Source: Phlyctochytrium arcticum
Lineage: Eukaryota > Chytridiomycota > Chytridiomycetes > Chytridiales > Chytridiaceae
Assembly (NCBI GenBank): GCA_025602905.1
Contig: JAHLKI010000005.1
Location: 1 to 64,000 of the forward strand
Direction of reading: 5' to 3'
DNA: 64,000 nt
Positions 1 through 64,000 of this stretch are shown here, in pieces. Positions within the stretch are counted from its first letter, which is position 1. Each line of letters begins with the position of its first letter. A model generated the notes under the pieces. It saw nothing but the letters and a program-made list of their open reading frames with translations. It was not told the origin of the DNA and searched no databases. The position numbers and the translations under genes were made by a program.

Positions 1-42
1 AGAATAGAATCTTTAGCTCGCAGAATTTTCAATTCTTTCAAA

Positions 43-472
43 ATGTCCAAACCCACAATCATTTTTCACCTCCCATTGCCCAGCATGCACGCAAAAAGAC
101 GTTTGCATAGAAGTCAGGGAGGGGCGCCCAAAGCCTCGGTAAGTACATTTCAAGATCAACGGCACATACTGTCACTCACTTTGCGGTTTAAAGACAAAGC
201 CAACCAAGGCTTTTGAATGGAACGTTCACGCCGAGGAATTTCGCCCGGCTGCGGAAGTAAAACTGGTAAGCTTTTTGTAACGATGATTGTGAATACTTTC
301 TTACACTGTATAGCAGGCGGTCGCGGCAGCGGCGGAGCGATCCGAACTGAACCCGGACGCTGCCGAATTTGTTCCAATGGGACAATACTACCCGGCCCCC
401 TACATCATTCCTTGGCAGTTTGTGCCTATTTACTTCGTCCCGGTATATACTTACCACCCACAGTGCTTCTAA
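43..472 (+). CDS. Family A copy 1, three-exon small protein
   Basis: Exons are 43-138, 194-265 and 314-472; all junctions are phase 0 with GTAAGT/GTAAGC donors, giving 108 residues. Exon 1 carries the family motif TIIFHLPLP (with SM where most copies have IM). Exon 2 carries KAFEWNVHAEEFRPA. Exon 3 has AVAAAE, then LNPDAAEFVP and an aromatic, Pro-rich tail ending QCF. Introns are 55 and 48 bases. The start is the first ATG after a 5' UTR palindrome-like AGAATTTTCAATTCT at 22-36. The acceptor of exon 3 may be 3 bases later without changing frame. No signal peptide, known domain or catalytic motif was seen, so function is unknown. It belongs to the subfamily with a CF-ending tail, with the copies at 10613 and 14970. 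Confidence 0.75.
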
Positions 473-840
473 GCACTAGTATTTTCTCAATTAATACTAC
501 TAAAGAGCTTTTTTTTCAATGCTTGTATTTCATAGTACTGCAGAGTCGTGCATTTCAATACTCCGATCAACATTGAATGTATCAAGATGTAATCCCTTTC
601 GGTCGTACTCCACCTTGCTTCTTATCGTACGCATTGACTAAGTGAACGTCATGCGGGATTCGGTTCATGTTTCGGATAAAATCTGACCTGATGTAAAGTG
701 GAACTTCAATGCTGAGTTGATGGGGGTTTGTTCTGGTTCGTCAAGCCTCATCCATTCCTGAAACTAATAAAACCTCTATACAGCAGAGCTGCTGGTCAAA
801 TCGACGATGAGCTGACAAGGAATTCAACTTACAGTACATT
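473..840. other. Downstream region of family A copy 1
   Basis: No gene seen. It contains the start of the conserved family A downstream block (TACTAAAGAG..., then a segment near 590 resembling those at 5220, 11150 and 15560 with 'TCGTACTC'). It also contains 'GACTAAGTGAACGTCATGC' near 637, which recurs near 11191. Confidence 0.4.
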
Positions 841-877
841 TCTCGGAGACTTCGACTCTCGCTATGAGGTGCTGGCC
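841..877 (+). promoter_or_regulatory. Family A core promoter, degenerate
   Basis: TCTCGGAGACTTCGACTCTC followed by GCTATGAGG matches the family A promoter, but the TATA box (CTATAAAGG elsewhere) is altered to CTATGAGG. The AATCTTTACCCACCAGAATT leader follows at about 893-912. Confidence 0.5.
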
Positions 878-935
878 CCACCGCCAAGAAAAGAATCTTT
901 ACCCACCAGAATTCAGAATTCTTACAACCACAATC

Positions 936-1284
936 ATGTCCGCAAACAGTTTTTTCTCTGCCACTCGCTATCATGCATGCGCTCTCGAGACCCCACTTAC
1001 TGGTCAATGGGAAGAGTCCGAAAAGCTCCGGTAAGTCTATTGCAAGATCAACGGCACCAATGACCACTCACCACCTTACTATTGAGCAGAATGATACGGA
1101 AGACCTTGGGCAAGACCTACATGGCCAGAATATGGATGAAAGCGCGGAGAGCTGCTATTTGACGGAAGAGCAAGTTGAAGATGTCGGTGATGAGGAAGCC
1201 GAATATTTTTACACACACCCAATCCAGAAGCGCAGCCGTTGGCGAGGATCTATAACCAGCAGCAGGGTATATCCGGACTGTTAA
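936..1284 (+). pseudogene. Family A copy 2: damaged exon 1 joined to an acidic tail
   Basis: Exon 1 lies at 936-1030 and is followed by a good intron, 1031-1089 (GTAAGT...GAGCAG). Compared with other copies, exon 1 has a CATG duplication at 973-980 and a further 1-2 base shift near 950, so the first ATG (936) does not read the YWSMGRVRKAP segment. An internal ATG at 977 does. Spliced in phase 0 from there, exon 2 (1090-1284) reads an acidic 64-residue tail (DESAESCYLTEEQVEDVGDE...) unrelated to normal exons 2 and 3. The product would be about 82 residues. Either it is a decayed copy whose tail is fortuitous, or exon 1 has captured a new 3' exon. The second is possible but unproven. Confidence 0.45.
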
Positions 1285-1510
1285 TCGACATAGGACGGGG
1301 CAGAACATGCACATGCATCAACGCGAATTTGAACTTGGCATAAAACTGAGAAAATAAAAATGCAATTGTTGTCTAGTGTGTGATGTGTATGTATTTACAA
1401 CAAAAGGAATGTGAACTAGACTATTGTTTTTTCCTATCAGATTTTCTAAATTAAATTAGCCCTGTCGGCGTCTGCGTAAGGGTGTTTTTCGGGGTGGTGT
1501 GATGATGCCG
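1285..1510. other. Short gap between convergent genes
   Basis: No gene seen. It is AT-rich around 1340-1450 (AAAATAAAAATGC, TTTTTTCC), consistent with convergent 3' ends of the copy at 936-1284 and the minus-strand gene at 1511-2515. Confidence 0.3.
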
Positions 1511-2515
1511 TTAGGTGGGGGGTGTCCCGGTAGGGTCCGCACTCGTAGCACTCGTAATGGGAACCGCACTCGTCGTAATCGTAGCACTCGTAATGGGAAC
1601 CGCGCTCGTCGTAATCGTAGTACTTGTAAGGAGAACAGTGGTATCGTCCGCAGTCTCAATTACTTTTGTTGGGTTGGCCACACTTGAGCGCCGCCTTCGG
1701 GCTTGTTTCCCGGCTACCCTGTCCTCATTGGCTACAATCGCCTTGTTGTCGGATGCCAACATACTCCCGTCACTCTCCCCGTCATTCTCTCTGTACCATT
1801 CATCCTCTTCCTCCTGACTCCCCCCTTCAGCTTCTACAAACTCTTCTTCTTCCCCATCTTTCACCATTGTCTCATCCTTGGTCTCGAATGTTCGGTTTAA
1901 AACTTGTGTCGAGACGTGGGGGGTCATATTGGGAATTACATGAGGGTACTGTTGCGACTCTTTATCGTGGTATGACGGGCTTGAAGTACTGGTGGAGCAC
2001 TTCTCGGATGGCGGCGGAGGAGGTCTTGGAAAGTGCGGCCTGTGTTCAATCGCAAAATCTACAGCCGGAAAAAATGACTTGAATAGACGCCAAGGCTTGC
2101 CGCGATCGCGCCAAACCTGGCGGCCTGACTTGTATGCGTTTACGACACGCTTGCCCACACCAATGGCAACATTGGCCGACGTGACGGCCGCGCGAACCGC
2201 AACCTTCAAGTAGGGATGTAAACGCCTGTACAAGTACACAATGGCGGTGATTGTGTAGCAAATGACAGCGATGGTCACGGAGACTGTGATGCAGACCACT
2301 ACTACTGCTGTACGGGCGGTGATCCCGATCAAAGGCCGAAGTAGGTCGTACGCAGTTACTGCGACCGGATGATCGAGAATGCGGTCAATAAGCCTTTTCG
2401 AGTCCTCGGCATGCCCGGCTGTCCTTTGAGGAAATTGATATCCAGGTGTCCATGACCTTCGAGGAAATTGAAATCCTCGCGGATATTGATGATATCGAAA
2501 GTCCGCGGTATTCAT
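1511..2515 (-). CDS. Predicted membrane protein with acidic, Ser/Thr-rich tail
   Basis: A 334-residue uninterrupted frame starts at ATG 2515-2513. Residues about 62-96 form a long hydrophobic stretch (AVVVVCITVSVTIAVICYTI) flanked by Arg/His, most likely one or two membrane spans. Before it lies a short Tyr/Pro/Arg-rich part with a repeated YPRGFQFPRR-like motif. After it come a basic amphipathic stretch (about 100-150), a proline run (PRPPPPP, about 164-169), a strongly acidic segment (about 213-250) and a Thr/Ser/Ala tail. The tail includes two copies of a 12-residue repeat (ITTSAVPITSAT). Its length, composition and lack of overlap with a better frame make it a credible single-exon gene, or the large exon of one. 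It is unlike the family A genes around it. No known family is recognised. Confidence 0.6.
   Translation of the reverse strand: MNTADFRYHQYPRGFQFPRRSWTPGYQFPQRTAGHAEDSKRLIDRILDHPVAVTAYDLLRPLIGITARTAVVVVCITVSVTIAVICYTITAIVYLYRRLHPYLKVAVRAAVTSANVAIGVGKRVVNAYKSGRQVWRDRGKPWRLFKSFFPAVDFAIEHRPHFPRPPPPPSEKCSTSTSSPSYHDKESQQYPHVIPNMTPHVSTQVLNRTFETKDETMVKDGEEEEFVEAEGGSQEEEDEWYRENDGESDGSMLASDNKAIVANEDRVAGKQARRRRSSVANPTKVIETADDTTVLLTSTTITTSAVPITSATITTSAVPITSATSADPTGTPPT
1545..1616 (+). repeat. 36-bp tandem duplication inside the membrane protein gene
   Basis: Two copies of a 36-base unit (GTAGCACTCGTAATGGGAAC...) at 1545-1580 and 1581-1616, one base different. The period is a multiple of three and encodes the 12-residue repeat in the C-terminal tail of the minus-strand gene. 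Confidence 0.85.
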
Positions 2516-2944
2516 GTTGAAGCTTGGATCCGGGGGAATTCTGGGTGCAGAGGGCTGACAACGGAAATTGGGTTCGTTTGAGTGCTACTGCTTTTTAGCT
2601 CGCAACTCAAGGAGAGAATGTACTGTCAGGCAAACCATTAACCGAGAGGTGAGGATTTTCAAGGGGTATATCCTTCGGGGAATAAATATGATTATAAGGT
2701 GTGGGGGGTCTGCGGGTCCGGCAACTGATGCTTGGGGAATTTGGGGAATTCGAGGATGCATCCCAGGCTATTGCGGAGCACAATAACGTCGGCCCGCCTA
2801 GCATTTTACTACCCTGATATGTACGCGACAGTAACTCTGTCAATGAGTTTGATAGTCGATTGGTATAGTGATATCAGGACCTGTACCAGGACGCTTCTTA
2901 CGATTGCTGTAACCGCAATGATCTTGGGCGATTTAAAGGTTAAC
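2516..2944. other. Upstream region of the membrane protein gene, no gene seen
   Basis: This presumably holds the promoter of the minus-strand gene ending at 2515. No family A, B or C motif was recognised. Small frames on both strands look fortuitous. Confidence 0.3.
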
Positions 2945-3185
2945 CTTAAGTTATATTTCCCATACAAAATGTTAGATGTCATATTCAAAATGCAATTCTA
3001 GCAGCAAGCGAATAGAGCGCGTATATTCAGCTGCCCCGCCGTGAACGACGAATGTAGTTTTAACATGTCACTTCCCTGCTTGCCAGTATTTTGGTTATTT
3101 CCAAGGGGCTTATTCACCGGACAAGCATATCTCGTCCCAACGTTGATTGCGGTAAAACATAATTGACGGCATCTTTTGCATTTGG
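2945..3185. repeat. Duplicated intergenic block, copy 1
   Basis: About 240 bases (TTATATTTCCCATACAAA... to ...GCATCTTTTGCA) match 11445-11685 at high identity, including GAATAGAGCGCGT and ATTCAGCTGCC. No coding frame is shared. Confidence 0.75.
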
Positions 3186-3343
3186 AGTCAGGCCAAAATC
3201 ATATTTGTCTTTGTCCATTTCAGTAGCAATCGGTAACATGTCGTGTCGTGATATGCAAAATTGCCCAAGCTTATGTATGTTGGCCAAATACTCCGGTCCC
3301 ACCCATTATAATACCGGCTTGACCATAGCCACTGCCAGTCGCC

Positions 3344-3661
3344 TGTAACGGGATGGTAGTATAGGATGATGAGAGGACAATGGACAGTGAGATGCAACTT
3401 CCCAGGTTGCGTATTGTGGGTGGTTTATTCAGATGGTCGCAGGGCGAGTGCAAGAATAAAAGTAAGCTAGAGTTTACAACGGCGTACCGCCGGCCTTTTA
3501 TATGGAAGAAAGACTAAACTATATCACGCGTGTGGCGCGACACTCCCGGTTGCTACCGGACTCCGGTGGTAGACACCGGATGGTACGAGTGTGAAAGATC
3601 ACTGCGCAGTCTTGGACTGCGCTACTGCGCTACTGCGCCGCAAGGGCCCAGATCCGCTACA
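3344..3661 (-). mobile_element. Solo LTR, Gypsy-type
   Basis: Read on the - strand it starts TGTAGCGGATCTGGG and ends CCCGTTACA, so it has TG...CA ends. It is the inverse of the 45364-45660 element apart from a roughly 20-base insertion near 3515-3535. It contains CATATAAAAGG (promoter-like) and the hairpin GCAACctgggaaGTTGC (plus-strand 3394-3410). Flanks TCGCC and TCGGC form an imperfect target duplication. No internal coding sequence is attached. Confidence 0.8.
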
Positions 3662-3735
3662 TCGGCCGAATCGTTAGTGCTTGTGAAGTGTCTTTTTGCC
3701 GGCATCTGAGCTGGAAAACCGTATCCTGTCAGGCT

Positions 3736-4540
3736 CTCAAGTCCCTTCGGCCGAACGTTCGAAATTCCAAAAATCGAAGACGAGTGAATTTTGACAGGCG
3801 GCAGCGGCCAAGTCACGGCTCATTCCCCTGAATGACGTGATGCGATGACACATGCAACGTCCCCCGAGGGTCCTTTCGAATCCCGGTTTTATGGTTCCTA
3901 TGGACTTTATCCGGATTTTATTTCAGAACAAGGGCGGCAATTTATATCTGCATTTGCAGCAAATGACGGGAGTAAGATGGAAATTGAAAAATATAGTTAT
4001 GAGCATTCGAGGCGCATTATGCGTTTTTCCATCTTGATGTGAAAACTGGATCGTGCTTGAGTAAGCCAAGCTCGTTGCGCGTGTGGATCCAAAACAACGA
4101 AGCAAAACGTTCCTCGAAATTGACAAAAACGGTGAAGAATGAGTGCAATCAGCCAATGGATTATTCGGACGCGGGAAAAAAACCATGATGCCAGGACTGG
4201 ACAAGCTTAGTTTGGATAGATGTAAAAAGAATTTAAACCCGGAATGCATTTGAACTGTATCAGCTTCAAAGTTTATTTGCTGCAAGGGTCGCGGGGGTTA
4301 CCCATTTTAAACTTGCGCGTTTTGACAATCTACCGAGACGCAGAGGATTTTAAATGGAGATCTTAAGACGAAACGCTGCGCGGTCAAGCGCTTTAAATAT
4401 GACCAGACATTCTTATCCCAATATAAGCTTTCACAACATACCTTTATGTTGAGGGTTCCAAGAGATTTCTTCGATCCTGCTTTCGTAACGGGTCTAGGTG
4501 GCGTGTGAATTTTGCGGAATGAGATATGTTTCTATATGTG
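3736..4540 (+). promoter_or_regulatory. Conserved upstream block of a family A gene
   Basis: Starts around GGCCGAACGTTCGAAATTCC and includes GAATTTTGACAGGCGGCAG, CACGGCTCATTCCCC, TGACGTGATGCGATGACACA and a later AATATAAGCTTTCACAACAT before the core promoter. Homologous blocks lie at 28030-28830 and 59935-60745, also ahead of family A promoters. Shorter versions occur near 7480, 13340, 16545, 32700, 37250, 47127 and 62305. No coding gene seen. Confidence 0.6.
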
Positions 4541-4580
4541 GGTACATCTCGGAGAGTTTGACCCTCACGGCTATAAGGTA
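4541..4580 (+). promoter_or_regulatory. Family A core promoter
   Basis: GGTACATCTCGGAGAGTTTG, ACCCTCACGG and the TATA-like CTATAAGGT at 4571-4579 lie about 70 bases before the ATG at 4647. The same string precedes family A copies at 10521, 28821, 38901 and 60745. Confidence 0.65.
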
Positions 4581-4646
4581 TGGGCCGCCAATCGGAAAAC
4601 AGAGTTCTTCACCTTTCAAGAATTTTTATTCGCGAAATTCCTAGAC

Positions 4647-5143
4647 ATGCAGCGCAAGACTATCATTTTCACCGTGTCACTGCCCATCATGCGTGCAACT
4701 GATACAAAGTATTGGACTATGGGAAGGGTCCCGAAAGCCCCGGTAAGTATATTCCGCGACAAATGGCAAATATGTCACTCACATCATGATTGTGCAGAAA
4801 AAGGCAAAAGCCTTCAAATGGAATGTGTACGCCAAAGAGTTTGTGCCGGCCAGTGAGCAGCGACGGGTAAGTTAATCGTACAGAGGATTGCGAATATCTA
4901 CTAACTTTGCTTGTAAAGGCAACCGCCAACAATGCCACCGCCGCCCCTGCCGCCGAACCGGCGCTGAACCCATTCGCCGAGGAATTTATACCCGAACACC
5001 TGCATGTTGTACATACTCCAAACTCGCCAGTACATACTTCATACCCACCTGTATATACTCCATTTCCCTATCCCGTCTGCTACGGCCAATGGCCGTGTAT
5101 ATATTTGTATATAGTCCCCATAGCCTACCACCAGTATTATTAG
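4647..5143 (+). CDS. Family A copy 3, three-exon small protein
   Basis: Exons 4647-4742, 4798-4866 and 4919-5143 are joined in phase 0 and give 129 residues. Exon 1 has KTIIFTVSLPIMR and KYWTMGRVPKAP. Exon 2 has KKAKAFKWNVYAKEFVPA. Exon 3 has AAPAAEPALNPFAEEFIP and the tail motif PVYTPFPYPV, then CYGQWPCIYLYIVP, ending QYY. Splice sites are GTAAGT/GTGCAG and GTAAGT/GTAAAG. All family motifs are present and the complete promoter lies upstream, so this is one of the copies most likely to be functional. Its acidic patch and aromatic tail are conserved in the family, but no known domain is recognised. Confidence 0.8.
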
Positions 5144-5154
5144 TAGGAAGTTTT

Positions 5155-5560
5155 CATTCAATAACACGGCAAGGTCGCACGGCATCCCTCCGAATAACTC
5201 TCAAAGTATCGAGATACAATCCCGTTCGGTTGCACTTTGCATTGGCTCCTCTTCATCTCAAGCCAATCGTGTCATACTTACCTCAAAAAAGACAATGTTA
5301 TCAAAGCCAATCAAATATCCCAAACCATGTCTTTAGCGAGGAGAGCACATTGATACGTCTAGCTCGACCGGGACTTCACTTGCTTCCGCCCAACACCAAG
5401 AGAATGTATCAAATGTGAGTGTTAATGGTCTACAAATGTCTTTTTGCACACATTCAGGCATTGTAAAAGGCGCAAGTTGAGTAACATGATATGTGTGTAT
5501 GTGTTATCATTCACAATGATCTGTGTGTATGTACATTAAGGTGGTTCTTGTTTTTTTTTA
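5155..5560 (+). other. Conserved family A downstream block
   Basis: Begins TAACACGGCAAGGTCGCACG and continues with TATCGAGATACAATCCC, CCATGTCTTTAGCGAGGAGA, ATGTCTTTTTGCACA and ends near CATTCACAATGATCTGTG. Homologues follow other copies at 11090, 15495, 29508, 44655, 51400 and 61585. It may hold the 3' UTR and polyadenylation signals. No conserved frame was found. Confidence 0.6.
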
Positions 5561-5639
5561 TTTAGAATATGACCCCGAACCTCTGGGCAGTGGGCATTGG
5601 CTGCACCCTCTCCTATAGGCTTGTTCCGGTAACCAACTC

Positions 5640-7009
5640 CTCTAGCCATTCACCCATCTAATGGTCCGGCAAAGGGATCTAAGGAGAGAAGGATGGACTG
5701 CGTGGCACGCAGAGATGATGCCGTTCTCTTGTTGTGGGTCGACAATGCCGGATATCAGACAATGGCGTATAAACTCGTTTCCGTGAAATGGTCCCTGAAA
5801 AGAAGTTGTTTGTAAGTTTTTGCGTTAGATGCAGCAAGAATACACCCTTTGCAGATCACACATTATAAAACGTCTGATGTGCAAGCACAATGACGAAAGT
5901 CATTAATCTTTGCTTGATCCGAAGTCATCTAAACGCACAGCTACCAATACATCTTTGTTTGCTCGATGGTAGCGGTGAAGATTGAGTCAAAGATGCGGTG
6001 GAATGGTGAGTTGCACGAGAGGAAACTGATTTGGTAGTTGATCCGAGCCTCAAGAGAAGTTAGTGCTAAAGGGATAAAGGAAGGGAAGAATGGACTATGC
6101 TTGGCAGGCCGACATGATGCCGCCATTTCCGTAGTGCGGATCCACACCAGATCCAGGCCACCATAAGGAAGGTCATCCGAGCGGAAAGCGGGTAGTTCTC
6201 CTTGTGCGTTGCTTGGTTTACTGGTCCAAGATGAGACTGTTGATGAACATAGGTGGTGGTGGATACAACAGCCGAAGCGGGATAAGGTGGATGGAATGTT
6301 GGTAAAGTAGTTGTTCAGCACCTTCATTGCCAGATGGTGGTGAAACTGACTTGGATATCTTGGAGTCTTTGAGGTGTTGAAGGGGAGTAGGCGGTGTTGG
6401 TGGATCTTATGTATGAGGTGGTGCGGAGAATAGTGCCGCGCATGAAATTGTCTCTAGATGGGTGGTCCAGTCTTTCCCCCGCCTTCCCGTTTGACCGAAA
6501 ATTTCTGAAAGCAGGGACTAGTTGATAGTTGTCATGCGTTGGTACTGTACCCGCATCCGTCTACAAAGTTATAGAATGAGTCAAATATGATGATAGATCT
6601 CTGGAGACCACTTACCGGTTACCGGATTTAATGAGTTGGGACGCTCTGATTCTGAGCCGCATTCTTCAATGAAATTATCCAAAATATGCCTGGAAGAAGT
6701 ACATTGGATAAAGGTAGCCATTTACCGGAGACGGGTTTGAACAGAGATGTCCTCCTTGCTTCTGAGCCGCCTTTTGTGCAAACCAAGACGTAAGCGTAAC
6801 ATGTGGAGGTTGGATGTAGTTGGCTGACTTACCGGGGGCTTCGCCGGAGCCGCTTTCTGATTTTTTTCTGTAGATCAAGAGTTGAGTTAAGTTGGTCGGT
6901 GAATAGAATTTCGATAGTCAGTTTACCGACGATGACACTAATTTCTCGAGCTTTGGTCGTTGGAACATACCCGACTTGGTGGTGGTCCGACGCGTCTTAT
7001 TGATGACAT
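5640..7009 (-). pseudogene. Family C copy 1, mini-exon gene, frameshifted
   Basis: Reading leftward, ATG 7009-7007 opens SSIRRVGPPPSRV and then hits a frameshift relative to the copy at 12875. Likely exons are 7009-6927, 6867-6833, 6770-6726 and about 6663-6616, each followed by GTAAA/GTAAGT donors (plus-strand CTTAC). Three of them start with or contain the mini-exon core GCGGCTC(A/C)G. Further left, two tandem segments near 6061-6180 and 5640-5800 encode VDPxxxNGIISAC-like strings matching IDPLQKNSITSAGQAQ of the copy at about 12.1 kb. The exon structure is inferred from splice-like sites and cross-copy similarity. Product unknown. Confidence 0.4.
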
Positions 7010-8052
7010 TGCATCCGTGGTGCGGCAATTTGGAGGAATTAATAGGGAATACATGAATGTCGCATCGTTTGCTGTCGCATTTGCTTTAAAAAGACCTCCA
7101 CAATGAAGCAAGTGAGATTTTCAAGCCGAGTCAGTGCGGGAGTCCAAAAGTAATTGACGCGCGCGGTCTTGAGATCACGCGTCAATCAAGGACGCGTCAA
7201 TTGGGCAGCAATTAGCGAAATTGGAATTGTCATTTGAGATAACTGCATTCAAAGGTATTTTTATTGAGGGCAAAAGAAAGCCCTCCATAAAGTTTGGTCC
7301 TACGATCCTTTCGGGGCTTTTAGTCGCATCTGGTCCCTGATTGATTTTGGTCTTGCGCCGGGCGGTTCACTATTGACATTTAGGGCCGCCGTCAGTCCGG
7401 AAAATCATTGTGGAGGGAAAACATTCCCAAAATTTTCCTGGAGGACCTTTAATTGACTTTGACTTTGGAATTAGGTTTTCAGCCAAACGTTCCAAATTCC
7501 AAAATGGAAGATTGTGAGTGATCGATGCACATGCAATTTACCCGTCAAAAACGGGTCCAATTTCGCATATAAACAAAACGTCTGAAGTGATAAACAAACC
7601 TTGGCAGTTTTCAATTTTCTAGTGAGGAGATTCACTATTGGATTCACACATATCCTTGACATCAGGTTGAATTAGACACATTCAACGGTAGCCTATAAAG
7701 ACATGACAATCTGTACACTTGCAACTCATAGTTTTGGCCCGACTTTGACACGTCAAATTATGACTGACGCGTCCTGTCAGTGTGCATACCGAAATTGGTC
7801 TTGCCTCTCCACAAACCGGTTTGAGCTCAGGTTTCATCCAAGTTTACCGTCACCGTCAACCCCCCGCCCCACAGGCCGTCAAGTTCGATCTACGCACCGT
7901 CACATCGATCACTCCATAGTACGCCAGCTGCGAAACGCACGCTATGTCGAGGGACGCGTATCAGGCTTTCCGGGCCAAATTTGACCTGTCGGGCCAAGGA
8001 CAAGTACGCTTTTCACGTCAAAATCTTACCGTCAAATCAAGCGACCAGAATC
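7010..8052. promoter_or_regulatory. C-B intergenic region with ACGCGT palindromes
   Basis: ACGCGT occurs at 7176-7181, 7192-7197, 7767-7772 and 7954-7959, mostly as (T)GACGCGTC. ACGCGT is the MluI cell-cycle box bound by MBF-type factors in fungi (established); a role here is inference. Near 7969-8000 there is a direct repeat CGGGCCAAA...CGGGCCAA. The same layout recurs at 13040-14260, 17040-17540 and 36950-37835. The block also holds a variant of the AAACGTTCCAAATTCCAAAA motif near 7484. A frame at 7944-8156 spans its right edge but is not conserved. Confidence 0.5.
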
Positions 8053-8197
8053 ATGGCCACGAACACGAATTTCTGCGGTTCACGCTTCCACACGCATTCA
8101 ACCATAAAAACAAGAAGCCTCTTCTATCCCCTACATCAACTCATCCACTGGAATAGCCCCATCTTGTGACATCCTCGGCCGTGCAGAAGTGTCTCTG
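8053..8197 (+). pseudogene. Family B exon, copy 1 (frameshifted)
   Basis: ATG 8053 reads ATNTNFCGS, matching NxNxCGxCIH of other B copies. After a 1-base shift near 8100 the conserved end is read in another frame: SSTGIAPSCDILGRAEVSL at about 8141-8197, followed by a GTAAGA donor at 8198. The original frame stops at TGA after HWNSPIL. The next exon would be the AAGAAAGCGGCTCAG mini-exon, here altered to AAGTCTGTGGCTCTC near 8261. Confidence 0.4.
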
Positions 8198-8299
8198 GTA
8201 AGATTTCACGTATATCAACTTGTCGATCTCGTCTTGATCTAACAATTGGATGTTGGATAGAAGTCTGTGGCTCTCACAGACCATTCCGCACATATCGAG

Positions 8300-8640
8300 C
8301 ATGAATCGTTGCCCACCAGAATTTTCAACAACACCATTTTCCCCCTTCCACTAGCGATTATGCACTCAAACAAGATGTACGGGACCATGAACCGGGCGCC
8401 AAGACCAAGTAACTCCGTTTCACGACGGACGGCACATACACATCACCCACCTCGCGATCGAGTAGAAACAAAACCCAAAGTCCTCTCAGTGGAACGACCA
8501 CGCAACGGCGTTCCTCACTGGGCACCCCCGCTCAGGTAAGTCTATTCCGCGACGGATGGCAGAATGTATCACTCACATCGTGATTGAGTAGAGAAAGGCA
8601 GCTAAAGCCTTTCAGTGGAACGTCCATGCCCCTGCATTTG
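8300..8640 (+). pseudogene. Family A copy 4, donor lost, duplicated exon 2
   Basis: An exon-1-like segment around 8334-8404 reads NTIFPLPLAIMHSNKMYGTM, but the GTAAGT donor is changed (AGACCAAGTAACTCC). As a result the former intron stays open, and a 90-residue frame runs from 8267 to 8539 through a first degenerate exon 2 (KPKVLSVERPRNG). A GTAAGT at 8537 and an acceptor at 8590 then lead into a second, better exon 2 (KAAKAFQWNVHAPAFVPT). No clear exon 3 follows. The copy is a mosaic of tandem exon 2 segments and is unlikely to make a normal product. Confidence 0.45.
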
Positions 8641-9045
8641 TGCCGACTGCTGAGTGTACTATCAATCGTCTATCTCGCTTCTGTGCTGCAAGGACAGGCG
8701 CGAGACAATTTGCGTCTCGAAGTCACTATGCTTTCGGCCTTCATCAGGCTGGACACGGAAATGTTTCGCATGGCCACGCGTATGTCCAAGCCGGTGCCGG
8801 AGACATTCTATACCGCATCTTTTACGATCTACCAACCATATGCGAAGGTTTTGACTTTACCGAGATCCTTCTTCCGCCGGGAACTCAACCGTCCATGCCT
8901 GCTAGTGGAACGGCAGCAGTCAAGATCCTCTCGACAGAAAAAGACCACTTAATGGCGTCGTACCTATCGTACGATTTTGTCTCCAAGGCCTTCCATCGCA
9001 TCAACAGGCCAAAAAAGGTGTGGGCCCCCTCCCACCAAAACCACC
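8641..9045 (+). other. Open region between family A copies 4 and 5
   Basis: A long frame runs 8640-9170, but no family motif or recognised domain is present before the exon 1 at 9046. It may be spacer or an unrecognised tail. Confidence 0.25.
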
Positions 9046-9382
9046 ATGAAGACCGTAATTTTTCGTCTCCCACTCCCCATTATGCATTCAGCCAACTACC
9101 AGCACCGGCCCTGGGGAGGGGGCCCCAAAGCCCGGGTAAGTCCATTTCAAGATCAATAGCGCATAAGTGACTCACATTGCGGTTCAAAGACAAAGGCATC
9201 AAAAGCCTTTAAGTGGAATGTGCTTGCGAAGGAGTGTGTCCCGTCCACGCAACATAAGCCGGTAAGCGTTTCGTAATGTCGATTGTGAATACTTTCTCAC
9301 ACTGTCTCGGGATGTATAGCAGGTTCAGCAAGCCGCGGAGAGTTTGATCCTCGCTTTAAAGTGCCGGCCCCTGTTCGGATAA
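9046..9382 (+). CDS. Family A copy 5, exon 3 truncated by fusion to next promoter
   Basis: Exons 9046-9135, 9190-9261 and 9320-9382 (phase 0) give 74 residues. Exon 1 has KTVIFRLPLPIMH but lacks YWSMGR (RPWGGGPKAR instead). Exon 2 has KASKAFKWNVLAKECVPS. Exon 3 starts QVQQAAE and then runs at GCGGAG directly into AGTTTGATCCTCGCTTTAAA, the core promoter of the next copy, so it encodes SLILALKCRPLFG and stops. The fusion point has the microhomology GGAG shared by exon 3 (GCGGAG) and the promoter (TCGGAGAG). The protein lacks the LNPLAEEF motif and the aromatic tail. It may be expressed but is probably not equivalent to complete members. Confidence 0.5.
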
Positions 9383-9493
9383 CAGAGTTCTTCAGCTCTC
9401 AGAATCTACTTCTCACCAGCCCGGAAAATGCCCCAACCAACCATCCTCGCATCGCAAGATACTCAGTGCTGGACGATGATGGTGTCGAGAAAA

Positions 9494-9914
9494 ATGCCTC
9501 ATCAAACCAACTTCTCAATCCCGTTGCCAATTATGCGGGAAACTAATCATTCATACCTGGACCATGGGAAGAGTCCTAAAAGCCCAGGTAAGTGTACTTT
9601 GTGACGGTTGGCACACATATCACTCACCTTGCGGTTTAAAGAAAAAGCCAACCAAGGCTTTCAGGTGGAACTCGAATGCAGTTCCGTTCTTTCTCGGATG
9701 CGGCGGGGCACCCATGGGTGGGCAGTTGGCCCCTGCCGCCGAGCCACGAGGACTTAACCCTCTGGCCCCGGAATTCATCCCGGATGGGCAGGCGCTGCCG
9801 GCGGTGCAGCCGGTACAGCCGGTGTATATAGTGTACACACCAATGTACTTTTTTGGACCGGGCCCTCTTGTACAGTTGTATATAGTCCCCGTCGTTGTCC
9901 CTCCTTTCTTTTGA
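9494..9914 (+). pseudogene. Family A copy 6, exons 2 and 3 fused without intron
   Basis: Exon 1 (9494-9587) reads HQTNFSIPLPIMRETNHSY and has one extra base before TGGACCATGGGAAGAGTC. Intron 1 is 9588-9641 (54 bases, a multiple of three). Exon 2 (TKAFRWNSNA) passes straight into exon 3 (APAAEPRGLNPLAPEFIP) with intron 2 missing. The tail (PVYIVYTPMYF...QLYIVPVVVPPFF) ends at 9914. A 116-residue frame starting at ATG 9564 reads through the unspliced intron to the same stop, so a shorter intron-retaining product is possible. Confidence 0.5.
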
Positions 9915-10520
9915 TTAGTTTTTCTTTTTTTTAAAAAATTTACAGTTGCACAACCAAATACTGCAGGCAATGAAAGTTTTCAAGTCAAATTTTATGTATA
10001 TGTCAAATGCTGAGATGCAATCTCTTTTCGGATATACTACTCCTGCGTCACTTTTTAAATTCTTTCTACACATTGCCCGAGCGGAATGTAGTTTCACAAG
10101 GAGGCTAATTTTCTGAAGACCATGGTCGGTCACTGTCAATTTTGATTTGCCATTGAGAGTCAGAACGATTATGGTTAAGCATCCCTCGAAAGGTATCTAT
10201 TTTAGACATATCGAACTGCGCGCGTTTTTGCATCTACCAAGAAGTGAACCATATCTCAACTGTACTTTACGGCCATCTTACTTAGATTTGGTATTGCCAC
10301 ATTTAATTTTTTCAATAGTCATAAATGAAAGAAAGACCGAAAATTTAAGCGGCCGAGGCAGTTACAGAGTAGGGCCTAAGATAACTACTTCGAAACACCT
10401 CTCCCAGCATAGGACCATTTTGAGGGTCTCCAGATATTCTCCGATCCATGTTGTCATTTTCATTTGTGACGTGCCGACCTTTGCAAGTAATGTATGACAT
10501 ACACAGTTTCTAAAAGTGGG
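9915..10520. other. Intergenic region between copies 6 and 7
   Basis: No gene seen. It holds a poly-T/A stretch near 9915-9950, then family A downstream-like and upstream-like sequence, including CTAAAAGTGGGTACATCTCG at its right edge. Confidence 0.35.
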
Positions 10521-10556
10521 TACATCTCGGAGAGTTTGGACCTTTGCTATAAAGGG
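10521..10556 (+). promoter_or_regulatory. Family A core promoter
   Basis: TACATCTCGGAGAGTTTGGA followed by TTTGCTATAAAGGG. The leader ACTCTTTACCCACCAGAATT and a palindrome variant (AGAATTTCAAATTCT, 10591-10605) follow before the ATG at 10613. Confidence 0.65.
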
Positions 10557-10612
10557 CGGCCCCGCGCTGAGAAATAACTCTTTACCCACCAGAATTTCAA
10601 ATTCTTTAAAAA

Positions 10613-11062
10613 ATGCCTAGCTGCAAGAACATCATCTTTGAAATCCCATTGGCCATTATGAGGTCAAACAATTACAACAGTCGGGGAGGGGTCCCGAAAG
10701 CCCCGGTAAGTCTATTTCAAAATCAATGGCCCATATGTCACTCACCCTGCGGTTTAAAGACACAGGCATCAAAAGTCTTCAAGTGGAATGTGCTTGCGAA
10801 GGACTTTGTCCAGTCAAGCCAAGAGAAGCCGGTAAGCTTTTCGCAACGTCGATTGTGAGTACTTTCTCACCTATCTCGGGATGTATAGCAGGCTGCTAAT
10901 GCCGCTGCAGCGGCGGAACAATTTGCGTTCAACCCGAACGCGGAGGAGTTTGTTCCCTCGGGAGTGTATATAGCTGATTACCCCGCACCTTGCTTCATTC
11001 CCTGGCCGATTGTACCTATCTACGTATTCCCTGTATATAGTTTTTATCCTCGGTGCTTTTGA
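10613..11062 (+). CDS. Family A copy 7, three-exon small protein
   Basis: Exons 10613-10705, 10760-10831 and 10889-11062, phase 0, give 112 residues. Exon 1 reads NIIFEIPLAIMRSNNYNSRG and ends GGVPKAP. Exon 2 reads TQASKVFKWNVLAKDFV. Exon 3 reads AANAAAAAEQFAFNPNAEEF, and the tail (WPIVPIYVFPVYSFYPRCF) ends CF as in copies 43 and 14970. Introns are 54 and 57 bases. The complete promoter and UTR lie upstream. All motifs are intact and there is no internal stop, so it is a good candidate for a functional member. Function unknown. Confidence 0.8.
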
Positions 11063-11444
11063 TAAATACTACAATCGAATTTCTTAATACTACAAAGATG
11101 AGCAACCCCAGTACCCTGAGCCATATCCGAAGTATCGAGATGCAATCCCTTCCGGCCATACCCCGCATTGGGGCTTTAAGTGCTACGCATTGACTAAGTG
11201 AACGTCATGCAGGATTTGGTTCATGATTCGAATAAGGTGTTTTCTGTTTGAAAGCAGACCGCCAATGTTGAGTTGATGGGGTTTGTTCGGTTCTTAAGCC
11301 TTATTCATTCACGATACCATGCAGCTTGGTCTGATAATGAGCCTTCGTCATAACTACACTTGTACCCAAAATACACGACAATATCAAGCACATGCGTCAC
11401 TCATTGATAGCTTAATTCTTTTATCTATGAACAATCCAAAGTCA
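11063..11444 (+). other. Family A downstream block after copy 7
   Basis: Contains ACTACAAAGATGAGCAACCCC, GTATCGAGATGCAATCCCTT and GACTAAGTGAACGTCATGC, shared with the downstream regions at 540-720 and 5200. No gene seen. Confidence 0.4.
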
Positions 11445-11685
11445 AAAGTTATATTTCCCATACAAATGGTTAAATGGTGTATTTAAAATGCAAATCTAGC
11501 AGCAGGTGAATAGAGCGCGTGTATTCAGCTGCCTCACCGTGAACGAAGAATGTAGTGTTTACATCTCCTGTCCCTGCTGCAGGTCTTCTGGTTAGTCCCG
11601 AGGGTTTCATCCACCAGACTAGTATACTTCTTCCCAAAGTTGATTGGGGTAAAACATCATTGACGCCATCTTTTGCAAACTACAT
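11445..11685. repeat. Duplicated intergenic block, copy 2
   Basis: Matches 2945-3185 (GTTATATTTCCCATACAAA ... GACGCCATCTTTTGCA). Here it lies next to the 3' end of family C copy 2. Confidence 0.75.
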
Positions 11686-11703
11686 TGAAATGTTTGAGTA
11701 GAT

Positions 11704-12875
11704 TTATTGGTTGTGTGGATGCCGTGTTTGTTTGTTTTTCTGACGCGGTTGAAAATGATGGAGTTCCTGAGCGGAAACTGGATTTATTGGACATGCATCC
11801 ATGGGAAACGAGGCAAAGACTGGGTTTATTAGGCCGTGATGAAGCAACCATGCTTTACTTGTGTACATGATTGTTCCGTAATGGTGGTCCAAAGCCGTCG
11901 CACTGTTTGAGTTGCATGCGCCAGGGCCTCGGATGCCTTCTTTTTTCTTTTGCTGGTCATCGAGATAAAGTTGAACATGCGGTGGAAAGCCTGAACTGTT
12001 GAAGAGGCAGCTGGATTTGCTGTACATCCGTCGATGAGAAGTTGACACCAAAGGGATACAGGGAGTGATGAATGTACTGCGCCTGGCCGGCCGAGGTGAT
12101 GCTGTTTTTTTGGAGTGGGTCGATGTTACGCGATGGCACACAATGGTGTTTGAATGGTTTCGTTGTCCCTTGAAAAGAAGTTGTCTGTGAGTATTAGCGT
12201 TAGATGCAGCAAGAACAAGTCTTTGTGGGTCTTACATTCTGAAAAAGTTAGATGTACCAGCACTTTTACCAAATTCGGTGATCTTCACCTCGTCCGATGC
12301 ACCCACAACTGTCTACAGAGTAATTGAATCAGCCAGATATGTGGACAATATCTCTCTAAAGACAACTTACCGGATGTCTGACTCAATGAGTTGAGGATGT
12401 GCTTTCCCCCTGAACCGGTTTCCTTGATCAAGTCACAAGATGATCGAGTGTTCTTAAAGGAGCATTCGGTGTTTGAGCCTTTGATGCGCTATATCCGGAG
12501 CCTGTTTCTCCTATAATATCACACTAAATGAGCCTGGAGGCAAAACATTATATCTAGCTGGCCAACTTACAAGATATGAGTTAAACCAGTGTTGGAATGT
12601 ATGATCCTGAGCCGTCATCTTCTGCAGATGTACAAATGAGTATAATGTATATAGGCGGTATGCAGTTGGCTGACTTGTCGGGGGCTTCGCCGGATGACAA
12701 TTCATCGCTTGTGAGCCGCTTTCTTATTTTTTTCTGTGGATCACGAGTTGAGTTTAGTGGTCGATGAATAGAATCTAGATAGTCAGCTTACCGAGGACGA
12801 CACTAATTTCTCGAATTTTGAGTTGTTGGAAAATACCCGACTTGGTGGTGGTCCGACGCATTTCTTTGATGACAT
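11704..12875 (-). CDS. Family C copy 2, multi-mini-exon gene
   Basis: ATG at 12875-12873 opens a 28-codon exon (12875-12792) reading SSKKCVGPPPSRVFSNNSK and EKLVSSS, followed by GTAAGC and a 59-base intron ending CCACAG. Later exon-like segments (KKIRKRLTSDELSSGEAP; KMTAQDHTFQHWF; a segment ending in GTAAGTTGTC near 12370) carry the same mini-exon core seen at 6.6-6.9 kb. A 145-codon frame at 12141-11704 includes HHCVPSRNIDPLQKNSITSA in one reading (11957-12139) after an acceptor TTCTTTTCAAG. The second donor is mutated (GACAAG for GGTAAG), so whether the gene is intact is uncertain. An upstream continuous frame reaches 13052 and may be a longer first exon. Confidence 0.4.
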
Positions 12876-14359
12876 TGCATCCGTGGCGCCGCAATTTGGA
12901 GGAAGTAATAGGGAATACGTGAATGTCGCATCGCTTGCTGTCGCATTTGCTTTAATAAAGACCTCCACAATGAAGCAAGTGAGAATTTCGAGCCGAGTCA
13001 GTGCGGAAGTCCAATAGTAATTGACGTGCGCGGTCTGGACATTACGCGTCAATCAACGACGCGTCAATCGGGCACCAATTAGCGAAATTGGCATTTGAGA
13101 TAGTTGCATCCAAAGGTATTTTCATTAAGGGCGAAACAAAGCCCTATACAAAGTTTAGGCGTACGCTCCTTTCGGGGCTGTCAGACGCAGCTGGTCCCTG
13201 ATTGATTTTGATCAGGTTTACTATTGTCAGTCAGGGCCGCTGTCAGTCTGGAAAATTGTCCTGAAGGAAACACTCCCAAAGTTTTCTTGGATGACTTTGA
13301 TTTGACATTGACCTCGGAATTCGGTTTCAAAGTCAATTCGGCCAAACGTTCTAAATTTCAAAATGGAAGATTGTGAGATGCACCTGGCGGCAAAGCCACG
13401 GCACGACCTCCTTTATGACGTGATTGATGCACATGCAATTTACCCGGCTTCCCTCAAAAACGGGTCCAATATAAACAAAAAGCCTGATGGGAAGCATGCC
13501 TTTTAATCTTGGAGTCATCCCGGGAATATGGCGCTTCTGATTTTGATTTGGCAGCGCCAAACTAAATAAACTTTCAGTTTCAGAGAGGAGATTTATAGAA
13601 TTGGGTTCACACATACAGAATATCCTTAACATTAGGTTGAATTAAAAAACATATACCGGTAGCCTCTATAGGCATGGCAATCTTTACGCATTGCAGCTCA
13701 TAGCTTTGGCCACGCGTCCTGTCGCGATTGACGCGTCCTGTCAAAAACACGTGCATCCGAAAGTGGTCTTGGTTCTCCACAAACCAAGTTTGAGACCGGG
13801 TGTTTCCCAAAATATAATAAGACTCCTTGGTTCGGGGTTGTTCAGTGATGTTGAGCTTTAAACTGATGTCTTCAATATGAGTACAATGATAAAAGTAAAG
13901 CCAGAGGAAAACAGGGGGATGTCCGAGGACGAAGACTATATACAAAAGGGAAAACTGTGTACAGAAAGGCTACCGCTAACTATCTAATGAAAAGAGCGGT
14001 GAACAGTAACTTAGAAATCAAGACGCGTCCACGACACGCGACGCGTTGAACAATGGATGAAACACACTGACGAGCCTAGCTTGTCACACAAAATTACCAT
14101 CGCTGTCAATACACCAATCCAGCAGCCGTCAACTCCGGCATTATCTCGCTGTCACATCGATCACTTTATACGCCCGCTGCAAACAGCACCGTTATTATGA
14201 CATTGTTGAGAGACGCGTATCGGACTTTCCGGGCCAAAATCTTCATGCCGGGCCAAACAAAAGTGCGCTTTTCACGTTGAAAACTCTCTCAACCTTTACA
14301 TATCAACCATCAACTATCTATCGCCGAGGTTATCACGCCCTCTCCCGTCCGCCAACATC
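12876..14359. promoter_or_regulatory. C-B intergenic region with ACGCGT palindromes, copy 2
   Basis: ACGCGT at 13044-13049, 13059-13064, 13712-13717, 13731-13736, 14023-14028, 14041-14046 and 14213-14218, several as TGACGCGTC. CGGGCCAAA repeats lie near 14229-14260. AAACGTTCTAAATTTCAAAA is near 13344. The layout is as at 7010-8052, so the unit was duplicated as a whole. Minus-strand frames at 13351-13632 and 13607-13945 lie here without supporting motifs. Confidence 0.5.
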
Positions 14360-14934
14360 ATGACGAATGGAGTGAGACAATACGCCAGATGCTCCACCAA
14401 AAACAGCCTATCCAGTCTGAAAACTCGGGCGTCGAACAAGAATTTCTGCGATCCATGCATTCACATACTCAACCAACAGCACAAAAAATCCTCTTCTATC
14501 GCCTACTCCAAGTCATCCACTGGAATAGACGCATCTTGTGATATCCTCGGCCGTGCAGAAGTGATTCCGGTAAGAGGCGATGAATTGTGAAATGCAAATC
14601 TCAACCGTAACTAACAATTTGACAGAAGAAAGCGGATCAGAGCGGAACAACACCCCAACCATTATTTTCCTCACAACTGAATGAGAAGGATTTCAGAAGC
14701 TCCAGTAAGTGTGTTCCGTGACCCACGGCGGAATGTGCCACTTACATTGTGATTGAGTAGAAAAGAGCAAAAGCCTTTCAGGGGGATGTGCACGCCGAGG
14801 AGTTTGTGCCAGCCGAAGTGAAGACAAGGGTAAGTTTTGGTCACGATGATTGTGAATCCCTGCTAACTCTCTTTGTATAGCCAACATCCAACGAGGCTGC
14901 TGTTGCCGCCGAACCTCATGGCGCTGAGAAATAA
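14360..14934 (+). CDS. Family B exon spliced toward a family A remnant (chimera)
   Basis: B exon 14360-14569 (70 codons) reads TNGVRQYARCSTKNS, NKNFCDPCIHILNQQ and SSTGIDASCDILGRAEVIP, then a GTAAGA donor. After a 56-base intron, the mini-exon 14626-14704 (KKADQSG...) runs into an internally deleted family A exon 1 (CCAACCATTATTTTCCTC ... AGAAGCTCCA) ending at a GTAAGT donor. Family A exon 2 (14761-14829, RAKAFQGDVHAEEFVPAEVK) and a short exon 3 (14881-14934, SNEAAVAAEP) follow. The splice phases of the B and A parts do not match, so the A exons would be read in another frame. Exon 3 is fused to the 5' UTR of the copy at 14970 and stops at AAATAA. Coding status of the chimera is uncertain. 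Confidence 0.4.
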
Positions 14935-14947
14935 ATCTTTACCCACC

Positions 14948-14962
14948 AGAATTTTAAATTCT
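14948..14962 (+). promoter_or_regulatory. 5' UTR palindrome of a family A gene
   Basis: AGAATTTTAAATTCT is a perfect inverted repeat around one base, 7 bases before the ATG. Identical copies lie at 28914-28928, 38977-38991 and 63767-63781, with a near-identical one (AGAATTTAAAATTCT) at 38235-38249. It could be a protein-binding site or an RNA hairpin. The TATA part of the promoter is missing here because of the fusion to the preceding exon 3. Confidence 0.6.
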
Positions 14963-14969
14963 TTAAAAA

Positions 14970-15473
14970 ATGCCTAGCTGCAAGAACATCATCTTTGAAA
15001 TTCCTTTGGCCATTATGAGGTCAAAGAATTACAATAGTCGGGGAGGGGTCGCCAAAGCCCCGGTAAGTCTATTTCAAAATCAACGGCACATAAGCGACTC
15101 ACATTGCATTGCGGTTCAGAGAGAAAGGCATCAAATGCCTTCAAGTGGAATGTGAACGCCGAAATATCCGTCCCGGCCATCCAACTCCAAGCCAAACAGG
15201 TAAGCTTTTAGTAAAGCTGATTGTTATTACTTTCTCACACAGTCTCGGGATGTATATCAGGTTGAAGAAGCCGCGGCGGCGGCGGAGCCCACCGGGCTAA
15301 ACCCAAACGCCAAGGAATTTGTCCCGGCGGGACTGAATGTCGACGAGAACCTCCCCGCCCCTTTCGTCGTCCCCATGTACATACCCCATCATCCTACTCC
15401 CTTCCTCGTCCCTTGGCCTCCGGTCCCTATGTACATATTTCCTGAATATAGTTTCTACCCACAGTGCTTCTAA
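14970..15473 (+). CDS. Family A copy 9, three-exon small protein
   Basis: Exons 14970-15062, 15122-15199 and 15261-15473, phase 0, give 127 residues. Exon 1 is nearly identical to the 10613 copy (NIIFEIPLAIMRSKNYNSRG). Exon 2 reads RKASNAFKWNVNAEISVPA. Exon 3 reads VEEAAAAAEPTGLNPNAKEF, and the tail (WPPVPMYIFPEYSFYPQCF) ends CF. Intron 1 needs the acceptor CAGAG (ending 15121) to keep frame, because a small insertion (ATTGC) altered the usual acceptor. The core promoter has been lost by fusion with the previous copy; only the leader and palindrome remain. The frame is intact but expression is doubtful unless another promoter drives it. Confidence 0.7.
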
Positions 15474-15494
15474 GCACTAGTAGCTTTCAACACC

Positions 15495-15850
15495 GGCGTT
15501 TCTTAATACTACAAAGTCGCGCAACCCCATACTTTGAGCACTACTGAAACTATCAAGATCCAACTCCTTTGGGTCGTACTCTGCATTGGCGCATCCGATC
15601 TCTAAACATACTCGACTCAAAAAAGCCGATGTTGTTCTAGTCATTTTAAACATTCATGACCATGTCGTTAGCGAGAAGAACATACTGGTACATGATTCCC
15701 ACCCGACGAGACTGAATCTGCTTCTACATAAGTTTATTTTCGGCCCATCAAAGAGCAAAGCTGCCGGACATGAGAGTAGACAAATGTCTTTTTGTACAAT
15801 TTCAGTCATTGCAGAATGCCCAATTTAAAGGATATGATGGATATGTATGC
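15495..15850 (+). other. Family A downstream block after copy 9
   Basis: Contains TACTACAAAGTCGCGCAACC, CATGTCGTTAGCGAGAAGAA, ACAAATGTCTTTTTGTACA and TTTACAATGATCTGTTTAAA, matching the blocks at 5155 and 29508. No gene seen. Confidence 0.5.
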
Positions 15851-17039
15851 GTATTATTTACAATGATCTGTTTAAATGTACATTGTTTTTGAAGGGGAGG
15901 GGGATGGTTTTTTGGTTTTTTTTTTAAGTTTTTTGATGTTTTTTTTTCTTGATATTTAGCGGTGGGGGCCGAATTACCTCTGGGCGGTGGGCACTGGCTG
16001 CTCTCTTTCTTGGAGGCTCACGCCCGCAAACATTGCCTCCAGTCCCGTCAATTGTTCACGGGGTCAGCATGTTTGCGGACACATGGCCTCCGCAAGAGGG
16101 TGGGCCTGTTGCTGGGGCCACTGCCATTGTGAGGTGGTCGGGGCCTCGTCAAAGGGTCCTGGAATCCCCGGATGTGGATGACCGCGGTCGAATACGAGAA
16201 AATCCGAACAATTATGAACCATACATGGCTTTATGACATTTGTATTTTGTGGAGAACCCTTTGTAGGGGCAAGCATCAGATACCATGGTAGATTTACCAG
16301 CTCAAAATCATTTAGGATGATACTGATATGAATTGAGAGATAATGATTTTTCGCATCAACACAGCGACTGTCGTACCAGTGTATTTAGCATAGGTTATGC
16401 TTGCCAAAAGCCGGGGAGCGGGAGATATTCATAAATTGCGCAGCGCCAGGGGCCGTCTGCGTTGCTAGTGAAACGGCAGAAGTATATTTTGTCGTCGCCG
16501 TCTTTTGTCGAGTGCTGTTGTTTTAGGCCCCAAAGTCGTTTTCGCCCGATGTTCCAAATTCCTAGTGAGATCTCGCCGAAGGCAAAGTCACGGCCAATAT
16601 CTGTGACACATGCAATTGAGGTCCAAATGCCGAGCCGCGGAGAAGCAAAAACTTTAACACTGGAAAGCTGTGTTATGTTGGGCAAGGTATAAGCTGCGAC
16701 TATTTATTTCCAGCAATGGTATTATTTCAACGGAAGATTCGGAAAATTTGTAAATGGCCGGGTGTATTGGTCTGGTCAATTCGAACAAAAAGTGCGATGG
16801 GGTTGCTTGGAATCAGGCTTGGCTTGGAATCAGGGACCAATTACCTGAAACAGGTTTGACGGATACACGGATTGATGTGGGGGGAAATGTCGATTGCCAA
16901 TACTGCCAATACTGAGACAGGAATTGATCTTGACTTCAAACATTTTTAATAACAAGGATGAATACATACAATGCTTGCTGAAAGCCATGGCAAGATTTGT
17001 GACAAGCTGAGCTAGTCAGTATGTTTACATCTGTGCTTC
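15851..17039. other. Intergenic region, no supported gene
   Basis: Holds T-runs at 15910-15945. The stretch TCTGGGCGGTGGGCACTGGCTGC (near 15974) resembles 5578-5600, so it may be a family C 3' remnant. A variant of the GATGTTCCAAATTCC upstream motif lies near 16548. Frames at 15949-16236 (+) and 16395-16685 (-) have no family support. Confidence 0.3.
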
Positions 17040-17641
17040 ACGCGTCGCGCGTCGTGTACGCGTTCCTATTACTATGCCGTTGACCGTCCTTTTTATCTGA
17101 TAGTTAGCGGTAGCCTTTTGTACATAGTCTTCCCCTGTATATAGTCTTGGTCCTCTGGACATCCCCTGCTTTTCTCTGGCTTTATTCTACCCATTGAATT
17201 TTACTAAGACATAAGTTAAGCCCAACAACACTGAACCAACGAGTCCTGTTTTAAGATTGCTGTATCTTATAGTCTTGCCCTGACTTTTGACACGTCCTGA
17301 ATGACTGACGCGTGCTGTCAAAAATACGTGGATCTTCAGCTCTCCACATCACCTCTCCACAAACCTGATTTTAGCCCAGATTTCATCCAAATTTATCCTC
17401 ACCATCAATTTTCAAACCGCACCATTTACAACGGTGACAGTGCGTATGTGCAGGAGATATTCTGCACATGTGCACTGTCACAGTGATTGGAGGGTACCGT
17501 ATCTGTACTTCCGGGCCAAAATTAACCTGTCGGGCCAAATACTAGTGCGCTGTTCAAATCAAAAACTCTCGGTCAAAGTCATCACCTCTCCTGTTCGTCA
17601 ATCAAAACAACAAACAGTGCTAGGATTTCAAATAGCATCGC
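17040..17641. promoter_or_regulatory. B upstream region with ACGCGT sites, copy 3
   Basis: ACGCGT at 17040-17045, 17058-17063 and 17308-17313, with the CGGGCCAAA pair near 17513-17540. No family C exon was recognised to its left, unlike the other copies of this unit. Confidence 0.45.
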
Positions 17642-17940
17642 ATGCAACAATTCGCCAGGCTTCCCTCTCCCACCAAGCGCCTGCTACGTACAGCCTATCC
17701 TCTCAGAATTACGGCGACGAACACGAATTTCTGCGTCACGCGTCCACCTATAAGAACAAGGAGTTTTTTTACTCACCACAACAGAGCATCAACTGGAAAG
17801 GTCAAGGACATTGATACCTTCGGACCATTCGGAAGTATCTACGGTAAGATGCGACAAAAAAAGCATGTAAACATCCCTTTGACATAACAATTTGATAGAA
17901 GAAAGCGGCTCAGTGCCCGGCACCAGCGCTACCCGCCACA
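17642..17940 (+). pseudogene. Family B copy 3
   Basis: An open frame to 17887 contains TATNTNFCVT (aligned with NxNxCGxCIH), RASTGKVKDIDTFGPFGSI and then a GTAAGA-like donor near 17843. The AAGAAAGCGGCTCAG mini-exon follows at about 17899 after TTTGATAG. The cysteine pair CGxC is not kept (CVTR), and indels separate the motif frames, so it is probably decayed. Confidence 0.4.
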
Positions 17941-18070
17941 TTGGATTGGAAGATGAACAATGAACCAAAGAAACAAGCAGTACGCCCACACAGACGCATT
18001 CGAAACTCCATCTTGCAAGATCTCGAACATGGCCTATCCTTGAAGCAAAGAAGTTCAGCGCACAGTGTTG

Positions 18071-18101
18071 CTCGGAGACTTTGACCCTTGCTATAAAGGG
18101 C
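18071..18101 (+). promoter_or_regulatory. Family A core promoter
   Basis: CTCGGAGACTTTGACCCTTG followed by CTATAAAGGG (18091-18100), and a palindrome variant AGAATTTTGAATTCT at 18137-18151. Confidence 0.6.
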
Positions 18102-18175
18102 CGGCCCCCGTTCAGAAATTAGAGTTCTTTACCTCTAGAATTTTGAATTCTATAACCTACCAAAGAATGCCTCGC

Positions 18176-18298
18176 ACAATCATCATTTCAATCTCCTTCC
18201 CCATAATGCGCACAAACGATTTCAGTTACTGGACGATTGGCAGATTCCTCCAGCTCTCTGAAAAATCTTTTGTCCCAAAACAACACTTTAGACCATAA
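18176..18298 (+). pseudogene. Family A copy 10, exon 1 only
   Basis: ATG 18176 reads PRTIIISISFPIMR and SYWTIGR, then loses the donor and passes into SEKSFVPKQ, an exon-2-like end, stopping at 18298. It lies directly upstream of a second exon 1 (18308). The downstream copy has no core promoter of its own between the two. Confidence 0.55.
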
Positions 18299-18648
18299 AC
18301 TCGATAAATGTCTCGTAGCATCATCTTTTCCATTCCTCTACCTATTATGCGATCGGTTCATTCCCAATACTGGAGAATGGGCAGCGCGAGCAACGCTCCA
18401 GTAAGTATATCCCGACACCTAAGGTTAACATGTCATTTACCTTGCGATTGACCAGAAACCTCGAAAGGCCTTTCAGAAAAACCCTTTGTACCTAACGATC
18501 TGCAACCAGCGCCGGTAAGGCTTCTTCCGTGACAATGGTTTTAAATGCTGGCTAACGCTGTTATTGCAATGCTTAGATGAGCGAGAATGTCGCCCCAGCG
18601 GCCGAGTCAACGGGCACTGAGGGCCTAAATCCATTGGCCCCGAGTTCG

Positions 18649-18884
18649 TGCAGCGGGCTCGTGGTTCGCTGCGCATTGTCCGCACCACTGCGCAAACAGC
18701 GCAGTGCCGTGCCACATCACACGTGTTGTTTTGTTTTTCTTTTTGTATATCCCATCCTGCACTGTACATTTTCAGACTCTTTACGCTTTCTCTTTACTCT
18801 GCGCTAAAGCAATACACAACCCGACTCACGCACCCTGGGAAGGTGCATTACCGTCCATACCACTTTTTACCCGAAAACGCTACA
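18649..18884 (+). repeat. Gypsy-1 5' LTR
   Basis: 236 bases, TG...CA ends, with a hairpin GCACCctgggaaGGTGC at 18830-18846. Confidence 0.95.
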
Positions 18885-19007
18885 TGGTAGCACCACCCCA
18901 TCAGCAATCCTACTAGCCTCAAACCGTCCGTTTACCCTTTCGACTCGACCTTTCGCTTCTACCTCTTTCGCTTCTTTTAATTCTTTCTACTCTTTGTTCC
19001 GTTCAAC

Positions 19008-20408
19008 ATGGGTTCTGGACAAAAGCAGGCTGTGGCGCGCAAGACCAAAAGCAAAGGCAAGCCGAGTGAAGAGGGCCCCGTCTCTAGTACTATAGAGAGC
19101 GGACCTCCTCTCCTGGGTGAAGACCAAACTGAGGCTGGAGAGATCGGCCAGCATTCTGAGACATCCTCCATTGCTGGAGAAAGAGATGCTCAGGAGACTG
19201 GTTCGACCAGCACAGACAACCATGCGGGAGGCGTCGTACCCATGATGGTCGACGAAGAGCCCCCGAGAGACGTGGTTAGGCCCTCTGAGGGACCTACGGG
19301 GATGACTGGTGTTTCCCTCTCGGGTAATGCCACCCCCGCGGCGTCCGCTCTTGGAGGAGCCATCGCTGACGTCGCGGACAAGCAACAGCTTACGGCAATT
19401 CTCACATCCTTGACGGAGGAGATTGCTTCGCTCAAAACTGACGTGGCCGCTCGCGATGGCAATGGCCAACAAGGAAACTTGTTTGATTCAATGCAAAACA
19501 AGTCACTCCAGCGCAAAGCTGAAAATGCCATGTTCTCGGGAGAGGGTAGTGACGTTGCGTCACACAAGAAGATCCGTGACTTCTTGGATAAGCATTATGC
19601 TTTCCTTGACCATTCTCCCGCCAACGAGGACCAGCGCGCGGGGCGATCGTTCGTGGATTACATGGAACGCGCCCTTGAGGGAACAGCCAAGGACTGGTTT
19701 TCCTCCATGACCCTGGCCGAGAGACCCGCAAACCGGGAGGAGTTTGAAGCGAAGCTCAGGGAGCGCTTCGAGCCACGAAACCCGCGGGACGCCATTTTGG
19801 CCAGGCTCCGTCAGCTCACGTGCCGAAATTACTCGGCCTATATCTCCGCCTTCAACAGGATCACTGGCGAATTGAGAACCACCAGCACCGCCCGTAGCCC
19901 CATTGACGAAGATCAGATGCGACGCTACTTTCGTGACGGACTGGAACGGGGAGGGGAATTTTGGAGTCGCCTGATGCAGGCTGTTTTCGGAATGCATCCC
20001 GACGCCAACCTCACCCAGATCCAAACGGCTACCACCCAAACCCTCCAAGCGTGGGGATGCGACAATGACGGGGTCTATGTCCCTGTCGCGGGTGGAACCG
20101 GAAAAGGCAAGGGTCCCGCCTCCGTGCCGGCTGCCAATAATGGCCCGGCGAAGAACGGTGGTGGAAAGAGTCCCAAAGCCAACGTCTCTGCGGCAAATGG
20201 CAAAACCCACAACCATGGTAAGCCCTATGCTTACCAAGGGCGTGGAGCCAACGCTGGAGCCAGCGGATCCGGGTCAAGTTCATCTCCCGGACTTCGCAAA
20301 AACAACCAGCAGGCCGAGTCAGACCGCATCTGGTGCTACTGCTGCGGTAGTGGCGACCATTGGTCTGCCAGATGTCCCAATGCCAAACGCCGCGATCCAA
20401 AAAACTAG
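19008..20408 (+). CDS. gag: Gypsy-1 Gag
   Basis: 466 residues from ATG 19008. The N-terminal third is disordered and polar. A retrotransposon Gag domain spans about residues 180-310 (IRDFLDKHYAFLDH, MERALEGTAKDWFSS, FEAKLRERFEPRNPRDA, YSAYISAFNRITGEL). A zinc knuckle CX2CX4HX4C (CYCCGSGDHWSARC) lies at the C-terminus, only about a dozen residues from the stop. Gag forms the particle and binds element RNA (family knowledge). The stop TAG at 20406-20408 is preceded directly by a slippery heptamer, so a fraction of ribosomes should continue into pol. Confidence 0.93.
   Translation: MGSGQKQAVARKTKSKGKPSEEGPVSSTIESGPPLLGEDQTEAGEIGQHSETSSIAGERDAQETGSTSTDNHAGGVVPMMVDEEPPRDVVRPSEGPTGMTGVSLSGNATPAASALGGAIADVADKQQLTAILTSLTEEIASLKTDVAARDGNGQQGNLFDSMQNKSLQRKAENAMFSGEGSDVASHKKIRDFLDKHYAFLDHSPANEDQRAGRSFVDYMERALEGTAKDWFSSMTLAERPANREEFEAKLRERFEPRNPRDAILARLRQLTCRNYSAYISAFNRITGELRTTSTARSPIDEDQMRRYFRDGLERGGEFWSRLMQAVFGMHPDANLTQIQTATTQTLQAWGCDNDGVYVPVAGGTGKGKGPASVPAANNGPAKNGGGKSPKANVSAANGKTHNHGKPYAYQGRGANAGASGSGSSSSPGLRKNNQQAESDRIWCYCCGSGDHWSARCPNAKRRDPKN
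20399..20408 (+). promoter_or_regulatory. -1 ribosomal frameshift site of Gypsy-1
   Basis: A AAA AAC at 20399-20405 is in the gag frame (CCA AAA AAC TAG), the classic X XXY YYZ form. Slipping -1 reads AAA CTA GAT, which is exactly the pol frame (SKKLDPAS). Pol lies in the -1 frame relative to gag. Confidence 0.85.
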
Positions 20409-23400
20409 ATCCGGCAAGCAATAACGACACAGGTCGTTTGCCGCAGGATGGTTCGGTCAGATTAGATAATCCTTTTGTTTTTAATAACTTTTCTAATTCA
20501 AATACAACCGTATCCATCAATACTGTGTCCACTTTTACATTTACCGAAGAAGTTCAGTCCTCGAGTCCACAATCACAAGCTACGCAACGAGGAGATACAC
20601 GATCGGAGGTCAAGGAATCATCAAAACCGATGCAGCCGTCTGGCGTTGTTCGGGTTGCACCGATTGGAGGTTCCTTGGATGAAGATCGTTATGCTCCACG
20701 CCGTGTTGCTTGTGGACCTGAACCGGTAATTGCTCAAAATGCCTTTGTCGTTCATGCGAAGTTGAATGGCAAGATGGCCCGTATTTTTGTCGACACCGGG
20801 TGCGATACCCTGATGATCAACGACAAGTGGGTCAGGCAACATAAGTTCCCAACCTATCAACCCAGCTCTACTATCGAAGTAGAATGGGGAGACGACGGAG
20901 AAACCTTCAAGTCGAATCGAATGATGCTAGGAGCCCTGGACCTCTACTGCGATCACAACAAATGTTCCTTCGGTGAGCTACCGTTCATTGTTGCGCCATT
21001 ACGCGTAGATGCCATTGTGGGACTACCTTTCATTCTCGGCCTTGAAGGACTCCAGATTGACAAGGTTGATGAACGTCCTCGCATGTCTTTCATGTTTGAA
21101 GGCGTTCGTCGCCTATGCGAAGCAAGACCGGTTTCACGAAAACGTGAGCAACAACCATCCTGCAATGCTGCCCACTTACGTGCGTTTGACTGCAATCTCG
21201 ACTCGCCTCGCCTTCAATCACCTCTCGCCTCGGTCAAGGACGTCAAGACCCACCTCAAGGCTGAAAAATTTCTCCGAGCGATGCGAAAGAAGGAGTTCAC
21301 ATCAGTTTTTGCAGTCAATGTCAACGTACTCCAGTGGATAGATGGCAACGGACATATCCGCGAGGCACCGGCCTCCGCGCGAGTTACCGCGGCTGCAAGT
21401 ACAAGTAGTACCGACAGCGCGGCCAATGGACAAAAAGCTCCGGACGAAGATCCGCTAGCGTCCATTCCGGAAGACAATCCGTTACTGCCAATCTTACGAA
21501 AGTTCAAGAAGACAGTTTTCACAGAGCTACGCACGTTACCACCTTCTCGGGGCGAAGACGACTTCAAAATTGAAATCGACGGCGTAGAAAGACCTCTGTC
21601 GGTGCCCTTGCGTGCAATGGGCCCGAAGGAACTGGAAGAACTTCAACGGCAAATTACAACGTTGCTTGCCAAAGGGTGGATTCGACACTCGTCCAGCCCG
21701 TGGGGTGCAGCAGTTCTCTTTGCGCCAAAGAAAGACGGCACTCTTCGTTGTTGTATCGACTACCGAGGGTTGAATAAACAAACGAAAAAAGACCGAACAC
21801 CTTTGCCGCATCTTGGAGAATTGCGACACCGCACCGTTGGCAAGAAATACTTCTCCTCTCTTGACATTAAGGAGGCCTATCACTGCGTTCGGATTCGCGA
21901 AGGTGATATCCAGAAGACGGCTTTCAAGACGCGTTTTGGACATTTCGAGTATGTTGTCATGCCATTTGGGTTGACTAATGCACCCGCAACGTTCCAACGC
22001 ATCATGAACAAAGTCTTCGGGAACATGTACGACGACTATGTTATCTCGTACCTTGACGATATCCTCGTTTTTTCAGATACGCTTGAAGAACATCAAAAGC
22101 ACGTCGAAACTGTTTTGGCAACTCTTGAATCAAGCGCTCTGTACGTCAAACCATCCAAATGCTCGTGGGCAGTACAGGAGGTTGAATTTTGCGGTCATAT
22201 GTTGGGAACATCCGGTGTGCGAATCTCGGACAGCAAAGTTGCTGCCGTGAACAATTTCGCCACTCCCAAGAACTTCAAAGATATTCAATCCTTCCTCGGT
22301 TTGACGAATTACTTGTCATCTTACATTGACGAGTACGCAAGGATCGCGCATCCCCTATCGGAGCTACAGTCTGGCAATAACCCGTGGAAATGGGGCGATG
22401 CGGAGATATCAGCGTTTAAAACACTGAAAGAAAAAATCTCAACGGCTCCTGTTTTGACGCCGTACGATCCTGCCAAAGAAGTCTATGTGTTTTCGGACGC
22501 ATCCGGCTTCGCCATCGGTGGATGGCTTGCTCAGCCAGTTGACGCAGACGACCCCATGCCCTCTCCGTTACCTACGACGGTACATGGATTCAAAAACCTG
22601 CCCAAACTGCGACCGGTCTTGTATTTTTCCCGAAAATTACAAGATGCGGAGACACGGTACCCGGTCCACGAACAGGAACTCCTCGCCCTCGTCAAAACGT
22701 TGAAAGCCAACCGACAGTTCCTTTTGGGACGCCATTTCCGCGCGTTCGTCGATCACAAATCTCTGATCTATTTACAGGATCAGCAGCATTTGAGTCGACG
22801 ACAAGCGAATTGGGTCGAGTTCCTTCAACAATTTGACTTTGACATTGAGTATCTCCCTGGCGAATGGAACACGGTGGCCGATGTCCTGAGCCGAAACCCC
22901 TATTATGCCCCGCGATGTGCTGATTGCGCCCAGCGTGTTACGATCAACGCCATCGCCGTGCATTCCGCCAGCACTCCGAGCGACAAGTCTAATCTTGTTG
23001 TGTCGGTCAACGCTGCGCGTGCCAAGAAACGTGCCAAGAAGCAACTTGCACAGGCAACACAACAACTCGAGCTCCCCGTTGACCTGACGGTTTGGGCCGA
23101 ATTGTTGCTTACAGACGACTTCGCTCTTCAAATGCAAAAGACACTTGAAGACAAGGCATCGGCGCCGCACACCTTGACGGTCCCTGAACGGCGTTATTCC
23201 GTGGAAGTCCTTCCGGAGAAAAGCAAAAACGGTGAAACCCTCACCTTGCTCCGTTACGAAGATCGCCTGTATGTACCCGATGCCCTCCGAAGTGCATTGC
23301 TCGCGCAATATCACGATACGTTGGTTACGGGTGGCCACACTGGTAAACATTCGACATATGGTCGTCTGCTGCAAGAATACCATTGGCCGACTATGGAACG

Positions 23401-24724
23401 CGACGTTGCAGCTTATGTTCGCACATGTGCAACTTGTCAACGCTTCCGAAGTCCCGCACGAGGTGTCGGACTATTACGCTCGCTCCCAGTGCCTGATAAG
23501 CGCTGGCACACCATCGGCATGGATCTAGTCTCACTACCTAGGACGGAATCGTGGGGGGGGAAACCTAGCCATAACGGCGACTACTACGATGCCGCCCTGG
23601 TCATAGTCGACTATCTGTCAGGACGTGTGTACCTCATCCCTTGCAACATGGAGGTTTCGAGTCAAGAGCTTGCGTATCTCTTCACCCAGCACTTCTTCAA
23701 GAACGAAGGTGCTCCCAAGGTCATTGTCAGCGATCGCGACAGCCGCATCTTAGCCGAATTTTGGCAATCTTTTACCGCTGCTCTCGGTATCAAGTTAGAG
23801 GTGGCGACCGCTCGACATCAGCAGACAGACGGCAAATGCGAACGCAAAATCAAGTCTGTCAAAAACGTGCTGAAGGCCTACATAGACGGCGATGGCAAGA
23901 ACTGGGTTGATATCCTACCCTTGGTTGAGTTTCACCACAACTCAACACCATCAAATACCGGCTATGCCCCGTTCATGATCGACAAAGGCCGCCTCCCACA
24001 GGTCAATGGTGGACACCATACCAGGGAAGGTCTGCAGGAGATATCACAGCCAACAAATCGGCAAGTAGCCAAGTTTGTTGATACTCTCCATGAGATCGAA
24101 CGGGTGGTACAACAACGGTTACGCGATGCACAAGATGTGCAAGCAAGGAACCATGACAAGGGTCGGCGGACGCTCATCTTCGAGAAGGGCGATTCAGTTT
24201 TACTCAAACGCAAAGGGATCCACATTCCAGCTTTGGGTAAGCTTCCGGAGAAACTTCGCCAGGATTGGCTTGGTCCATTCAAGGTCAAAGGAACCGGACC
24301 GCACCCTGATACCTACACGCTGGAACTACCTCATCCAATGCGTATGGTACATCCGACATTTCATGTCGACATTCTGAAGCCGTGGCACAAACCTGGCTCT
24401 ATTACCCATCGTGCCACGAAGGATGCGCCGGAGCCTGTGCTGGTCAACAGCGAGGAACTTTGGCTCATCGACCGTATTCTGGACGAGCGGATCCGTCACA
24501 AGAAGCGGAAATACTTGGTTCAATGGGAAGGCTTCGGGCCAGAGGACTCAACTTGGGAACCGCGGGAACACCTTGAGCAAACCGACGCGCTGAAAGCATG
24601 GGAACTAGCACGCCCCTCAGCACCCAAGAGTTCAAAGCGAAAGAAAGCCCAAAACGAAGCATCGGCAACTGACATTTCGTCTACAGCCGAGCCCCCATCG
24701 AAACGTTCACAACGCAAACGCTAG
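20399..24724 (+). CDS. pol: Gypsy-1 Pol polyprotein (PR-RT-RH-IN-chromodomain)
   Basis: Open from the frameshift site to 24724, with no credible independent start. Domains in order: aspartic protease (IFVDTGCDTLMINDKW, near 20785). Reverse transcriptase with YLDDILVF at about 22049. RNase H (FSDASGFAIGGWLAQ, DHKSLIYLQDQQHLS). Integrase with HHCC zinc finger (HTGKHSTYGRLLQEYHW...CATC), catalytic Asp (VIVDYLSGRVYL), Asp (VSDRDSR) and Glu (TDGKCERKIKSVK). GPF-type region (LRQDWLGPFKV), then a C-terminal chromodomain (LIDRILDERIRHKKRKYLVQ, WEPREHLEQ). This is the chromovirus layout. All key catalytic residues seen are present and there is no internal stop, so the element may still be active. Confidence 0.93.
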   Translation, partial: KKLDPASNNDTGRLPQDGSVRLDNPFVFNNFSNSNTTVSINTVSTFTFTEEVQSSSPQSQATQRGDTRSEVKESSKPMQPSGVVRVAPIGGSLDEDRYAPRRVACGPEPVIAQNAFVVHAKLNGKMARIFVDTGCDTLMINDKWVRQHKFPTYQPSSTIEVEWGDDGETFKSNRMMLGALDLYCDHNKCSFGELPFIVAPLRVDAIVGLPFILGLEGLQIDKVDERPRMSFMFEGVRRLCEARPVSRKREQQPSCNAAHLRAFDCNLDSPRLQSPLASVKDVKTHLKAEKFLRAMRKKEFTSVFAVNVNVLQWIDGNGHIREAPASARVTAAASTSSTDSAANGQKAPDEDPLASIPEDNPLLPILRKFKKTVFTELRTLPPSRGEDDFKIEIDGVERPLSVPLRAMGPKELEELQRQITTLLAKGWIRHSSSPWGAAVLFAPKKDGTLRCCIDYRGLNKQTKKDRTPLPHLGELRHRTVGKKYFSSLDIKEAYHCVRIREGDIQKTAFKTRFGHFEYVVMPFGLTNAPATFQRIMNKVFGNMYDDYVISYLDDILVFSDTLEEHQKHVETVLATLESSALYVKPSKCSWAVQEVEFCGHMLGTSGVRISDSKVAAVNNFATPKNFKDIQSFLGLTNYLSSYIDEYARIAHPLSELQSGNNPWKWGDAEISAFKTLKEKISTAPVLTPYDPAKEVYVFSDASGFAIGGWLAQPVDADDPMPSPLPTTVHGFKNLPKLRPVLYFSRKLQDAETRYPVHEQELLALVKTLKANRQFLLGRHFRAFVDHKSLIYLQDQQHLSRRQANWVEFLQQFDFDIEYLPGEWNTVADVLSRNPYYAPRCADCAQRVTINAIAVHSASTPSDKSNLVVSVNAARAKKRAKKQLAQATQQLELPVDLTVWAELLLTDDFALQMQKTLEDKASAPHTLTVPERRYSVEVLPEKSKNGETLTLLRYEDRLYVPDALRSALLAQYHDTLVTGGHTGKHSTYGRLLQEYHWPTMERDVAAYVRTCATCQRFRSPARGVGLLRSLPVPDKRWHTIGMDLVSLPRTESWGGKPSHNGDYYDAALVIVDYLSGRVYLIPCNMEVSSQELAYLFTQHFFKNEGAPKVIVSDRDSRILAEFWQSFTAALGIKLEVATARHQQTDGKCERKIKSVKNVLKAYIDGDGKNWVDILPLVEFHHNSTPSNTGYAPFMIDKGRLPQVNGGHHTREGLQEISQPTNRQVAKFVDTLHEIERVVQQRLRDAQDVQARNHDKGRRTLIFEKGDSVLLKRKGIHIPALGKLPEKLRQDWLGPFKVKGTGPHPDTYTLELPHPMRMVHPTFHVDILKPWHKPGSITHRATKDAPEPVLVNSEELWLIDRILDERIRHKKRKYLVQWEGFGPEDSTWEPREHLEQTDALKAWELARPSAPKSSKRKKAQNEASATDISSTAEPPSKRSQRKR

Positions 24725-25407
24725 TGACGTCAAGGAAGATGTGTTTCATATTCAAAGTATCACATTCTCAATGAGAGAATACCGCATGACTGCTATCAAA
24801 GCAACGAGTGTCCTCTTGCAACACTTCACGTCATTCATTACTATTCGGGACCTCCCATCCCATATCTTGATACTACCTACGCGCGCGCACCATCTCAACA
24901 CTTTGAGACCCACATCCAAGGTTGCTCCTTGCTGACGACGCGTCTCGCACGTCAGAACTCCGGTAGGCCTGATCAGCCTGAGCTGAGTTGATGCATCATC
25001 TATGCATAGGTGATGAGAGGCCGGGGAAACATTTATCTCCGTCATTACGCGTAATTTCCTTCAACGCAAGGAAACACATCCTTACCTTCGTACCTGTGCG
25101 AACATGCGCACACGGTTGTTGCACAATCTGCAACGAGAGTCTCGGGGAAGCTGCAAGTAGCAGCTATTCATGCCTGTGACAACAGTGAAATTGACTTGGA
25201 GGTGATCCAACACAATTCAGGTGACCAAACGTCTGGCGTTGTTCGGTTTGTTCACTTGCACCGCTGGCTTCTATACACGTCTGGCGTGTTCGGTGTATAG
25301 TTGCCCGGTGAGGTTGTGCTGGTGACCTGATACTTCAATCTTTCTGCTGACACACGAACCCTGATCTGAAGCCTCGCTCCTCTTTCCAGCATCGAGTCTG
25401 AGGGGGG

Positions 25408-25643
25408 TGCAGCGGGCTCGTGGTTCGCTGCGCATTGTCCGCACCACTGCGCAAACAGCGCAGTGCCGTGCCACATCACACGTGTTGTTTTGTTTTTCTT
25501 TTTGTATATCCCATCCTGCACTGTACATTTTCAGACTCTTTACGCTTTCTCTTTACTCTGCGCTAAAGCAATACACAACCCGACTCACGCACCCTGGGAA
25601 GGTGCATTACCGTCCATACCACTTTTTACCCGAAAACGCTACA
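25408..25643 (+). repeat. Gypsy-1 3' LTR
   Basis: Appears identical to the 5' LTR over 236 bases, implying recent insertion. Hairpin at 25589-25605. Confidence 0.95.
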
Positions 25644-25757
25644 GTTCGTTCCCGAGGTTGCGCCCATGTTCATAGTCCCACAATATTCCTACTGTTTCGG
25701 GTCTGGCCCATTGTGTACATGTACATAGCTCCCTTGGCTCATTCTCAGTATTTTTAA

Positions 25758-26370
25758 ACACTGAAATTCCTCGAATCAAACCCATACATCAAGCATTACC
25801 AAATTATCAAAGTTTTGATTTCATTTGACAGCCAATTTCGGCAATGCCATTCCCTTTGGGCCGTAAAAATACTTAGTGCTTAACCCTCTATGCATTGCCC
25901 GTGCGGAATGCAGGTCAAGTCTTAAGTAAGGTCCGTCTGATCTCTTATACAAGGTGAATGCAAAATAGACTTGTCAGCTTTCTTTGGATTGATCTCAAAG
26001 AGGATAGATCGCTGGCAACTTTAATACGGCATTATACGACTTAGAGTTAGAATGATTATGTTATAACGTGACTGCTCACCTGATCCCTGAAAGGTTAACC
26101 ATTAAAAAAACATTTTTAAGCTTGCGTGCGTTTGTGCATCTACCGAGACATATTCTACATTTCATTTTTAGTTTACTGTCACTTTAAATAAATTTTCAAC
26201 AGTCGTAAACTGAAACAAGGACGGACTCTGCGCAACCAAGCACTAGCAGAGTATAGCCTCGGATAATTTTTTCGATCCAACTCTTCCAACAGAGGACTGT
26301 TTTGAGGGTTTCCAGGTATCCTCCGATCGATGGTGTCATTTGTGCAGAGTGCCGCATGACATACACTGTT
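25758..26370. other. Intergenic region, no gene seen
   Basis: Contains family A downstream-like sequence and, before the next promoter, upstream-block-like sequence (TTGCGTGCGTTTGTGCATCT, ACTGTTTCTAAAAGTGGGCT). Confidence 0.35.
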
Positions 26371-26410
26371 TCTAAAAGTGGGCTCATTTCGGACCCTCGC
26401 TATAAAGGGC
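26371..26410 (+). promoter_or_regulatory. Family A core promoter, shortened
   Basis: TCTAAAAGTGGGCTCATTTC, then GGACCCTCGCTATAAAGGG. The GAGAGTTTG element between ATCTCG and ACCCTC is missing. A palindrome variant AGAATTATCAATTCT follows. Confidence 0.5.
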
Positions 26411-26465
26411 GCAGACGAGAGAATCTTTACCGCAACAGAATTATCAATTCTTTGATAACAACGAG

Positions 26466-26937
26466 ATGCCAATAAAGAACATCCTTCTAGTCGTCCCTTT
26501 GCCCATCATGCGCTGCGAAAACCCAATCTATTGGTCAATGGGAAGGGTGGCCAAAAAGCCGGTAAGTCTCTTCTGGAATTGATTCCTATACATTCCACTC
26601 ACCTTGCGATTGAGCAGAAGATGCAAAAGGCCAAAAAAGTGGCACTAAACCCTTTTGCCGAGCCCTTTGTGCCGAGTTGGTTGGCCGGTGGGGAGGTAAA
26701 CATTTCGTAAAGATGATTGTAATTACTTACTTATGCGAAACTGGGGATGGACAGCAGTCGGCGGACGTTGCCCCTGCCGCGGAGCCTGGACTGAATCCCC
26801 TCGCGCAAGAATTCATACCAGCTTGCCACACCCCATTGTATATAGCCTACGTCCCCATCTACTGGATGGACCTTTGGCAGAATGTACATACGTATATAGT
26901 ACCTGTATATAGCCATTATCCAGAAATGCTTCAATAG
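26466..26937 (+). CDS. Family A copy 12, with hybrid exon 2
   Basis: Exons 26466-26561, 26618-26695 and 26755-26937, phase 0, give 118 residues. Exon 1 reads KNILLVVPLPIMR and IYWSMGRVAKKP. Exon 2 reads KMQKAKKVALNPFAEPFVPS. It thus carries the exon 3 signature LNPFAExF where other copies have WNVxAEEF, which supports a common origin of exons 2 and 3. Exon 3 reads SADVAPAAEPGLNPLAQEF, then a tail with YIAYVPIYW and VHTYIVPVYS. The frame is complete and its promoter is present. It is a likely functional member. Confidence 0.75.
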
Positions 26938-28029
26938 TGAAAAGTAGCAGACACGAAATTCCCATCAATTCTAAGGGGGGAAGATTTATATTTCACAGAT
27001 GCTATACACGGAACTACAGTAACATACACTTATCAGTTTGACATTCATTAAAGAAGGTAGTTTCATGGCTGGCCAAGAGATAGACTTCTATAAAATGAAC
27101 AACTAGCAAGACAACCCATTGAAGGTGTATAATTCTTCTGTGATTTTTGTTCTTGGTGTTGAGATACGCAGTCTCTTTTCGGTCGTACTCCACATTCGTC
27201 ATGCATTGCTCAAATGACCGCCCGCGGGATTTTGCACAAAAGCCTGGGTACGATCTCACTGCTTTTCAAAATAGTGTTGATGGGCATTGTCCAGCTCTTG
27301 TTGAGCTCTCTAACCCTCTTCCATTGGCGGAACCGGGCGACTTGTTCTCGCGACAAATACATCTTTGACCTGGTATTTGGGTGTAAATTTGTGCATCATC
27401 GTAATCTGTTGCTAGCAATATTGTTACATGGTTGATGCTGGGGCATCACGATTGAGGTAATCCACTTGTGGTTCACCACACCCGCGAGAATGCCGTCATT
27501 CCCCTTTTTGTGTTCCTTGTATCCGATATCATTCGTGGCCCAAGATGAGTAGAGGAATGGAGGGTGATGTTGGCGATCGCGATCTGAAAGTGACTATGGA
27601 AATGAAGCAAAGAATTGTTCGACTACTGACGAGATTGGTAGACTGAGGTCGGAGGTTCCCGGAGGTTCCTGTGAGCAGGGTCAACACCAAGCTGTGCAGT
27701 CTTGCCCGCTTTGACATTACGCGTAAATGAACGATGCGTCAATTTCCCGCCGTTCAGCGCAATTCAGACGGTATCCAATCCCCGGAAAACGAGTCTATCT
27801 ACCCTTTACGATTAGGGGTATGTTTCACGTCTGGATTAGGTCTTTCTCAGGAATGTCTTTATAGGGAAAAAGTACTAAAGTTTGTTCATATTAGGGTCCC
27901 GACCATTATTGTCATCACAGTTAAGCACAGCAGCTGCCAGTCGGCAGAAAGACTGGTTTGCGGTAAAACAACGAAAGTATCTCTGGCCGTCGTCTTCCAG
28001 CCCGGTAGATAGTTATTTTCCTAGGCTCC
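26938..28029. other. Intergenic region, no supported gene
   Basis: Downstream-like sequence runs to about 27300. TTGACATTACGCGTAAATGA near 27712 resembles the C-B intergenic palindromes (13035, 36955), so a remnant of that unit may lie at 27560-27760. Short frames on both strands have no support. Confidence 0.3.
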
Positions 28030-28820
28030 AGATTCCTAACGGCCAAATGTTCTAATTTCCAGGAATCGAAGATGTGCGAGTTTTGACAGGCGGCAAAGTC
28101 ACGGTCTTATTCCCCTTCATGACGTGATGGATAGAACATGAAACTTACCCCCAGGGTCCTTTCGAATTCGAATTCACAAACATTCTTTTAAATTTTGTGG
28201 ACTTTATACGGATTTCATATCAGAGGACAGGCTGCACACTAACTCCTCACTTGCAGGAAGAGATGGATAATTGGGCAACATGAATATCTAAGAATCAACA
28301 TTCGAGGTGCCTAATGCGCTTTTCTATCTTAATGTAAAACCTGGATCCTGATTGAGTAAGCCAGGCTCGTTGCGCGTGTGGATCCAAAACAAAAAGGCAA
28401 AACGTTATTCGAATTGACAAAACGACGAAGAATGAGTAAGGTCAGCTCATAAACTATTCGGTCGCGGGAAATATATCACGATGCCAGGACTGGACAAGCC
28501 TAGTTTGGATAGATGCAAAACCGGAAATGCATTTGAACATATCCAAGCTTGCGCGTTTTGGCAATCTACCAAGACATAGACATCTCACAAGAATGGAGAT
28601 CTTTTTGGCCGGATCGTAGTTAACTCAATCCAATTAAATTTTTGACAGGCCTAAATTAAAAGAATGACAAAGCTCTATGCGGCCAAGCGCATTAACTATG
28701 AACTGAGATCCTCACCTCAATATAAGCTTTCACAACAAACGTCGATTGTGAGGGTTTCAAGATCCTTCTTTCGCGACCGGCCTAGGTGTCGTATGACATA
28801 CGCAAAATTACAAATGTTTC
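28030..28820 (+). promoter_or_regulatory. Conserved upstream block of a family A gene, copy 2
   Basis: Matches 3736-4540: GGCCAAATGTTCTAATTTCC, GACAGGCGGCAAAGTCACGG, CTTCATGACGTGATGGATAG, AGGCTCGTTGCGCGTGTGGA, GCCAGGACTGGACAAGC and AATATAAGCTTTCACAACA are shared in the same order. No gene seen. Confidence 0.6.
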
Positions 28821-28866
28821 TAAAAGTGGGCACATCTCGGAGAGTTTGACCCTCAGGCTATAAGAT
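28821..28866 (+). promoter_or_regulatory. Family A core promoter
   Basis: TAAAAGTGGGCACATCTCGG, AGAGTTTGACCCTCAGG and the TATA-like CTATAAGAT at 28858. The palindrome AGAATTTTAAATTCT is at 28914-28928. Confidence 0.65.
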
Positions 28867-28939
28867 ACGGACCCCCGAGCTGGAAAATATATCTTTACCC
28901 TTGAGAATTTTAAATTCTTTGCCTAACGACGTTTAAAGC

Positions 28940-29447
28940 ATGCGCAATCAAGTCCTTATCTTTTCTCTACCACTTGCCATCATGAGATCGAGAGATTTCA
29001 ATCATCCCCGCATGGGAGGGGTCCCAGAAGCCCCGGTAAGTCTGTTCTGTGACGGACAGCATATACATATCACTTATCTTACGATTGAGTAGAAGAAAAC
29101 TTCCAAGTTTTATTGGAATGTGAACGCCGAGGAGTTTATCCCCGCCGCTCAAAAGGAGCTGGTAAGCTTTTTGTAATGACGATTGAGGATACTGGCTAAC
29201 TCTGCATGTATAGACCGCCAACAACCAGGCCGCCGCCGCCGCCGCCGAGGCGCACTTGAATCCACTGGCGGACGAGTATATTCTCAATCACTTCGAAACT
29301 GTATATACTCCACCCTCACCCGTATATATTCCACACCAACCTGTATATACTCCACACTCACCTGTTTATACCCCACACCACCCTGTATATACCCCACACC
29401 ACCCTGTATATACAACATTCCCCAGTCCTTTCTGCTACAGCCAGTAG
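28940..29447 (+). CDS. Family A copy 13, heptad-repeat tail cut by a stop
   Basis: Exons 28940-29035, 29093-29161 and 29214-29447, phase 0, give 132 residues. Exon 1 reads NQVLIFSLPLAIMRSRDFNH and MGGVPEAP. Exon 2 reads KKTSKFYWNVNAEEFIPA. Exon 3 reads AAAAAAEAHLNPLADEYI, then five VYTPHHP-type heptads and a degenerate sixth. The usual GQW codon TGG is TAG at 29445-29447, so the protein ends CYSQ. The conserved continuation (PFVYTYVVPIAH) is still readable in the same frame to a second stop near 29499. A single substitution would explain this, so it is a recent nonsense allele or a shorter functional form. Confidence 0.7.
29301..29426 (+). repeat. 21-bp tandem repeat in exon 3
   Basis: Six 21-base units (GTATATACYCCACACYMHCCT-like) start at 29301, 29322, 29343, 29364, 29385 and 29406 (last one degenerate). 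Each encodes the heptad VYTPHxP. Other family A copies carry one to three such units, so repeat number varies between members. Confidence 0.9.
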
Positions 29448-29507
29448 CCATTTGTATATACGTACGTAGTTCCTATAGCCCATCCCGTATTCTTTTAGAA
29501 CATTTAT

Positions 29508-30060
29508 TCAATAAGACGCTGAATCGCGCAACACAATACTCTGAGCAAGACTCAATGTCTCTAGATGCAAACTCTTTCGGTTGTTCTCCTCTTCGCACTG
29601 GTGCTTCATATGCTACGCATTGCATGAGTGAAGGCCAAGCGGGATTTGCTCCAGGGCTTGGATACGATCTTACCAGTTTTTTCATTGTTGAGTTAATGGG
29701 CTCTGTTCCGAGATTACCTTTTTGTAATATGACTTCATCAATATCAATATACCTCCCTCTCAAGTGTCAAATAAGAGAATTCCAATACTTACCACAAAGA
29801 ATGACAATGTTAACATATATCTTTAAAATATATAAGACCATGTCTTTAGCGAGGAGAATACATTGATAAATGAAGACATGCCACCAGCCCGACGGGACTC
29901 AAATTGCTTTTAGATAAGTGACTTTCCACAACACAAAGAGCAATGGGATTAAACATGAATGTAGACAAGTCTACCAAACGTCTTTTCACACAAGTTCAGT
30001 CATTGCAAAAGGCGCAAGTTAAGCGTGATTATATGTATATATGTTTCACTATTTACAATG
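29508..30060 (+). other. Family A downstream block after copy 13
   Basis: Contains AATAAGACGCTGAATCGCGC, CATGTCTTTAGCGAGGAGAA, CATGCCACCAGCCCGACGGG, GAATGTAGACAAGTCTACCA, CAAGTTCAGTCATTGCAAAA and TTTACAATGATCAGTGTA. It is the fullest version of the block also seen at 44655 and 61585. No conserved frame. Confidence 0.55.
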
Positions 30061-30141
30061 ATCAGTGTATGTGAACATGATATATTTGAATTTCTTTTTT
30101 TATTTTGCGGAGGTGCTGTTTCCACTATTGGTACAGTAGCT

Positions 30142-30161
30142 GGGGGGGGGGGGGGGGGGGG
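30142..30161 (+). repeat. G20 homopolymer
   Basis: An uninterrupted run of 20 G. Its length is likely imprecise in any assembly. Confidence 0.9.
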
Positions 30162-30383
30162 AATGGTGACGGCCGATGCCGCACGGGCCAGATCCTCTCA
30201 AAGGGGAAGGATTGCCCTTGCAGCCCCCTAGTAGAAGGGGATGGCGTGCGGCGATGTGATGTCAAGTTGAGATTGGACATGCCGCGCATCACCTCCTCAT
30301 CATCAGATCCGACCATGCGTTGTACTTGTGGCACAGACTTGACCTCAGTGACAATCTAGTGTCCCAGATCCACCAGTGTAATC

Positions 30384-30550
30384 ACCCTTCCCATTGACCA
30401 ATAGATTGGGTCTTCGCAGCGCATGATGGGGTAAAGGGACGAGTAGAAGGATGTTATTAATTGGCATCTTTCCTCTGCGGAGGGGCCGACCCTTTTTAAA
30501 CGCGAGGGTCAAAGTTTCCGAGATGTACCCACTTTTAGAAACAGTGTATT
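30384..30550 (-). pseudogene. Inverted family A copy 14: promoter and exon 1
   Basis: On the - strand, TACATCTCGGAAACTTTGAC and CCTCGCGTTTAAAAAGGG (promoter-like) precede ATG 30467-30465. This reads PINNILLLVPLP, with one inserted base before CATCATGCGC, so PIMR and YWSMGRV are out of frame. It is closest to exon 1 of the copy at 26466. Instead of a GTAAGT donor it runs into GATTACACTGGTGGATCTGG, which belongs to the anonymous duplicated region. It is the only family A copy seen on the - strand. Confidence 0.6.
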
Positions 30551-33540
30551 TCATTTGACAACTTGGGTGAGAGCCATTTGTATCCAATCTTGACCGAGTC
30601 CCAAAGGTTGGTTGTGACCAGAGAAAATGGGATGCCCACGTACAAAGACGCCCAAAATTCGGATAGAGTGATGAGGGCTTGAAGTGGTCCATTTGTTCCT
30701 GCACCTCGCCCCTACTCCTCGTGTTACTCAATAGCCCAGTCCACGGACGAAATCCAAAAATCCAGTCGGGTGCGCCCTTGGGTGGACTGTTTCCCATCTT
30801 CGACACTTCTGCGAACGAATCGACGATGTTCCCAGGAATATTGACTATTTTGCATGCACCACCTTCGGAATGCGAAGACATGATGAAGATCTCGAAATGT
30901 GCATCATGATGGCCACCCCTATTGCTAGCTGGGGCATTGCTGGGCTAGATGTGCTGTCGAGTCTCCCATTCATCGCAGCGATGAGTGGGATCATCGCAGC
31001 GATGAGTCTCAAAATTGTCGAACAGGTTGAAGCAGACGGGGATGAAGGGGTTAGTCAGGTCTTTAATCTATTTTGGGCGTTTGAAGATCCAAAACAGGCA
31101 CTTTTAAAACTGGATTAGGATTCCATTACGGGTTTCCGTCAAAGGCTCTAAGTAGACTGGCCGAACGGTGGTCGAACGGTTGTCGAACAGCAGACACGAA
31201 CGGATCCTTGTTTGGAGGGACACGATGTGTGGATTGCGTAAAAATGACTTCTGACAAACTGGTTGAACCGTCGTCGAACGGCTGCCGAACGGGTCCCGTT
31301 TTGGGCGTCTAAAAGTTCATCATGGAAAACTTTGTGAGCGTATTGGGAGGCTGCCCCATCTCATTTTCCGACCAGGGGTATCGGGCGAAGAAGACTTCTG
31401 GCCTACGAAGTGGAAGAATTCATGCTGGAGGATGCATTCTAGAGACAATTCAATAGTGCCCCGCCCATACGAGCTCGGGTCTCTAAGCACCTCAGCGTTG
31501 AAGTTTGTCAGAACCACGCGAATTCATCTATCTATACTGCCGCCAGTGCGTCAATGAAATCTTCGAATGGGACCCGCGACCGGTGCGACTCTAAACCAAT
31601 CTCGATGATGTACAGGTGTCGCGAACATCAGGATCTTTTGTGTGTCGTCATCAGGGTTATTGGCACACGATAGTCGCGTTGAGGGTTTGGTCGAATGCGA
31701 ATGCACCAACGGCAAGGAGTGGACCCCTTAAAGTAACACGCCACGGTTTCTTGGCCATGATGGTCTTGCGATGGCGGATACCGTGCTGGCCACGGTCGTA
31801 TTGAGATGCCCCAAGGCCGGATTGTCTACCGCCCGCTTTCTGAGCAGGACTTTGCTGATGGCATTGTGTACCAGAGCGATTTCAGTCTGAACCTTCAGCA
31901 ATTCACGCGCATCTTTCTCGTTCTGCCCGGCAGCAGTAAGTTGGCTGTCGTAGCTTTTACGCGTCTGGGGCAAACAAAATTTAGCCCGTAAGGAGTGGGC
32001 CCATCAGGGTGGAATGCTTTACCTTTTCGGCCATCATGGTCTTGCGCTGATTGAAGTGAGACACCGCAGTTATTTTAGCCATGATGATCTTGCGCTGATC
32101 GATGACAAGGGTTATGCGGTAGGTGATAAAGGCATTAGAACACTTTTTGGTGAAGGGTCCATAATACCAACAAGGCATCAAAAGAGCACTGGGAAGGATT
32201 GCTGCGACATTGTGGTATTGAAACCGGAGGCGGTGAATCGTGAACCATTGGGGTATTTCAGCTGGTGGAGAGAGCAAGCCCGACACGCGGCAAATTGATC
32301 AAGAATGGTTGGAAACCTTTGAAAATGAGTTAGCATGCATGATAATACTAGACGAGGATGAGACTTTATACATACTGTGTTGCCGCTAAGAATTAACGAA
32401 TTCAATTCTTTGCATCAATACAGCTACTGCAGCGCCATTGCACTAAGCAGACAGAATGCACATCCTGAGCATGCGCAGAGCCAGGGATCGTCTACTTCAT
32501 GGCCCTTGATCAAATCAAAATTGATTTTAGTTTGTGGGCTTGTCAGTCGCAATGCGACAAAACACTCACGTTTGTTATATACTCGTTAGGCACCGTGGCC
32601 GGGCTAATCAGTCGGTGGAAAAAGTCGTTGCTGAAGCATTTGCTGTCGTGGTCGTCTTCCGGGTCGGTGCAGCGCTGTCCTTTTAGTGAAAATCCCTTTG
32701 GCCAAACGTTCGAAATTCCAAGATTCATCATCGCCGTTCATCGCGAACGACGCGACGCGCATCGACTGCGCCACGTTTCACGTGTGAGGTTGAATTCGTT
32801 TTTGGAACTTTACGAGGGTATCCACGCGAGTAAACTCTGCGTTATAGACATCACGGTAGGAAAAGAGTGACGTGTTATGCATTGGCTATTCTAGATGGAC
32901 AAAAGTATCTATACTTCAATCGCTTCAATGATTTCCGAGACCCTCCACAGTCAGGTGGGGTCCGTGACAATGGCCAAGCGGGGGATTCAAGCGGATGATG
33001 GGAACTTTTGCCAGACCAATTGTCTTTGACCAAGCTCAAAAACCCAACTGGAATTCACGCCTCCCGTAAGATCCCCCCCCACGCCTTTGTGACGCCCATG
33101 TTGACAGAATTCACGCCGAGGTACTGCGCAATGTTCGTGAGGTCCCCAGGCCAAAGTGAAGCATTTAGTCTATTACCTTACTATCGCCCGGTCTCCCATC
33201 ACTTCTCCCCACGCACTACCCACTTCCCAGCCATTCTCACAACTAATTCCATCGGGCCCTTCTCCAAAAACACTGGTGTGTGCAATACTTGCCCCCCACA
33301 ACCGGGCCATCCCCCACCATGAATATTGCCCGGACCACCATCACTCACCAACTGCCATGCCAAGATACAATGTGTTTTCCCATGCTCATGTGTAGGAAAC
33401 TTGGCTTTGGGATTCGGCCTACGGCCTTGAGGATTGGCCCAAGATTCCAAGATTTTGGACTCGGCCTTCGGCCTCGAGGTCACGTGAAAAGTCACGTTGA
33501 AAATCTCACTTTAAATTTAAATATATAGAATATAGAATTG
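30551..33540. repeat. Anonymous duplicated region, copy 1
   Basis: Shares segments in the same order with 45700-47200: CCAATCTTGACCGAG, CCCAAAATTCGGA, GGCCATCATGGTCTTGCGCT, GGTGATAAAGGCATTAGAAC, GAGGCGGTGAATCGTGAACC, AGTTAGCATGCATGATAATA and GGCCAAACGTTCGAAATTCC. Minus-strand frames near 31981-32286 and 46241-46792 share IHRLRF, GPF(T/P)KKC and AFIT, so a decayed minus-strand gene is possible. Around 31155-31295 a CGAACGG-rich stretch (GGTCGAACGGTTGTCGAACA) is repeated. An 82-codon plus frame at 30870-31118 (IAAMSGIIAAMSLKIVEQVE) is unrecognised. Confidence 0.45.
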
Positions 33541-33727
33541 AGTTGAAGCTGTGTTGGAAACTTGGAGCGGCACAACCTGGGATTCGGCTGGGAAGTACTC
33601 TATCGCTCTATCGCCCAATCAACCACTGTTGTTCTCTAGAAGGACATTGGCCTCCTAGCACCACCCTACGGTTGAACAACCTCCAGTTTAAACAAACGTT
33701 TACGCCGACTCGCCATTGCATTTCAAC

Positions 33728-34960
33728 ATGTCCCAACACCAAACTCGACAAGCAATGAAGTTTGCTACCCACAAAAGCACCCTACCTGGAGCTGCAGGAA
33801 GGGGGAAAGCTTTTAGGGATGTCGGTTTGGATGAGGAAACCAGGAGTGAACTCTCCGACATTCCTCCTGGGCAACGTAATGGCACAGAGACCTCTGAAGT
33901 GAGGAAAAATCCGCCCGGTATAAACGAAGAGGAAAGAGATAACCGAATGGAAGTCAAAGAGGTCCTCCTAGTGCGCACCGCGGCGGTAAAGGGGAAAGCG
34001 AATGCTAACCCCGCGGACTCTTCTCTTGGACGGGCTGTGGAAGGAATGTCTCTTGGAGGCAAACCCACCGAAACCCCCCTTGGAAGTCCTGCGAACCAAG
34101 ACGATATCATTGCGCGAATGCGAATGGAAATCGAAGCTGCGTATGCGGCGAAGTTCGCCGAGTTGGAAGCACGAGTGAATGCTTGTGAAGTCGCGGAAGG
34201 TGCGATGGCCAAAGGCCCCAACCATGGACAAATGCTGCTACATGCGTTGTTCAAAACGTCTAATATGACTGTGTACAGTGGTACAGACGGTGAGGATTCA
34301 CCTGAAGTCATTCGTGATTTTTTCGCAGCTCATCACGACTACTTGGACTATCCCCTAGCTGGATTATCTGACGATGACCGCTTCGGGGAAGGGTATGTCA
34401 CCTACATCAGCCGTCTTCTGAAAGATGCGGCGCGTAATTGGCTTGTATCCCTGAGCGTAGAGGGCAAGCGTCCCAGAAGTCGCGAGGACTTGGAGCGAAT
34501 GCTCAAGGAACGGTTTCAAGATCGGAACCGCCGCGAGAAAACGCTGGCCGCATTGCGCAGCCTAGTCTGCAACAACTACTCTTCGTTCAACGCCAAGTTG
34601 AACAACTTGGTTGAACAGTCTGTAAACGATGGGGCGGAATCTATCCCCGCCGATGACTTGTGCAAGTATTTCCGCGAGGGCTTGCTTCGAGGCGGCACAA
34701 TTTGGAGCGAGCTTGTCTGGCATATTGCCGGCGTGACCATTGCTCGCAAGTACCGCCCTGGCCTCAAGGACTTACAAGAGATCGGATTCCAATTGTTGAA
34801 TGACATGGGATACAATAACGAGGGCAAGTACGTGTATGTGTCGGGATTGACGTACGACACCCAAGCCCATCCGACCGAAGACCCGTCGGATAACGCTGGC
34901 GGCGGGAGGGCCAAGCGGACCGGTAAGGCGCCCCGTAACGGTCGATCAGCCCCGTACTAA
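33728..34960 (+). CDS. gag: Gypsy-3 Gag
   Basis: 410 residues from ATG 33728 (SQHQTRQAMKFATHK). The Gag core aligns with Gypsy-1 and Gypsy-2: IRDFFAAHHDYLDY, RLLKDAARNWLVSL, LERMLKERFQDRNRREK, NNYSSFNAKLNNL, CKYFREGLLRGGTIW. It ends at TAA 34958-34960. The zinc knuckle CYTCGGKGHYARIC lies just downstream (35026-35067) in another frame, so a frameshift has removed it from the open frame. The long intact frame contrasts with the eroded pol, which may mean recent inactivation or use of gag in trans. Confidence 0.75.
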   Translation: MSQHQTRQAMKFATHKSTLPGAAGRGKAFRDVGLDEETRSELSDIPPGQRNGTETSEVRKNPPGINEEERDNRMEVKEVLLVRTAAVKGKANANPADSSLGRAVEGMSLGGKPTETPLGSPANQDDIIARMRMEIEAAYAAKFAELEARVNACEVAEGAMAKGPNHGQMLLHALFKTSNMTVYSGTDGEDSPEVIRDFFAAHHDYLDYPLAGLSDDDRFGEGYVTYISRLLKDAARNWLVSLSVEGKRPRSREDLERMLKERFQDRNRREKTLAALRSLVCNNYSSFNAKLNNLVEQSVNDGAESIPADDLCKYFREGLLRGGTIWSELVWHIAGVTIARKYRPGLKDLQEIGFQLLNDMGYNNEGKYVYVSGLTYDTQAHPTEDPSDNAGGGRAKRTGKAPRNGRSAPY

Positions 34961-35399
34961 GGGTCGCTCCGACGAAAGACAAAGCTGGATCGAACGATCA
35001 GCCTCAATGCAGGCCAGATGCGCACTGCTACACCTGCGGTGGCAAAGGGCATTACGCCAGAATTTGCCTCAAGTCCTTTCAGCCCAAGTAGCATCTGGAA
35101 CGGGATCGAAGAATCCCAAGAAGTACCGCAGGTTCCAGGGAAATTAGATAGAATGGTTGCTGACAACGCAGAACTTCCATCCCCTTTTTTCATGTATCGA
35201 TAATTCAAATAAATGTGTTTCTCACAAACTTGTGCAAAGTTTTTTTTTGATCCGGAAGATTCAAACGGCGTTGGAAGAAAAGACATCAACGGAAGATCAA
35301 CCGTCTGGCGGTGTTCGGGTTGCTTCCACTGGTGTATTCTCTTCCAACACCAAACCTCCTCCAAGATGGGCGAAACAAGGATTTGACCCGGTTATTGCA

Positions 35400-35870
35400 C
35401 TTGCAGTAAATGGCAAGATGGCCTGAATGCTCATCGACACGAGATGCGACACTTTGATGATCAACGATCATTGAATCAAGTAACACCGACCTATTCACCA
35501 ACCTCAGATATTGAAGTAGAGTGGGGCAATGACGGAGACAGCTTCATGTCGGGTTCTCTGGATTTGTATTCAAACGACGGTCACAAATGCCAGTTTGGTG
35601 AAATGCCGTTCACTGTGGCGCCGCTTCATGTAGACGACATTCTTGGTCGCCCTTTCATCCTTGGACTGGAGCCGTGCACTTGAATAAGGTTGACGATCGA
35701 GATATATGTTGAGCACATCTTGAACGAGAAGGTTCATCACAGAAAGCACATGTACTCAATACAATAGGCTGGCTTTGGGCCCGAGGAAGCTACTTGGGAA
35801 CCACTTAAGCACCTCGAGGATACGGCTGTACTGGAGATGTGGGAATTAGCTCATCCCCCAGCAAAGGACC
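35400..35870 (+). pseudogene. Gypsy-3 pol remnant: protease joined to chromodomain
   Basis: VNGKMA, a stop, MLIDTRCDTLMIND (protease with DTG changed to DTR) and VAPLHVDDILGRPFILGLE lead, at about 35690, directly to a segment matching the chromodomain region of Gypsy-1 (VEHILNEKVHHRKHMYS; AGFGPEEATWEP; KHLEDTAVLEMWELA). About 3 kb of pol is missing between them. Confidence 0.7.
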
Positions 35871-36399
35871 GAATTCGCGCGCCATTGGCAAAGAGCAAAC
35901 GCCACCCAAAGGCCACCGCATCGGATAAAGTTCCGAATGCTTCTGCAGCTAGAAGTCTCGACATCGGGAATGATGAAAGATCTTCGACGCAAATGTGTCT
36001 GATCATCTGGATTGATGATACCCAACTTGATGCAAAACAATAGCAGAAAAAGGCCGGTAATAAGACATAAACTTGTCTATCTTTACTCTCCAGCACTTCG
36101 CAGAAGCGACTGTGGAGATCCTCTCACCATCCGCATCATCGAAGCAAAAGCAATGATGCGCACATCACCCGAACAGGATGTTCTACATCCAAGGTTGCTC
36201 CTTGCAACAATGCGTCTCGCTTGTTGGAACTCCCGTAGGTCTGATCAACCTGAAATGGGTGGATGCTTTGCTCATGCATGAACAAAGAGAGAACAAGGAC
36301 GACATCGTCGCTTCAGAATAAACGAAAGGTCGTTCGAGGTAATGCAAGGTGAAGAGTTTGGTGTAAGACAATCCAAAGAATATATTGACATGATGGTGA

Positions 36400-36480
36400 T
36401 GATGTGCGATAAGAACATGGGATAAGAGTTAAAGTTAACATGATGTGCGATAAGAATATGGGATAGAATTAAAGTTAACA
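36400..36480 (+). repeat. 41-bp tandem duplication
   Basis: TGATGTGCGATAAGAACATG... at 36400-36440 is followed by a near-identical 40-base copy at 36441-36480. It is in no coding frame. Confidence 0.85.
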
Positions 36481-36717
36481 GGGAGAAGCAGCATATTAGG
36501 CTATTTCTGAAGAAGCGTATCACTAACAAGGTTAAGCTTCTTGGTGTCCCAAGGTCCAGATCCAAGCTACCGCGGACCTGCCGCTCCTCCCGCTTGATGA
36601 GTCCCAGGCTCAAGTGCCCGGGGTATACTAGTCGAGACCCCGCTTGGACTGCCGTTTCAACACAGCACGCATCATCCGTCGAATTACGATTTAAGCTTCA
36701 TGGTAGAGACATACGAT

Positions 36718-36960
36718 TTAGATATACAGCGTATCGAGGATGACACCAATTTCTCGACTAGTTGCAGCGGGTTGGCAGGGTTGACTCAACACGCGTCTGT
36801 TTGAAGTACAGAGTAAGCAAATTGAAAGGAGTAATATGGAATAAACAAACTTCGCATTCTTTGCTGTCGCATTTGCTGGAACGGAGACCTCCGCAATGAA
36901 GTAAGTAGTAAGTGCGGGATCCCAAAAGTAATTGACGCGCGCGGTCGGTCTTGACATTAC
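36718..36960 (-). pseudogene. Family C copy 3, 5' part only
   Basis: The frame 36957-36718 contains ARVNYFWDPAL and ANATAKNAKFVYSILL, matching ARVNYYWTSALT and ANATASDATFTYSLLL upstream of the VGPPPSRV exon of copy 2. The VGPPPSRV exon itself is replaced, and no mini-exons follow. Confidence 0.35.
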
Positions 36961-37983
36961 GCGTCAATCAGCGATGCGTTCATTACTTGGGCACCAATTA
37001 TTGAAATTGGCATTTGAGATTGAGATGCATCCAAGAAATTTTAGTGAGGGCGAATGAAAGCCCTACACAAAGTTTGGGCGTACGCTCCTTTCGGGGCTGT
37101 CAGATCCCTGATTGATTTTGATCAGGTTTACTATTGTCATTTAGGGCCGCTGTCAGTCCGCAAATTTTGTGGAGGGAAAACATTCCCAAAATTTTCTCGG
37201 ATGACTTTGATTTGGCCTTGGCCTCGGAATTAGGTTTCAAAGTCGTTTTGGCGAAACGTTCCAAATTCCAAAATGGAAGATTGTGAGATGCGGCGGGTGG
37301 CAAAGCCACGGCACGACCGCCTTTATGACGTGATTGATGCACATGCAATTTACCCGGCTTCCCTCAAAAAAGGGTCCAATATAAACAAATTGCCTGATGG
37401 GAAGCAAGCTTTTCAATCTTGGAGTCATCCCGGGAATATGGAGCAATTTGCAGCGCCAAAATAAATGAACCTTGGAAGTTTTCAGTTTTAGTGAGGAGAT
37501 TCACCATTGGGTTCACACATATATCCTTGAGAATCAGGTTGAATAAAACATAAAACGCTAGCCTCTATAGGCATGGCAATTTTTACGCATCGCACTTCAT
37601 AGTTTTGGCCCGACTTTGACGCGTCATGTAATGACTGACGCGTCACAAACCGACTTGAGCCCCGATTTCCCCCACATTTACCATCACTGTCGGTGCACAG
37701 ATCCACCAGCCGTCAACTCTGAAATTGCATCTGTGCACTTTTGTGCAAATCAGCTGCAAAAAGCACCGTTTTTACGACCATGTGGAGAGACGCGTGTCGG
37801 ACTTTCCGGGCCAAAGTCCACCTGTCGGGCCAAATAAAAAGTGTGCATTTCACGTTGAAAACTCACTCGTCCTTCTCAAACCAACCATCAACCATCCACC
37901 CTCGAAGTTATCATGCCCCTTCCGTCCGCCAGTATCGTGACGACTGGAGTCATACATTACGCCGGGCGCTCCAACTATTTACT
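36961..37983. promoter_or_regulatory. C-B intergenic region with ACGCGT palindromes, copy 4
   Basis: TTACGCGTCAATCA near 36958, TTGACGCGTCATG near 37617 and TGACGCGTCACA near 37634. The CGGGCCAAA pair is near 37807-37833. AAACGTTCCAAATTCCAAAA is near 37254. Same order as in the other three copies. Confidence 0.5.
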
Positions 37984-38137
37984 ATGTCCAGTCTGAAAAC
38001 TATGCCAACAAACGAGAACTCCTGCGGTCCATGCATCCACATGCTCACTAGCATAAGAAAAAGAAAACTCTTCTATCCCCTGCATCAACTCATCCACTGG
38101 AATAGCCACAGCTGTTGGCCGCGCGGAAATGTCCTCG
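37984..38137 (+). pseudogene. Family B copy 4
   Basis: Reads SSLKTMPTNENSCGPCIHML, with the CGPC motif intact, then after an indel HQLIHWNSHSC, ending at a GTAAGA donor at 38138. The upstream start ATG of copy 2 is GTG here, but ATG 37984 remains. The mini-exon AAGAAAGCGGCTCAG follows at 38193. The DILGRAEV end is replaced by WPRGNVL. Confidence 0.4.
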
Positions 38138-38270
38138 GTAAGATCGACGTTTTTCGAGATATTAATCTCGTCCCAATCTAACAATTTGACAGAAGAAAGC
38201 GGCTCAGAGCCTCCCATTGCCAATTATGCGCTTGAGAATTTAAAATTCTTTGCCTACGACGAATTTAACA

Positions 38271-38483
38271 ATGCCTCGCCCAATACCTCTTTTCCTTTTG
38301 TCGCTGGCAATTATGTTTTCGACAAACACAACATGCTGGACCATGGGAAGGGTCCCAAAAGCCCCAGTAAGTCTCTTCCAAGACGGACCGTTCATGCATA
38401 TCACTTACCTCGCGATTGAGTAGCCGAAAGATCGTCAAGTGGAACGAAAATCTACGCATCACTATTCCCCACCCGGCCCCAGC
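38271..38483 (+). pseudogene. Family A copy 15
   Basis: Exon 1 38271-38366 has LAIMF and CWTMGRVPKAP. Intron 38367-38423. Exon 2 has VKWNENLRI in a frame that does not match the splice phase. No intron 2 or exon 3 follows; the sequence passes into the next copy's leader. A palindrome AGAATTTAAAATTCT lies at 38235-38249. Confidence 0.5.
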
Positions 38484-38524
38484 GCTGAGGAACCATCCTT
38501 AGCTCACGGAATCGCTTTGTCAAA

Positions 38525-38836
38525 ATGCCCAACTACAAGCACATCACTTTTCACCTTCCTCCCGCCATAATGCTCTCAAAGAACTCTCCGTCAGGAGTTG
38601 GGCAGGGTCCATTGCAAGATCGACGACGGCTCATTTGTCACTCACCTTGCGATTTAAAGACAATGACATCAAAGGCCTTCAAGTGGAACGTACATGCCGA
38701 GGAATTTCGCCCAGCGTTCCGCCTCCGCTGGCAACCAACAGAACGTGCGATGACAAATCCACAACGGCAAACGCGGCATAGCCGTCAATGTGGTTCTCCC
38801 GAATGGGGCCATCGCACCTGCCTACGACTAAACTAG
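38525..38836 (+). CDS. Family A copy 16, intron 1 turned into coding sequence
   Basis: A 103-residue single frame. It starts PNYKHITFHLPPAIMLSK, then lacks the end of exon 1 and the 5' splice site (GGGCAGGGTCCATTGCAAGA). It reads the former intron as DRRRLICHSPCDLK and goes directly into exon 2 (TSKAFKWNVHAEEFRPA). Exon 3 is absent. Instead the DNA near 38769-38826 carries, in another frame, GIAVNVVLPNGAIAPAYD, a module also found at the end of the repeat gene at 52740-53317. Either a new gene form or a decayed copy. Confidence 0.45.
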   Translation: MPNYKHITFHLPPAIMLSKNSPSGVGQGPLQDRRRLICHSPCDLKTMTSKAFKWNVHAEEFRPAFRLRWQPTERAMTNPQRQTRHSRQCGSPEWGHRTCLRLN

Positions 38837-38900
38837 TCGCTCAGGCCAGAGTCTGTTTCATCACCACCTCAACAAACGACATAACGACATTCCCTCCTGA

Positions 38901-38940
38901 TGGATACATCTCGGAGACTTTGACTCTCAGGGTATAAGGT
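38901..38940 (+). promoter_or_regulatory. Family A core promoter
   Basis: TGGATACATCTCGGAGACTT, TGACTCTCAG and GGTATAAGGT. The palindrome AGAATTTTAAATTCT is at 38977-38991, 28 bases before the ATG. Confidence 0.65.
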
Positions 38941-39019
38941 CCGCCCCCCGCAATGGAAAATAAATCTTTACCCTTGAGAATTTTAAATTCTTTTCATACG
39001 ACTCTACGACGATTCAATC

Positions 39020-42000
39020 ATGCGAAATCAGATATTCATCTTTTGTCTCCCGCTAGCTATAATGCGATCGAGGAATTACAATCATCCCCGCATGGGAGGG
39101 GTCCCAGAAGCCCCGGTAAGTGTGTTCTGTGACCGACAGCACATATATATCGCTCACCTTATGACTGAGTAGAAGAAAACTTCCAAGTTCCATTGGAATG
39201 TCAATGCGGAGGAATTCGTTCCCGCGTGTCAAAAGGAGCCGGTAAGCTTTGTCGCAAGGAATAGTTGTGAATGCTAAAAATAGCGTGATAATCTTCTAGA
39301 TGGATGGATGGATGGATAGCACCACACGTTCTCGTTCGCGCAAGGTAGTTCACACGCTATGTATTGTTAGGTCCAACCTCTCAAACAGAGGTCTGGCATC
39401 GACTCTATATGTACACAACTGGGACACAACTTCGACCGCTAATATAACTACATTTGGCAATCGACTGCGCAAACTAATCTGACATGTCACTTCCACTGCT
39501 GCCCTGCTACCACTGCTGCCAGGCTACATCACAATACTCCCCCTAACCTGCATGCAGTCCGCATAACTTTCGCAGGATGTCGTTGCGTGCTCTTGGAAAT
39601 GGCTTGGTAAGGGAATCGGCTACCATCTGATCCGTGGGACAGTACTTGAGCACGATCTGGCCATTGTCCACGCATTCTCTTGTGAAGTGGTATCTGACGT
39701 CGATGTGCTTTGTCTTTTGATGATCCACCGGGTTGTGAGTCATGGCGATAGCTGCCTTGTTATCCTCGTAGATGGTGATCGGTGCGGGGTTTGGGTTCTT
39801 CGGTGTAAGAAGCGATGCTGCAAAATTCCGTAGCCACAATGCTTCCTTTGATGCTTCGGCTAGCGCGACATATTCCGCCTCTGCGGTTGATTGCGCAGTC
39901 GTTCTTTGTCTCTGGGACTTCCACGAGATAGCTCCCCCGTTCATCAGAAATACGTAGCCACTCATGCTTCTTCTCGTATCCGTACACTTGGCATAATCTG
40001 CGTCTGAATAGCCGACCACCTCCTTGCTGTTTGCTGAGCCGTAAACTAGCTTGAGGTTTTTAGTGTGTTTCGCGTAACGTAGAATTCGGACAACTGCATC
40101 CCGGTGCGACTTGCGGGGATTCAACAAGAACTGAGATTCTTTGGATACTGGATAGGCCAGATCGGGTCTTGTTGCCATCACTAGGTACATCAGACTTCCC
40201 ACCATGGATTGGTACTCCTTGGCATCGACTGCTTCCTCCAGCTCATTGTTGAATAATGCTACCTTGTGATCCATCGGTGTCGTGATTCCAGGAGTATCTT
40301 GTAAGTTAAATCGATTAACAATGTCGTCAACATACTTCTCCTGACTTAGTGATATGGTCCGCTTCTCTCGATCCCTGACGACTTGAATTCCCAGTATGTA
40401 AGACAATTCTCCCATATCCTCCATCTCAAATCGTTCCGTTAAACCACTCTTGATCATTTTCATTTCCTCAAGGTTGAGCGTGCAAATGGTGAGATCATCC
40501 ACGTAGAAGGATATCATTCCACTAACTTTTCCTTGCTCTTCCAACCGTATGTAGAAAGCCGAATCGAAGGGTGACGGGGTGAAACTCAGGGAACGCAAAA
40601 ACTCATCGATCGTCTTATTCCATAAGCGGGGCGACTGTTTTAGACCGTATATGCATTTGTTCAGGCGAACATATCTCTTGACTCCGTTGATGATAACGAC
40701 CATATAGATTTCCGTATCAAGATCACTGTTCAGAAAAGCTGTCACTACATCCATCTGATGTATCTCCATGTCCAAGTATGCTGCCACCGCCAACATCACT
40801 CTCATCGATGTGAATTTCACTACTGGAGCATGCGTTTCATCAAAGTCAATCCCGGGCCGTTGGCTGAAACCTCTGGCTACTATTCGCGACTTGCATTTCT
40901 TGATCGTGTGATCCGGGTTCCTCTTGACTCTGTACACCCACTTTGAGTCGACAATGTAGCATCCAACAGGCAAGGCGTTTGGCTCTATGAATGTCCATGT
41001 CCCATTCTTCTCATGAGAATTCAACTCCTTCTCCATTGACTTCTGCCATTCAGCCTTGTGCTTCGACTTCATGGCTGCAGCATATGTCTTTGGCTCATCA
41101 ATGTCGTCTATCGGCTCTGTGGCAAATGCTTCTGCGGTAACTTCTTGCTCGAATTCCTTCAATGCATCCAGATGTAGGAGATTACTATAGGGCTCCCAAG
41201 TTGGCTCATCATCGGCAACCCATTTCACCAAGTAGCTGGTAGATCGGTCCTTCTCAATCCGTTTAGCAAGAATATAGTCCACTTCGCATTCCTCTTCTTC
41301 CGTCGCATCCGTTATATGATCGGCTTCATTGAATCTCACGTCGCGGGATTCAAACACTTCTTCAGTTTCTTCGTCATATAAACGATACGTGAGCTGCTTT
41401 GCATGGGAATATCCGAGTAGTCGAAATGGTCCATCGGCCCGCTTGGCTAATTTCTTTGGTCGCGTTCGGTGAGCAACGGGAACATGAACAAAACATTCAC
41501 TCCAAAGCACTCGCAGATGGTGAATTTTTGGTTTTCTACCAAAGAATCTCTCAAAGGGCGTATCATAGTCAATCACTCTACTTGGCGTTCTTCGTCGTAG
41601 ATAATTCACCGTGACTGCAACCTCCCCCCACAACTTGAGCGGCATTCCATGGTGATGAATGATGGCTCTAGTTTGATTCAATAGGGTGCGGTTGTACTTC
41701 TCCGAGATCGCATTTTGTTGCGGTGAATATGGTTGAGTAGGTATGACTTGAATTCCTTCGGCCTCTGCCTCTTGAAGCAACTCCTTGTTCATATACTCAC
41801 CACCGTTATCGCATCGTAACTCCTTAATCTTCTTGCCGTGTATTCGCTCTACATATGCCTTGTAGCTTCGCCAATTTGCTGTTGTTTCGTCTTTCATTTT
41901 GAGTAAATAACTACTTGGATATCTTGACTATTCGTCAATGAACGTCAGGATATAAAATTTCTCTCCCAGAGAAGCAAGATCAACTTGCAACAAGTCGGTA

Positions 42001-44649
42001 TGGATTCTCTCTCATAAGTCCTTCGCTGGTCTCCCATTGACGTTGTTGAACGGTAATCTGTGCCCTTTTCCAAAATGACAACCCACGCAGGACGCCATAT
42101 GCTGTTCTATTGTGTTGACCGTGAGTCCTAAGCCATAAGTTGAATTTGCTTTTTCAAGCGCTTTGATCCCTGGGTGCCCGAAGCGTAGGTGATATGTTCG
42201 AAGTTTAACGACATTCCGGTCCTCTCTTTTCCCGACATTTCCTTGGCCACTGATTTCTGCATTGCACTGTCCATCCGTTCCGTAGTGATTTCCGAAGTAT
42301 ATGCTTCCGGATCAAACTCGGTATATCCAACTAGGAACGGCAAGTTTTGATGTACTCTCACATCAAGCAACTTCTCTTTCGTCTTGGTAAGATAAAGTCC
42401 AGAATCAGGCGAGTCATTTCCGGCAAAACAAGATCCAACTCCATCAGGTAGTTGCTGAGTAGATATCAAATTTCTGGGGTACTCAGGGGCATAAAGTACG
42501 TTGTAAATTTGATTTTCTTCTTGGGATCTTTCGGGTTATGAACAGTAGGACTACCAAACTCCAATTGCCATGGATGGCGCGCTCCCAACTTTTCCTGCGG
42601 CGATTGGTATGGGTTCCTTGAGTGGCTTAAAGTCTTCCACTAGGAACTTGTCCTTCATGATGTGTGCAGTTGAGGCTGAGTCCACAGCGATTGAGTAGGA
42701 AGATTTTCGATGAGTGGCAAGCGTTAAGTTTGCTTCCACTTGGGTATGATTGGCCTCGGCATTATCATATCCGCCTTTCTGTTCTTTGAACGCTTTGAAG
42801 TCGGGACAATCTCTGGCGAAGTGATCTTCCTTCTGGCATACGTAGCATCCTCTACTTTGTCGTTGGCTAAATCCACCACGTCGACCTCTCTTGCCGCGAC
42901 CTCGACCATGCCCAGAACCGCCGCGCAGCTGAGTATTATGCGCTTCTACTGACTGTTCCTTGCGATGGGGTTTGTCGACAATTTGCGTGTCATCTTGACG
43001 AAGTGCTGCTGACTTTAATGCCTCAATGTCTTCTAAGTTGCCACCGTGAGTATTGACGAGTTCTCTGATTCTCTTGTCCAGACCATGGAGGTAATGATGC
43101 TTTTGTTCATCCAGTGTCATCTTGGGTACTTGCATGACCAACTTGTCAAATGCATCGTTGTAGGCGACGACCGTTGTCTTTTGTTGAAGCTTGTCGAGCT
43201 TACTGCGGACAATCTGACCGTGTTCGGGAGGAACAAATCTTTTCAGCATACGTTCCTTCATATCCGACCAGCTCTCAACATCTTCTGCATCATCGCGCTC
43301 CTGTAGACTATTCCACCAGACATCGGCCGTCCCAGTAAGTTTGCTTGTTACAAATATAATTTGCCTTCGTCCTCCAGATCCGAGACACGGAAATAAAGTT
43401 CAACTTTCCGTATGAACTCAAATAAGGTGTGGGGTGCATGGATATTTCCTTCGTAAGTTTTCACAGCGTTACAGGTTGATCTCAGTAGGGAATTGTGCGT
43501 TGCGACTTGCGATGTCATGGATGCAACTGATCCTGTCATGGTTCCTCCTCGTGTCCGAAGTGGCAAGATATTTCCTGTCTCCTGATAGCCATCTTCGTGT
43601 CGCTCTCTAGCGCCATTCCTTCCTTGGGTTTCTTGACCCTGAACCACTAACTGTTGTATCAATTCTTTCAGTTGTGACATCTTGTCTTCCATTCGCTCTT
43701 GGCGATTCTCGAGTCGCCGATGATCTTCTTGGTTATAGGCACCTGCGTCGTAAAACTGATCGAGTCCGCCGCTCTCTCGTCGTCTCATATTGCCGCCCTC
43801 TGGCGCAATGTATCCACTCGCTGATGTGCTGCCCTCTGGCGCAACTTGACTACTTGTCTCATCCTCAGTGCCGCCCACTGACGGGTTGATTCGAGCAGAC
43901 TTTCTGCTACCGGTAGTCATTCTTCTTGGCGATAGATTCTTCTTGGGATCCTTAGCTGAGCTCTCTCTCTTTCTTGCGTGTGACTAAACACAGGGTTTCA
44001 TAACCTAACGTGATAATCCTCTAGATGGATGGATGAATGGATAGCACCACACGTTCTCGTTTGCGCAAGGTAGTTCACACGCTATGTATTGTTAGGTCCA
44101 ACCTCTCAAACAGAGGTCTGGCATCGACTCTATATGTACACAACTGGGACACAACTTTGACCGCTAATATAACTACATTTGGCAATCGACTGCGCAAACT
44201 AATCTGACATGTCACTTCCACTGCTGCCCTGCTACCACTGCTGCCAGGCTACATCACAATAAAAAACTCTCCATGTACAGGCAGTTGCTGCCCATCTGAA
44301 CCCCCTAGCGGCGGAATTCGTTCCCGCATGTCAAAACAAGCCGGTAAGCTTTGTCACAAGAAACAATTGTGAATACTTGCTGAAAACTCTCCATGTACAG
44401 GTAGCTGCCGCCGCGGCAGAACCTTACCTCAACCCCCTAGCGGAGCAGTTTGTACCATCTCTCAACCGTCCAACCATGACCACCGCGGTTGTGCCATCCC
44501 CGCCGCGGGCCGACACTTTTGGCCAACCACAACATGTATATATTTCTTACCACCCTGTATATACACCATTTCCCCTACCTTACTGCTACGGCCAATGGCC
44601 ATTTGTATATACTTATGTGGTTCCCATTGCCCCTCCCCACTATTATTAG
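39020..44649 (+). CDS. Family A copy 17, four exons, Copia element in an intron
   Basis: Exons 39020-39115, 39173-39241, 44281-44343 and 44401-44649 are all phase 0 and open, giving 158 residues. Exon 1 reads NQIFIFCLPLAIMRSRNYNH. Exon 2 reads KKTSKFHWNVNAEEFVPA. The third exon (AVAAHLNPLAAEFVPACQNK) is a hybrid with an exon-3-like start and an exon-2-like end. The last exon reads VAAAAEPYLNPLAEQFVP and the tail PVYTPFPLPYCYGQWPF, ending HYY. The intron 39242-44280 holds a complete Copia element in antisense, but donor GTAAGC and acceptor TGTACAG remain. Whether a 5-kb intron is spliced in this genome is unknown. Confidence 0.65.
39281..39536 (-). repeat. Copia LTR (3' LTR of the minus-strand element)
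   Basis: 256 bases with a (GATG)n run. Matches 44006-44261 except for about five substitutions. Confidence 0.9.
39543..42190 (-). pseudogene. pol: Copia Pol: integrase, chromodomain-like, RT, RNase H
   Basis: The main open part is 41897-39543 (784 residues). Numbered from MKDETT, it holds integrase DNGGEY at 30-35 and SPQQNAISEKYNRT at 58-71. A chromodomain-like segment (VDYILAKRI, YLVKWVADDEPTWEP, LKEFEQ) lies at about 204-251. RT runs from VDSKWVYRVK (316) with FYVDDLTI at 464-471. RNase H follows, with SDADYAKCTDTRRS and AQSTAEAEYVAL. Upstream in the same direction, to about 42190, the GAG-preintegrase motif (HLRFGHPGIKAL...CVGCHFGKGH) and IHTDLLQVD are readable but separated by in-frame stops TGA (after RPAKDL) and TAG (after FIDE). 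So the integrase start is broken while the RT part is intact. Confidence 0.85.
42551..43920 (-). pseudogene. gag: Copia Gag and protease region, frameshifted
   Basis: Two frames, 43920-43348 (190 residues, starting TTGSRKSARINPS; coiled-coil-like RRLENRQERMEDKMSQLKEL) and 43261-42551. The second has FVPPEHGQIVRSKLDKLQQK, an Arg/Gly stretch, zinc knuckle CYVCQKEDHFARDC and a protease-like AVDSASTAHIMKDK. A frameshift near 43300 separates them. The protease core reads DSA rather than the common DSG. A further frame at 42469-42128 continues the region out of phase. Confidence 0.8.
44006..44261 (-). repeat. Copia LTR (5' LTR of the minus-strand element)
   Basis: 256 bases, starts TAACGTGATAATCC on the + strand and ends ATCACAATA. 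Confidence 0.9.
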
Positions 44650-44654
44650 AAGTT

Positions 44655-45040
44655 GGTTACTCATTCAGTAAGACGCCAAGGTCGCGCACCCCATTTCTCC
44701 GAGCAAGACTCAGACTATCGAGATACAAGACCGTTTGGTCGTACTTTGCATTGGCTTCTCAAGCCCAATCGTACCATGCTTACCTCAAAGAATGACATTG
44801 TTACCATAATTCATTCAAATATCCACGACCATGTCTTTAACAAGGAGAATACATTGATAAATTAAGACATGCTGCTACCCCGGCTAGAGGAGTTACTTTC
44901 CGTTAATCATAGAGCAACGGAACCAAACATGAATGTGGACAAGTCTACAAACGTTCTAGCGCACAAGTTCAGTCATTGCAACAGGCGTAATTTGATTGGT
45001 ATTATAAGTTATCATTCACAATGATCTATGTAGGTATTCA
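44655..45040 (+). other. Family A downstream block after copy 17
   Basis: Shares AGTAAGACGCCAAGGTCGCG, CCATGTCTTTAACAAGGAGA, AATGTGGACAAGTCTACAAA, CAAGTTCAGTCATTGCAACA and TTCACAATGATCTATGTA with the blocks at 29508 and 61585. No gene seen, here or between it and the LTR at 45364. Confidence 0.55.
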
Positions 45041-45363
45041 CAACCTAACCAAAGATCCATTGTTTTCTTGAAGAGGCTCTGGATTTTCTTGATGAGCGCC
45101 CCAGTGTCCCGTCGGACCCCACACTGCTTATCTGTATACAACAAACTTAGTTGTAAGGAAATAAGGCCGCTCGTTCCAGGCAACACGGTAGTTCCTAAAA
45201 TCGGACTTGGGGTCTAAGCCAGGCGCCTGAGCTCCGCATCCATCATGTCCGCCATCACCCCCGTCGGTTCAAGTAAAGTCTCACTGCTCTGCATTCGGAG
45301 ATCCCTGAAACGGGGGGCAGTCGGTAGTATGGCGCAAGCGTAGGGCATCACCCTTGGCAGTCG

Positions 45364-45660
45364 TGTAGCGGATCTGGGCCCTTGCGGCGCAGTAGCGCAG
45401 TAGCGCAGTCCAAGACTGCGCAGTGATCTTTCACACTCGTACCATCCGGTGTCTACCACCGGAGTCCGGTAGCAACCGGGAGTAGTTTAGTTTTTCTTCC
45501 ATATAAAAGGCCGGCGGTACGCCGTTGTAAACTCTAGCTTACTTTTATTCTTGCACTCGCCCTGCGACCATCTGAATAAACCACCCACAATACGCAACCT
45601 GGGAAGCTGCATCTCACTGTCCATTGTCCTCTCATCATCCTATACTACCATCCCGTTACA
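45364..45660 (+). mobile_element. Solo LTR, Gypsy-type, with target duplication
   Basis: 297 bases, TGTAGCGGATCTGGG...CCCGTTACA, flanked by exact AGTCG duplications (45359-45363, 45661-45665). Contains CATATAAAAGG and the conserved hairpin region GCAACctgggaaGCTGC at 45594-45610. Same family as the inverted LTR at 3344-3661. Confidence 0.92.
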
Positions 45661-45699
45661 AGTCGCTTGCCGACAACTTGAACCGTGGTGGCGACGGCG

Positions 45700-47200
45700 G
45701 TAGCAAGGAGCGCCGCGCCATTATAGTGTCCCCAGGTGGTTGTACATCGCGTGCGGCGATGGGATGCCAAGTTGCCGCGCACCATCCCCTCTTTTTCGGG
45801 CGAGCATGCTTTTTGATGGTGGCGGGCGCTTGACCTCCGTGTCTCAGATCCATCAGTGTAGATGTCACATTGGCAGGGCGTTTGCGCTGACTCCTCTCAC
45901 GGGATAAGAACCATTGGCAACCAATCTTGACCGAGGCTCAAAGGTTGCTTGCGACCAAATAAAACCCGATGGCAGCATAGATAGAAGCCCAAAATTCGGA
46001 ACGAGTTTCGATTATGGTGGTATTGAGTGTTCGGTCGAAGCTAAATGCCCCGAGGGAAAGGAGTGGGCCCTTGAGGGTGATGCTCCTCGGCTTTTTGGCC
46101 ATCATGCTCTTGCGCTGATACTTGAGCCACGCACCGAATTCCGTCTAGAGGAATAAGAAGATGGCGGTTTCGACAACAAGGGTTGCGTGGTGGGTGATAA
46201 AGGCATCGTAGCATTTATTCGGGAAACCGTTTCTTGGCCATCATGCTCTTGCGCTGATACTTGAGCCACGCACCGAATTCCGTCTAGAGGAATAAGAAGA
46301 TGGCGGTTTCGACAACAAGGGTTGCGTGGTGGGTGATAAAGGCATCGTAGCATTTATTCGTGAAACCGTTTCTTGGCCATCATGGTCTTGCGCTGATAGT
46401 TGAGCCACGCACCGAATTCCGTCCAGAGGATTAGGAAGATGGCGGTTTCGACGACAAGGGGTTGCGCGGTGGGTGATGAAGGCATCATAGCACTTTTTGG
46501 GGAAAGGTCCAGAGAATGTACAGGACACCAGAGCAGTAGGAAAAACTGCTTCGACAATGTGGTGAAACCGGAGGCGGTGAATCATGAACCATCGGGTATC
46601 AGAAGTAGTGGAGAGTGTAAGCGCGACACGCGGCAAGTTGATCAAAATGGTTGGAAACCTCTGACGATGAGTTAGCATGCATGATAATACTGGGAGAGGA
46701 CGAAACCGCATACATACGGTGGACGAGACCGTGGTGCAATAGAAAAGACTCGGGTAGTAAGAATTGACGAAACACAATTTTGGCATCAACACAAGGACTG
46801 TAGCGCCAGTGTACTGTGCATAGACTGAGTCGATGGATCCTTCCAGAATACAGATCCTTCACATAAATAGTGATTGCGCAGAGCCGGGGACGTCTACTTC
46901 ATGGCCTTTGATCAAATAAAATTGATTTTAGTTTCTGCGCTTGTCAGTTGTGATGCGACAAAATACCAACCTTTGTTTATACTGCGCACATACTAGCGCC
47001 CGGGTTTTATGGCCATCCGGAGTGGACCGCGGCGCTGCTCTTGAATCAATGGCGGAAGTCTTCCTTGTTGTCCTCGTCTTCTAATGCAGTAAAGCGCTGT
47101 TTGCTCAGAATCCAAAATTCTTGATGGCCAGATGTTCGAAATTCCGGAATATGTGAATTTTGACAGGCGGCACCAAGGCGGCAGCGGCAAAGTCACGGCA
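45700..47200. repeat. Anonymous duplicated region, copy 2
   Basis: Second copy of the 30.2-32.9 kb region (GCGTGCGGCGATGGGATGCC, CCAATCTTGACCGAGGC, CCCAAAATTCGGA, GAGGCGGTGAATCATGAACC, ATGAGTTAGCATGCATGATA, GTTCGAAATTCCGGAATATG). It differs mainly by a tandem amplification at 46096-46512. A 183-codon minus frame (46792-46241) runs through the amplified part, so coding is doubtful. Confidence 0.5.
46096..46512. repeat. 139-bp tandem repeat, three copies
   Basis: TGGCCATCATGCTCTTGCGC starts at 46096, 46235 and (with one change) 46374, an exact 139-base period. The first two units are nearly identical, the third more diverged. The single-copy version is near 32028-32160. Confidence 0.85.
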
Positions 47201-47712
47201 TAATCCCCTCACGAACGGAATCGATGAGCCGATGACACATGCAAATTACCCGAGCCGGTGTCAAAAATTGTGGAGAACACAAATTACAGATCTGAAAAGC
47301 GGTGATATGGGTCTTGATTAAACGCAGCGGCTGTTTATTACCGGCCATACTGAAGTATACGAATTTGGCATTGTGATCGGTCTACTTTGTAAATGTCACA
47401 TCTGGTCTTGTCATAAATAAATAAAATGCAATGGCCCAGATTGACAGCAGCTGCCTTGGTACTTTTCACGCGACATTCTTGGCATCAGGGAATGACAAAT
47501 TGCAAAGACGCGTGTTGTCCGGTCGGGCCAAGTAGACGCGTTTCGCGTCAAAGGCTTTCAGCGCATTTGCATGTTAACCGTCAAAAAGTTATCCGTCACG
47601 GCTATTTGTTGAGGAGGCCCGCATCCAGGCTGCTGGCACCGCACAGGCTACGAGGGATGCAGCTCCGGGTCTTGGTGCAGGCCTCTCCACCTTTTTATTC
47701 CGCTTGCTATAA
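47201..47712. other. Intergenic region with ACGCGT sites
   Basis: Contains AAAGACGCGTGTTG near 47504, GTCGGGCCAAG and AGACGCGTTTCGCGTCAAAG near 47533-47552. The same arrangement recurs at about 62665-62725. A 99-codon frame at 47426-47725 has no family support. Confidence 0.35.
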
Positions 47713-47766
47713 TGCGATCGGGTGATTCTCAATACTGGACAATGGGGAGGGCCACAAAAAGCTCAA
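47713..47766 (+). pseudogene. Family A copy 18, 5'-truncated exon 1
   Basis: IMRSGDSQYWTMGRATKSS is readable up to the GTAAGT donor at about 47767. The region before LAIM is lost or shifted. A GGAGCAG acceptor follows at 47821, but the downstream sequence is not a recognisable exon 2. Confidence 0.5.
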
Positions 47767-47941
47767 GTAAGTATATCCGCAATTCGACGGCGTAATCGTT
47801 ACTTACCTTTTGATGGAGCAGAAGACTCGGTCGCAGAGCCCCACCGGGGTTGACACTCCTTGCCTGTATCGGGCCCATTCTGAAAACAGAAATTCTTTGA
47901 CTCTCAGAACTTGATATTCTTTACTGCAAACCTCCAAAACG

Positions 47942-48615
47942 ATGTCGTTTTCAACCACTATCCTTGCATATCCGCTTGCCATCATGCGCGCAAAACGCAA
48001 ATCTTACTGGTCAAATGGAAGGATTAGCCCAGGTAATTATATTACGAGATTGACGATACACATGTTACTTATCTTGTGATTATGCTGCAGAAGACGCTAA
48101 AGCTGGTCCATACAGCTTTTGACCGCCCTCGCCAAGTCATTTGGGCCAAAGTCTCCAAATACCTTCTCGTATATCTGACCGACTTTCACTACTCAGACTT
48201 GAGCATTGTGTCCGCTACCTCTCCAGTGCCCTTTCATCCGAACTGCCTGGTTTGCAATACCCTTTATGAAGTTCTGCCTATACCCCTGCGTACTCTTCAA
48301 AAAGCCAAAGGGAACTGGTCGCCCCCCGTTGCCGCGGGATGCACCGTTTGTAACACCGATCTAGCCGACTTCGCTATTGCTGAGGCCTCTTCTACGTATC
48401 TCGCCACGAGAAAGTATGTGCTCGCCGAAGATCTTTGGAGCTCCGAGCGGGCGGGTTGGGAAAATTGCACTGCTACGCCCCTACCACTTCACCGCGATCC
48501 GTGGAATGATACCCCGGCCGATCTGCTGAACTTTGAGAAAAGTGTTCGTACACCCACCGGACGCTACTGCCGCTTCCTAATGCCCAAGGAACATTGTCCC
48601 ATCATCCCAAGTTAG
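47942..48615 (+). CDS. Family A copy 19: exon 1 followed by a CxxC-containing ORF
   Basis: Exon 1 from 47942 reads TILAYPLAIMRAKRKSYWSN, with a base inserted near the SMGR codons, then a GTAATT donor at 48033. After the acceptor CTGCAG (48090), 48091-48615 is open for 174 codons and unlike any other family A tail. It has KVSKYLLVYLTDFHYSDLS, then two Cys pairs (PNCLVCNT and GCTVCNT) and an acidic, Trp-containing end. The phase does not fit the first ATG exactly, so the ORF might instead start near ATG 48082. The two CxVCNT repeats could bind metal (inference). A partial second copy of this sequence (CCGTATATCTTGCCGAC...) is at about 48760-48850. Confidence 0.4.
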
Positions 48616-49032
48616 CGACATGGCCTGTACATACGTACGACATGCTGGATCACTTTACCTGAACAAATTCAATCCGCTGTTCGGGCGGCTTTTCAAATTC
48701 AACCATGACATTCGTCTAATGCGCATGCCATCAAACCCCCCCCCCCCTCTCTGCTCTCCCCACCCTTCAGAGGAACCCATCCTTTGAGTACATCATTGGC
48801 ACCTTCCCGTATATCTTGCCGACATTCACTACTCAGACATCAACTGAGCCAACATGCCATCAACTCGCAAGCGTTGTGCCTACGGCAACCTATTGACCTC
48901 TGAATCCTACCTACCCGGAGTCCTCGCCTTGGCCGCTTCCTTACGCTCGTCACTAACCAGAGTCCCCCGCGCTGGAAAATATATCTTTACCCTTGAGAAA
49001 TTAATCCTCTTTCTCGAAAAACGAACTAAATC

Positions 49033-49505
49033 ATGCCCACCAAGACCATTCTGTTTTCGCTGCCCTTGGCGATTATGCGGGCCAAAGATAGTGATTACTG
49101 GACAATGGGGATGAAAAGAAAGTCATCCGTAAGTCCAGTACAAAATTGACGGTATACATGCCACTCACCTTGCGATTGAGCAGACTTCGGAGAAAGGCCT
49201 ACAGCAGGTCGAATTCACTCTCAACCCCCGCGCCTCGCTCTTTTTTTCTGTCGTCCCCCACCCGGTGCCGGTAAGCCTTTTCGTGAGGATGATTGTGAAT
49301 ACTTGCTAACATTGTGACCGCAATGCACAGGCCAGCCAAGGGCTGGCGGCAGCGGCGGAGCCTCAGCCGGGTTTAAATCCACTCGCGCAAGGATGGATTC
49401 CGACAGCCCAAACACCTGTACATAGCTTCTTCCCTGACCCACCAAAGCCAACTGTCATATGGTCAAATCCAATCTCAACCCCAATGTCCCCCACCCGGTG
49501 CCGGT
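49033..49505 (+). CDS. Family A copy 20, with repeated exon 2 end
   Basis: Exons 49033-49128, 49184-49270 and 49331 onward. Exon 1 reads TKTILFSLPLAIMRAKDSDY and WTMG. Exon 2 is divergent (LQQVEFTLNPRASLFFSVV, with LNP rather than WNV). Exon 3 reads QGLAAAAEPQPGLNPLAQGW. In place of the aromatic tail it then runs at about 49470 into a second copy of the exon 2 end (CCCCACCCGGTGCCG) with its own GTAAGC donor (49504) and acceptor (GCACAG, 49566). If that intron is spliced (phase 2), the frame continues as a Ser/Pro-rich stretch; if not, it stops at TAA 49503-49505. It is another exon 2/3 recombinant. Confidence 0.5.
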
Positions 49506-49805
49506 AAGCCTGTTTATGAAGAAGATCATTGTGAATACTTGCTAACGCGGGGACCGCATTGCACAGGCCAGCCAATCACTCCCCCACCTCCGCCGTCTCG
49601 TCCTCATCTGACCCCTTTTCGGCATCCAAAGCCTCCTCCTCCTCTTCCATCTCATCCCGCCCTCTCCCACACCGATGGCTCCCGACCCCTCCCAAAATGG
49701 CACCAGCCCTACCTTTCGCGAGTGCCGGCTCGCCGTCAATCTGCCTAGGGCCCGTCTCTCCTCGTATTTCCACCAATTTTATGCTATCTATCCTGTCTCA
49801 ACAAT

Positions 49806-49960
49806 ATGTCGGCAAACAAGAACTTGTGCGGTTCATGCATCTACACGCATATACAACCAGGAAGCAAGAAACCTGTTCCAGTCACTACATCAGCCGATCG
49901 ACTGGAAAAGTCAAAGACATTGATATCCTTAACCCCGCGGAAGTGCCCCCATTTGGCAAA
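49806..49960 (+). pseudogene. Family B copy 5
   Basis: ATG 49806 reads SANKNLCGSCIYTHIQPGSK (CGSC intact). In the neighbouring frame the end of the exon reads RSTGKVKDIDILNPAEVPPF, matching STGxxxxxDILGRAEV. No donor was found at the usual place; the region continues into two stacked family A leaders (TCAGCTTTCAG and TCAGCTCTCAG) before the next exon 1. Confidence 0.4.
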
Positions 49961-50057
49961 CAAAGTTCTTCAGCTTTCAGCATTTATTTTCAAACTAGCC
50001 CACGACAAAATGTTGTTCAGCTCTCAGAAATACTGTTTCACCAGCCAAGAGTATAAA

Positions 50058-50225
50058 ATGCCTGGCACAATTATCTTCACCATTTCGTTACCTATCATGC
50101 GCACGACCAGCAACACATACTGGAGCGGATTCAACTCCACTACTTTCCACTTTTACACTGTGTATATGTATACAGTTTCACGGCACCATCCTCACTTGTA
50201 CCAACCAGCGTACAATTTCAATTGA
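50058..50225 (+). CDS. Family A copy 21, intronless mini-gene
   Basis: A 55-residue frame: exon 1 (PGTIIFTISLPIMRTTSNTY, then WSG) is joined without an intron to a short aromatic tail (YTVYMYTVSRHHPHLYQPAY). Exon 2 and the LNPxAxEF motif are missing. It could be a deletion product joining exon 1 to exon 3. The frame is open and follows the family leader. Confidence 0.45.
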   Translation: MPGTIIFTISLPIMRTTSNTYWSGFNSTTFHFYTVYMYTVSRHHPHLYQPAYNFN

Positions 50226-50918
50226 ATGGCCAACGGATCATTTCAAGGACATCCGCAAGCGGGACACCCAACATTCGACAATCGGACGGGTTTTGGGACA
50301 CCAAGGACGATAGAAAGACATCCTCAGTATTTGCCAGCCCTCCATACTGGGCATTGTCATATAAGAAGGCGCAATCATTCCCCGAATGCAAGCGCAAACA
50401 TTACAAGACCCCGGAACCATCCTGACTGTTACAAACGTGACCAGGAAATCCCCCTCTCTGCTCTCCCCACCCTTCAGAAGAACACTACAGTACCTTCAAC
50501 AAGGATTCGTTGCTCATATCATCCGCGGTAACGGCCGTCAGAAAACTACTGCCGCTCATCGGGTAAGTCATCAGTGACAGGATCAAGTCTTTATTCATCA
50601 TGTACTCATTTCTCTTTGCAGCAACACCAACATTTTGGAAAAAAAAGCCCATCATACTGATACCCAAACCTCTCTCCAGCAGCCCAAACATCCTCGCCCA
50701 GACCCCAAGACCGAGTTCAAGAACTATCGTATCGTCTGGAACGAACGGGCCGCTCCCGTTCGCTTCCGAATCCACGCCATCGGAGAAAACCACTGCTACT
50801 CACCCGGTAAGTCATCAGTGACAGGTTCAAGTGTTATGCATCATGCACTCATACCCCCGTTCGAAAAAGAGAGTTCTTCAGCTCTCTGAAATACTTTTTC
50901 ACCAGCCAACAGTACAGA
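50226..50918 (+). other. Shuffled exons with an NYRIVWN module
   Basis: A frame from ATG 50226 (ANGSFQGHPQAGHPTFDNRT) is followed by splice-like sites. GTAAGTCATCAGTGACAGG occurs twice (near 50560 and 50807), with an acceptor TTTGCAG near 50622 between. The exon between them (about 50623-50806) contains HPRPDPKTEFKNYRIVWNER in one frame. This matches the 60-residue repeat DPKQDLGNYRVVWNPEE at 52.75-53.3 kb (other strand). No complete gene could be built. Confidence 0.35.
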
Positions 50919-51390
50919 ATGCCCGGAACGATAATTTTCACCATCCCATTACCTATCATGCGCACCACCAGCAGCACCTACTGGAGCATGGGCAGGCCAG
51001 CCAAGCATTCACAAGTAAGTATATTCCGCGACGGCGGGCATACAAGTGACTCATCTCGAAATTGAGCAGAAACAGGCCAAATCTCCTTCCGGTGGAATGT
51101 CGAATTTCTACCAGCTGCGCATCGGGTAAGTTTTTCGCAATGAATGATTATAAATACCTGCGCTAAGTCTGCATGTAGAGGTAGCGAAGGAGGAGACTGC
51201 CCCTGCTGCCGAACCCCCGCTGAACCCGTTGGCGAAAGAGTTCATCCCCGAAACCCCGCCGATTGTATATATCCCCTACCCATCTGTACATACCATTTAC
51301 CCAACTCCCTTTTGCGATGGCCAACGGCCATTTGTACATTACATGTACAATAGTGCCCGTAGTTTATCCCCAATATTATTGAAAATTTGA
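50919..51390 (+). pseudogene. Family A copy 22, frameshifted exon 2
   Basis: Exon 1 50919-51014 (PGTIIFTIPLPIMRTTSSTY, WSMGRPAKHSQ) is intact. Exon 2 51070-51125 is 56 bases, so it breaks frame (RWNVEFLPAAHR is readable out of phase). Exon 3 from 51181 reads VAKEETAPAAEPPLNPLAKE, then YIPYPSVHTIYPTPF; an extra base near 51345 shifts the end. It is very close to the second exon set of the copy at 60855. Leader is AGAGTTCTTCAGCTCTCTGA type. Confidence 0.6.
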
Positions 51391-51931
51391 TTTCCTTGAA
51401 TAAGGCGCCAATTTGCGCAACACAATACTCCGAGCAGGACTCAAAGTAACGAAATCCAACCCGTTCCGGTCGTACTCTGCATTGGCCCGCACCAAGTCTC
51501 GATTCAATCATGCGATATAGGTCAAAAAACGTCAATGTATCATAGTCAACCAAAGTATTCAATGCGATATCTTTAGGAAATTGTTGAATATGGACGCCTT
51601 TTCCCAGCTGCGCAATTTGATCTGGTTGCGGCCTCTGCTGGGCGGAAATGTGGTTCCTGTGGAAAACGAGGGCCTTGGTATAACGCCAAGACGTGCCTAG
51701 ACAAGGAGTAATTGAACTCATACACGGTCAGCGATGGCATGGCATATCAAGCAGCTCATCTTCTTCAATTCCACAACTTTTGTTCATCAATATTTAGCAA
51801 CTTTGATTCTAGTCACTAGATAGTATCAGGCCTCAGCTCGTTGCTAGGCCGTTTTTCATTAGCTGAAGTGTTGAAGCGCCTTTCGCATAAAAAAGGCGTG
51901 GACCTATGGTCCTTACATTGTAATTGAGTAG
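51391..51931. other. Downstream region, no gene seen
   Basis: Starts with the downstream block (AATAAGGCGCCAATTTGCGC, ACACAATACTCCGAGCAGGA), shared with 61590. Confidence 0.35.
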
Positions 51932-52146
51932 AGAAGAGCGAAAGGCTTTCAAAGGAATATGTATGCCGAGGTGTTTGTACCGGTTATCCAACATCGACGG
52001 GTACGTTTTTTCGTAACGAGGATTGTGCATACTAACGTTACATCGAGAATCTCTAGCCTGAGGAGGAGGCCGCGGCAGAGCCACATTTAAATTCTGTGGG
52101 AGAAACCATCGTCCCTGCAAGTTCGCAGATTGAATGTACACTATAG
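51932..52146 (+). pseudogene. Family A copy 23, exon 1 missing
   Basis: Exon 2 51932-52000 (RRAKGFQRNMYAEVFVP, W replaced by R), intron 52001-52056 with a GTACGT donor, exon 3 52057-52146 (PEEEAAAEPHLNSVGET), which stops early. Nothing like exon 1 precedes the first acceptor. CCCACATATACCCCACATA-type repeats after the stop are the out-of-frame remains of the VYTP tail. Confidence 0.55.
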
Positions 52147-52739
52147 ACCCATTATATCCCTTATCCCACATATACCCCACATACCGTCTAGCTCACATAT
52201 ACCCCACCCCATACACCGTACCCTTCTGTCACCGCCAGCATAATGGTATTGATGGGCGGGCTGGCTTTTTCAAGTACTTTGTCAGTTACGTGTTACTCAA
52301 ACTATACATTTCACACTCAAGTCCAAAGAAAACAGTAATATCAATACCCAACAACGAAAATATGATGATCATGAAAAAAAGCTTGTAAGAGTTTCAAGGA
52401 ACAGAAGTGGCGATTTTTAAAGACGGTAGGATGTAGACTTTCCAGATTGTGTCTTGTGAAAGTGACCTAGTTCTTGAGCAGTTGCCACTAGTTTGTCCTG
52501 GTTGGTTAGGAGTGCGGTCCTTGAGTACTCATGCAGAAAGAAAGGCAAATGTAAACTCTCAGTTCGGTGATCGATGAGTTATACTGCAAATACTATTACC
52601 ACGCACTTCTCGCCTATCCAGCGGTTGTCCGTGGCTCACAGATCTAACACTACATATTGGGCTACTCTAATCTGTACTCTAAAGCCTACTGGGAGTACGC
52701 AGTTCTAAAAAAGAACAAGTTGGGATGGGATAAAGCACC
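52147..52739. other. Intergenic region, no gene seen
   Basis: Contains tail remnants to about 52230 and otherwise no recognised motif. Confidence 0.3.
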
Positions 52740-53317
52740 TCAGGAGGACCCTTTCACAGTCCCTTGTTCATAGGCTGGGGCGATGGCCCCATCCGGCAGA
52801 TCGGCATGAACGGCGGTGCCGCGCATGTTGGGGAAGGGTGCTTGGTCACTTTCTCGCATGCGAGCTCGCACGCCCAATTCTTCTGGGTTCCAGACAACAC
52901 GGTAATTGCCCAGATCTTGTTTAGGGTCGGAGTGGTGACTGGGGGCTTGTGAATGTTCCATCTTAGACTTTTTGTACGAAGGTGTGCGGCGCTTAACAGC
53001 GGTCTTGGCGGGTGGTTGGGGGCACCCACTCTGTCGCATGCGAGCTCGCACGCCCAATTCTTCTGGGTCCCAGACAGCACGGTAATTGCCCAGATCTTGT
53101 TTAGGGTCGGAGTACTGGGGGCTTGTGAATGTTCCATCTTGGACTTTTTGTACGAAGGTGTGCGGCGCTTAACAGCGGTCTTGGCGGGTGGTTGGGGGCA
53201 CCCACTCTGTCGCATGTGAGCTCGCACGCCCAATTCTTCTGGGTTCCAGACAACACGGTAATTGCCCAGATCTTGTTTAGGGTCGGGGTGGTGACTGGGG
53301 TCTTGTGAATGTTCCAT
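52740..53317 (-). pseudogene. Repeat protein gene with NYRVVWN modules
   Basis: On the - strand three tandem units of about 180 bases encode a 60-residue repeat: SDPKQDLGNYRVVWNPEELG, VRARMRQSGCPQPPAKTAVK, RRTPSYKKSKMEHSQ. Spacing between units is 180 and 176 bases; the 4-base deficit shifts frame, so the units lie in two frames (53317-52754 and 53057-52740). The last unit ends in GTAVHADLPDGAIAPAYE, the same module seen at 38.8 kb. The right end at 53317 abuts a Copia-like LTR start (GTAACGTGAT), which may have cut off the beginning of the gene. Confidence 0.5.
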
Positions 53318-53321
53318 CTTG

Positions 53322-53372
53322 TAACGTGATATTGAATCCGATGGATGGATGGATGGATAGATAGCACCTCAC
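53322..53372 (+). mobile_element. Copia-like LTR fragment
   Basis: GTAACGTGATATTGAATCCG and GATGGATGG...AGCACCTCAC resemble the start of the Copia LTR at 44006 (TAACGTGATAATCC, (GATG)n, AGCACCACAC). It directly abuts the 5' LTR of Gypsy-2. Confidence 0.55.
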
Positions 53373-53659
53373 TGTGACGGGTTCTGGTTCTTTTATACTA
53401 GCGGCAGGCGGCCGAATGACATGTGTCATTGGTCCCTGAGAGCGGTAGCAATCATTACTGCGCGAGCTGGCATGCGCCACACTCGTGACAGGTTTTCTTC
53501 CATCATAAAGTACTCTGATAGCATTAGACATAACTTTAAGTGTTTTTCGCCCATTACACTACCCGAACTCTCGCAACCTGGGAAGTTGCATATAGCGCCC
53601 ATTTTACTTTTCTTTGAGCCCCTTTCTTTCATCAGACCGATCCCCCTGACCCCATTGCA
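53373..53659 (+). repeat. Gypsy-2 5' LTR
   Basis: 287 bases. The right boundary is set by the primer site, the left by TG next to the Copia-like fragment. Contains the hairpin GCAACctgggaaGTTGC at 53573-53589. Confidence 0.7.
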
Positions 53660-53772
53660 TGGTAGCACCACCTTCGTGGTTTGATTGAAAACAAGGTCGG
53701 CTTTCCAATTTTGTTTTTGAAGTTTTTGAACTTTACCCTTCTCTCACGTATCCGTTCTTTCTTTCCAGTATC

Positions 53773-55214
53773 ATGACTTCCAAGCCTTCGAAGACTCGCA
53801 AGGGGCAGAAGGGTGCCACCGACGGTGAAGCGTCGAAGCGTGACAAGAAGGAGGAGGCCGTGAGGAAGGAAGACGAACAACCTTTCCGTGAGAAGGAGGA
53901 AGAGGCCATGGAGTCAGAGGACGACATGGACCTTGCCGCGGGGCGAAGTGAGTTGGAGGAAGTCGAGACCGTCGATGACCTTATGGACGTCGAGGGTGGA
54001 GCTGACCCCTCTCCCCCTGCTGGGCAACCCCTCACTGAGCAACGTCGTGGGTCGACTGGCGCAGCGCTTGGCGGAAGCCTTGCGGAGTTGAAGTTGACCG
54101 CGACTGATGCCAGGGACAAGGGTAAGGGCCCAATCCCCGAGACCGAGGCAGAGCTCTGTGCTCTCCGTGACGAAGTAGTCCGGTTGAAGGGACAGCTCCG
54201 GGAGCAGGAAGCGCAGGTACCCGGAATGCCGGTGAACCCTGGGTCCACTCCCCAAGTAGGCAGCTCCTTCTTTGAAGTGAGCGAGCTGAAGTCCTTGCAG
54301 AAGTCGGCGAGCGAGGCTCGTTTTGCGGGAATTCGGGAGGATTGCACGGCCGAAAGGATCCGTGACTTCTTGGTACGTCATCACGACTACCTGGACCACC
54401 CGTCTTCAGGAACCGCATACGACAACCGGATGCGTACTGGCTATGTGCAGTACATGGAGCGTCATCTGACGGGAGCCGCGAGATCGTGGTTGGACTCACT
54501 TGGTCCATCTCGCCCCCGTTGCAGAACGGACTTTGAAGCGATGTTGCGGTGTCGCTTCATGGAACGTAACCCAAGACCTCGGGTTATTGCCCAATTGAGA
54601 GGGTTGCAATGCAGCAACTACTCGGAGTACCTAGCGGTTTTTAACCGTCTGACCTCCCAACTGGCTGTAGGAGGAGAGCCACTGCCCGATTCCGAGGTTC
54701 GCGCCCTTTTCAGGGATGGGTTGAACCGAGGAGGGCATGTCTGGGCTTCTATGGGCAAAGACATTTTGCGTCATGCCCATTCAGTGAGGTCGGCCAATGC
54801 AGGTATCGCTCCAGCCACAGTGGCGGACCTGCAGCGCATTGGATCGGAGTTGTTGGAGATTTTCTCCCTCGACAACAACGGCAAGTATGTCTATGCCGCC
54901 GGCGCACCCACTGAGGGTTCCGCGCCCACCGATCCCGCCAACCCTGGACCTTCCGGATCGTCTTCCAAGAGAGGGAAGGCGAGTGTATCCGCGGTTCAGT
55001 CTCGCGATTCTCGCAAGGCGGCACCTTATCACAAAGGTGGTAAGGGCAGTGGTCAGAACGGAGGGAGTTCTGGATCCGGCAACCGCAAAGAGGGCGGTTC
55101 GTCTGGGAACAGACCGCAAGGGGGGCCCCGGCCTTCTTTTGTTTTGTCTGTGGGAGCACTGCGCACGTTGCCCGCATGTGCCCCAACAAAGCCACTGGTC
55201 CTTCGGGAAACTAG
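53773..55214 (+). pseudogene. gag: Gypsy-2 Gag, frameshifted before the zinc knuckle
   Basis: Starts at ATG 53773 (TSKPSKTRKGQKGATDGEAS). The Gag core (IRDFLVRHHDYLDH, MERHLTGAARSWLDSL, FEAMLRCRFMERNPRPR, SNYSEYLAVFNRLTSQL) is open. The zinc knuckle CFVCGSTAHVARMC (55140-55181) lies in a frame one base off. Adding one G to the G6 run at 55120-55125 would bring it in phase, so a 1-base deletion or a sequencing error there is likely. As given, the open frame misses the knuckle and ends at 55260. In the knuckle frame the stop is TAG 55212-55214. Confidence 0.8.
55205..55214 (+). promoter_or_regulatory. -1 ribosomal frameshift site of Gypsy-2
   Basis: G GGA AAC at 55205-55211 (TCG GGA AAC TAG in the zinc-knuckle frame) directly precedes the stop. 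Slipping -1 gives GGA AAA CTA GAG, the pol frame (GKLEGMGED). Same position and logic as in Gypsy-1, with a different heptamer. Confidence 0.85.
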
Positions 55215-58200
55215 AGGGGATGGGCGAAGACCGCACAGGCCGTCCATCCTTAGATGTTAGTGTTTCTTGTACTTTGACAAATACATTATCATCTGTAAAC
55301 TCTGTGTCTTTGCATCCGTTGGTACCGTCCGAAGGTTCATCCGTGAAAGGAGAAGCTACGCATACCGTAGGCAGTGAGCGACCGTCTGGCGTGGTTCGGG
55401 TTGCTCCTGCTGAGGTCGCGAAGGGTTCTTCCGCCACAAATGAAACTCCGAGGAGTTCACCACCAGGGATGATTGATCCTGCCATCTCACCATATGCCTT
55501 TGTGATCCATGGGAAGCTGAACGGCAAGATGGCCCGAATGCTCATTGATACGGGCTGTGACACGATGATGGTCAGTGACAAATGGGTTCGGAAACATGGT
55601 TTTCCAACCCATTCTCCTCCCACGACCATTGAGGTTGAGTGGGATGACGACGGGGAAACATTCATGTCCACGCGTATGATGAAGGGTGACCTGGAGATCT
55701 ACACGAACGCGGGCCAAAAGATCGGCTTCCAGGAAGCTCCGTTCATTGTGGCACCGCTCCGAGTTGATGTCATCTTGGGACTCCCCTTCATCCTGGACCT
55801 TGAATCCCTCCAAATCGACAAGGTCGATGATTACCCCCGTCTGTCCTTCACTAAGGAGGGGACTCGCCACTATTCTGAAGCGCGACCTGTGTCACGCAAG
55901 TGGTCGGGAAAGTTGAGCTGCAAGGCCAGTTCTCTGCGTTACTTCGCTTGCAAACCGAGCTCCTCACGCCTGAAGTCGCCGTCGGAGCTTCCTGGAGTGA
56001 AGCAGATTCCAGAGCTCCTTCGGGCAGACAGGTTTTTACGCGGTGTGCGGAAAAAGGAGTTTGTCTCGGTGTTTGCTGTACAAGTTGACGTTGAGCGCTG
56101 GATTGAGGGGGGTGGCCGTGTGCGTGTCGCTCCTGCCTCCGCGCGGGTGAGTGCAGCCCGATCGCAAGCCCGGGAAACTGGAACTCAGGAGTTGAAGGTC
56201 CCTGACAGTGTCCCCGACCCGCTGGCTTCGATCGCTGCACATCATCCGTTGCTGGCGATCTTACGCCCATATGCAAAGACTGTATTTGCGGAGTTGCAGA
56301 CTCTACCACCTTCTCGAGGAGAAGATGATTTCAAGATTGAAATCGAAGGCAAGGAGGCGCCTGTGTCAGTACCTTTGCGGCCAATGGGTCCTGATGAGCT
56401 CGAGGAGCTCCAACAGCAAATTACCAAACTCTTGGCCAAGGGATGGATCCGCCATTCTTCAAGTCCGTGGGGCGCCGCTGTGCTATTTGCGAAAAAGAAG
56501 AACGGTACTCTTCGTTGCTGCATTGATTACCGTGGGTTGAATCGGCAGACAAAGAAGGACCGTACCCCTTTGCCGCATTTAGCCGAGTTGCGTCACCGTA
56601 CGGTTGGCAAGAAGTGGTTTTCGCTGTTGGACATCAAGGACGCTTACCATTGTGTGCGCATCAGGGAAGGTGAAATCCCAAAGACTGCATTCAAAACCCG
56701 CTTTGGACATTTCGAGTACGCCGTGATGCCGTTTGGGCTAACGAACGCACCTGCGACTTTCCAACGGATTATAAACAAAGTCTTTGGAAGCATGTACGAT
56801 GATTTCATTATCACGTACTTGGACGACATTCTCGTCTTCTCCGACACGCTGGAAGAGCATCAGCGCCATGTCGAGAGTGTGCTGAAGGCATTGGAGGCCA
56901 GCGCACTGTATGTCAAACCGTCCAAATGCACTTGGGCTGTGCAGGAAGTTGAATTCTGTGGCCATATGATGGGTCAGTCTGGCGTCCGCATCTCTGAGAG
57001 CAAGATTGCAGCCGTCCAGAGCTTTGCTGTTCCCCGGAACTACAAAGATATTCAATCCTTCCTGGGTTTGACCAACTACCTTTCATCGTATGTCGATAGG
57101 TATGCTGAGATCGCGCATCCGTTGTCTGAACTGCAGTCTGGCAACAAGCCCTGGCAGTGGACTGATGCGGAAATCAAAGCGTTTGAGACGCTGAAGGAGA
57201 AGATTTCTACGGCTCCTGTGTTGACGCCGTACGATCCAGACAAGGAAGTCTACGTGTTCACCGACGCGTCTGGCTTCGCCATAGGAGGATGGCTTGCTCA
57301 ACCAGCCAATGCAGATGACACTATGCCTTCACCTTTGCCAACTACGGTTGCAGGGTTTAAGGATCTGCCCCGGCTGCGTCCCATCTTGTACTTCTCGAGG
57401 AAGATGCAAGATGCAGAGACTCGGTACCCGGTCCATGAGCAGGAGTTGCTTGCGCTTGTCAAGATGCTGAAGGCAAACCGACAGTTCCTCATGGGACGCC
57501 ATTTTCGCGCTTTCGTCGACCACAAATCTCTGATCTACTTGCAGGAACAGCAGCATTTGAGTCGTCGTCAGGCAAATTGGGTCGAATTTCTCCAACAGTT
57601 TGACTTTGACATCGAGTACCTTCCTGGTGAATGGAACACCGTTGCCGATGTCCTTAGCCGTAACCCGTATTACGCGCCGCGCTGTGCGGATTGTGCGCAA
57701 CGAGTTATGGTTAATGCTGTGGCGGTTCAGGCAGCACACCTTTCCGAACATCGTGCGACGATCAAGGTTACGGTTAATGCCGCCCGCGCGAAGAAGCGCG
57801 CAAGGAAGCATATGGCACAGGCGGTCGGCCAGCTGGAAGATGTTCCTTCCGACCCCCTGCAGTGGGCCAAATTGCTTCGATCGGACGACTTTGCTATCCA
57901 AATGCGGCAGAGTTTGGAGGCAAAGTCGAAAGCGCCGGAGACTATGTCAGTCCATGAGCGACGCTTTTCCGAAGCGGACCTCGGTATGCAGACCAACGAC
58001 GGCAAGCCGGCTTCGTTGCTCCGCTACGAGGGTCGCCGCTATGTCCCCGACGCGTTACGCACTGCGCTGTTAACGCGTTATCACGATTCCCTGCTGATGG
58101 GCGGACACACCGGAAAGCATTCGACTTATGCTCGCTTGCTCCAGGAGTATTACTGGCCCGGTATGGAACGCGACGTTTCGGACTATGTTACCACATGCCC

Positions 58201-59511
58201 GCAATGTCAACGTTTCAGAACCACATCACGCGGTGTGGAGTTGCTCCGCTCATTACCTGTGCCTGACAAGCGTTGGCATACGATCGGTATGGACTTTGTG
58301 TCTTTGCCTCGTACGGAATCGTGGGGGGGAAGGATAGCCATAATGGCGATTATTACGATGCCGCACTCGTCATAGTGGATTACCTCTCCACTCGTGTGTA
58401 TCTGATTCCATGTAACATGGAGATGGGGAGCCAAGAGATTGCATATCTCTTCACTTCGCACTTCTTCAAGAATGAAGGTGCACCGGAAGTGATTGTCAGC
58501 GACAGAGACAGCCGCTTTTTATCCGAGTTTTGGGAGGCCTTTACGGTCGGCTTGGGCATTAAGCGGGAAGTCGCGACGGCTCGTCATCAACAGACTGATG
58601 GCAAGTGCGAGCGCAAGATCAAGTCTGTGAAAAGCATTTTGAGGGCTTTCATAGACCTTGACGGTAAGAATTGGGTGGACATCTTGCCGATGCTGGAGTT
58701 CCATCACAATTTGACTCCGTCAAGCACGGGCTTCGCTCCGTTCAGGATAGACAAGGGGCGTCTACCGCTGGTATTCGGGGAATTTACCACGCGGAAAGGT
58801 CTTCAACAGATCGCAACACCTACTGCGCAAAAAGTTGCAAAGTTCGTTGATGCTCTGAGAGACACTGAACGGGTCGTGCAGCAGCGCCTACGTGATGCAC
58901 AAGATGTGCAGGCGCGAAACCATGACCGCGGGCGTCGGACTCTGAAATTTATCAAGGGCGATCTCGTCTTGCTCAAACGTAAGGGGATCCACATCCCGGC
59001 CTTGGGAAAGCTGCCCGAGAAGCTTCGTCAGGATTGGATTGGTCCGTTCAGTGTGGAGGACTTTGGACCTCATCCTGATACGTACCGGTTGAAGTTGCCA
59101 CATACTATGCGTATGGTTCATCCGACGTTTCATGTCAATATCTTGAAGACATGGGAGCCCCCGAACTCCGTAGCCTACAGGGCTTCAGTGGAAGCGCCTG
59201 ATCCTGTCCTTGTGAATGGAGAGGAATTTTGGCTAGTTGACCGCATCCTTGACGAGAAAGTCCGTCACAGGAAGCGGATGTACTTGGTACAATGGGAAGG
59301 GTTCGGACCTGAGGACGCGACTTGGGAGCCGCGAAAACACCTCGAGGGCACGGAAGCACTGGGCGCATGGGAAGTAGCAAATCCCCCAGTGGCAGACCGT
59401 AACCCTCCGCTTTCGGCAAAGCGCAAAAAGGGCGGAACCACTTCCAAGGCAAGCACGGGCGATGTGCCCGCTGCCACTGCCAAACCAGCACGCAAGAGAG
59501 GACGTCGATGA
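55205..59511 (+). pseudogene. pol: Gypsy-2 Pol, one frameshift in integrase
   Basis: Protease (MLIDTGCDTMMVSDKW), RT with TYLDDILVFS at 56816, RNase H (FTDASGFAIGGWLAQ), integrase zinc finger (HTGKHSTYARLLQEYYW...CPQC), catalytic residues (VIVDYLSTRVYL, VSDRDSRF, TDGKCERKIKSVK), GPF region (LRQDWIGPFSV) and chromodomain (LVDRILDEKVRHRKRMYLVQ, WEPRKHLEG). It is closely related to Gypsy-1 throughout. The only break seen is at 58323-58329: seven G where Gypsy-1 has eight, which ends the first frame at 58375; the rest is open to 59511. Confidence 0.88.
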
Positions 59512-59544
59512 GTGATCGTCCGTGCTGAAGGGAAACTGATATGT

Positions 59545-59760
59545 CTGGTCGTGAGTGGATGGATGGAGAGCACCTCACGTCGCTCGTTCACACAGAGTCT
59601 GTCACAAGTAGTGTATTAGAAGTCCAAGGTTACAAAACAAGGTCTGAGGCAGGACTATATGCGCATCTGGTGTAACTATGCTAAGCTCTACTGCGCTCTA
59701 CAAGTGACAGATCATTTTCTGGCTGCTTATACACATTAACCATCAATTCTAAAGTTGCCC
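59545..59760 (+). mobile_element. Copia-like LTR fragment after Gypsy-2
   Basis: GAGTGGATGGATGGAGAGCA, CCTCACGTCGCTCGTTCACA, GTGTATTAGAAGTCCAAGG and GACTATATG resemble in order the Copia LTR at 44006 (GATGGATAGCACCACAC, GTTCACACGC, TGTATTGTTAGGTCCAAC, GACTCTATATG). The right end is not clear. Confidence 0.45.
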
Positions 59761-59934
59761 AATTATATTACACAGTTGCTGTAGAGTGGAATGACAACAA
59801 CATACTTGAAACCCAAAAGAAGAGCATGATCACAAATCAGGACATTTTAAAATGTCGTTGCTGGTGCAATGGTGGAGGTGTTTCTTCTTGCCCTCGTCTG
59901 AGGTGGCCATTCGTTTATACGGTCCAAATAATTT

Positions 59935-60744
59935 AATGCGGAATGTTCGAAATTCCAGGAATCGAAGATGTGTGGATTTTGACAGGCGGCAAAGTCATGG
60001 CCTTAAATCCCTTATGACGTGATGGATGACACATGAAACGTTTCCCCCAGGGTCCTTTCGAATCCCGGTTTTATGGATCCTATGGATTTTGTATCAAAAG
60101 AAGGGCGGCATTTGTCTTCTCACTTTTGCGAATAATGGCTGCGGACGAAGATGAGAATTTAGTAATGAACATTCGAGGTATCCTTTGCACCTTTCCAACG
60201 GATGTCGGGCGTGGATAAGCCAGGCTTTTTGAGCGTGCTGACTGGGGGAACCCAAAACAACAAAGCAAACTGTTACTCGAAGGGACAGAAACCGTCAAGA
60301 ATGAGTGAGATCAGCCAATGGATAATGAAAGATAATATGATACCAAGGACTGCACAAGTTTGGTACGGACAGATATAAAAATGAGTTAATTTCGGAATGC
60401 AGTTAAGTTTATTCTCCGCAAGGGCCTCGGGAGTTGCCCCTTTTAGACATATCCAAGCTTGCGCGTTTTGGCCATCTACCTTGACATAGACATCTCACAA
60501 GGACTTTAATCGGAGATCTTTTTGACCAGATCCTAGATGGTTCATTTTATGGGTTTGTTTTGACAGGATTAGAATGAACAAAAGACAAAACCCTGCGCGG
60601 CCAGGAGCTGATCGACTATGACTTGAGATACTCATCCCAATATAAGCTTTCACCACATACGGAGCATTTTGAGGGTTTCAAGATATTTTCCGATCCTTCT
60701 TTTGCGACATATTATGACTTACGCAAAATCACTCATGTTGCTAT
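59935..60744 (+). promoter_or_regulatory. Conserved upstream block of a family A gene, copy 3
   Basis: Matches 3736-4540 and 28030-28820: GTTCGAAATTCCAGGAATCG, GACAGGCGGCAAAGTCATGG, TATGACGTGATGGATGACAC, TCCCGGTTTTATGGATCCTA, TCCAAGCTTGCGCGTTTTGG and AATATAAGCTTTCACCACAT. No gene seen. Confidence 0.6.
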
Positions 60745-60786
60745 AAGTGGGTACATCTCGGAGAGTTTGACCCCCTAATTATAAGG
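60745..60786 (+). promoter_or_regulatory. Family A core promoter
   Basis: AAGTGGGTACATCTCGGAGA, GTTTGACCCCC and ATTATAAGG. The leader AGAGTTCTTCAGCTCTCTGA follows in place of the AGAATTTTAAATTCT palindrome. Confidence 0.65.
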
Positions 60787-60854
60787 TACCCGCCCCCGTT
60801 CGAAAAAGAGAGTTCTTCAGCTCTCTGAAATATTTTTCACCAGCCAAAAGCAGA

Positions 60855-61579
60855 ATGTCCCGAACCATAATTTTCACAATCCCATTGCCCATTATGCGCA
60901 CCACCAGCAGCACCTACTGGAGCATGGGCAGGCCTGGCAAACATTCACAGGTACGTATATTCCGCGACGGCGGGCATACAAGTTACTCATCTCACAATTG
61001 AGCAGAAAACGGCCAAGTTATTTCGATGGAACGTCAATGCAGTTGAATTCATCCCAGTCACCCAACAAGTAAGTTTTTCGCAATGAATGATCATAAATAC
61101 CTGCTAAGTCTGCATGTATAGGTAGCAAAGGAGGAGGCCGCCCGGGCGCTCAACCCATTGGCAAAAGAGTTTATCCCTGAAGCCCCGCCGACTGCATTTA
61201 TCCAAGTAAGCATATTCCGCGACGGTGGGCATACAAGTTACTCACCTCGAAATTGAGCAGAAAAAGGCGAGATCTTTCCGTTGGAATGTAAACGCCGTAG
61301 AATTTAGACCAGCTGCGCATCGGGTAAGTTTTTCGCAATGAATGGTTAAAAAATACCTGCTAAGTCTGCATGGATAGGTAGCAAAGGAGGAGACTGCACC
61401 TGCTGCCGAACCCCCCCCTCAACCCTTTGGCAACCGAGTTCATCCCCGAAACCCCACCGATTGTATATATCCCCTATCCACCTGTACATACCATTTACCC
61501 ATATCCCGTTTGTGACGGCCAATGGCCATTTGTACATTGTATATACATAGTGCTCGTAGCGTATCCCCAGTATTATTGA
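60855..61579 (+). CDS. Family A copy 24, five exons with duplicated exon 2-3 pair
   Basis: Exons 60855-60950, 61006-61068, 61122-61205, 61261-61323 and 61378-61579 are in phase 0. Order is exon 1 (RTIIFTIPLPIMRTTSSTYW), exon 2a (KTAKLFRWNVNAVEFIPV), exon 3a (KEEAARALNPLAKEFIPEAP), exon 2b (KKARSFRWNVNAVEFRPA) and exon 3b. The intron after exon 3a has the sequence of intron 1, which shows how the pair was duplicated. Exon 3b has C8 at 61411-61418 where the frame needs C7. With seven C it would read LNPLATEFIP and the tail YPYPVCDGQWPFVHCIY to TGA 61577-61579. As given it shifts after PAAEPPPQPFG and stops earlier. Otherwise the gene is well preserved, with a promoter. Confidence 0.65.
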
Positions 61580-61584
61580 GAATT

Positions 61585-61970
61585 TGATTTCCTTGAATAA
61601 GACGCCCAATTCGCGCAACACAATACTCTGAGCAGGACTCAAAGTAACGGGGCACAACCCATTTGCGTCTTACGCTAGGTTCCTCCAACTCTCCGCACAA
61701 TCGCGCGATAATTAGGTCAAAAATTGCCAATGTTGTCATAGTCAACTAATTTATTCAAGACTGTGGACAACAGAAATGAAGACATGCCGCCAGCCCATGG
61801 GGACTCGGTCTGCTTCTAGATGCGTTATTTTCTGCTAAACTCAGAGCAAAGGTCCCAACATGTTGACAAGTGTACAAATGTGTTTTCGCACAAGTATAAT
61901 CGTTGCCAAAAGGCGCAAGTAAAATTTGTTCGACGATGTATGTATGAGTTATGATTTACAATGATCTATT
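61585..61970 (+). other. Family A downstream block after copy 24
   Basis: Shares AATAAGACGCCCAATTCGCG, AATACTCTGAGCAGGACTCA, AGACATGCCGCCAGCCCATG, GACAAGTGTACAAATGTG and TTTACAATGATCTATTTC with the other downstream blocks. No gene seen. Confidence 0.5.
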
Positions 61971-62934
61971 TCCACAATGATAGATGGTATCAATCTTGGT
62001 CATGGTCAAAGAAGCGGCTTGTTTATAAACGATAGCTCTTGCTGGCAGTATCCGATCCCCGAAAAACGACTTCATCCAGTCTTAGTGAGTAGGTGGATGC
62101 GTCCAGCCTGTTCAGGATTGTCAGTGGCGATTGGCTGTCAATTTAAATCACAGAAGGCTGTAATACAGACAAATACCAAGTTTGTTGATACTAGCCAAAT
62201 ACATATATGGCCTGGGCAGAAAAAGCCGTTGATGGTCAAACGGCGGAATGAATATTTGTTGCCCTCGTCGGATCTGGTGAATAATTAAGGTTTCAAAGGC
62301 CCTTTGGTCGAACGTTCGAAATTCCAAGAATCGAAGATGTGTGAATTTTGACAGGCGGCAGCGGCAAAGTCACGGCTCATTCCCCTTGATGACGTGATGC
62401 GATGACACATGCAAATGACCCCAGCGTCGTCGGAGCAGCTGTGAACTGTGAATACAGTGCATCGATGGCATTTCATTATTACCGGTCATAGTGCATTATA
62501 GGTGATCTGCCTGATGGTAGTGTGTGTGTCAATGGCAGATTTGGTCTCGTCGTTCATGGAACATGCAATGCGAAAGTAGACCCCGACTGACAGCGGCTGG
62601 CTACGATTTCTCAATGGGTATTTTGCACGCGACATACTCGCAATCAGGCGATGACAAATTGTAAAAGACGCGTGGTGTCCTGGCAAGCGGAAGCCAAGTT
62701 AGACGCGTTTCGCGTTAAAGGCTTTCTGGGTAAGTGGATCGATGGCGCAGCACACTGAAATTGGCCCGTGCCGTGACGGACACTTTCCGCGACACGCGTC
62801 AAAACTGTCTCCTGTCAAAACCCGCTCACTATCCGAAATTCATTCGCCAAAAACCTGCTCTCCCATCACCGGAGAAGTTGACCCTCGCCACAACAAAGAT
62901 ATCTCCACGCCATGAACTCCTAACCCATATTATG
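61971..62934. other. Intergenic region with upstream-type motifs
   Basis: Holds GTCGAACGTTCGAAATTCCA (near 62305), GACAGGCGGCAGCGGCAAAG and TGATGACGTGATGCGATGAC, plus ACGCGT sites near 62669, 62702 and 62795. A 103-codon frame (61977-62288) is unsupported. Confidence 0.35.
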
Positions 62935-63072
62935 CCAACAAGCGCACGATCTTCTACTGCGTGGCCTTCCAGTCCAACGGGTCCGTTTCCCGTACCCCAT
63001 TGGCAGGTATGGGGGCCCATCAGCCTCCCCGTACTGGTCAATGGGGAGGGCCCCAAAAGCCGAGGGTAAGTT
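62935..63072 (+). pseudogene. Family A copy 25, exon 1 remnant
   Basis: YWSMGRAPKAE is readable just before a GTAAGT donor (near 63066), but the frame from ATG 62935 reads PVLVNGEGPKSRG instead. The N-terminal motif is scrambled. An intron with TTTATAG follows. Confidence 0.4.
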
Positions 63073-63143
63073 GTTTTTAAGAGTTACACAAGCTATTGAA
63101 TGCTCATCGTTTACTTTATAGGATCCGTCAATTAGCCGCCATG

Positions 63144-63717
63144 GATAGGCAGGCGAACGTGGGCGAATCATCGGGGATCACACAAAGTAAGTTCTTTTTG
63201 TGGTTTGATTAGATAGCTTCTCAAATATTTACTGATACGTTTATCTAACAGGCACGAAGCTCACAAAGGACACAGGGGGAAAACCCCGACTTCAAGTCTC
63301 CAATTACTTTCAAGACTGCGGCGGAGACATTACCGGTCCCTCGCCAGACCAGAGAAGCGAACCCTTTCTCTGCCCGAATGGCAATCATGCGCGCAACCAC
63401 CACAACATACTGGACCATGGGAAGGGTGACCATCAAACACCAAGTAAGTACACTCCGCGACGGACGGCACTTGTATATCACTCATGCGTCGGAATCGAGC
63501 AGAAAAAGGTTCGCAAACTTGACTGGAATGTGCATGTGTCCAGCCGTTCGTTAGAACGTACATGCCCCAGCATTTGTACTCGCTGCTCAAAAGGAGCCGG
63601 TAAGCTTTGTCTCAAGAAATAATTGTGGTTACCCGCTAACTCTCTCCATGTACAGGCAGCTGCAGAACCTCACCTCAACCCCCTGGCGGATGAGTTTGTG
63701 CCAATCCCAAAATGACC
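63144..63717 (+). CDS. Family A copy 26 within a multi-exon chimera
   Basis: Exon-like pieces are about 63122-63189 (ATG 63144: DRQANVGESSGITQ), 63252-63444, 63502-63600 and 63657-63715. The second piece is open in two frames from its acceptor. One contains ARMAIMRATTTTYWTMGRV, the family A exon 1 signature; the other (NYFQDCGGDITGPSPDQRSE) is the one reached by phase 1 splicing from ATG 63144. Then follow exon 2 (KKVRKLDWNVHV, with a 30-base duplication before PAFVLAAQKEP) and exon 3 (AAAEPHLNPLADEFVPIPK, then stop). Its real reading frame is unresolved. Confidence 0.4.
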
Positions 63718-63766
63718 TAATTTTACCAATGCCGGCGGAACCAGCAGATTCCTGGCTTTACCCTTG

Positions 63767-64000
63767 AGAATTTTAAATTCTTTCAAATACAACCATGGCT
63801 CGCTCAACATTTCTTTTCTCTTTGCCTCTGGCAATCATGCGGGCAAAAGACAAGAAATACTGCTCAATGGGGAGGCCCTGGTAAGTCTTTTCCGCGACGG
63901 ATGGCAGAGTATGTTACCAACCTTGTGCTTGAGTAGAAGAAAGCTTTCAAGTTTTATTGGAATGTGAATGCGGAGGAGTTTATCCCCGCCGCTCAAAAGG
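63767..64000 (+). pseudogene. Family A copy 27, cut by the window end
   Basis: The palindrome at 63767-63781 is followed by AT-rich leader and ATG 63795. Exon 1 63795-63880 reads RSTFLFSLPLAIMRAKDKKY and CSMGRP. It is 86 bases, so splicing at GTAAGT (63881) to exon 2 (63937 on: KKAFKFYWNVNAEEFIPAAQ) joins TG to A and gives TGA. A 7-10 base deletion at the exon 1 end explains this. No core promoter is seen just upstream. The copy continues past the window. Confidence 0.55.

Follow-up and report, generated by a model that had tools for sequence, protein, structure and literature searches.

A clustered family of small genes with PAM2-type motifs in the chytrid Phlyctochytrium arcticum

Dozens of clustered gene copies encoding PAM2-type motifs, as judged by sequence, were found in the chytrid Phlyctochytrium arcticum. 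PAM2 (PF07145) is a peptide motif through which proteins bind the MLLE domain of the poly(A)-binding protein (PABP), which is central in protein synthesis, and it is best known as a docking site in larger regulators (ataxin-2, eRF3, LARPs). Whereas the docking peptide is thus of a known kind, its amplification in clustered genes seems unusual. The copies probably constitute a lineage-specific gene family that evolves by birth and death and encodes small, multivalent ligands of PABP, built from PAM2 units and dosed by gene and exon duplication.

Copies, gene models and extent of the family

The window analysed here comprises the first 64,000 nucleotides of contig JAHLKI010000005.1 (C5; Table 1). 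A search with a DNA profile derived from 10 copies yielded 35 pieces in this stretch, of which 34 lie on the plus strand and one on the minus strand (30470-30384); the reversed window yielded no match. All but one had E values of 3.4e-4 or lower, the weakest (38209-38246) reaching 0.035. Hand merging of the pieces left about 30 copies, which fits the multicopy three-exon fungal family of about 27 copies proposed in a preliminary description of this DNA. The five copies named there as intact (43, 4647, 10613, 14970 and 26466, after their first positions) can all be spliced into open reading frames of three exons separated by phase-0 introns, although the automatic model of copy 26466 stopped in exon 2 and its third exon was placed by hand. 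Exon 1 encodes a conserved N-terminal segment (IIFxIPLPIMR...YWTMGRVPKAP) and the last exon an aromatic, proline-rich tail followed by a stop codon; the proteins are small, about 100-170 aa.

Eight deposited "hypothetical proteins" (P0001 to P0008) are family members, with exons largely shared with the copies. Four of the five intact copies (not 26466) have deposited models, which use the same two donors as our spliced copies: P0004 corresponds to copy 43 letter for letter, P0001 starts 111 bases upstream of copy 4647 (at 4536), P0007 shifts the acceptors of copy 10613 by one or two codons and adds a 3' exon, and P0006 starts inside exon 1 of copy 14970 and uses an earlier acceptor for exon 3. 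Open multi-exon models were also obtained from copies 28940, 49033 and 60855, the last with four PAM2-like motifs in which W3 and L3 alternate. The conserved upstream block recurs at 10516, 28826, 38900 and 60747 (plus strand) and at 30508 (minus strand), giving six matches at three mismatches or fewer versus none in 100 shuffles. The pieces flanking the Copia-like element overlap in profile range (3-257 and 193-496), so the one at 44308 could represent a further copy or have arisen by partial duplication.

Table 1. Family copies and associated elements in the 64-kb window (C5 positions)
Feature	Position	Strand	Remarks
Copy 43, exon 1 (MSKPTIIFHLPLPSMH...PKAS), phase-0 donor GTAAGT	43..138	+	Model; P0004 identical
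Copy 43, exon 2, PAM2 variant FEWNVHAEEFRP (F1, W3)	194..265	+	
Copy 43, exon 3, PAM2 ELNPDAAEFVP, aromatic/Pro tail, stop	317..472	+	PF07145 26.8 bits, cut-off 20
Degenerate copy (exon 1 region)	950..1091	+	DNA profile; no gene model
Conserved upstream block	4538..4562	+	TATAAGG-like element just 3' (by eye)
Copy 4647, exon 1	4647..4742	+	P0001 starts upstream at 4536
Copy 4647, exon 2, FKWNVYAKEFVP	4798..4866	+	Protein's only Pfam stretch, 17.4 bits, below cut-off 20
Copy 4647, exon 3, ALNPFAEEFIP, tail, stop	4919..5143	+	
Two degenerate pieces (8321-8515, 8530-8653)	8321..8653	+	DNA profile; no model
Copy, exons 1-2 open	9038..9381	+	Exon 3 without PAM2
Degenerate copy with GLNPLAPEFIP	9511..9892	+	No model
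Copy 10613, exons 10613-10705, 10760 (or 10766)-10831, 10892 (or 10889)-11062	10613..11062	+	P0007; PF07145 24.1 bits
Degenerate copy	14676..14917	+	DNA profile; no model
Copy 14970, exons 14970-15062, 15122 (or 15128)-15199, 15261 (or 15243)-15473	14970..15473	+	P0006; PF07145 27.2 bits
Exon 1 fragment	18168..18243	+	DNA profile
5' part of copy (profile 17-353)	18315..18651	+	Adjoins Ty3-type LTR element
Ty3-type element, LTRs	18648-18884 and 25407-25643		237 nt, 100%; Retrotrans_gag
3' piece (profile 330-496)	25628-25762		After Ty3-type element
Copy 26466, exons 26466-26561, 26618-26695, 26758-26937	26466..26937	+	PAM2 ALNPFAEPFVP and GLNPLAQEFIP; PF07145 32.3 bits, 2 stretches
Copy 28940, exons 28940-29035, 29093-29161, 29214-29447	28940..29447	+	Repeated VYTPHxP tail
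Sole minus-strand piece of the window (exon 1)	30384..30470	-	DNA profile
Three degenerate pieces	38209..38717	+	First weak (E 0.035), last keeps FKWNVHAEEFRP
Piece of copy (profile 3-257, FHWNVNAEEFVP)	39016..39272	+	Directly before Copia-like element
Copia-like element	39281-44261		
Piece (profile 193-496), PAM2 YLNPLAEQFVP and tail	44308..44654	+	Directly after Copia-like element; further HLNPLAAEFVP at 44296
Two degenerate pieces	47691..48147	+	DNA profile
Copy 49033, open exons 49033-49128, 49184-49270, 49331-49507	49033..49507	+	
Exon 1 fragment	50063..50126	+	DNA profile
Copy, exon 1 open, PPLNPLAKEFIP in exon 3	50916..51389	+	Exon 2 without PAM2
Degenerate copy	51912..52188	+	No model
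Copy 60855, exons 60855-60950, 61006-61068, 61122-61205, 61261-61323, 61382-61579	60855..61579	+	Five-exon automatic model, two adjoining pieces
Further pieces	62997..64000	+	Last (63802-64125 in C5) crosses window edge

The family as first described holds for the three-exon copies of the window, but it extends further. The cluster at the window's 3' edge continues to 65.3 kb of C5, and within the P. arcticum assembly members were found only in C5 (0-106 kb) and in a second contig, C9 (2-34 kb), some of which contain additional exons and PAM2 motifs. In P0002, exon 1 is followed by five exons, every junction being in phase 0 with a GTAAG donor, and at some C9 loci repetition of the PAM2 exon raises the number of PAM2-like motifs to as many as five or six. 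A six-frame search with an exon 1-2 probe gave 54 matches, 53 of them inside the two clusters; the count is a lower bound because only the best candidates were scored. On this ground a dispersed repeat was rejected. Both clusters lie close to contig starts; since TTAGGGx4 does not occur in the assembly and the contig ends examined carry no telomere repeat by eye, a subtelomeric location is not claimed.

PAM2 motifs in exons 2 and 3

The preliminary description had recognised no known domain in these proteins, and this was wrong. By motif comparison, exon 3 carries a canonical PAM2 (LNPxAxEFxP), the pattern first read there coinciding with the consensus LNxxAxEFxP given in PMC7356810, and exon 2 (KAFxWNVxAEEFxP) is a PAM2 variant with F1 and W3, close to the second PAM2 of eRF3. 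PF07145 matched all five spliced window copies, four of them above the curated cut-off of 20 bits, and all seven of P0002 to P0008, six of them above it; the sets overlap, as three of the latter correspond to copies 43, 10613 and 14970, and the proteins below the cut-off were copy 4647 (17.4 bits) and P0008 (19.4 bits). Three PAM2 stretches were detected in P0002. Only PAM2 reached its Pfam cut-off in 12 scans of 9 distinct genes, the LSm and LsmAD domains of Ataxin-2 being absent at cut-off from these scans. A strict hand count on the coding strand gave 23 PAM2-like matches in the window and 53 over 0-114 kb of C5 plus 0-40 kb of C9, out of 89 raw matches over 197.5 kb, after exclusion of antisense shadows, matches outside copies and matches whose position 3 is R or G; when the same 197.5 kb were reversed as a control, 5 raw matches were obtained.

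The family motifs follow the refined PAM2 pattern described in PMC2854688 (hydrophobic residue at position 3, P or V at 5, with A7, F10 and P12), with some deviations: among open copies, exon 2 lacks F10 in 14970 and P12 in 10613 and 49033, and exon 3 has Y10 and no P12 in 28940 and W10 in 49033. Most exon 2 copies agree with the eRF3 PAM2-C written in the same source as F76-x-P78-N79-V80-H81-A82-x-x-F85-x-P87 at F1, N4, V5, A7, F10 and P12. Since exon 2 of copy 26466 is a plain PAM2 (ALNPFAEPFVP), the second and third exons represent one type of unit. Position 3 is given as Leu, occasionally Pro or Phe, and Trp is not named in that passage of PMC2854688; in the known PAM2w, Trp is at position 10 (PMC7356810). 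Should the W3 variant bind, the definition of PAM2 would have to be widened. Each short exon after exon 1, with phase-0 introns on both sides, appears to carry one PAM2 motif, usually eRF3-PAM2-C-like in exon 2 (F1, W3, N4, V5, A7, F10, P12) and canonical in exon 3. The inner PAM2 exons are symmetric (0-0), so they can be duplicated without a frame break.

Several known systems share traits with the family. According to the part of PMC2854688 concerned, eRF3/GSPT1 likewise has two PAM2 motifs (PAM2-N and PAM2-C) in one N-terminal segment; unlike in eRF3, the family motifs do not overlap, are separated by about 27-31 residues (counted by hand between their third positions in five copies) and occupy separate exons, and exon 2 has W3 instead of the Pro of PAM2-C. 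The C-terminal translational GTPase of eRF3 has no Pfam match in the scanned members, where a stop codon follows the tail, and as no other Pfam family reaches its cut-off in them, the family differs from eRF3 in having no GTPase. Plant CID class A/ERD15 proteins are also small PAM2 proteins, of 120-170 aa, and are described as carrying other conserved elements such as PAE1 (PMC4574140); in contrast to them, the family has dozens of clustered copies, usually with two or more motifs. The Ustilago proteins Upa2 and Upa1 are likewise fungal, with several PAM2 or PAM2-like motifs (four PAM2 in Upa2), but unlike the family they are characterised in PMC9249222 as a scaffold and an adaptor of endosomal mRNA transport, with dimerisation, a GWW motif and FYVE. 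CID class A/ERD15, Upa1 and Upa2 did not appear by name in the one profile search performed. LARP4 and LARP4B share a Trp-bearing PAM2 (PAM2w), although there Trp is at position 10 and in the family at position 3 (PMC7356810). No paper on this family was found in the open-access PMC literature, and a PDB sequence search with one copy as query (chains of at least 20 residues) gave an unrelated best match (E 0.3).

Selection on the coding frames and decay of copies

On average, the coding frames are under purifying selection. pN/pS was 0.49 (95% interval 0.39-0.61) over 67 ungapped codons, comprising exon 1 from 6 copies and, from 10 copies, the motif blocks of exons 2 and 3, against 0.76-1.74 in the wrong frames, and neutral simulation of exon 1 gave 1.02 (sd 0.08), with 0.86 as the lowest of 50 values. 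With gaps included, the JC omega was 0.25 (10 copies, 45 pairs). The preliminary description had suggested selection on the protein and had named dN/dS near 1 across all copies, together with a lack of transcripts, as the mark of mere repeat passengers; the dN/dS part was examined on the intact copies, where both estimates bear out the suggestion and the family behaves as coding.

Divergence of the two inner introns was 0.37 and 0.35, versus 0.62 and 0.59 when shuffled (8 copies), whereas that of third codon positions was 0.58 (10 copies), above the inner introns. Such intron conservation indicates that constraint or copying is not confined to the protein. The upstream blocks and introns copied along would suit an explanation in which the present copies are inert, decaying passengers of a local segmental repeat descended from one or a few real genes. 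A full open model was obtained from only about 8 of the roughly 30 window copies, a Ty3-type element splits one copy and two other pieces flank a Copia-like element, all of which point in the same direction. Nevertheless, we regard passenger status as unlikely in view of the pN/pS of 0.49 with its wrong-frame and neutral controls, the preservation of splice sites, starts and stops despite third codon positions near saturation, and the eight members annotated by the depositors.

The broken copies, together with clustering, multiple copies and a varying number of docking units, could also reflect genetic conflict, the genes being PABP-directed selfish elements or anti-parasite counter-measures; this would explain turnover and species restriction as well, and one profile search detected no relative sharing this first exon elsewhere. 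However, selection is on average purifying and not diversifying, neither a toxin nor a partner gene or drive phenotype is known, and plain tandem duplication would account for the clustering too. We therefore hold a conflict origin to be very improbable.

A candidate partner and the proposed role

One MLLE match was found in the genome (PF00658, 96.5 bits), although a split MLLE could be missed because the search read frames without introns. The open frame around it is recognisable by eye as PABP, and the match aligns with the MLLE of human PABPC1 at E 1.3e-22. With numbering anchored by us on KITGMLLE as 580-587, 15 of the 16 PAM2-contacting residues named in PMC2854688 are kept. Out of the five pocket residues named in PMC7356810, only three are kept. 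The idea that W3 co-varies with a changed MLLE pocket (T576 and P600 of PMC7356810 being different) was considered and dropped, because PMC2854688 names other Leu3-pocket residues, which are kept except for I588, changed to M.

The two changed pocket residues and the W3 of exon 2, in place of Leu, would be compatible with a partner other than PABP, the PAM2 likeness being real but the partner switched, as described for the PAM2L of Upa1, which binds Rrm4 and not Pab1 (PMC9249222). This seems quite improbable, given that a single MLLE was found, that nearly all contact residues named in PMC2854688 are kept, and that exon 3 is canonical. Moreover, the motifs have the canonical FxP spacing and, by eye, no acidic stretch before the core, unlike the PAM2L motifs of Upa1 and UBR5 with their acidic stretch and FxxP.

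Under the favoured reading as PABP ligands, the family proteins, which are probably disordered, would if expressed bind PABP via its MLLE, with two or more sites per molecule; known PAM2-MLLE pairs have KD values of 0.2-40 uM (PMC9249222). Once bound, they may act as competitors of eRF3 and further PAM2 ligands, as cross-linkers of PABP molecules on poly(A) tails, or both, with a possible effect on translation or mRNA decay, dose and valency being set by gene and exon copy number. Short PAM2 peptides are reported to suffice for PABP recruitment and altered mRNA fate (PMC5118804), but those peptides were tethered in mammalian reporters, whereas the family consists of natural genes. If true, a clustered, fast-turnover family consisting of hardly more than PAM2 exons would provide a natural experiment on PABP titration and would show how exon duplication amplifies a short linear motif.

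More tentatively, and with somewhat less than even confidence, PABP docking in this chytrid might be viewed as a gene-amplified, exon-modular system. Dozens of clustered genes would have as their only evident job the presentation of two to about six PAM2 peptides, motif number being set by duplication of symmetric exons and the cell, or a selfish gene, titrating PABP by copy number. This broader view would include a second PAM2 amplification in the same genome, with W3-type arrays that look membrane-anchored (contigs C10 and C1).

Exon 1 was also compared with these other loci. The scores against two C1 relatives were reached by 540 and 879 of 2000 shuffles, and that against the C10 gene (YWTMGRVPKAP versus YWLKSRVEKAP) by 14 of 2000, so that a putative origin of exon 1 in the C10 gene is taken as a lead only.

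PAM2 motifs in a multicopy three-exon family

The three-exon repeat is real. A DNA profile built from 10 copies matched 35 family pieces in the window, 34 of them on the + strand, and gave 0 matches in the reversed window used as control; once pieces had been merged by hand, approximately 30 copies were counted, in agreement with the recurring three-exon gene of about 27 copies proposed in the preliminary description. Full open models were obtained for about 8 of these copies (43, 4647, 10613, 14970, 26466, 28940, 49033 and 60855, named by start position), the automatic model finder being incomplete, since exon 3 of 26466 escaped it, as did the deposited C9 genes P0002 and P0003 in their entirety. 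As an independent check, eight deposited models (P0001-P0008) of the chytrid Phlyctochytrium arcticum coincide with family exons apart from boundary differences (see table), and spliced copy 4647 is contained in P0001 with 100% identity.

The same description had recognised no known domain in these genes, a view that has to be abandoned. Indeed, the exon 3 motif corresponds to the canonical consensus of PAM2, LNxxAxEFxP (PMC7356810), and PAM2 (PF07145) was matched by hmmscan in all five spliced window copies (four above cut-off) and in all seven of P0002-P0008 (six above cut-off). Exon 2 encodes the same kind of motif, since it reads ALNPFAEPFVP in copy 26466 and is the stretch picked by Pfam as PAM2, below cut-off, in copy 4647. 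In most copies the exon 2 motif is F-x-W-N-V-x-A-x-E-F-x-P, which follows the eRF3 PAM2-C pattern given in PMC2854688 except that motif position 3 is Trp (W3) and not Pro; W3 is also present in other PAM2-like genes of the genome. The reverse complement of the exon 3 LNPxAxEFxP stretch resembles a degenerate PAM2 (xNSxAxGFxP; e.g., 9778, 15322 and 26816 (-)), and these antisense shadows are not to be counted as PAM2 motifs.

Coordinates and composition of family models, related loci and other repeats
Feature	Location	Details
Contig C5, family cluster	C5	contig size 1,444,034; at least 9 PF07145 matches above cut-off
Contig C9, family cluster	C9	contig size 926,056; at least 10 PF07145 matches above cut-off
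Contig C1	C1	at least 2 PF07145 matches above cut-off
P0001 model	copy 4647	start 111 bases upstream of exon 1
P0006, P0002 models		start within exon 1
P0008 model		without exon 1
P0006, P0007 models		acceptors slightly shifted
P0007, P0005 models		one additional 3' exon
P0002 exons in order	C9	exon 1; W3-type FQWVVHAAEFVP; GLNPNAKPFVP; ALNPLAPIFVP; ALNPLAPVFVP; degenerate ALEPLAPEVF
P0009-P0018		71-241 aa; by eye, between two and about five PAM2 motifs each; N-termini differ from family
Second PAM2 family	C10:853.5-854.9k (-)	P0019
Second PAM2 family	C1:2390848-2391331	
Second PAM2 family	C1:2666735-2666863 (-)	
Second PAM2 family	C1:2775977-2778966	
Ty3-type LTR element	18648-25643	LTRs 237 nt, identical
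Lone gag-like frame	33692-34957	below cut-off
Copia-like element	39281-44261	LTRs 256 nt, 98% identical
Second Ty3-like element	53689-59511	pol frame interrupted
Inverted pair	3344-3661; 45364-45660	99-100% identical
Tandem repeat	46095-46505	139-base unit
Tandem repeat	52847-53321	176-base unit

Genome distribution, exon arrays and relatives

In a six-frame search of the whole genome (31.48 Mb in 91 contigs; contig C5 opens with the 64-kb window), 39 PF07145 candidates were scored and at least 21 exceeded the cut-off, 2 of these 21 only together with neighbours in frame. A composite exon 1-2 protein probe gave at least 54 matches, 53 of the 54 within C5:0-106.4 kb and C9:2.3-33.7 kb and one outside both clusters (C1:765713, E 0.066). 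Both counts are lower bounds, because scoring was limited to the best candidates.

On C9, up to five consecutive copies of the profile segment comprising intron 2 and exon 3 are present (C9:25562-26476), and P0002 consists of six exons with all joins in phase 0. The automatic six-exon model at C9:25559-26447 contains four PAM2-like motifs plus a degenerate fifth; its last exon reads through a likely intron and holds an additional AFNPLAPDFVP in another frame. Symmetric 0-0 exons can multiply with the frame unbroken, which is the simplest reading of the arrays. C9:2652-3034 and C9:25717-26099 share 93% identity, which marks a recent duplication or conversion.

A profile search over 5.8 billion proteins, scoring the 8000 candidates with most words in common, retrieved 18 proteins at E <= 10, namely the eight from P. 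arcticum and ten others (P0009-P0018). The latter share PAM2 motifs, often several per protein by eye; of the two scanned with Pfam, P0009 has four PAM2 stretches and P0012 has two. The exon 1 segment was absent from all ten in this search. Thus, PAM2 arrays are not unique to P. arcticum and may constitute a wider, uncharted protein class, and the family with exon 1 appears unique to this species within the reach of one profile search.

A second PAM2 family (G000; L039, L041, L044, L055) combines an N-terminal hydrophobic segment with the W3 motifs GWNLEAKEFVPSW and FVWNPQAPEFVPSW. The segment, seen in the C10, C1:2390848 and C1:2775977 members, is TM-like by eye, and in the C10 protein P0019 an RG-rich region and a CCCH-like C-terminal end can likewise be made out; a protein search with P0019 gave no match at E <= 0.001 besides itself.

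Candidate PABP partner and proposed action

PAM2 docks on the MLLE domain of poly(A)-binding protein (PABP). A single MLLE match was found in the genome (C1:164898-165089, 96.5 bits) by a search that reads intron-less frames and could therefore miss a split MLLE. The surrounding frame reads as PABP by eye, and the domain aligns with human PABPC1 MLLE (E 1.3e-22). Among the PAM2-contacting residues named in PMC2854688, 15 of 16 are identical (I588 is replaced by Met), and three of the five one-pocket residues named in PMC7356810 are kept.

PAM2 itself is already known; no description was found in the open-access PMC literature of a PAM2 with Trp at position 3, or of a clustered family with dozens of gene copies encoding little but PAM2 exons. 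We infer PABP binding, expression and an effect of the family proteins. Being small and carrying PAM2 without other recognised domains, they would be expected to occupy MLLE and bring their tail to PABP. Measured between their third positions in five copies, the two sites are separated by approximately 27-31 residues and could engage one MLLE in turn, as in eRF3, or, alternatively, bridge two PABPs on one tail. Dose and valency would then be set by gene and exon copy number.

Selection, conserved introns and insertions

Selection on the protein, suggested in the preliminary description, gained support from substitution patterns. In ungapped blocks (67 codons; exon 1 from 6 copies, exon 2 and exon 3 motif blocks from 10), pN/pS was 0.49 (95% bootstrap range 0.39-0.61), compared with 0.76-1.74 in the wrong-frame control (three blocks, both wrong frames) and 1.02 (sd 0.08) in a neutral simulation of exon 1. 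Over 45 pairs in a gapped protein-guided alignment, Jukes-Cantor omega was 0.25; dS was nearly saturated there, and exon 2 on its own allowed no dS estimate. Codon third positions were the most divergent in 99.5-100% of 200 bootstraps. Nevertheless, intron divergence in eight copies (window plus C5:64788) was 0.37 and 0.35 versus 0.62 and 0.59 when shuffled, and introns were more alike among copies than third codon positions (0.58), which counts against a simple picture of protein-only selection. This likeness may reflect gene conversion or the splicing signals of such short introns (about 50-60 bases). Upstream blocks are also common to copies, including a TATAAAGG/TATAAGG-like element (by eye).

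The Ty3-type element is flanked by two family pieces with abutting profile ranges (17-353 and 330-496) and, its LTRs being identical, is therefore read as a young insertion into a copy. The pieces flanking the Copia-like element, which was judged by reading frames, have overlapping profile ranges (3-257 and 193-496). The members of the inverted pair lie approximately 42 kb apart.
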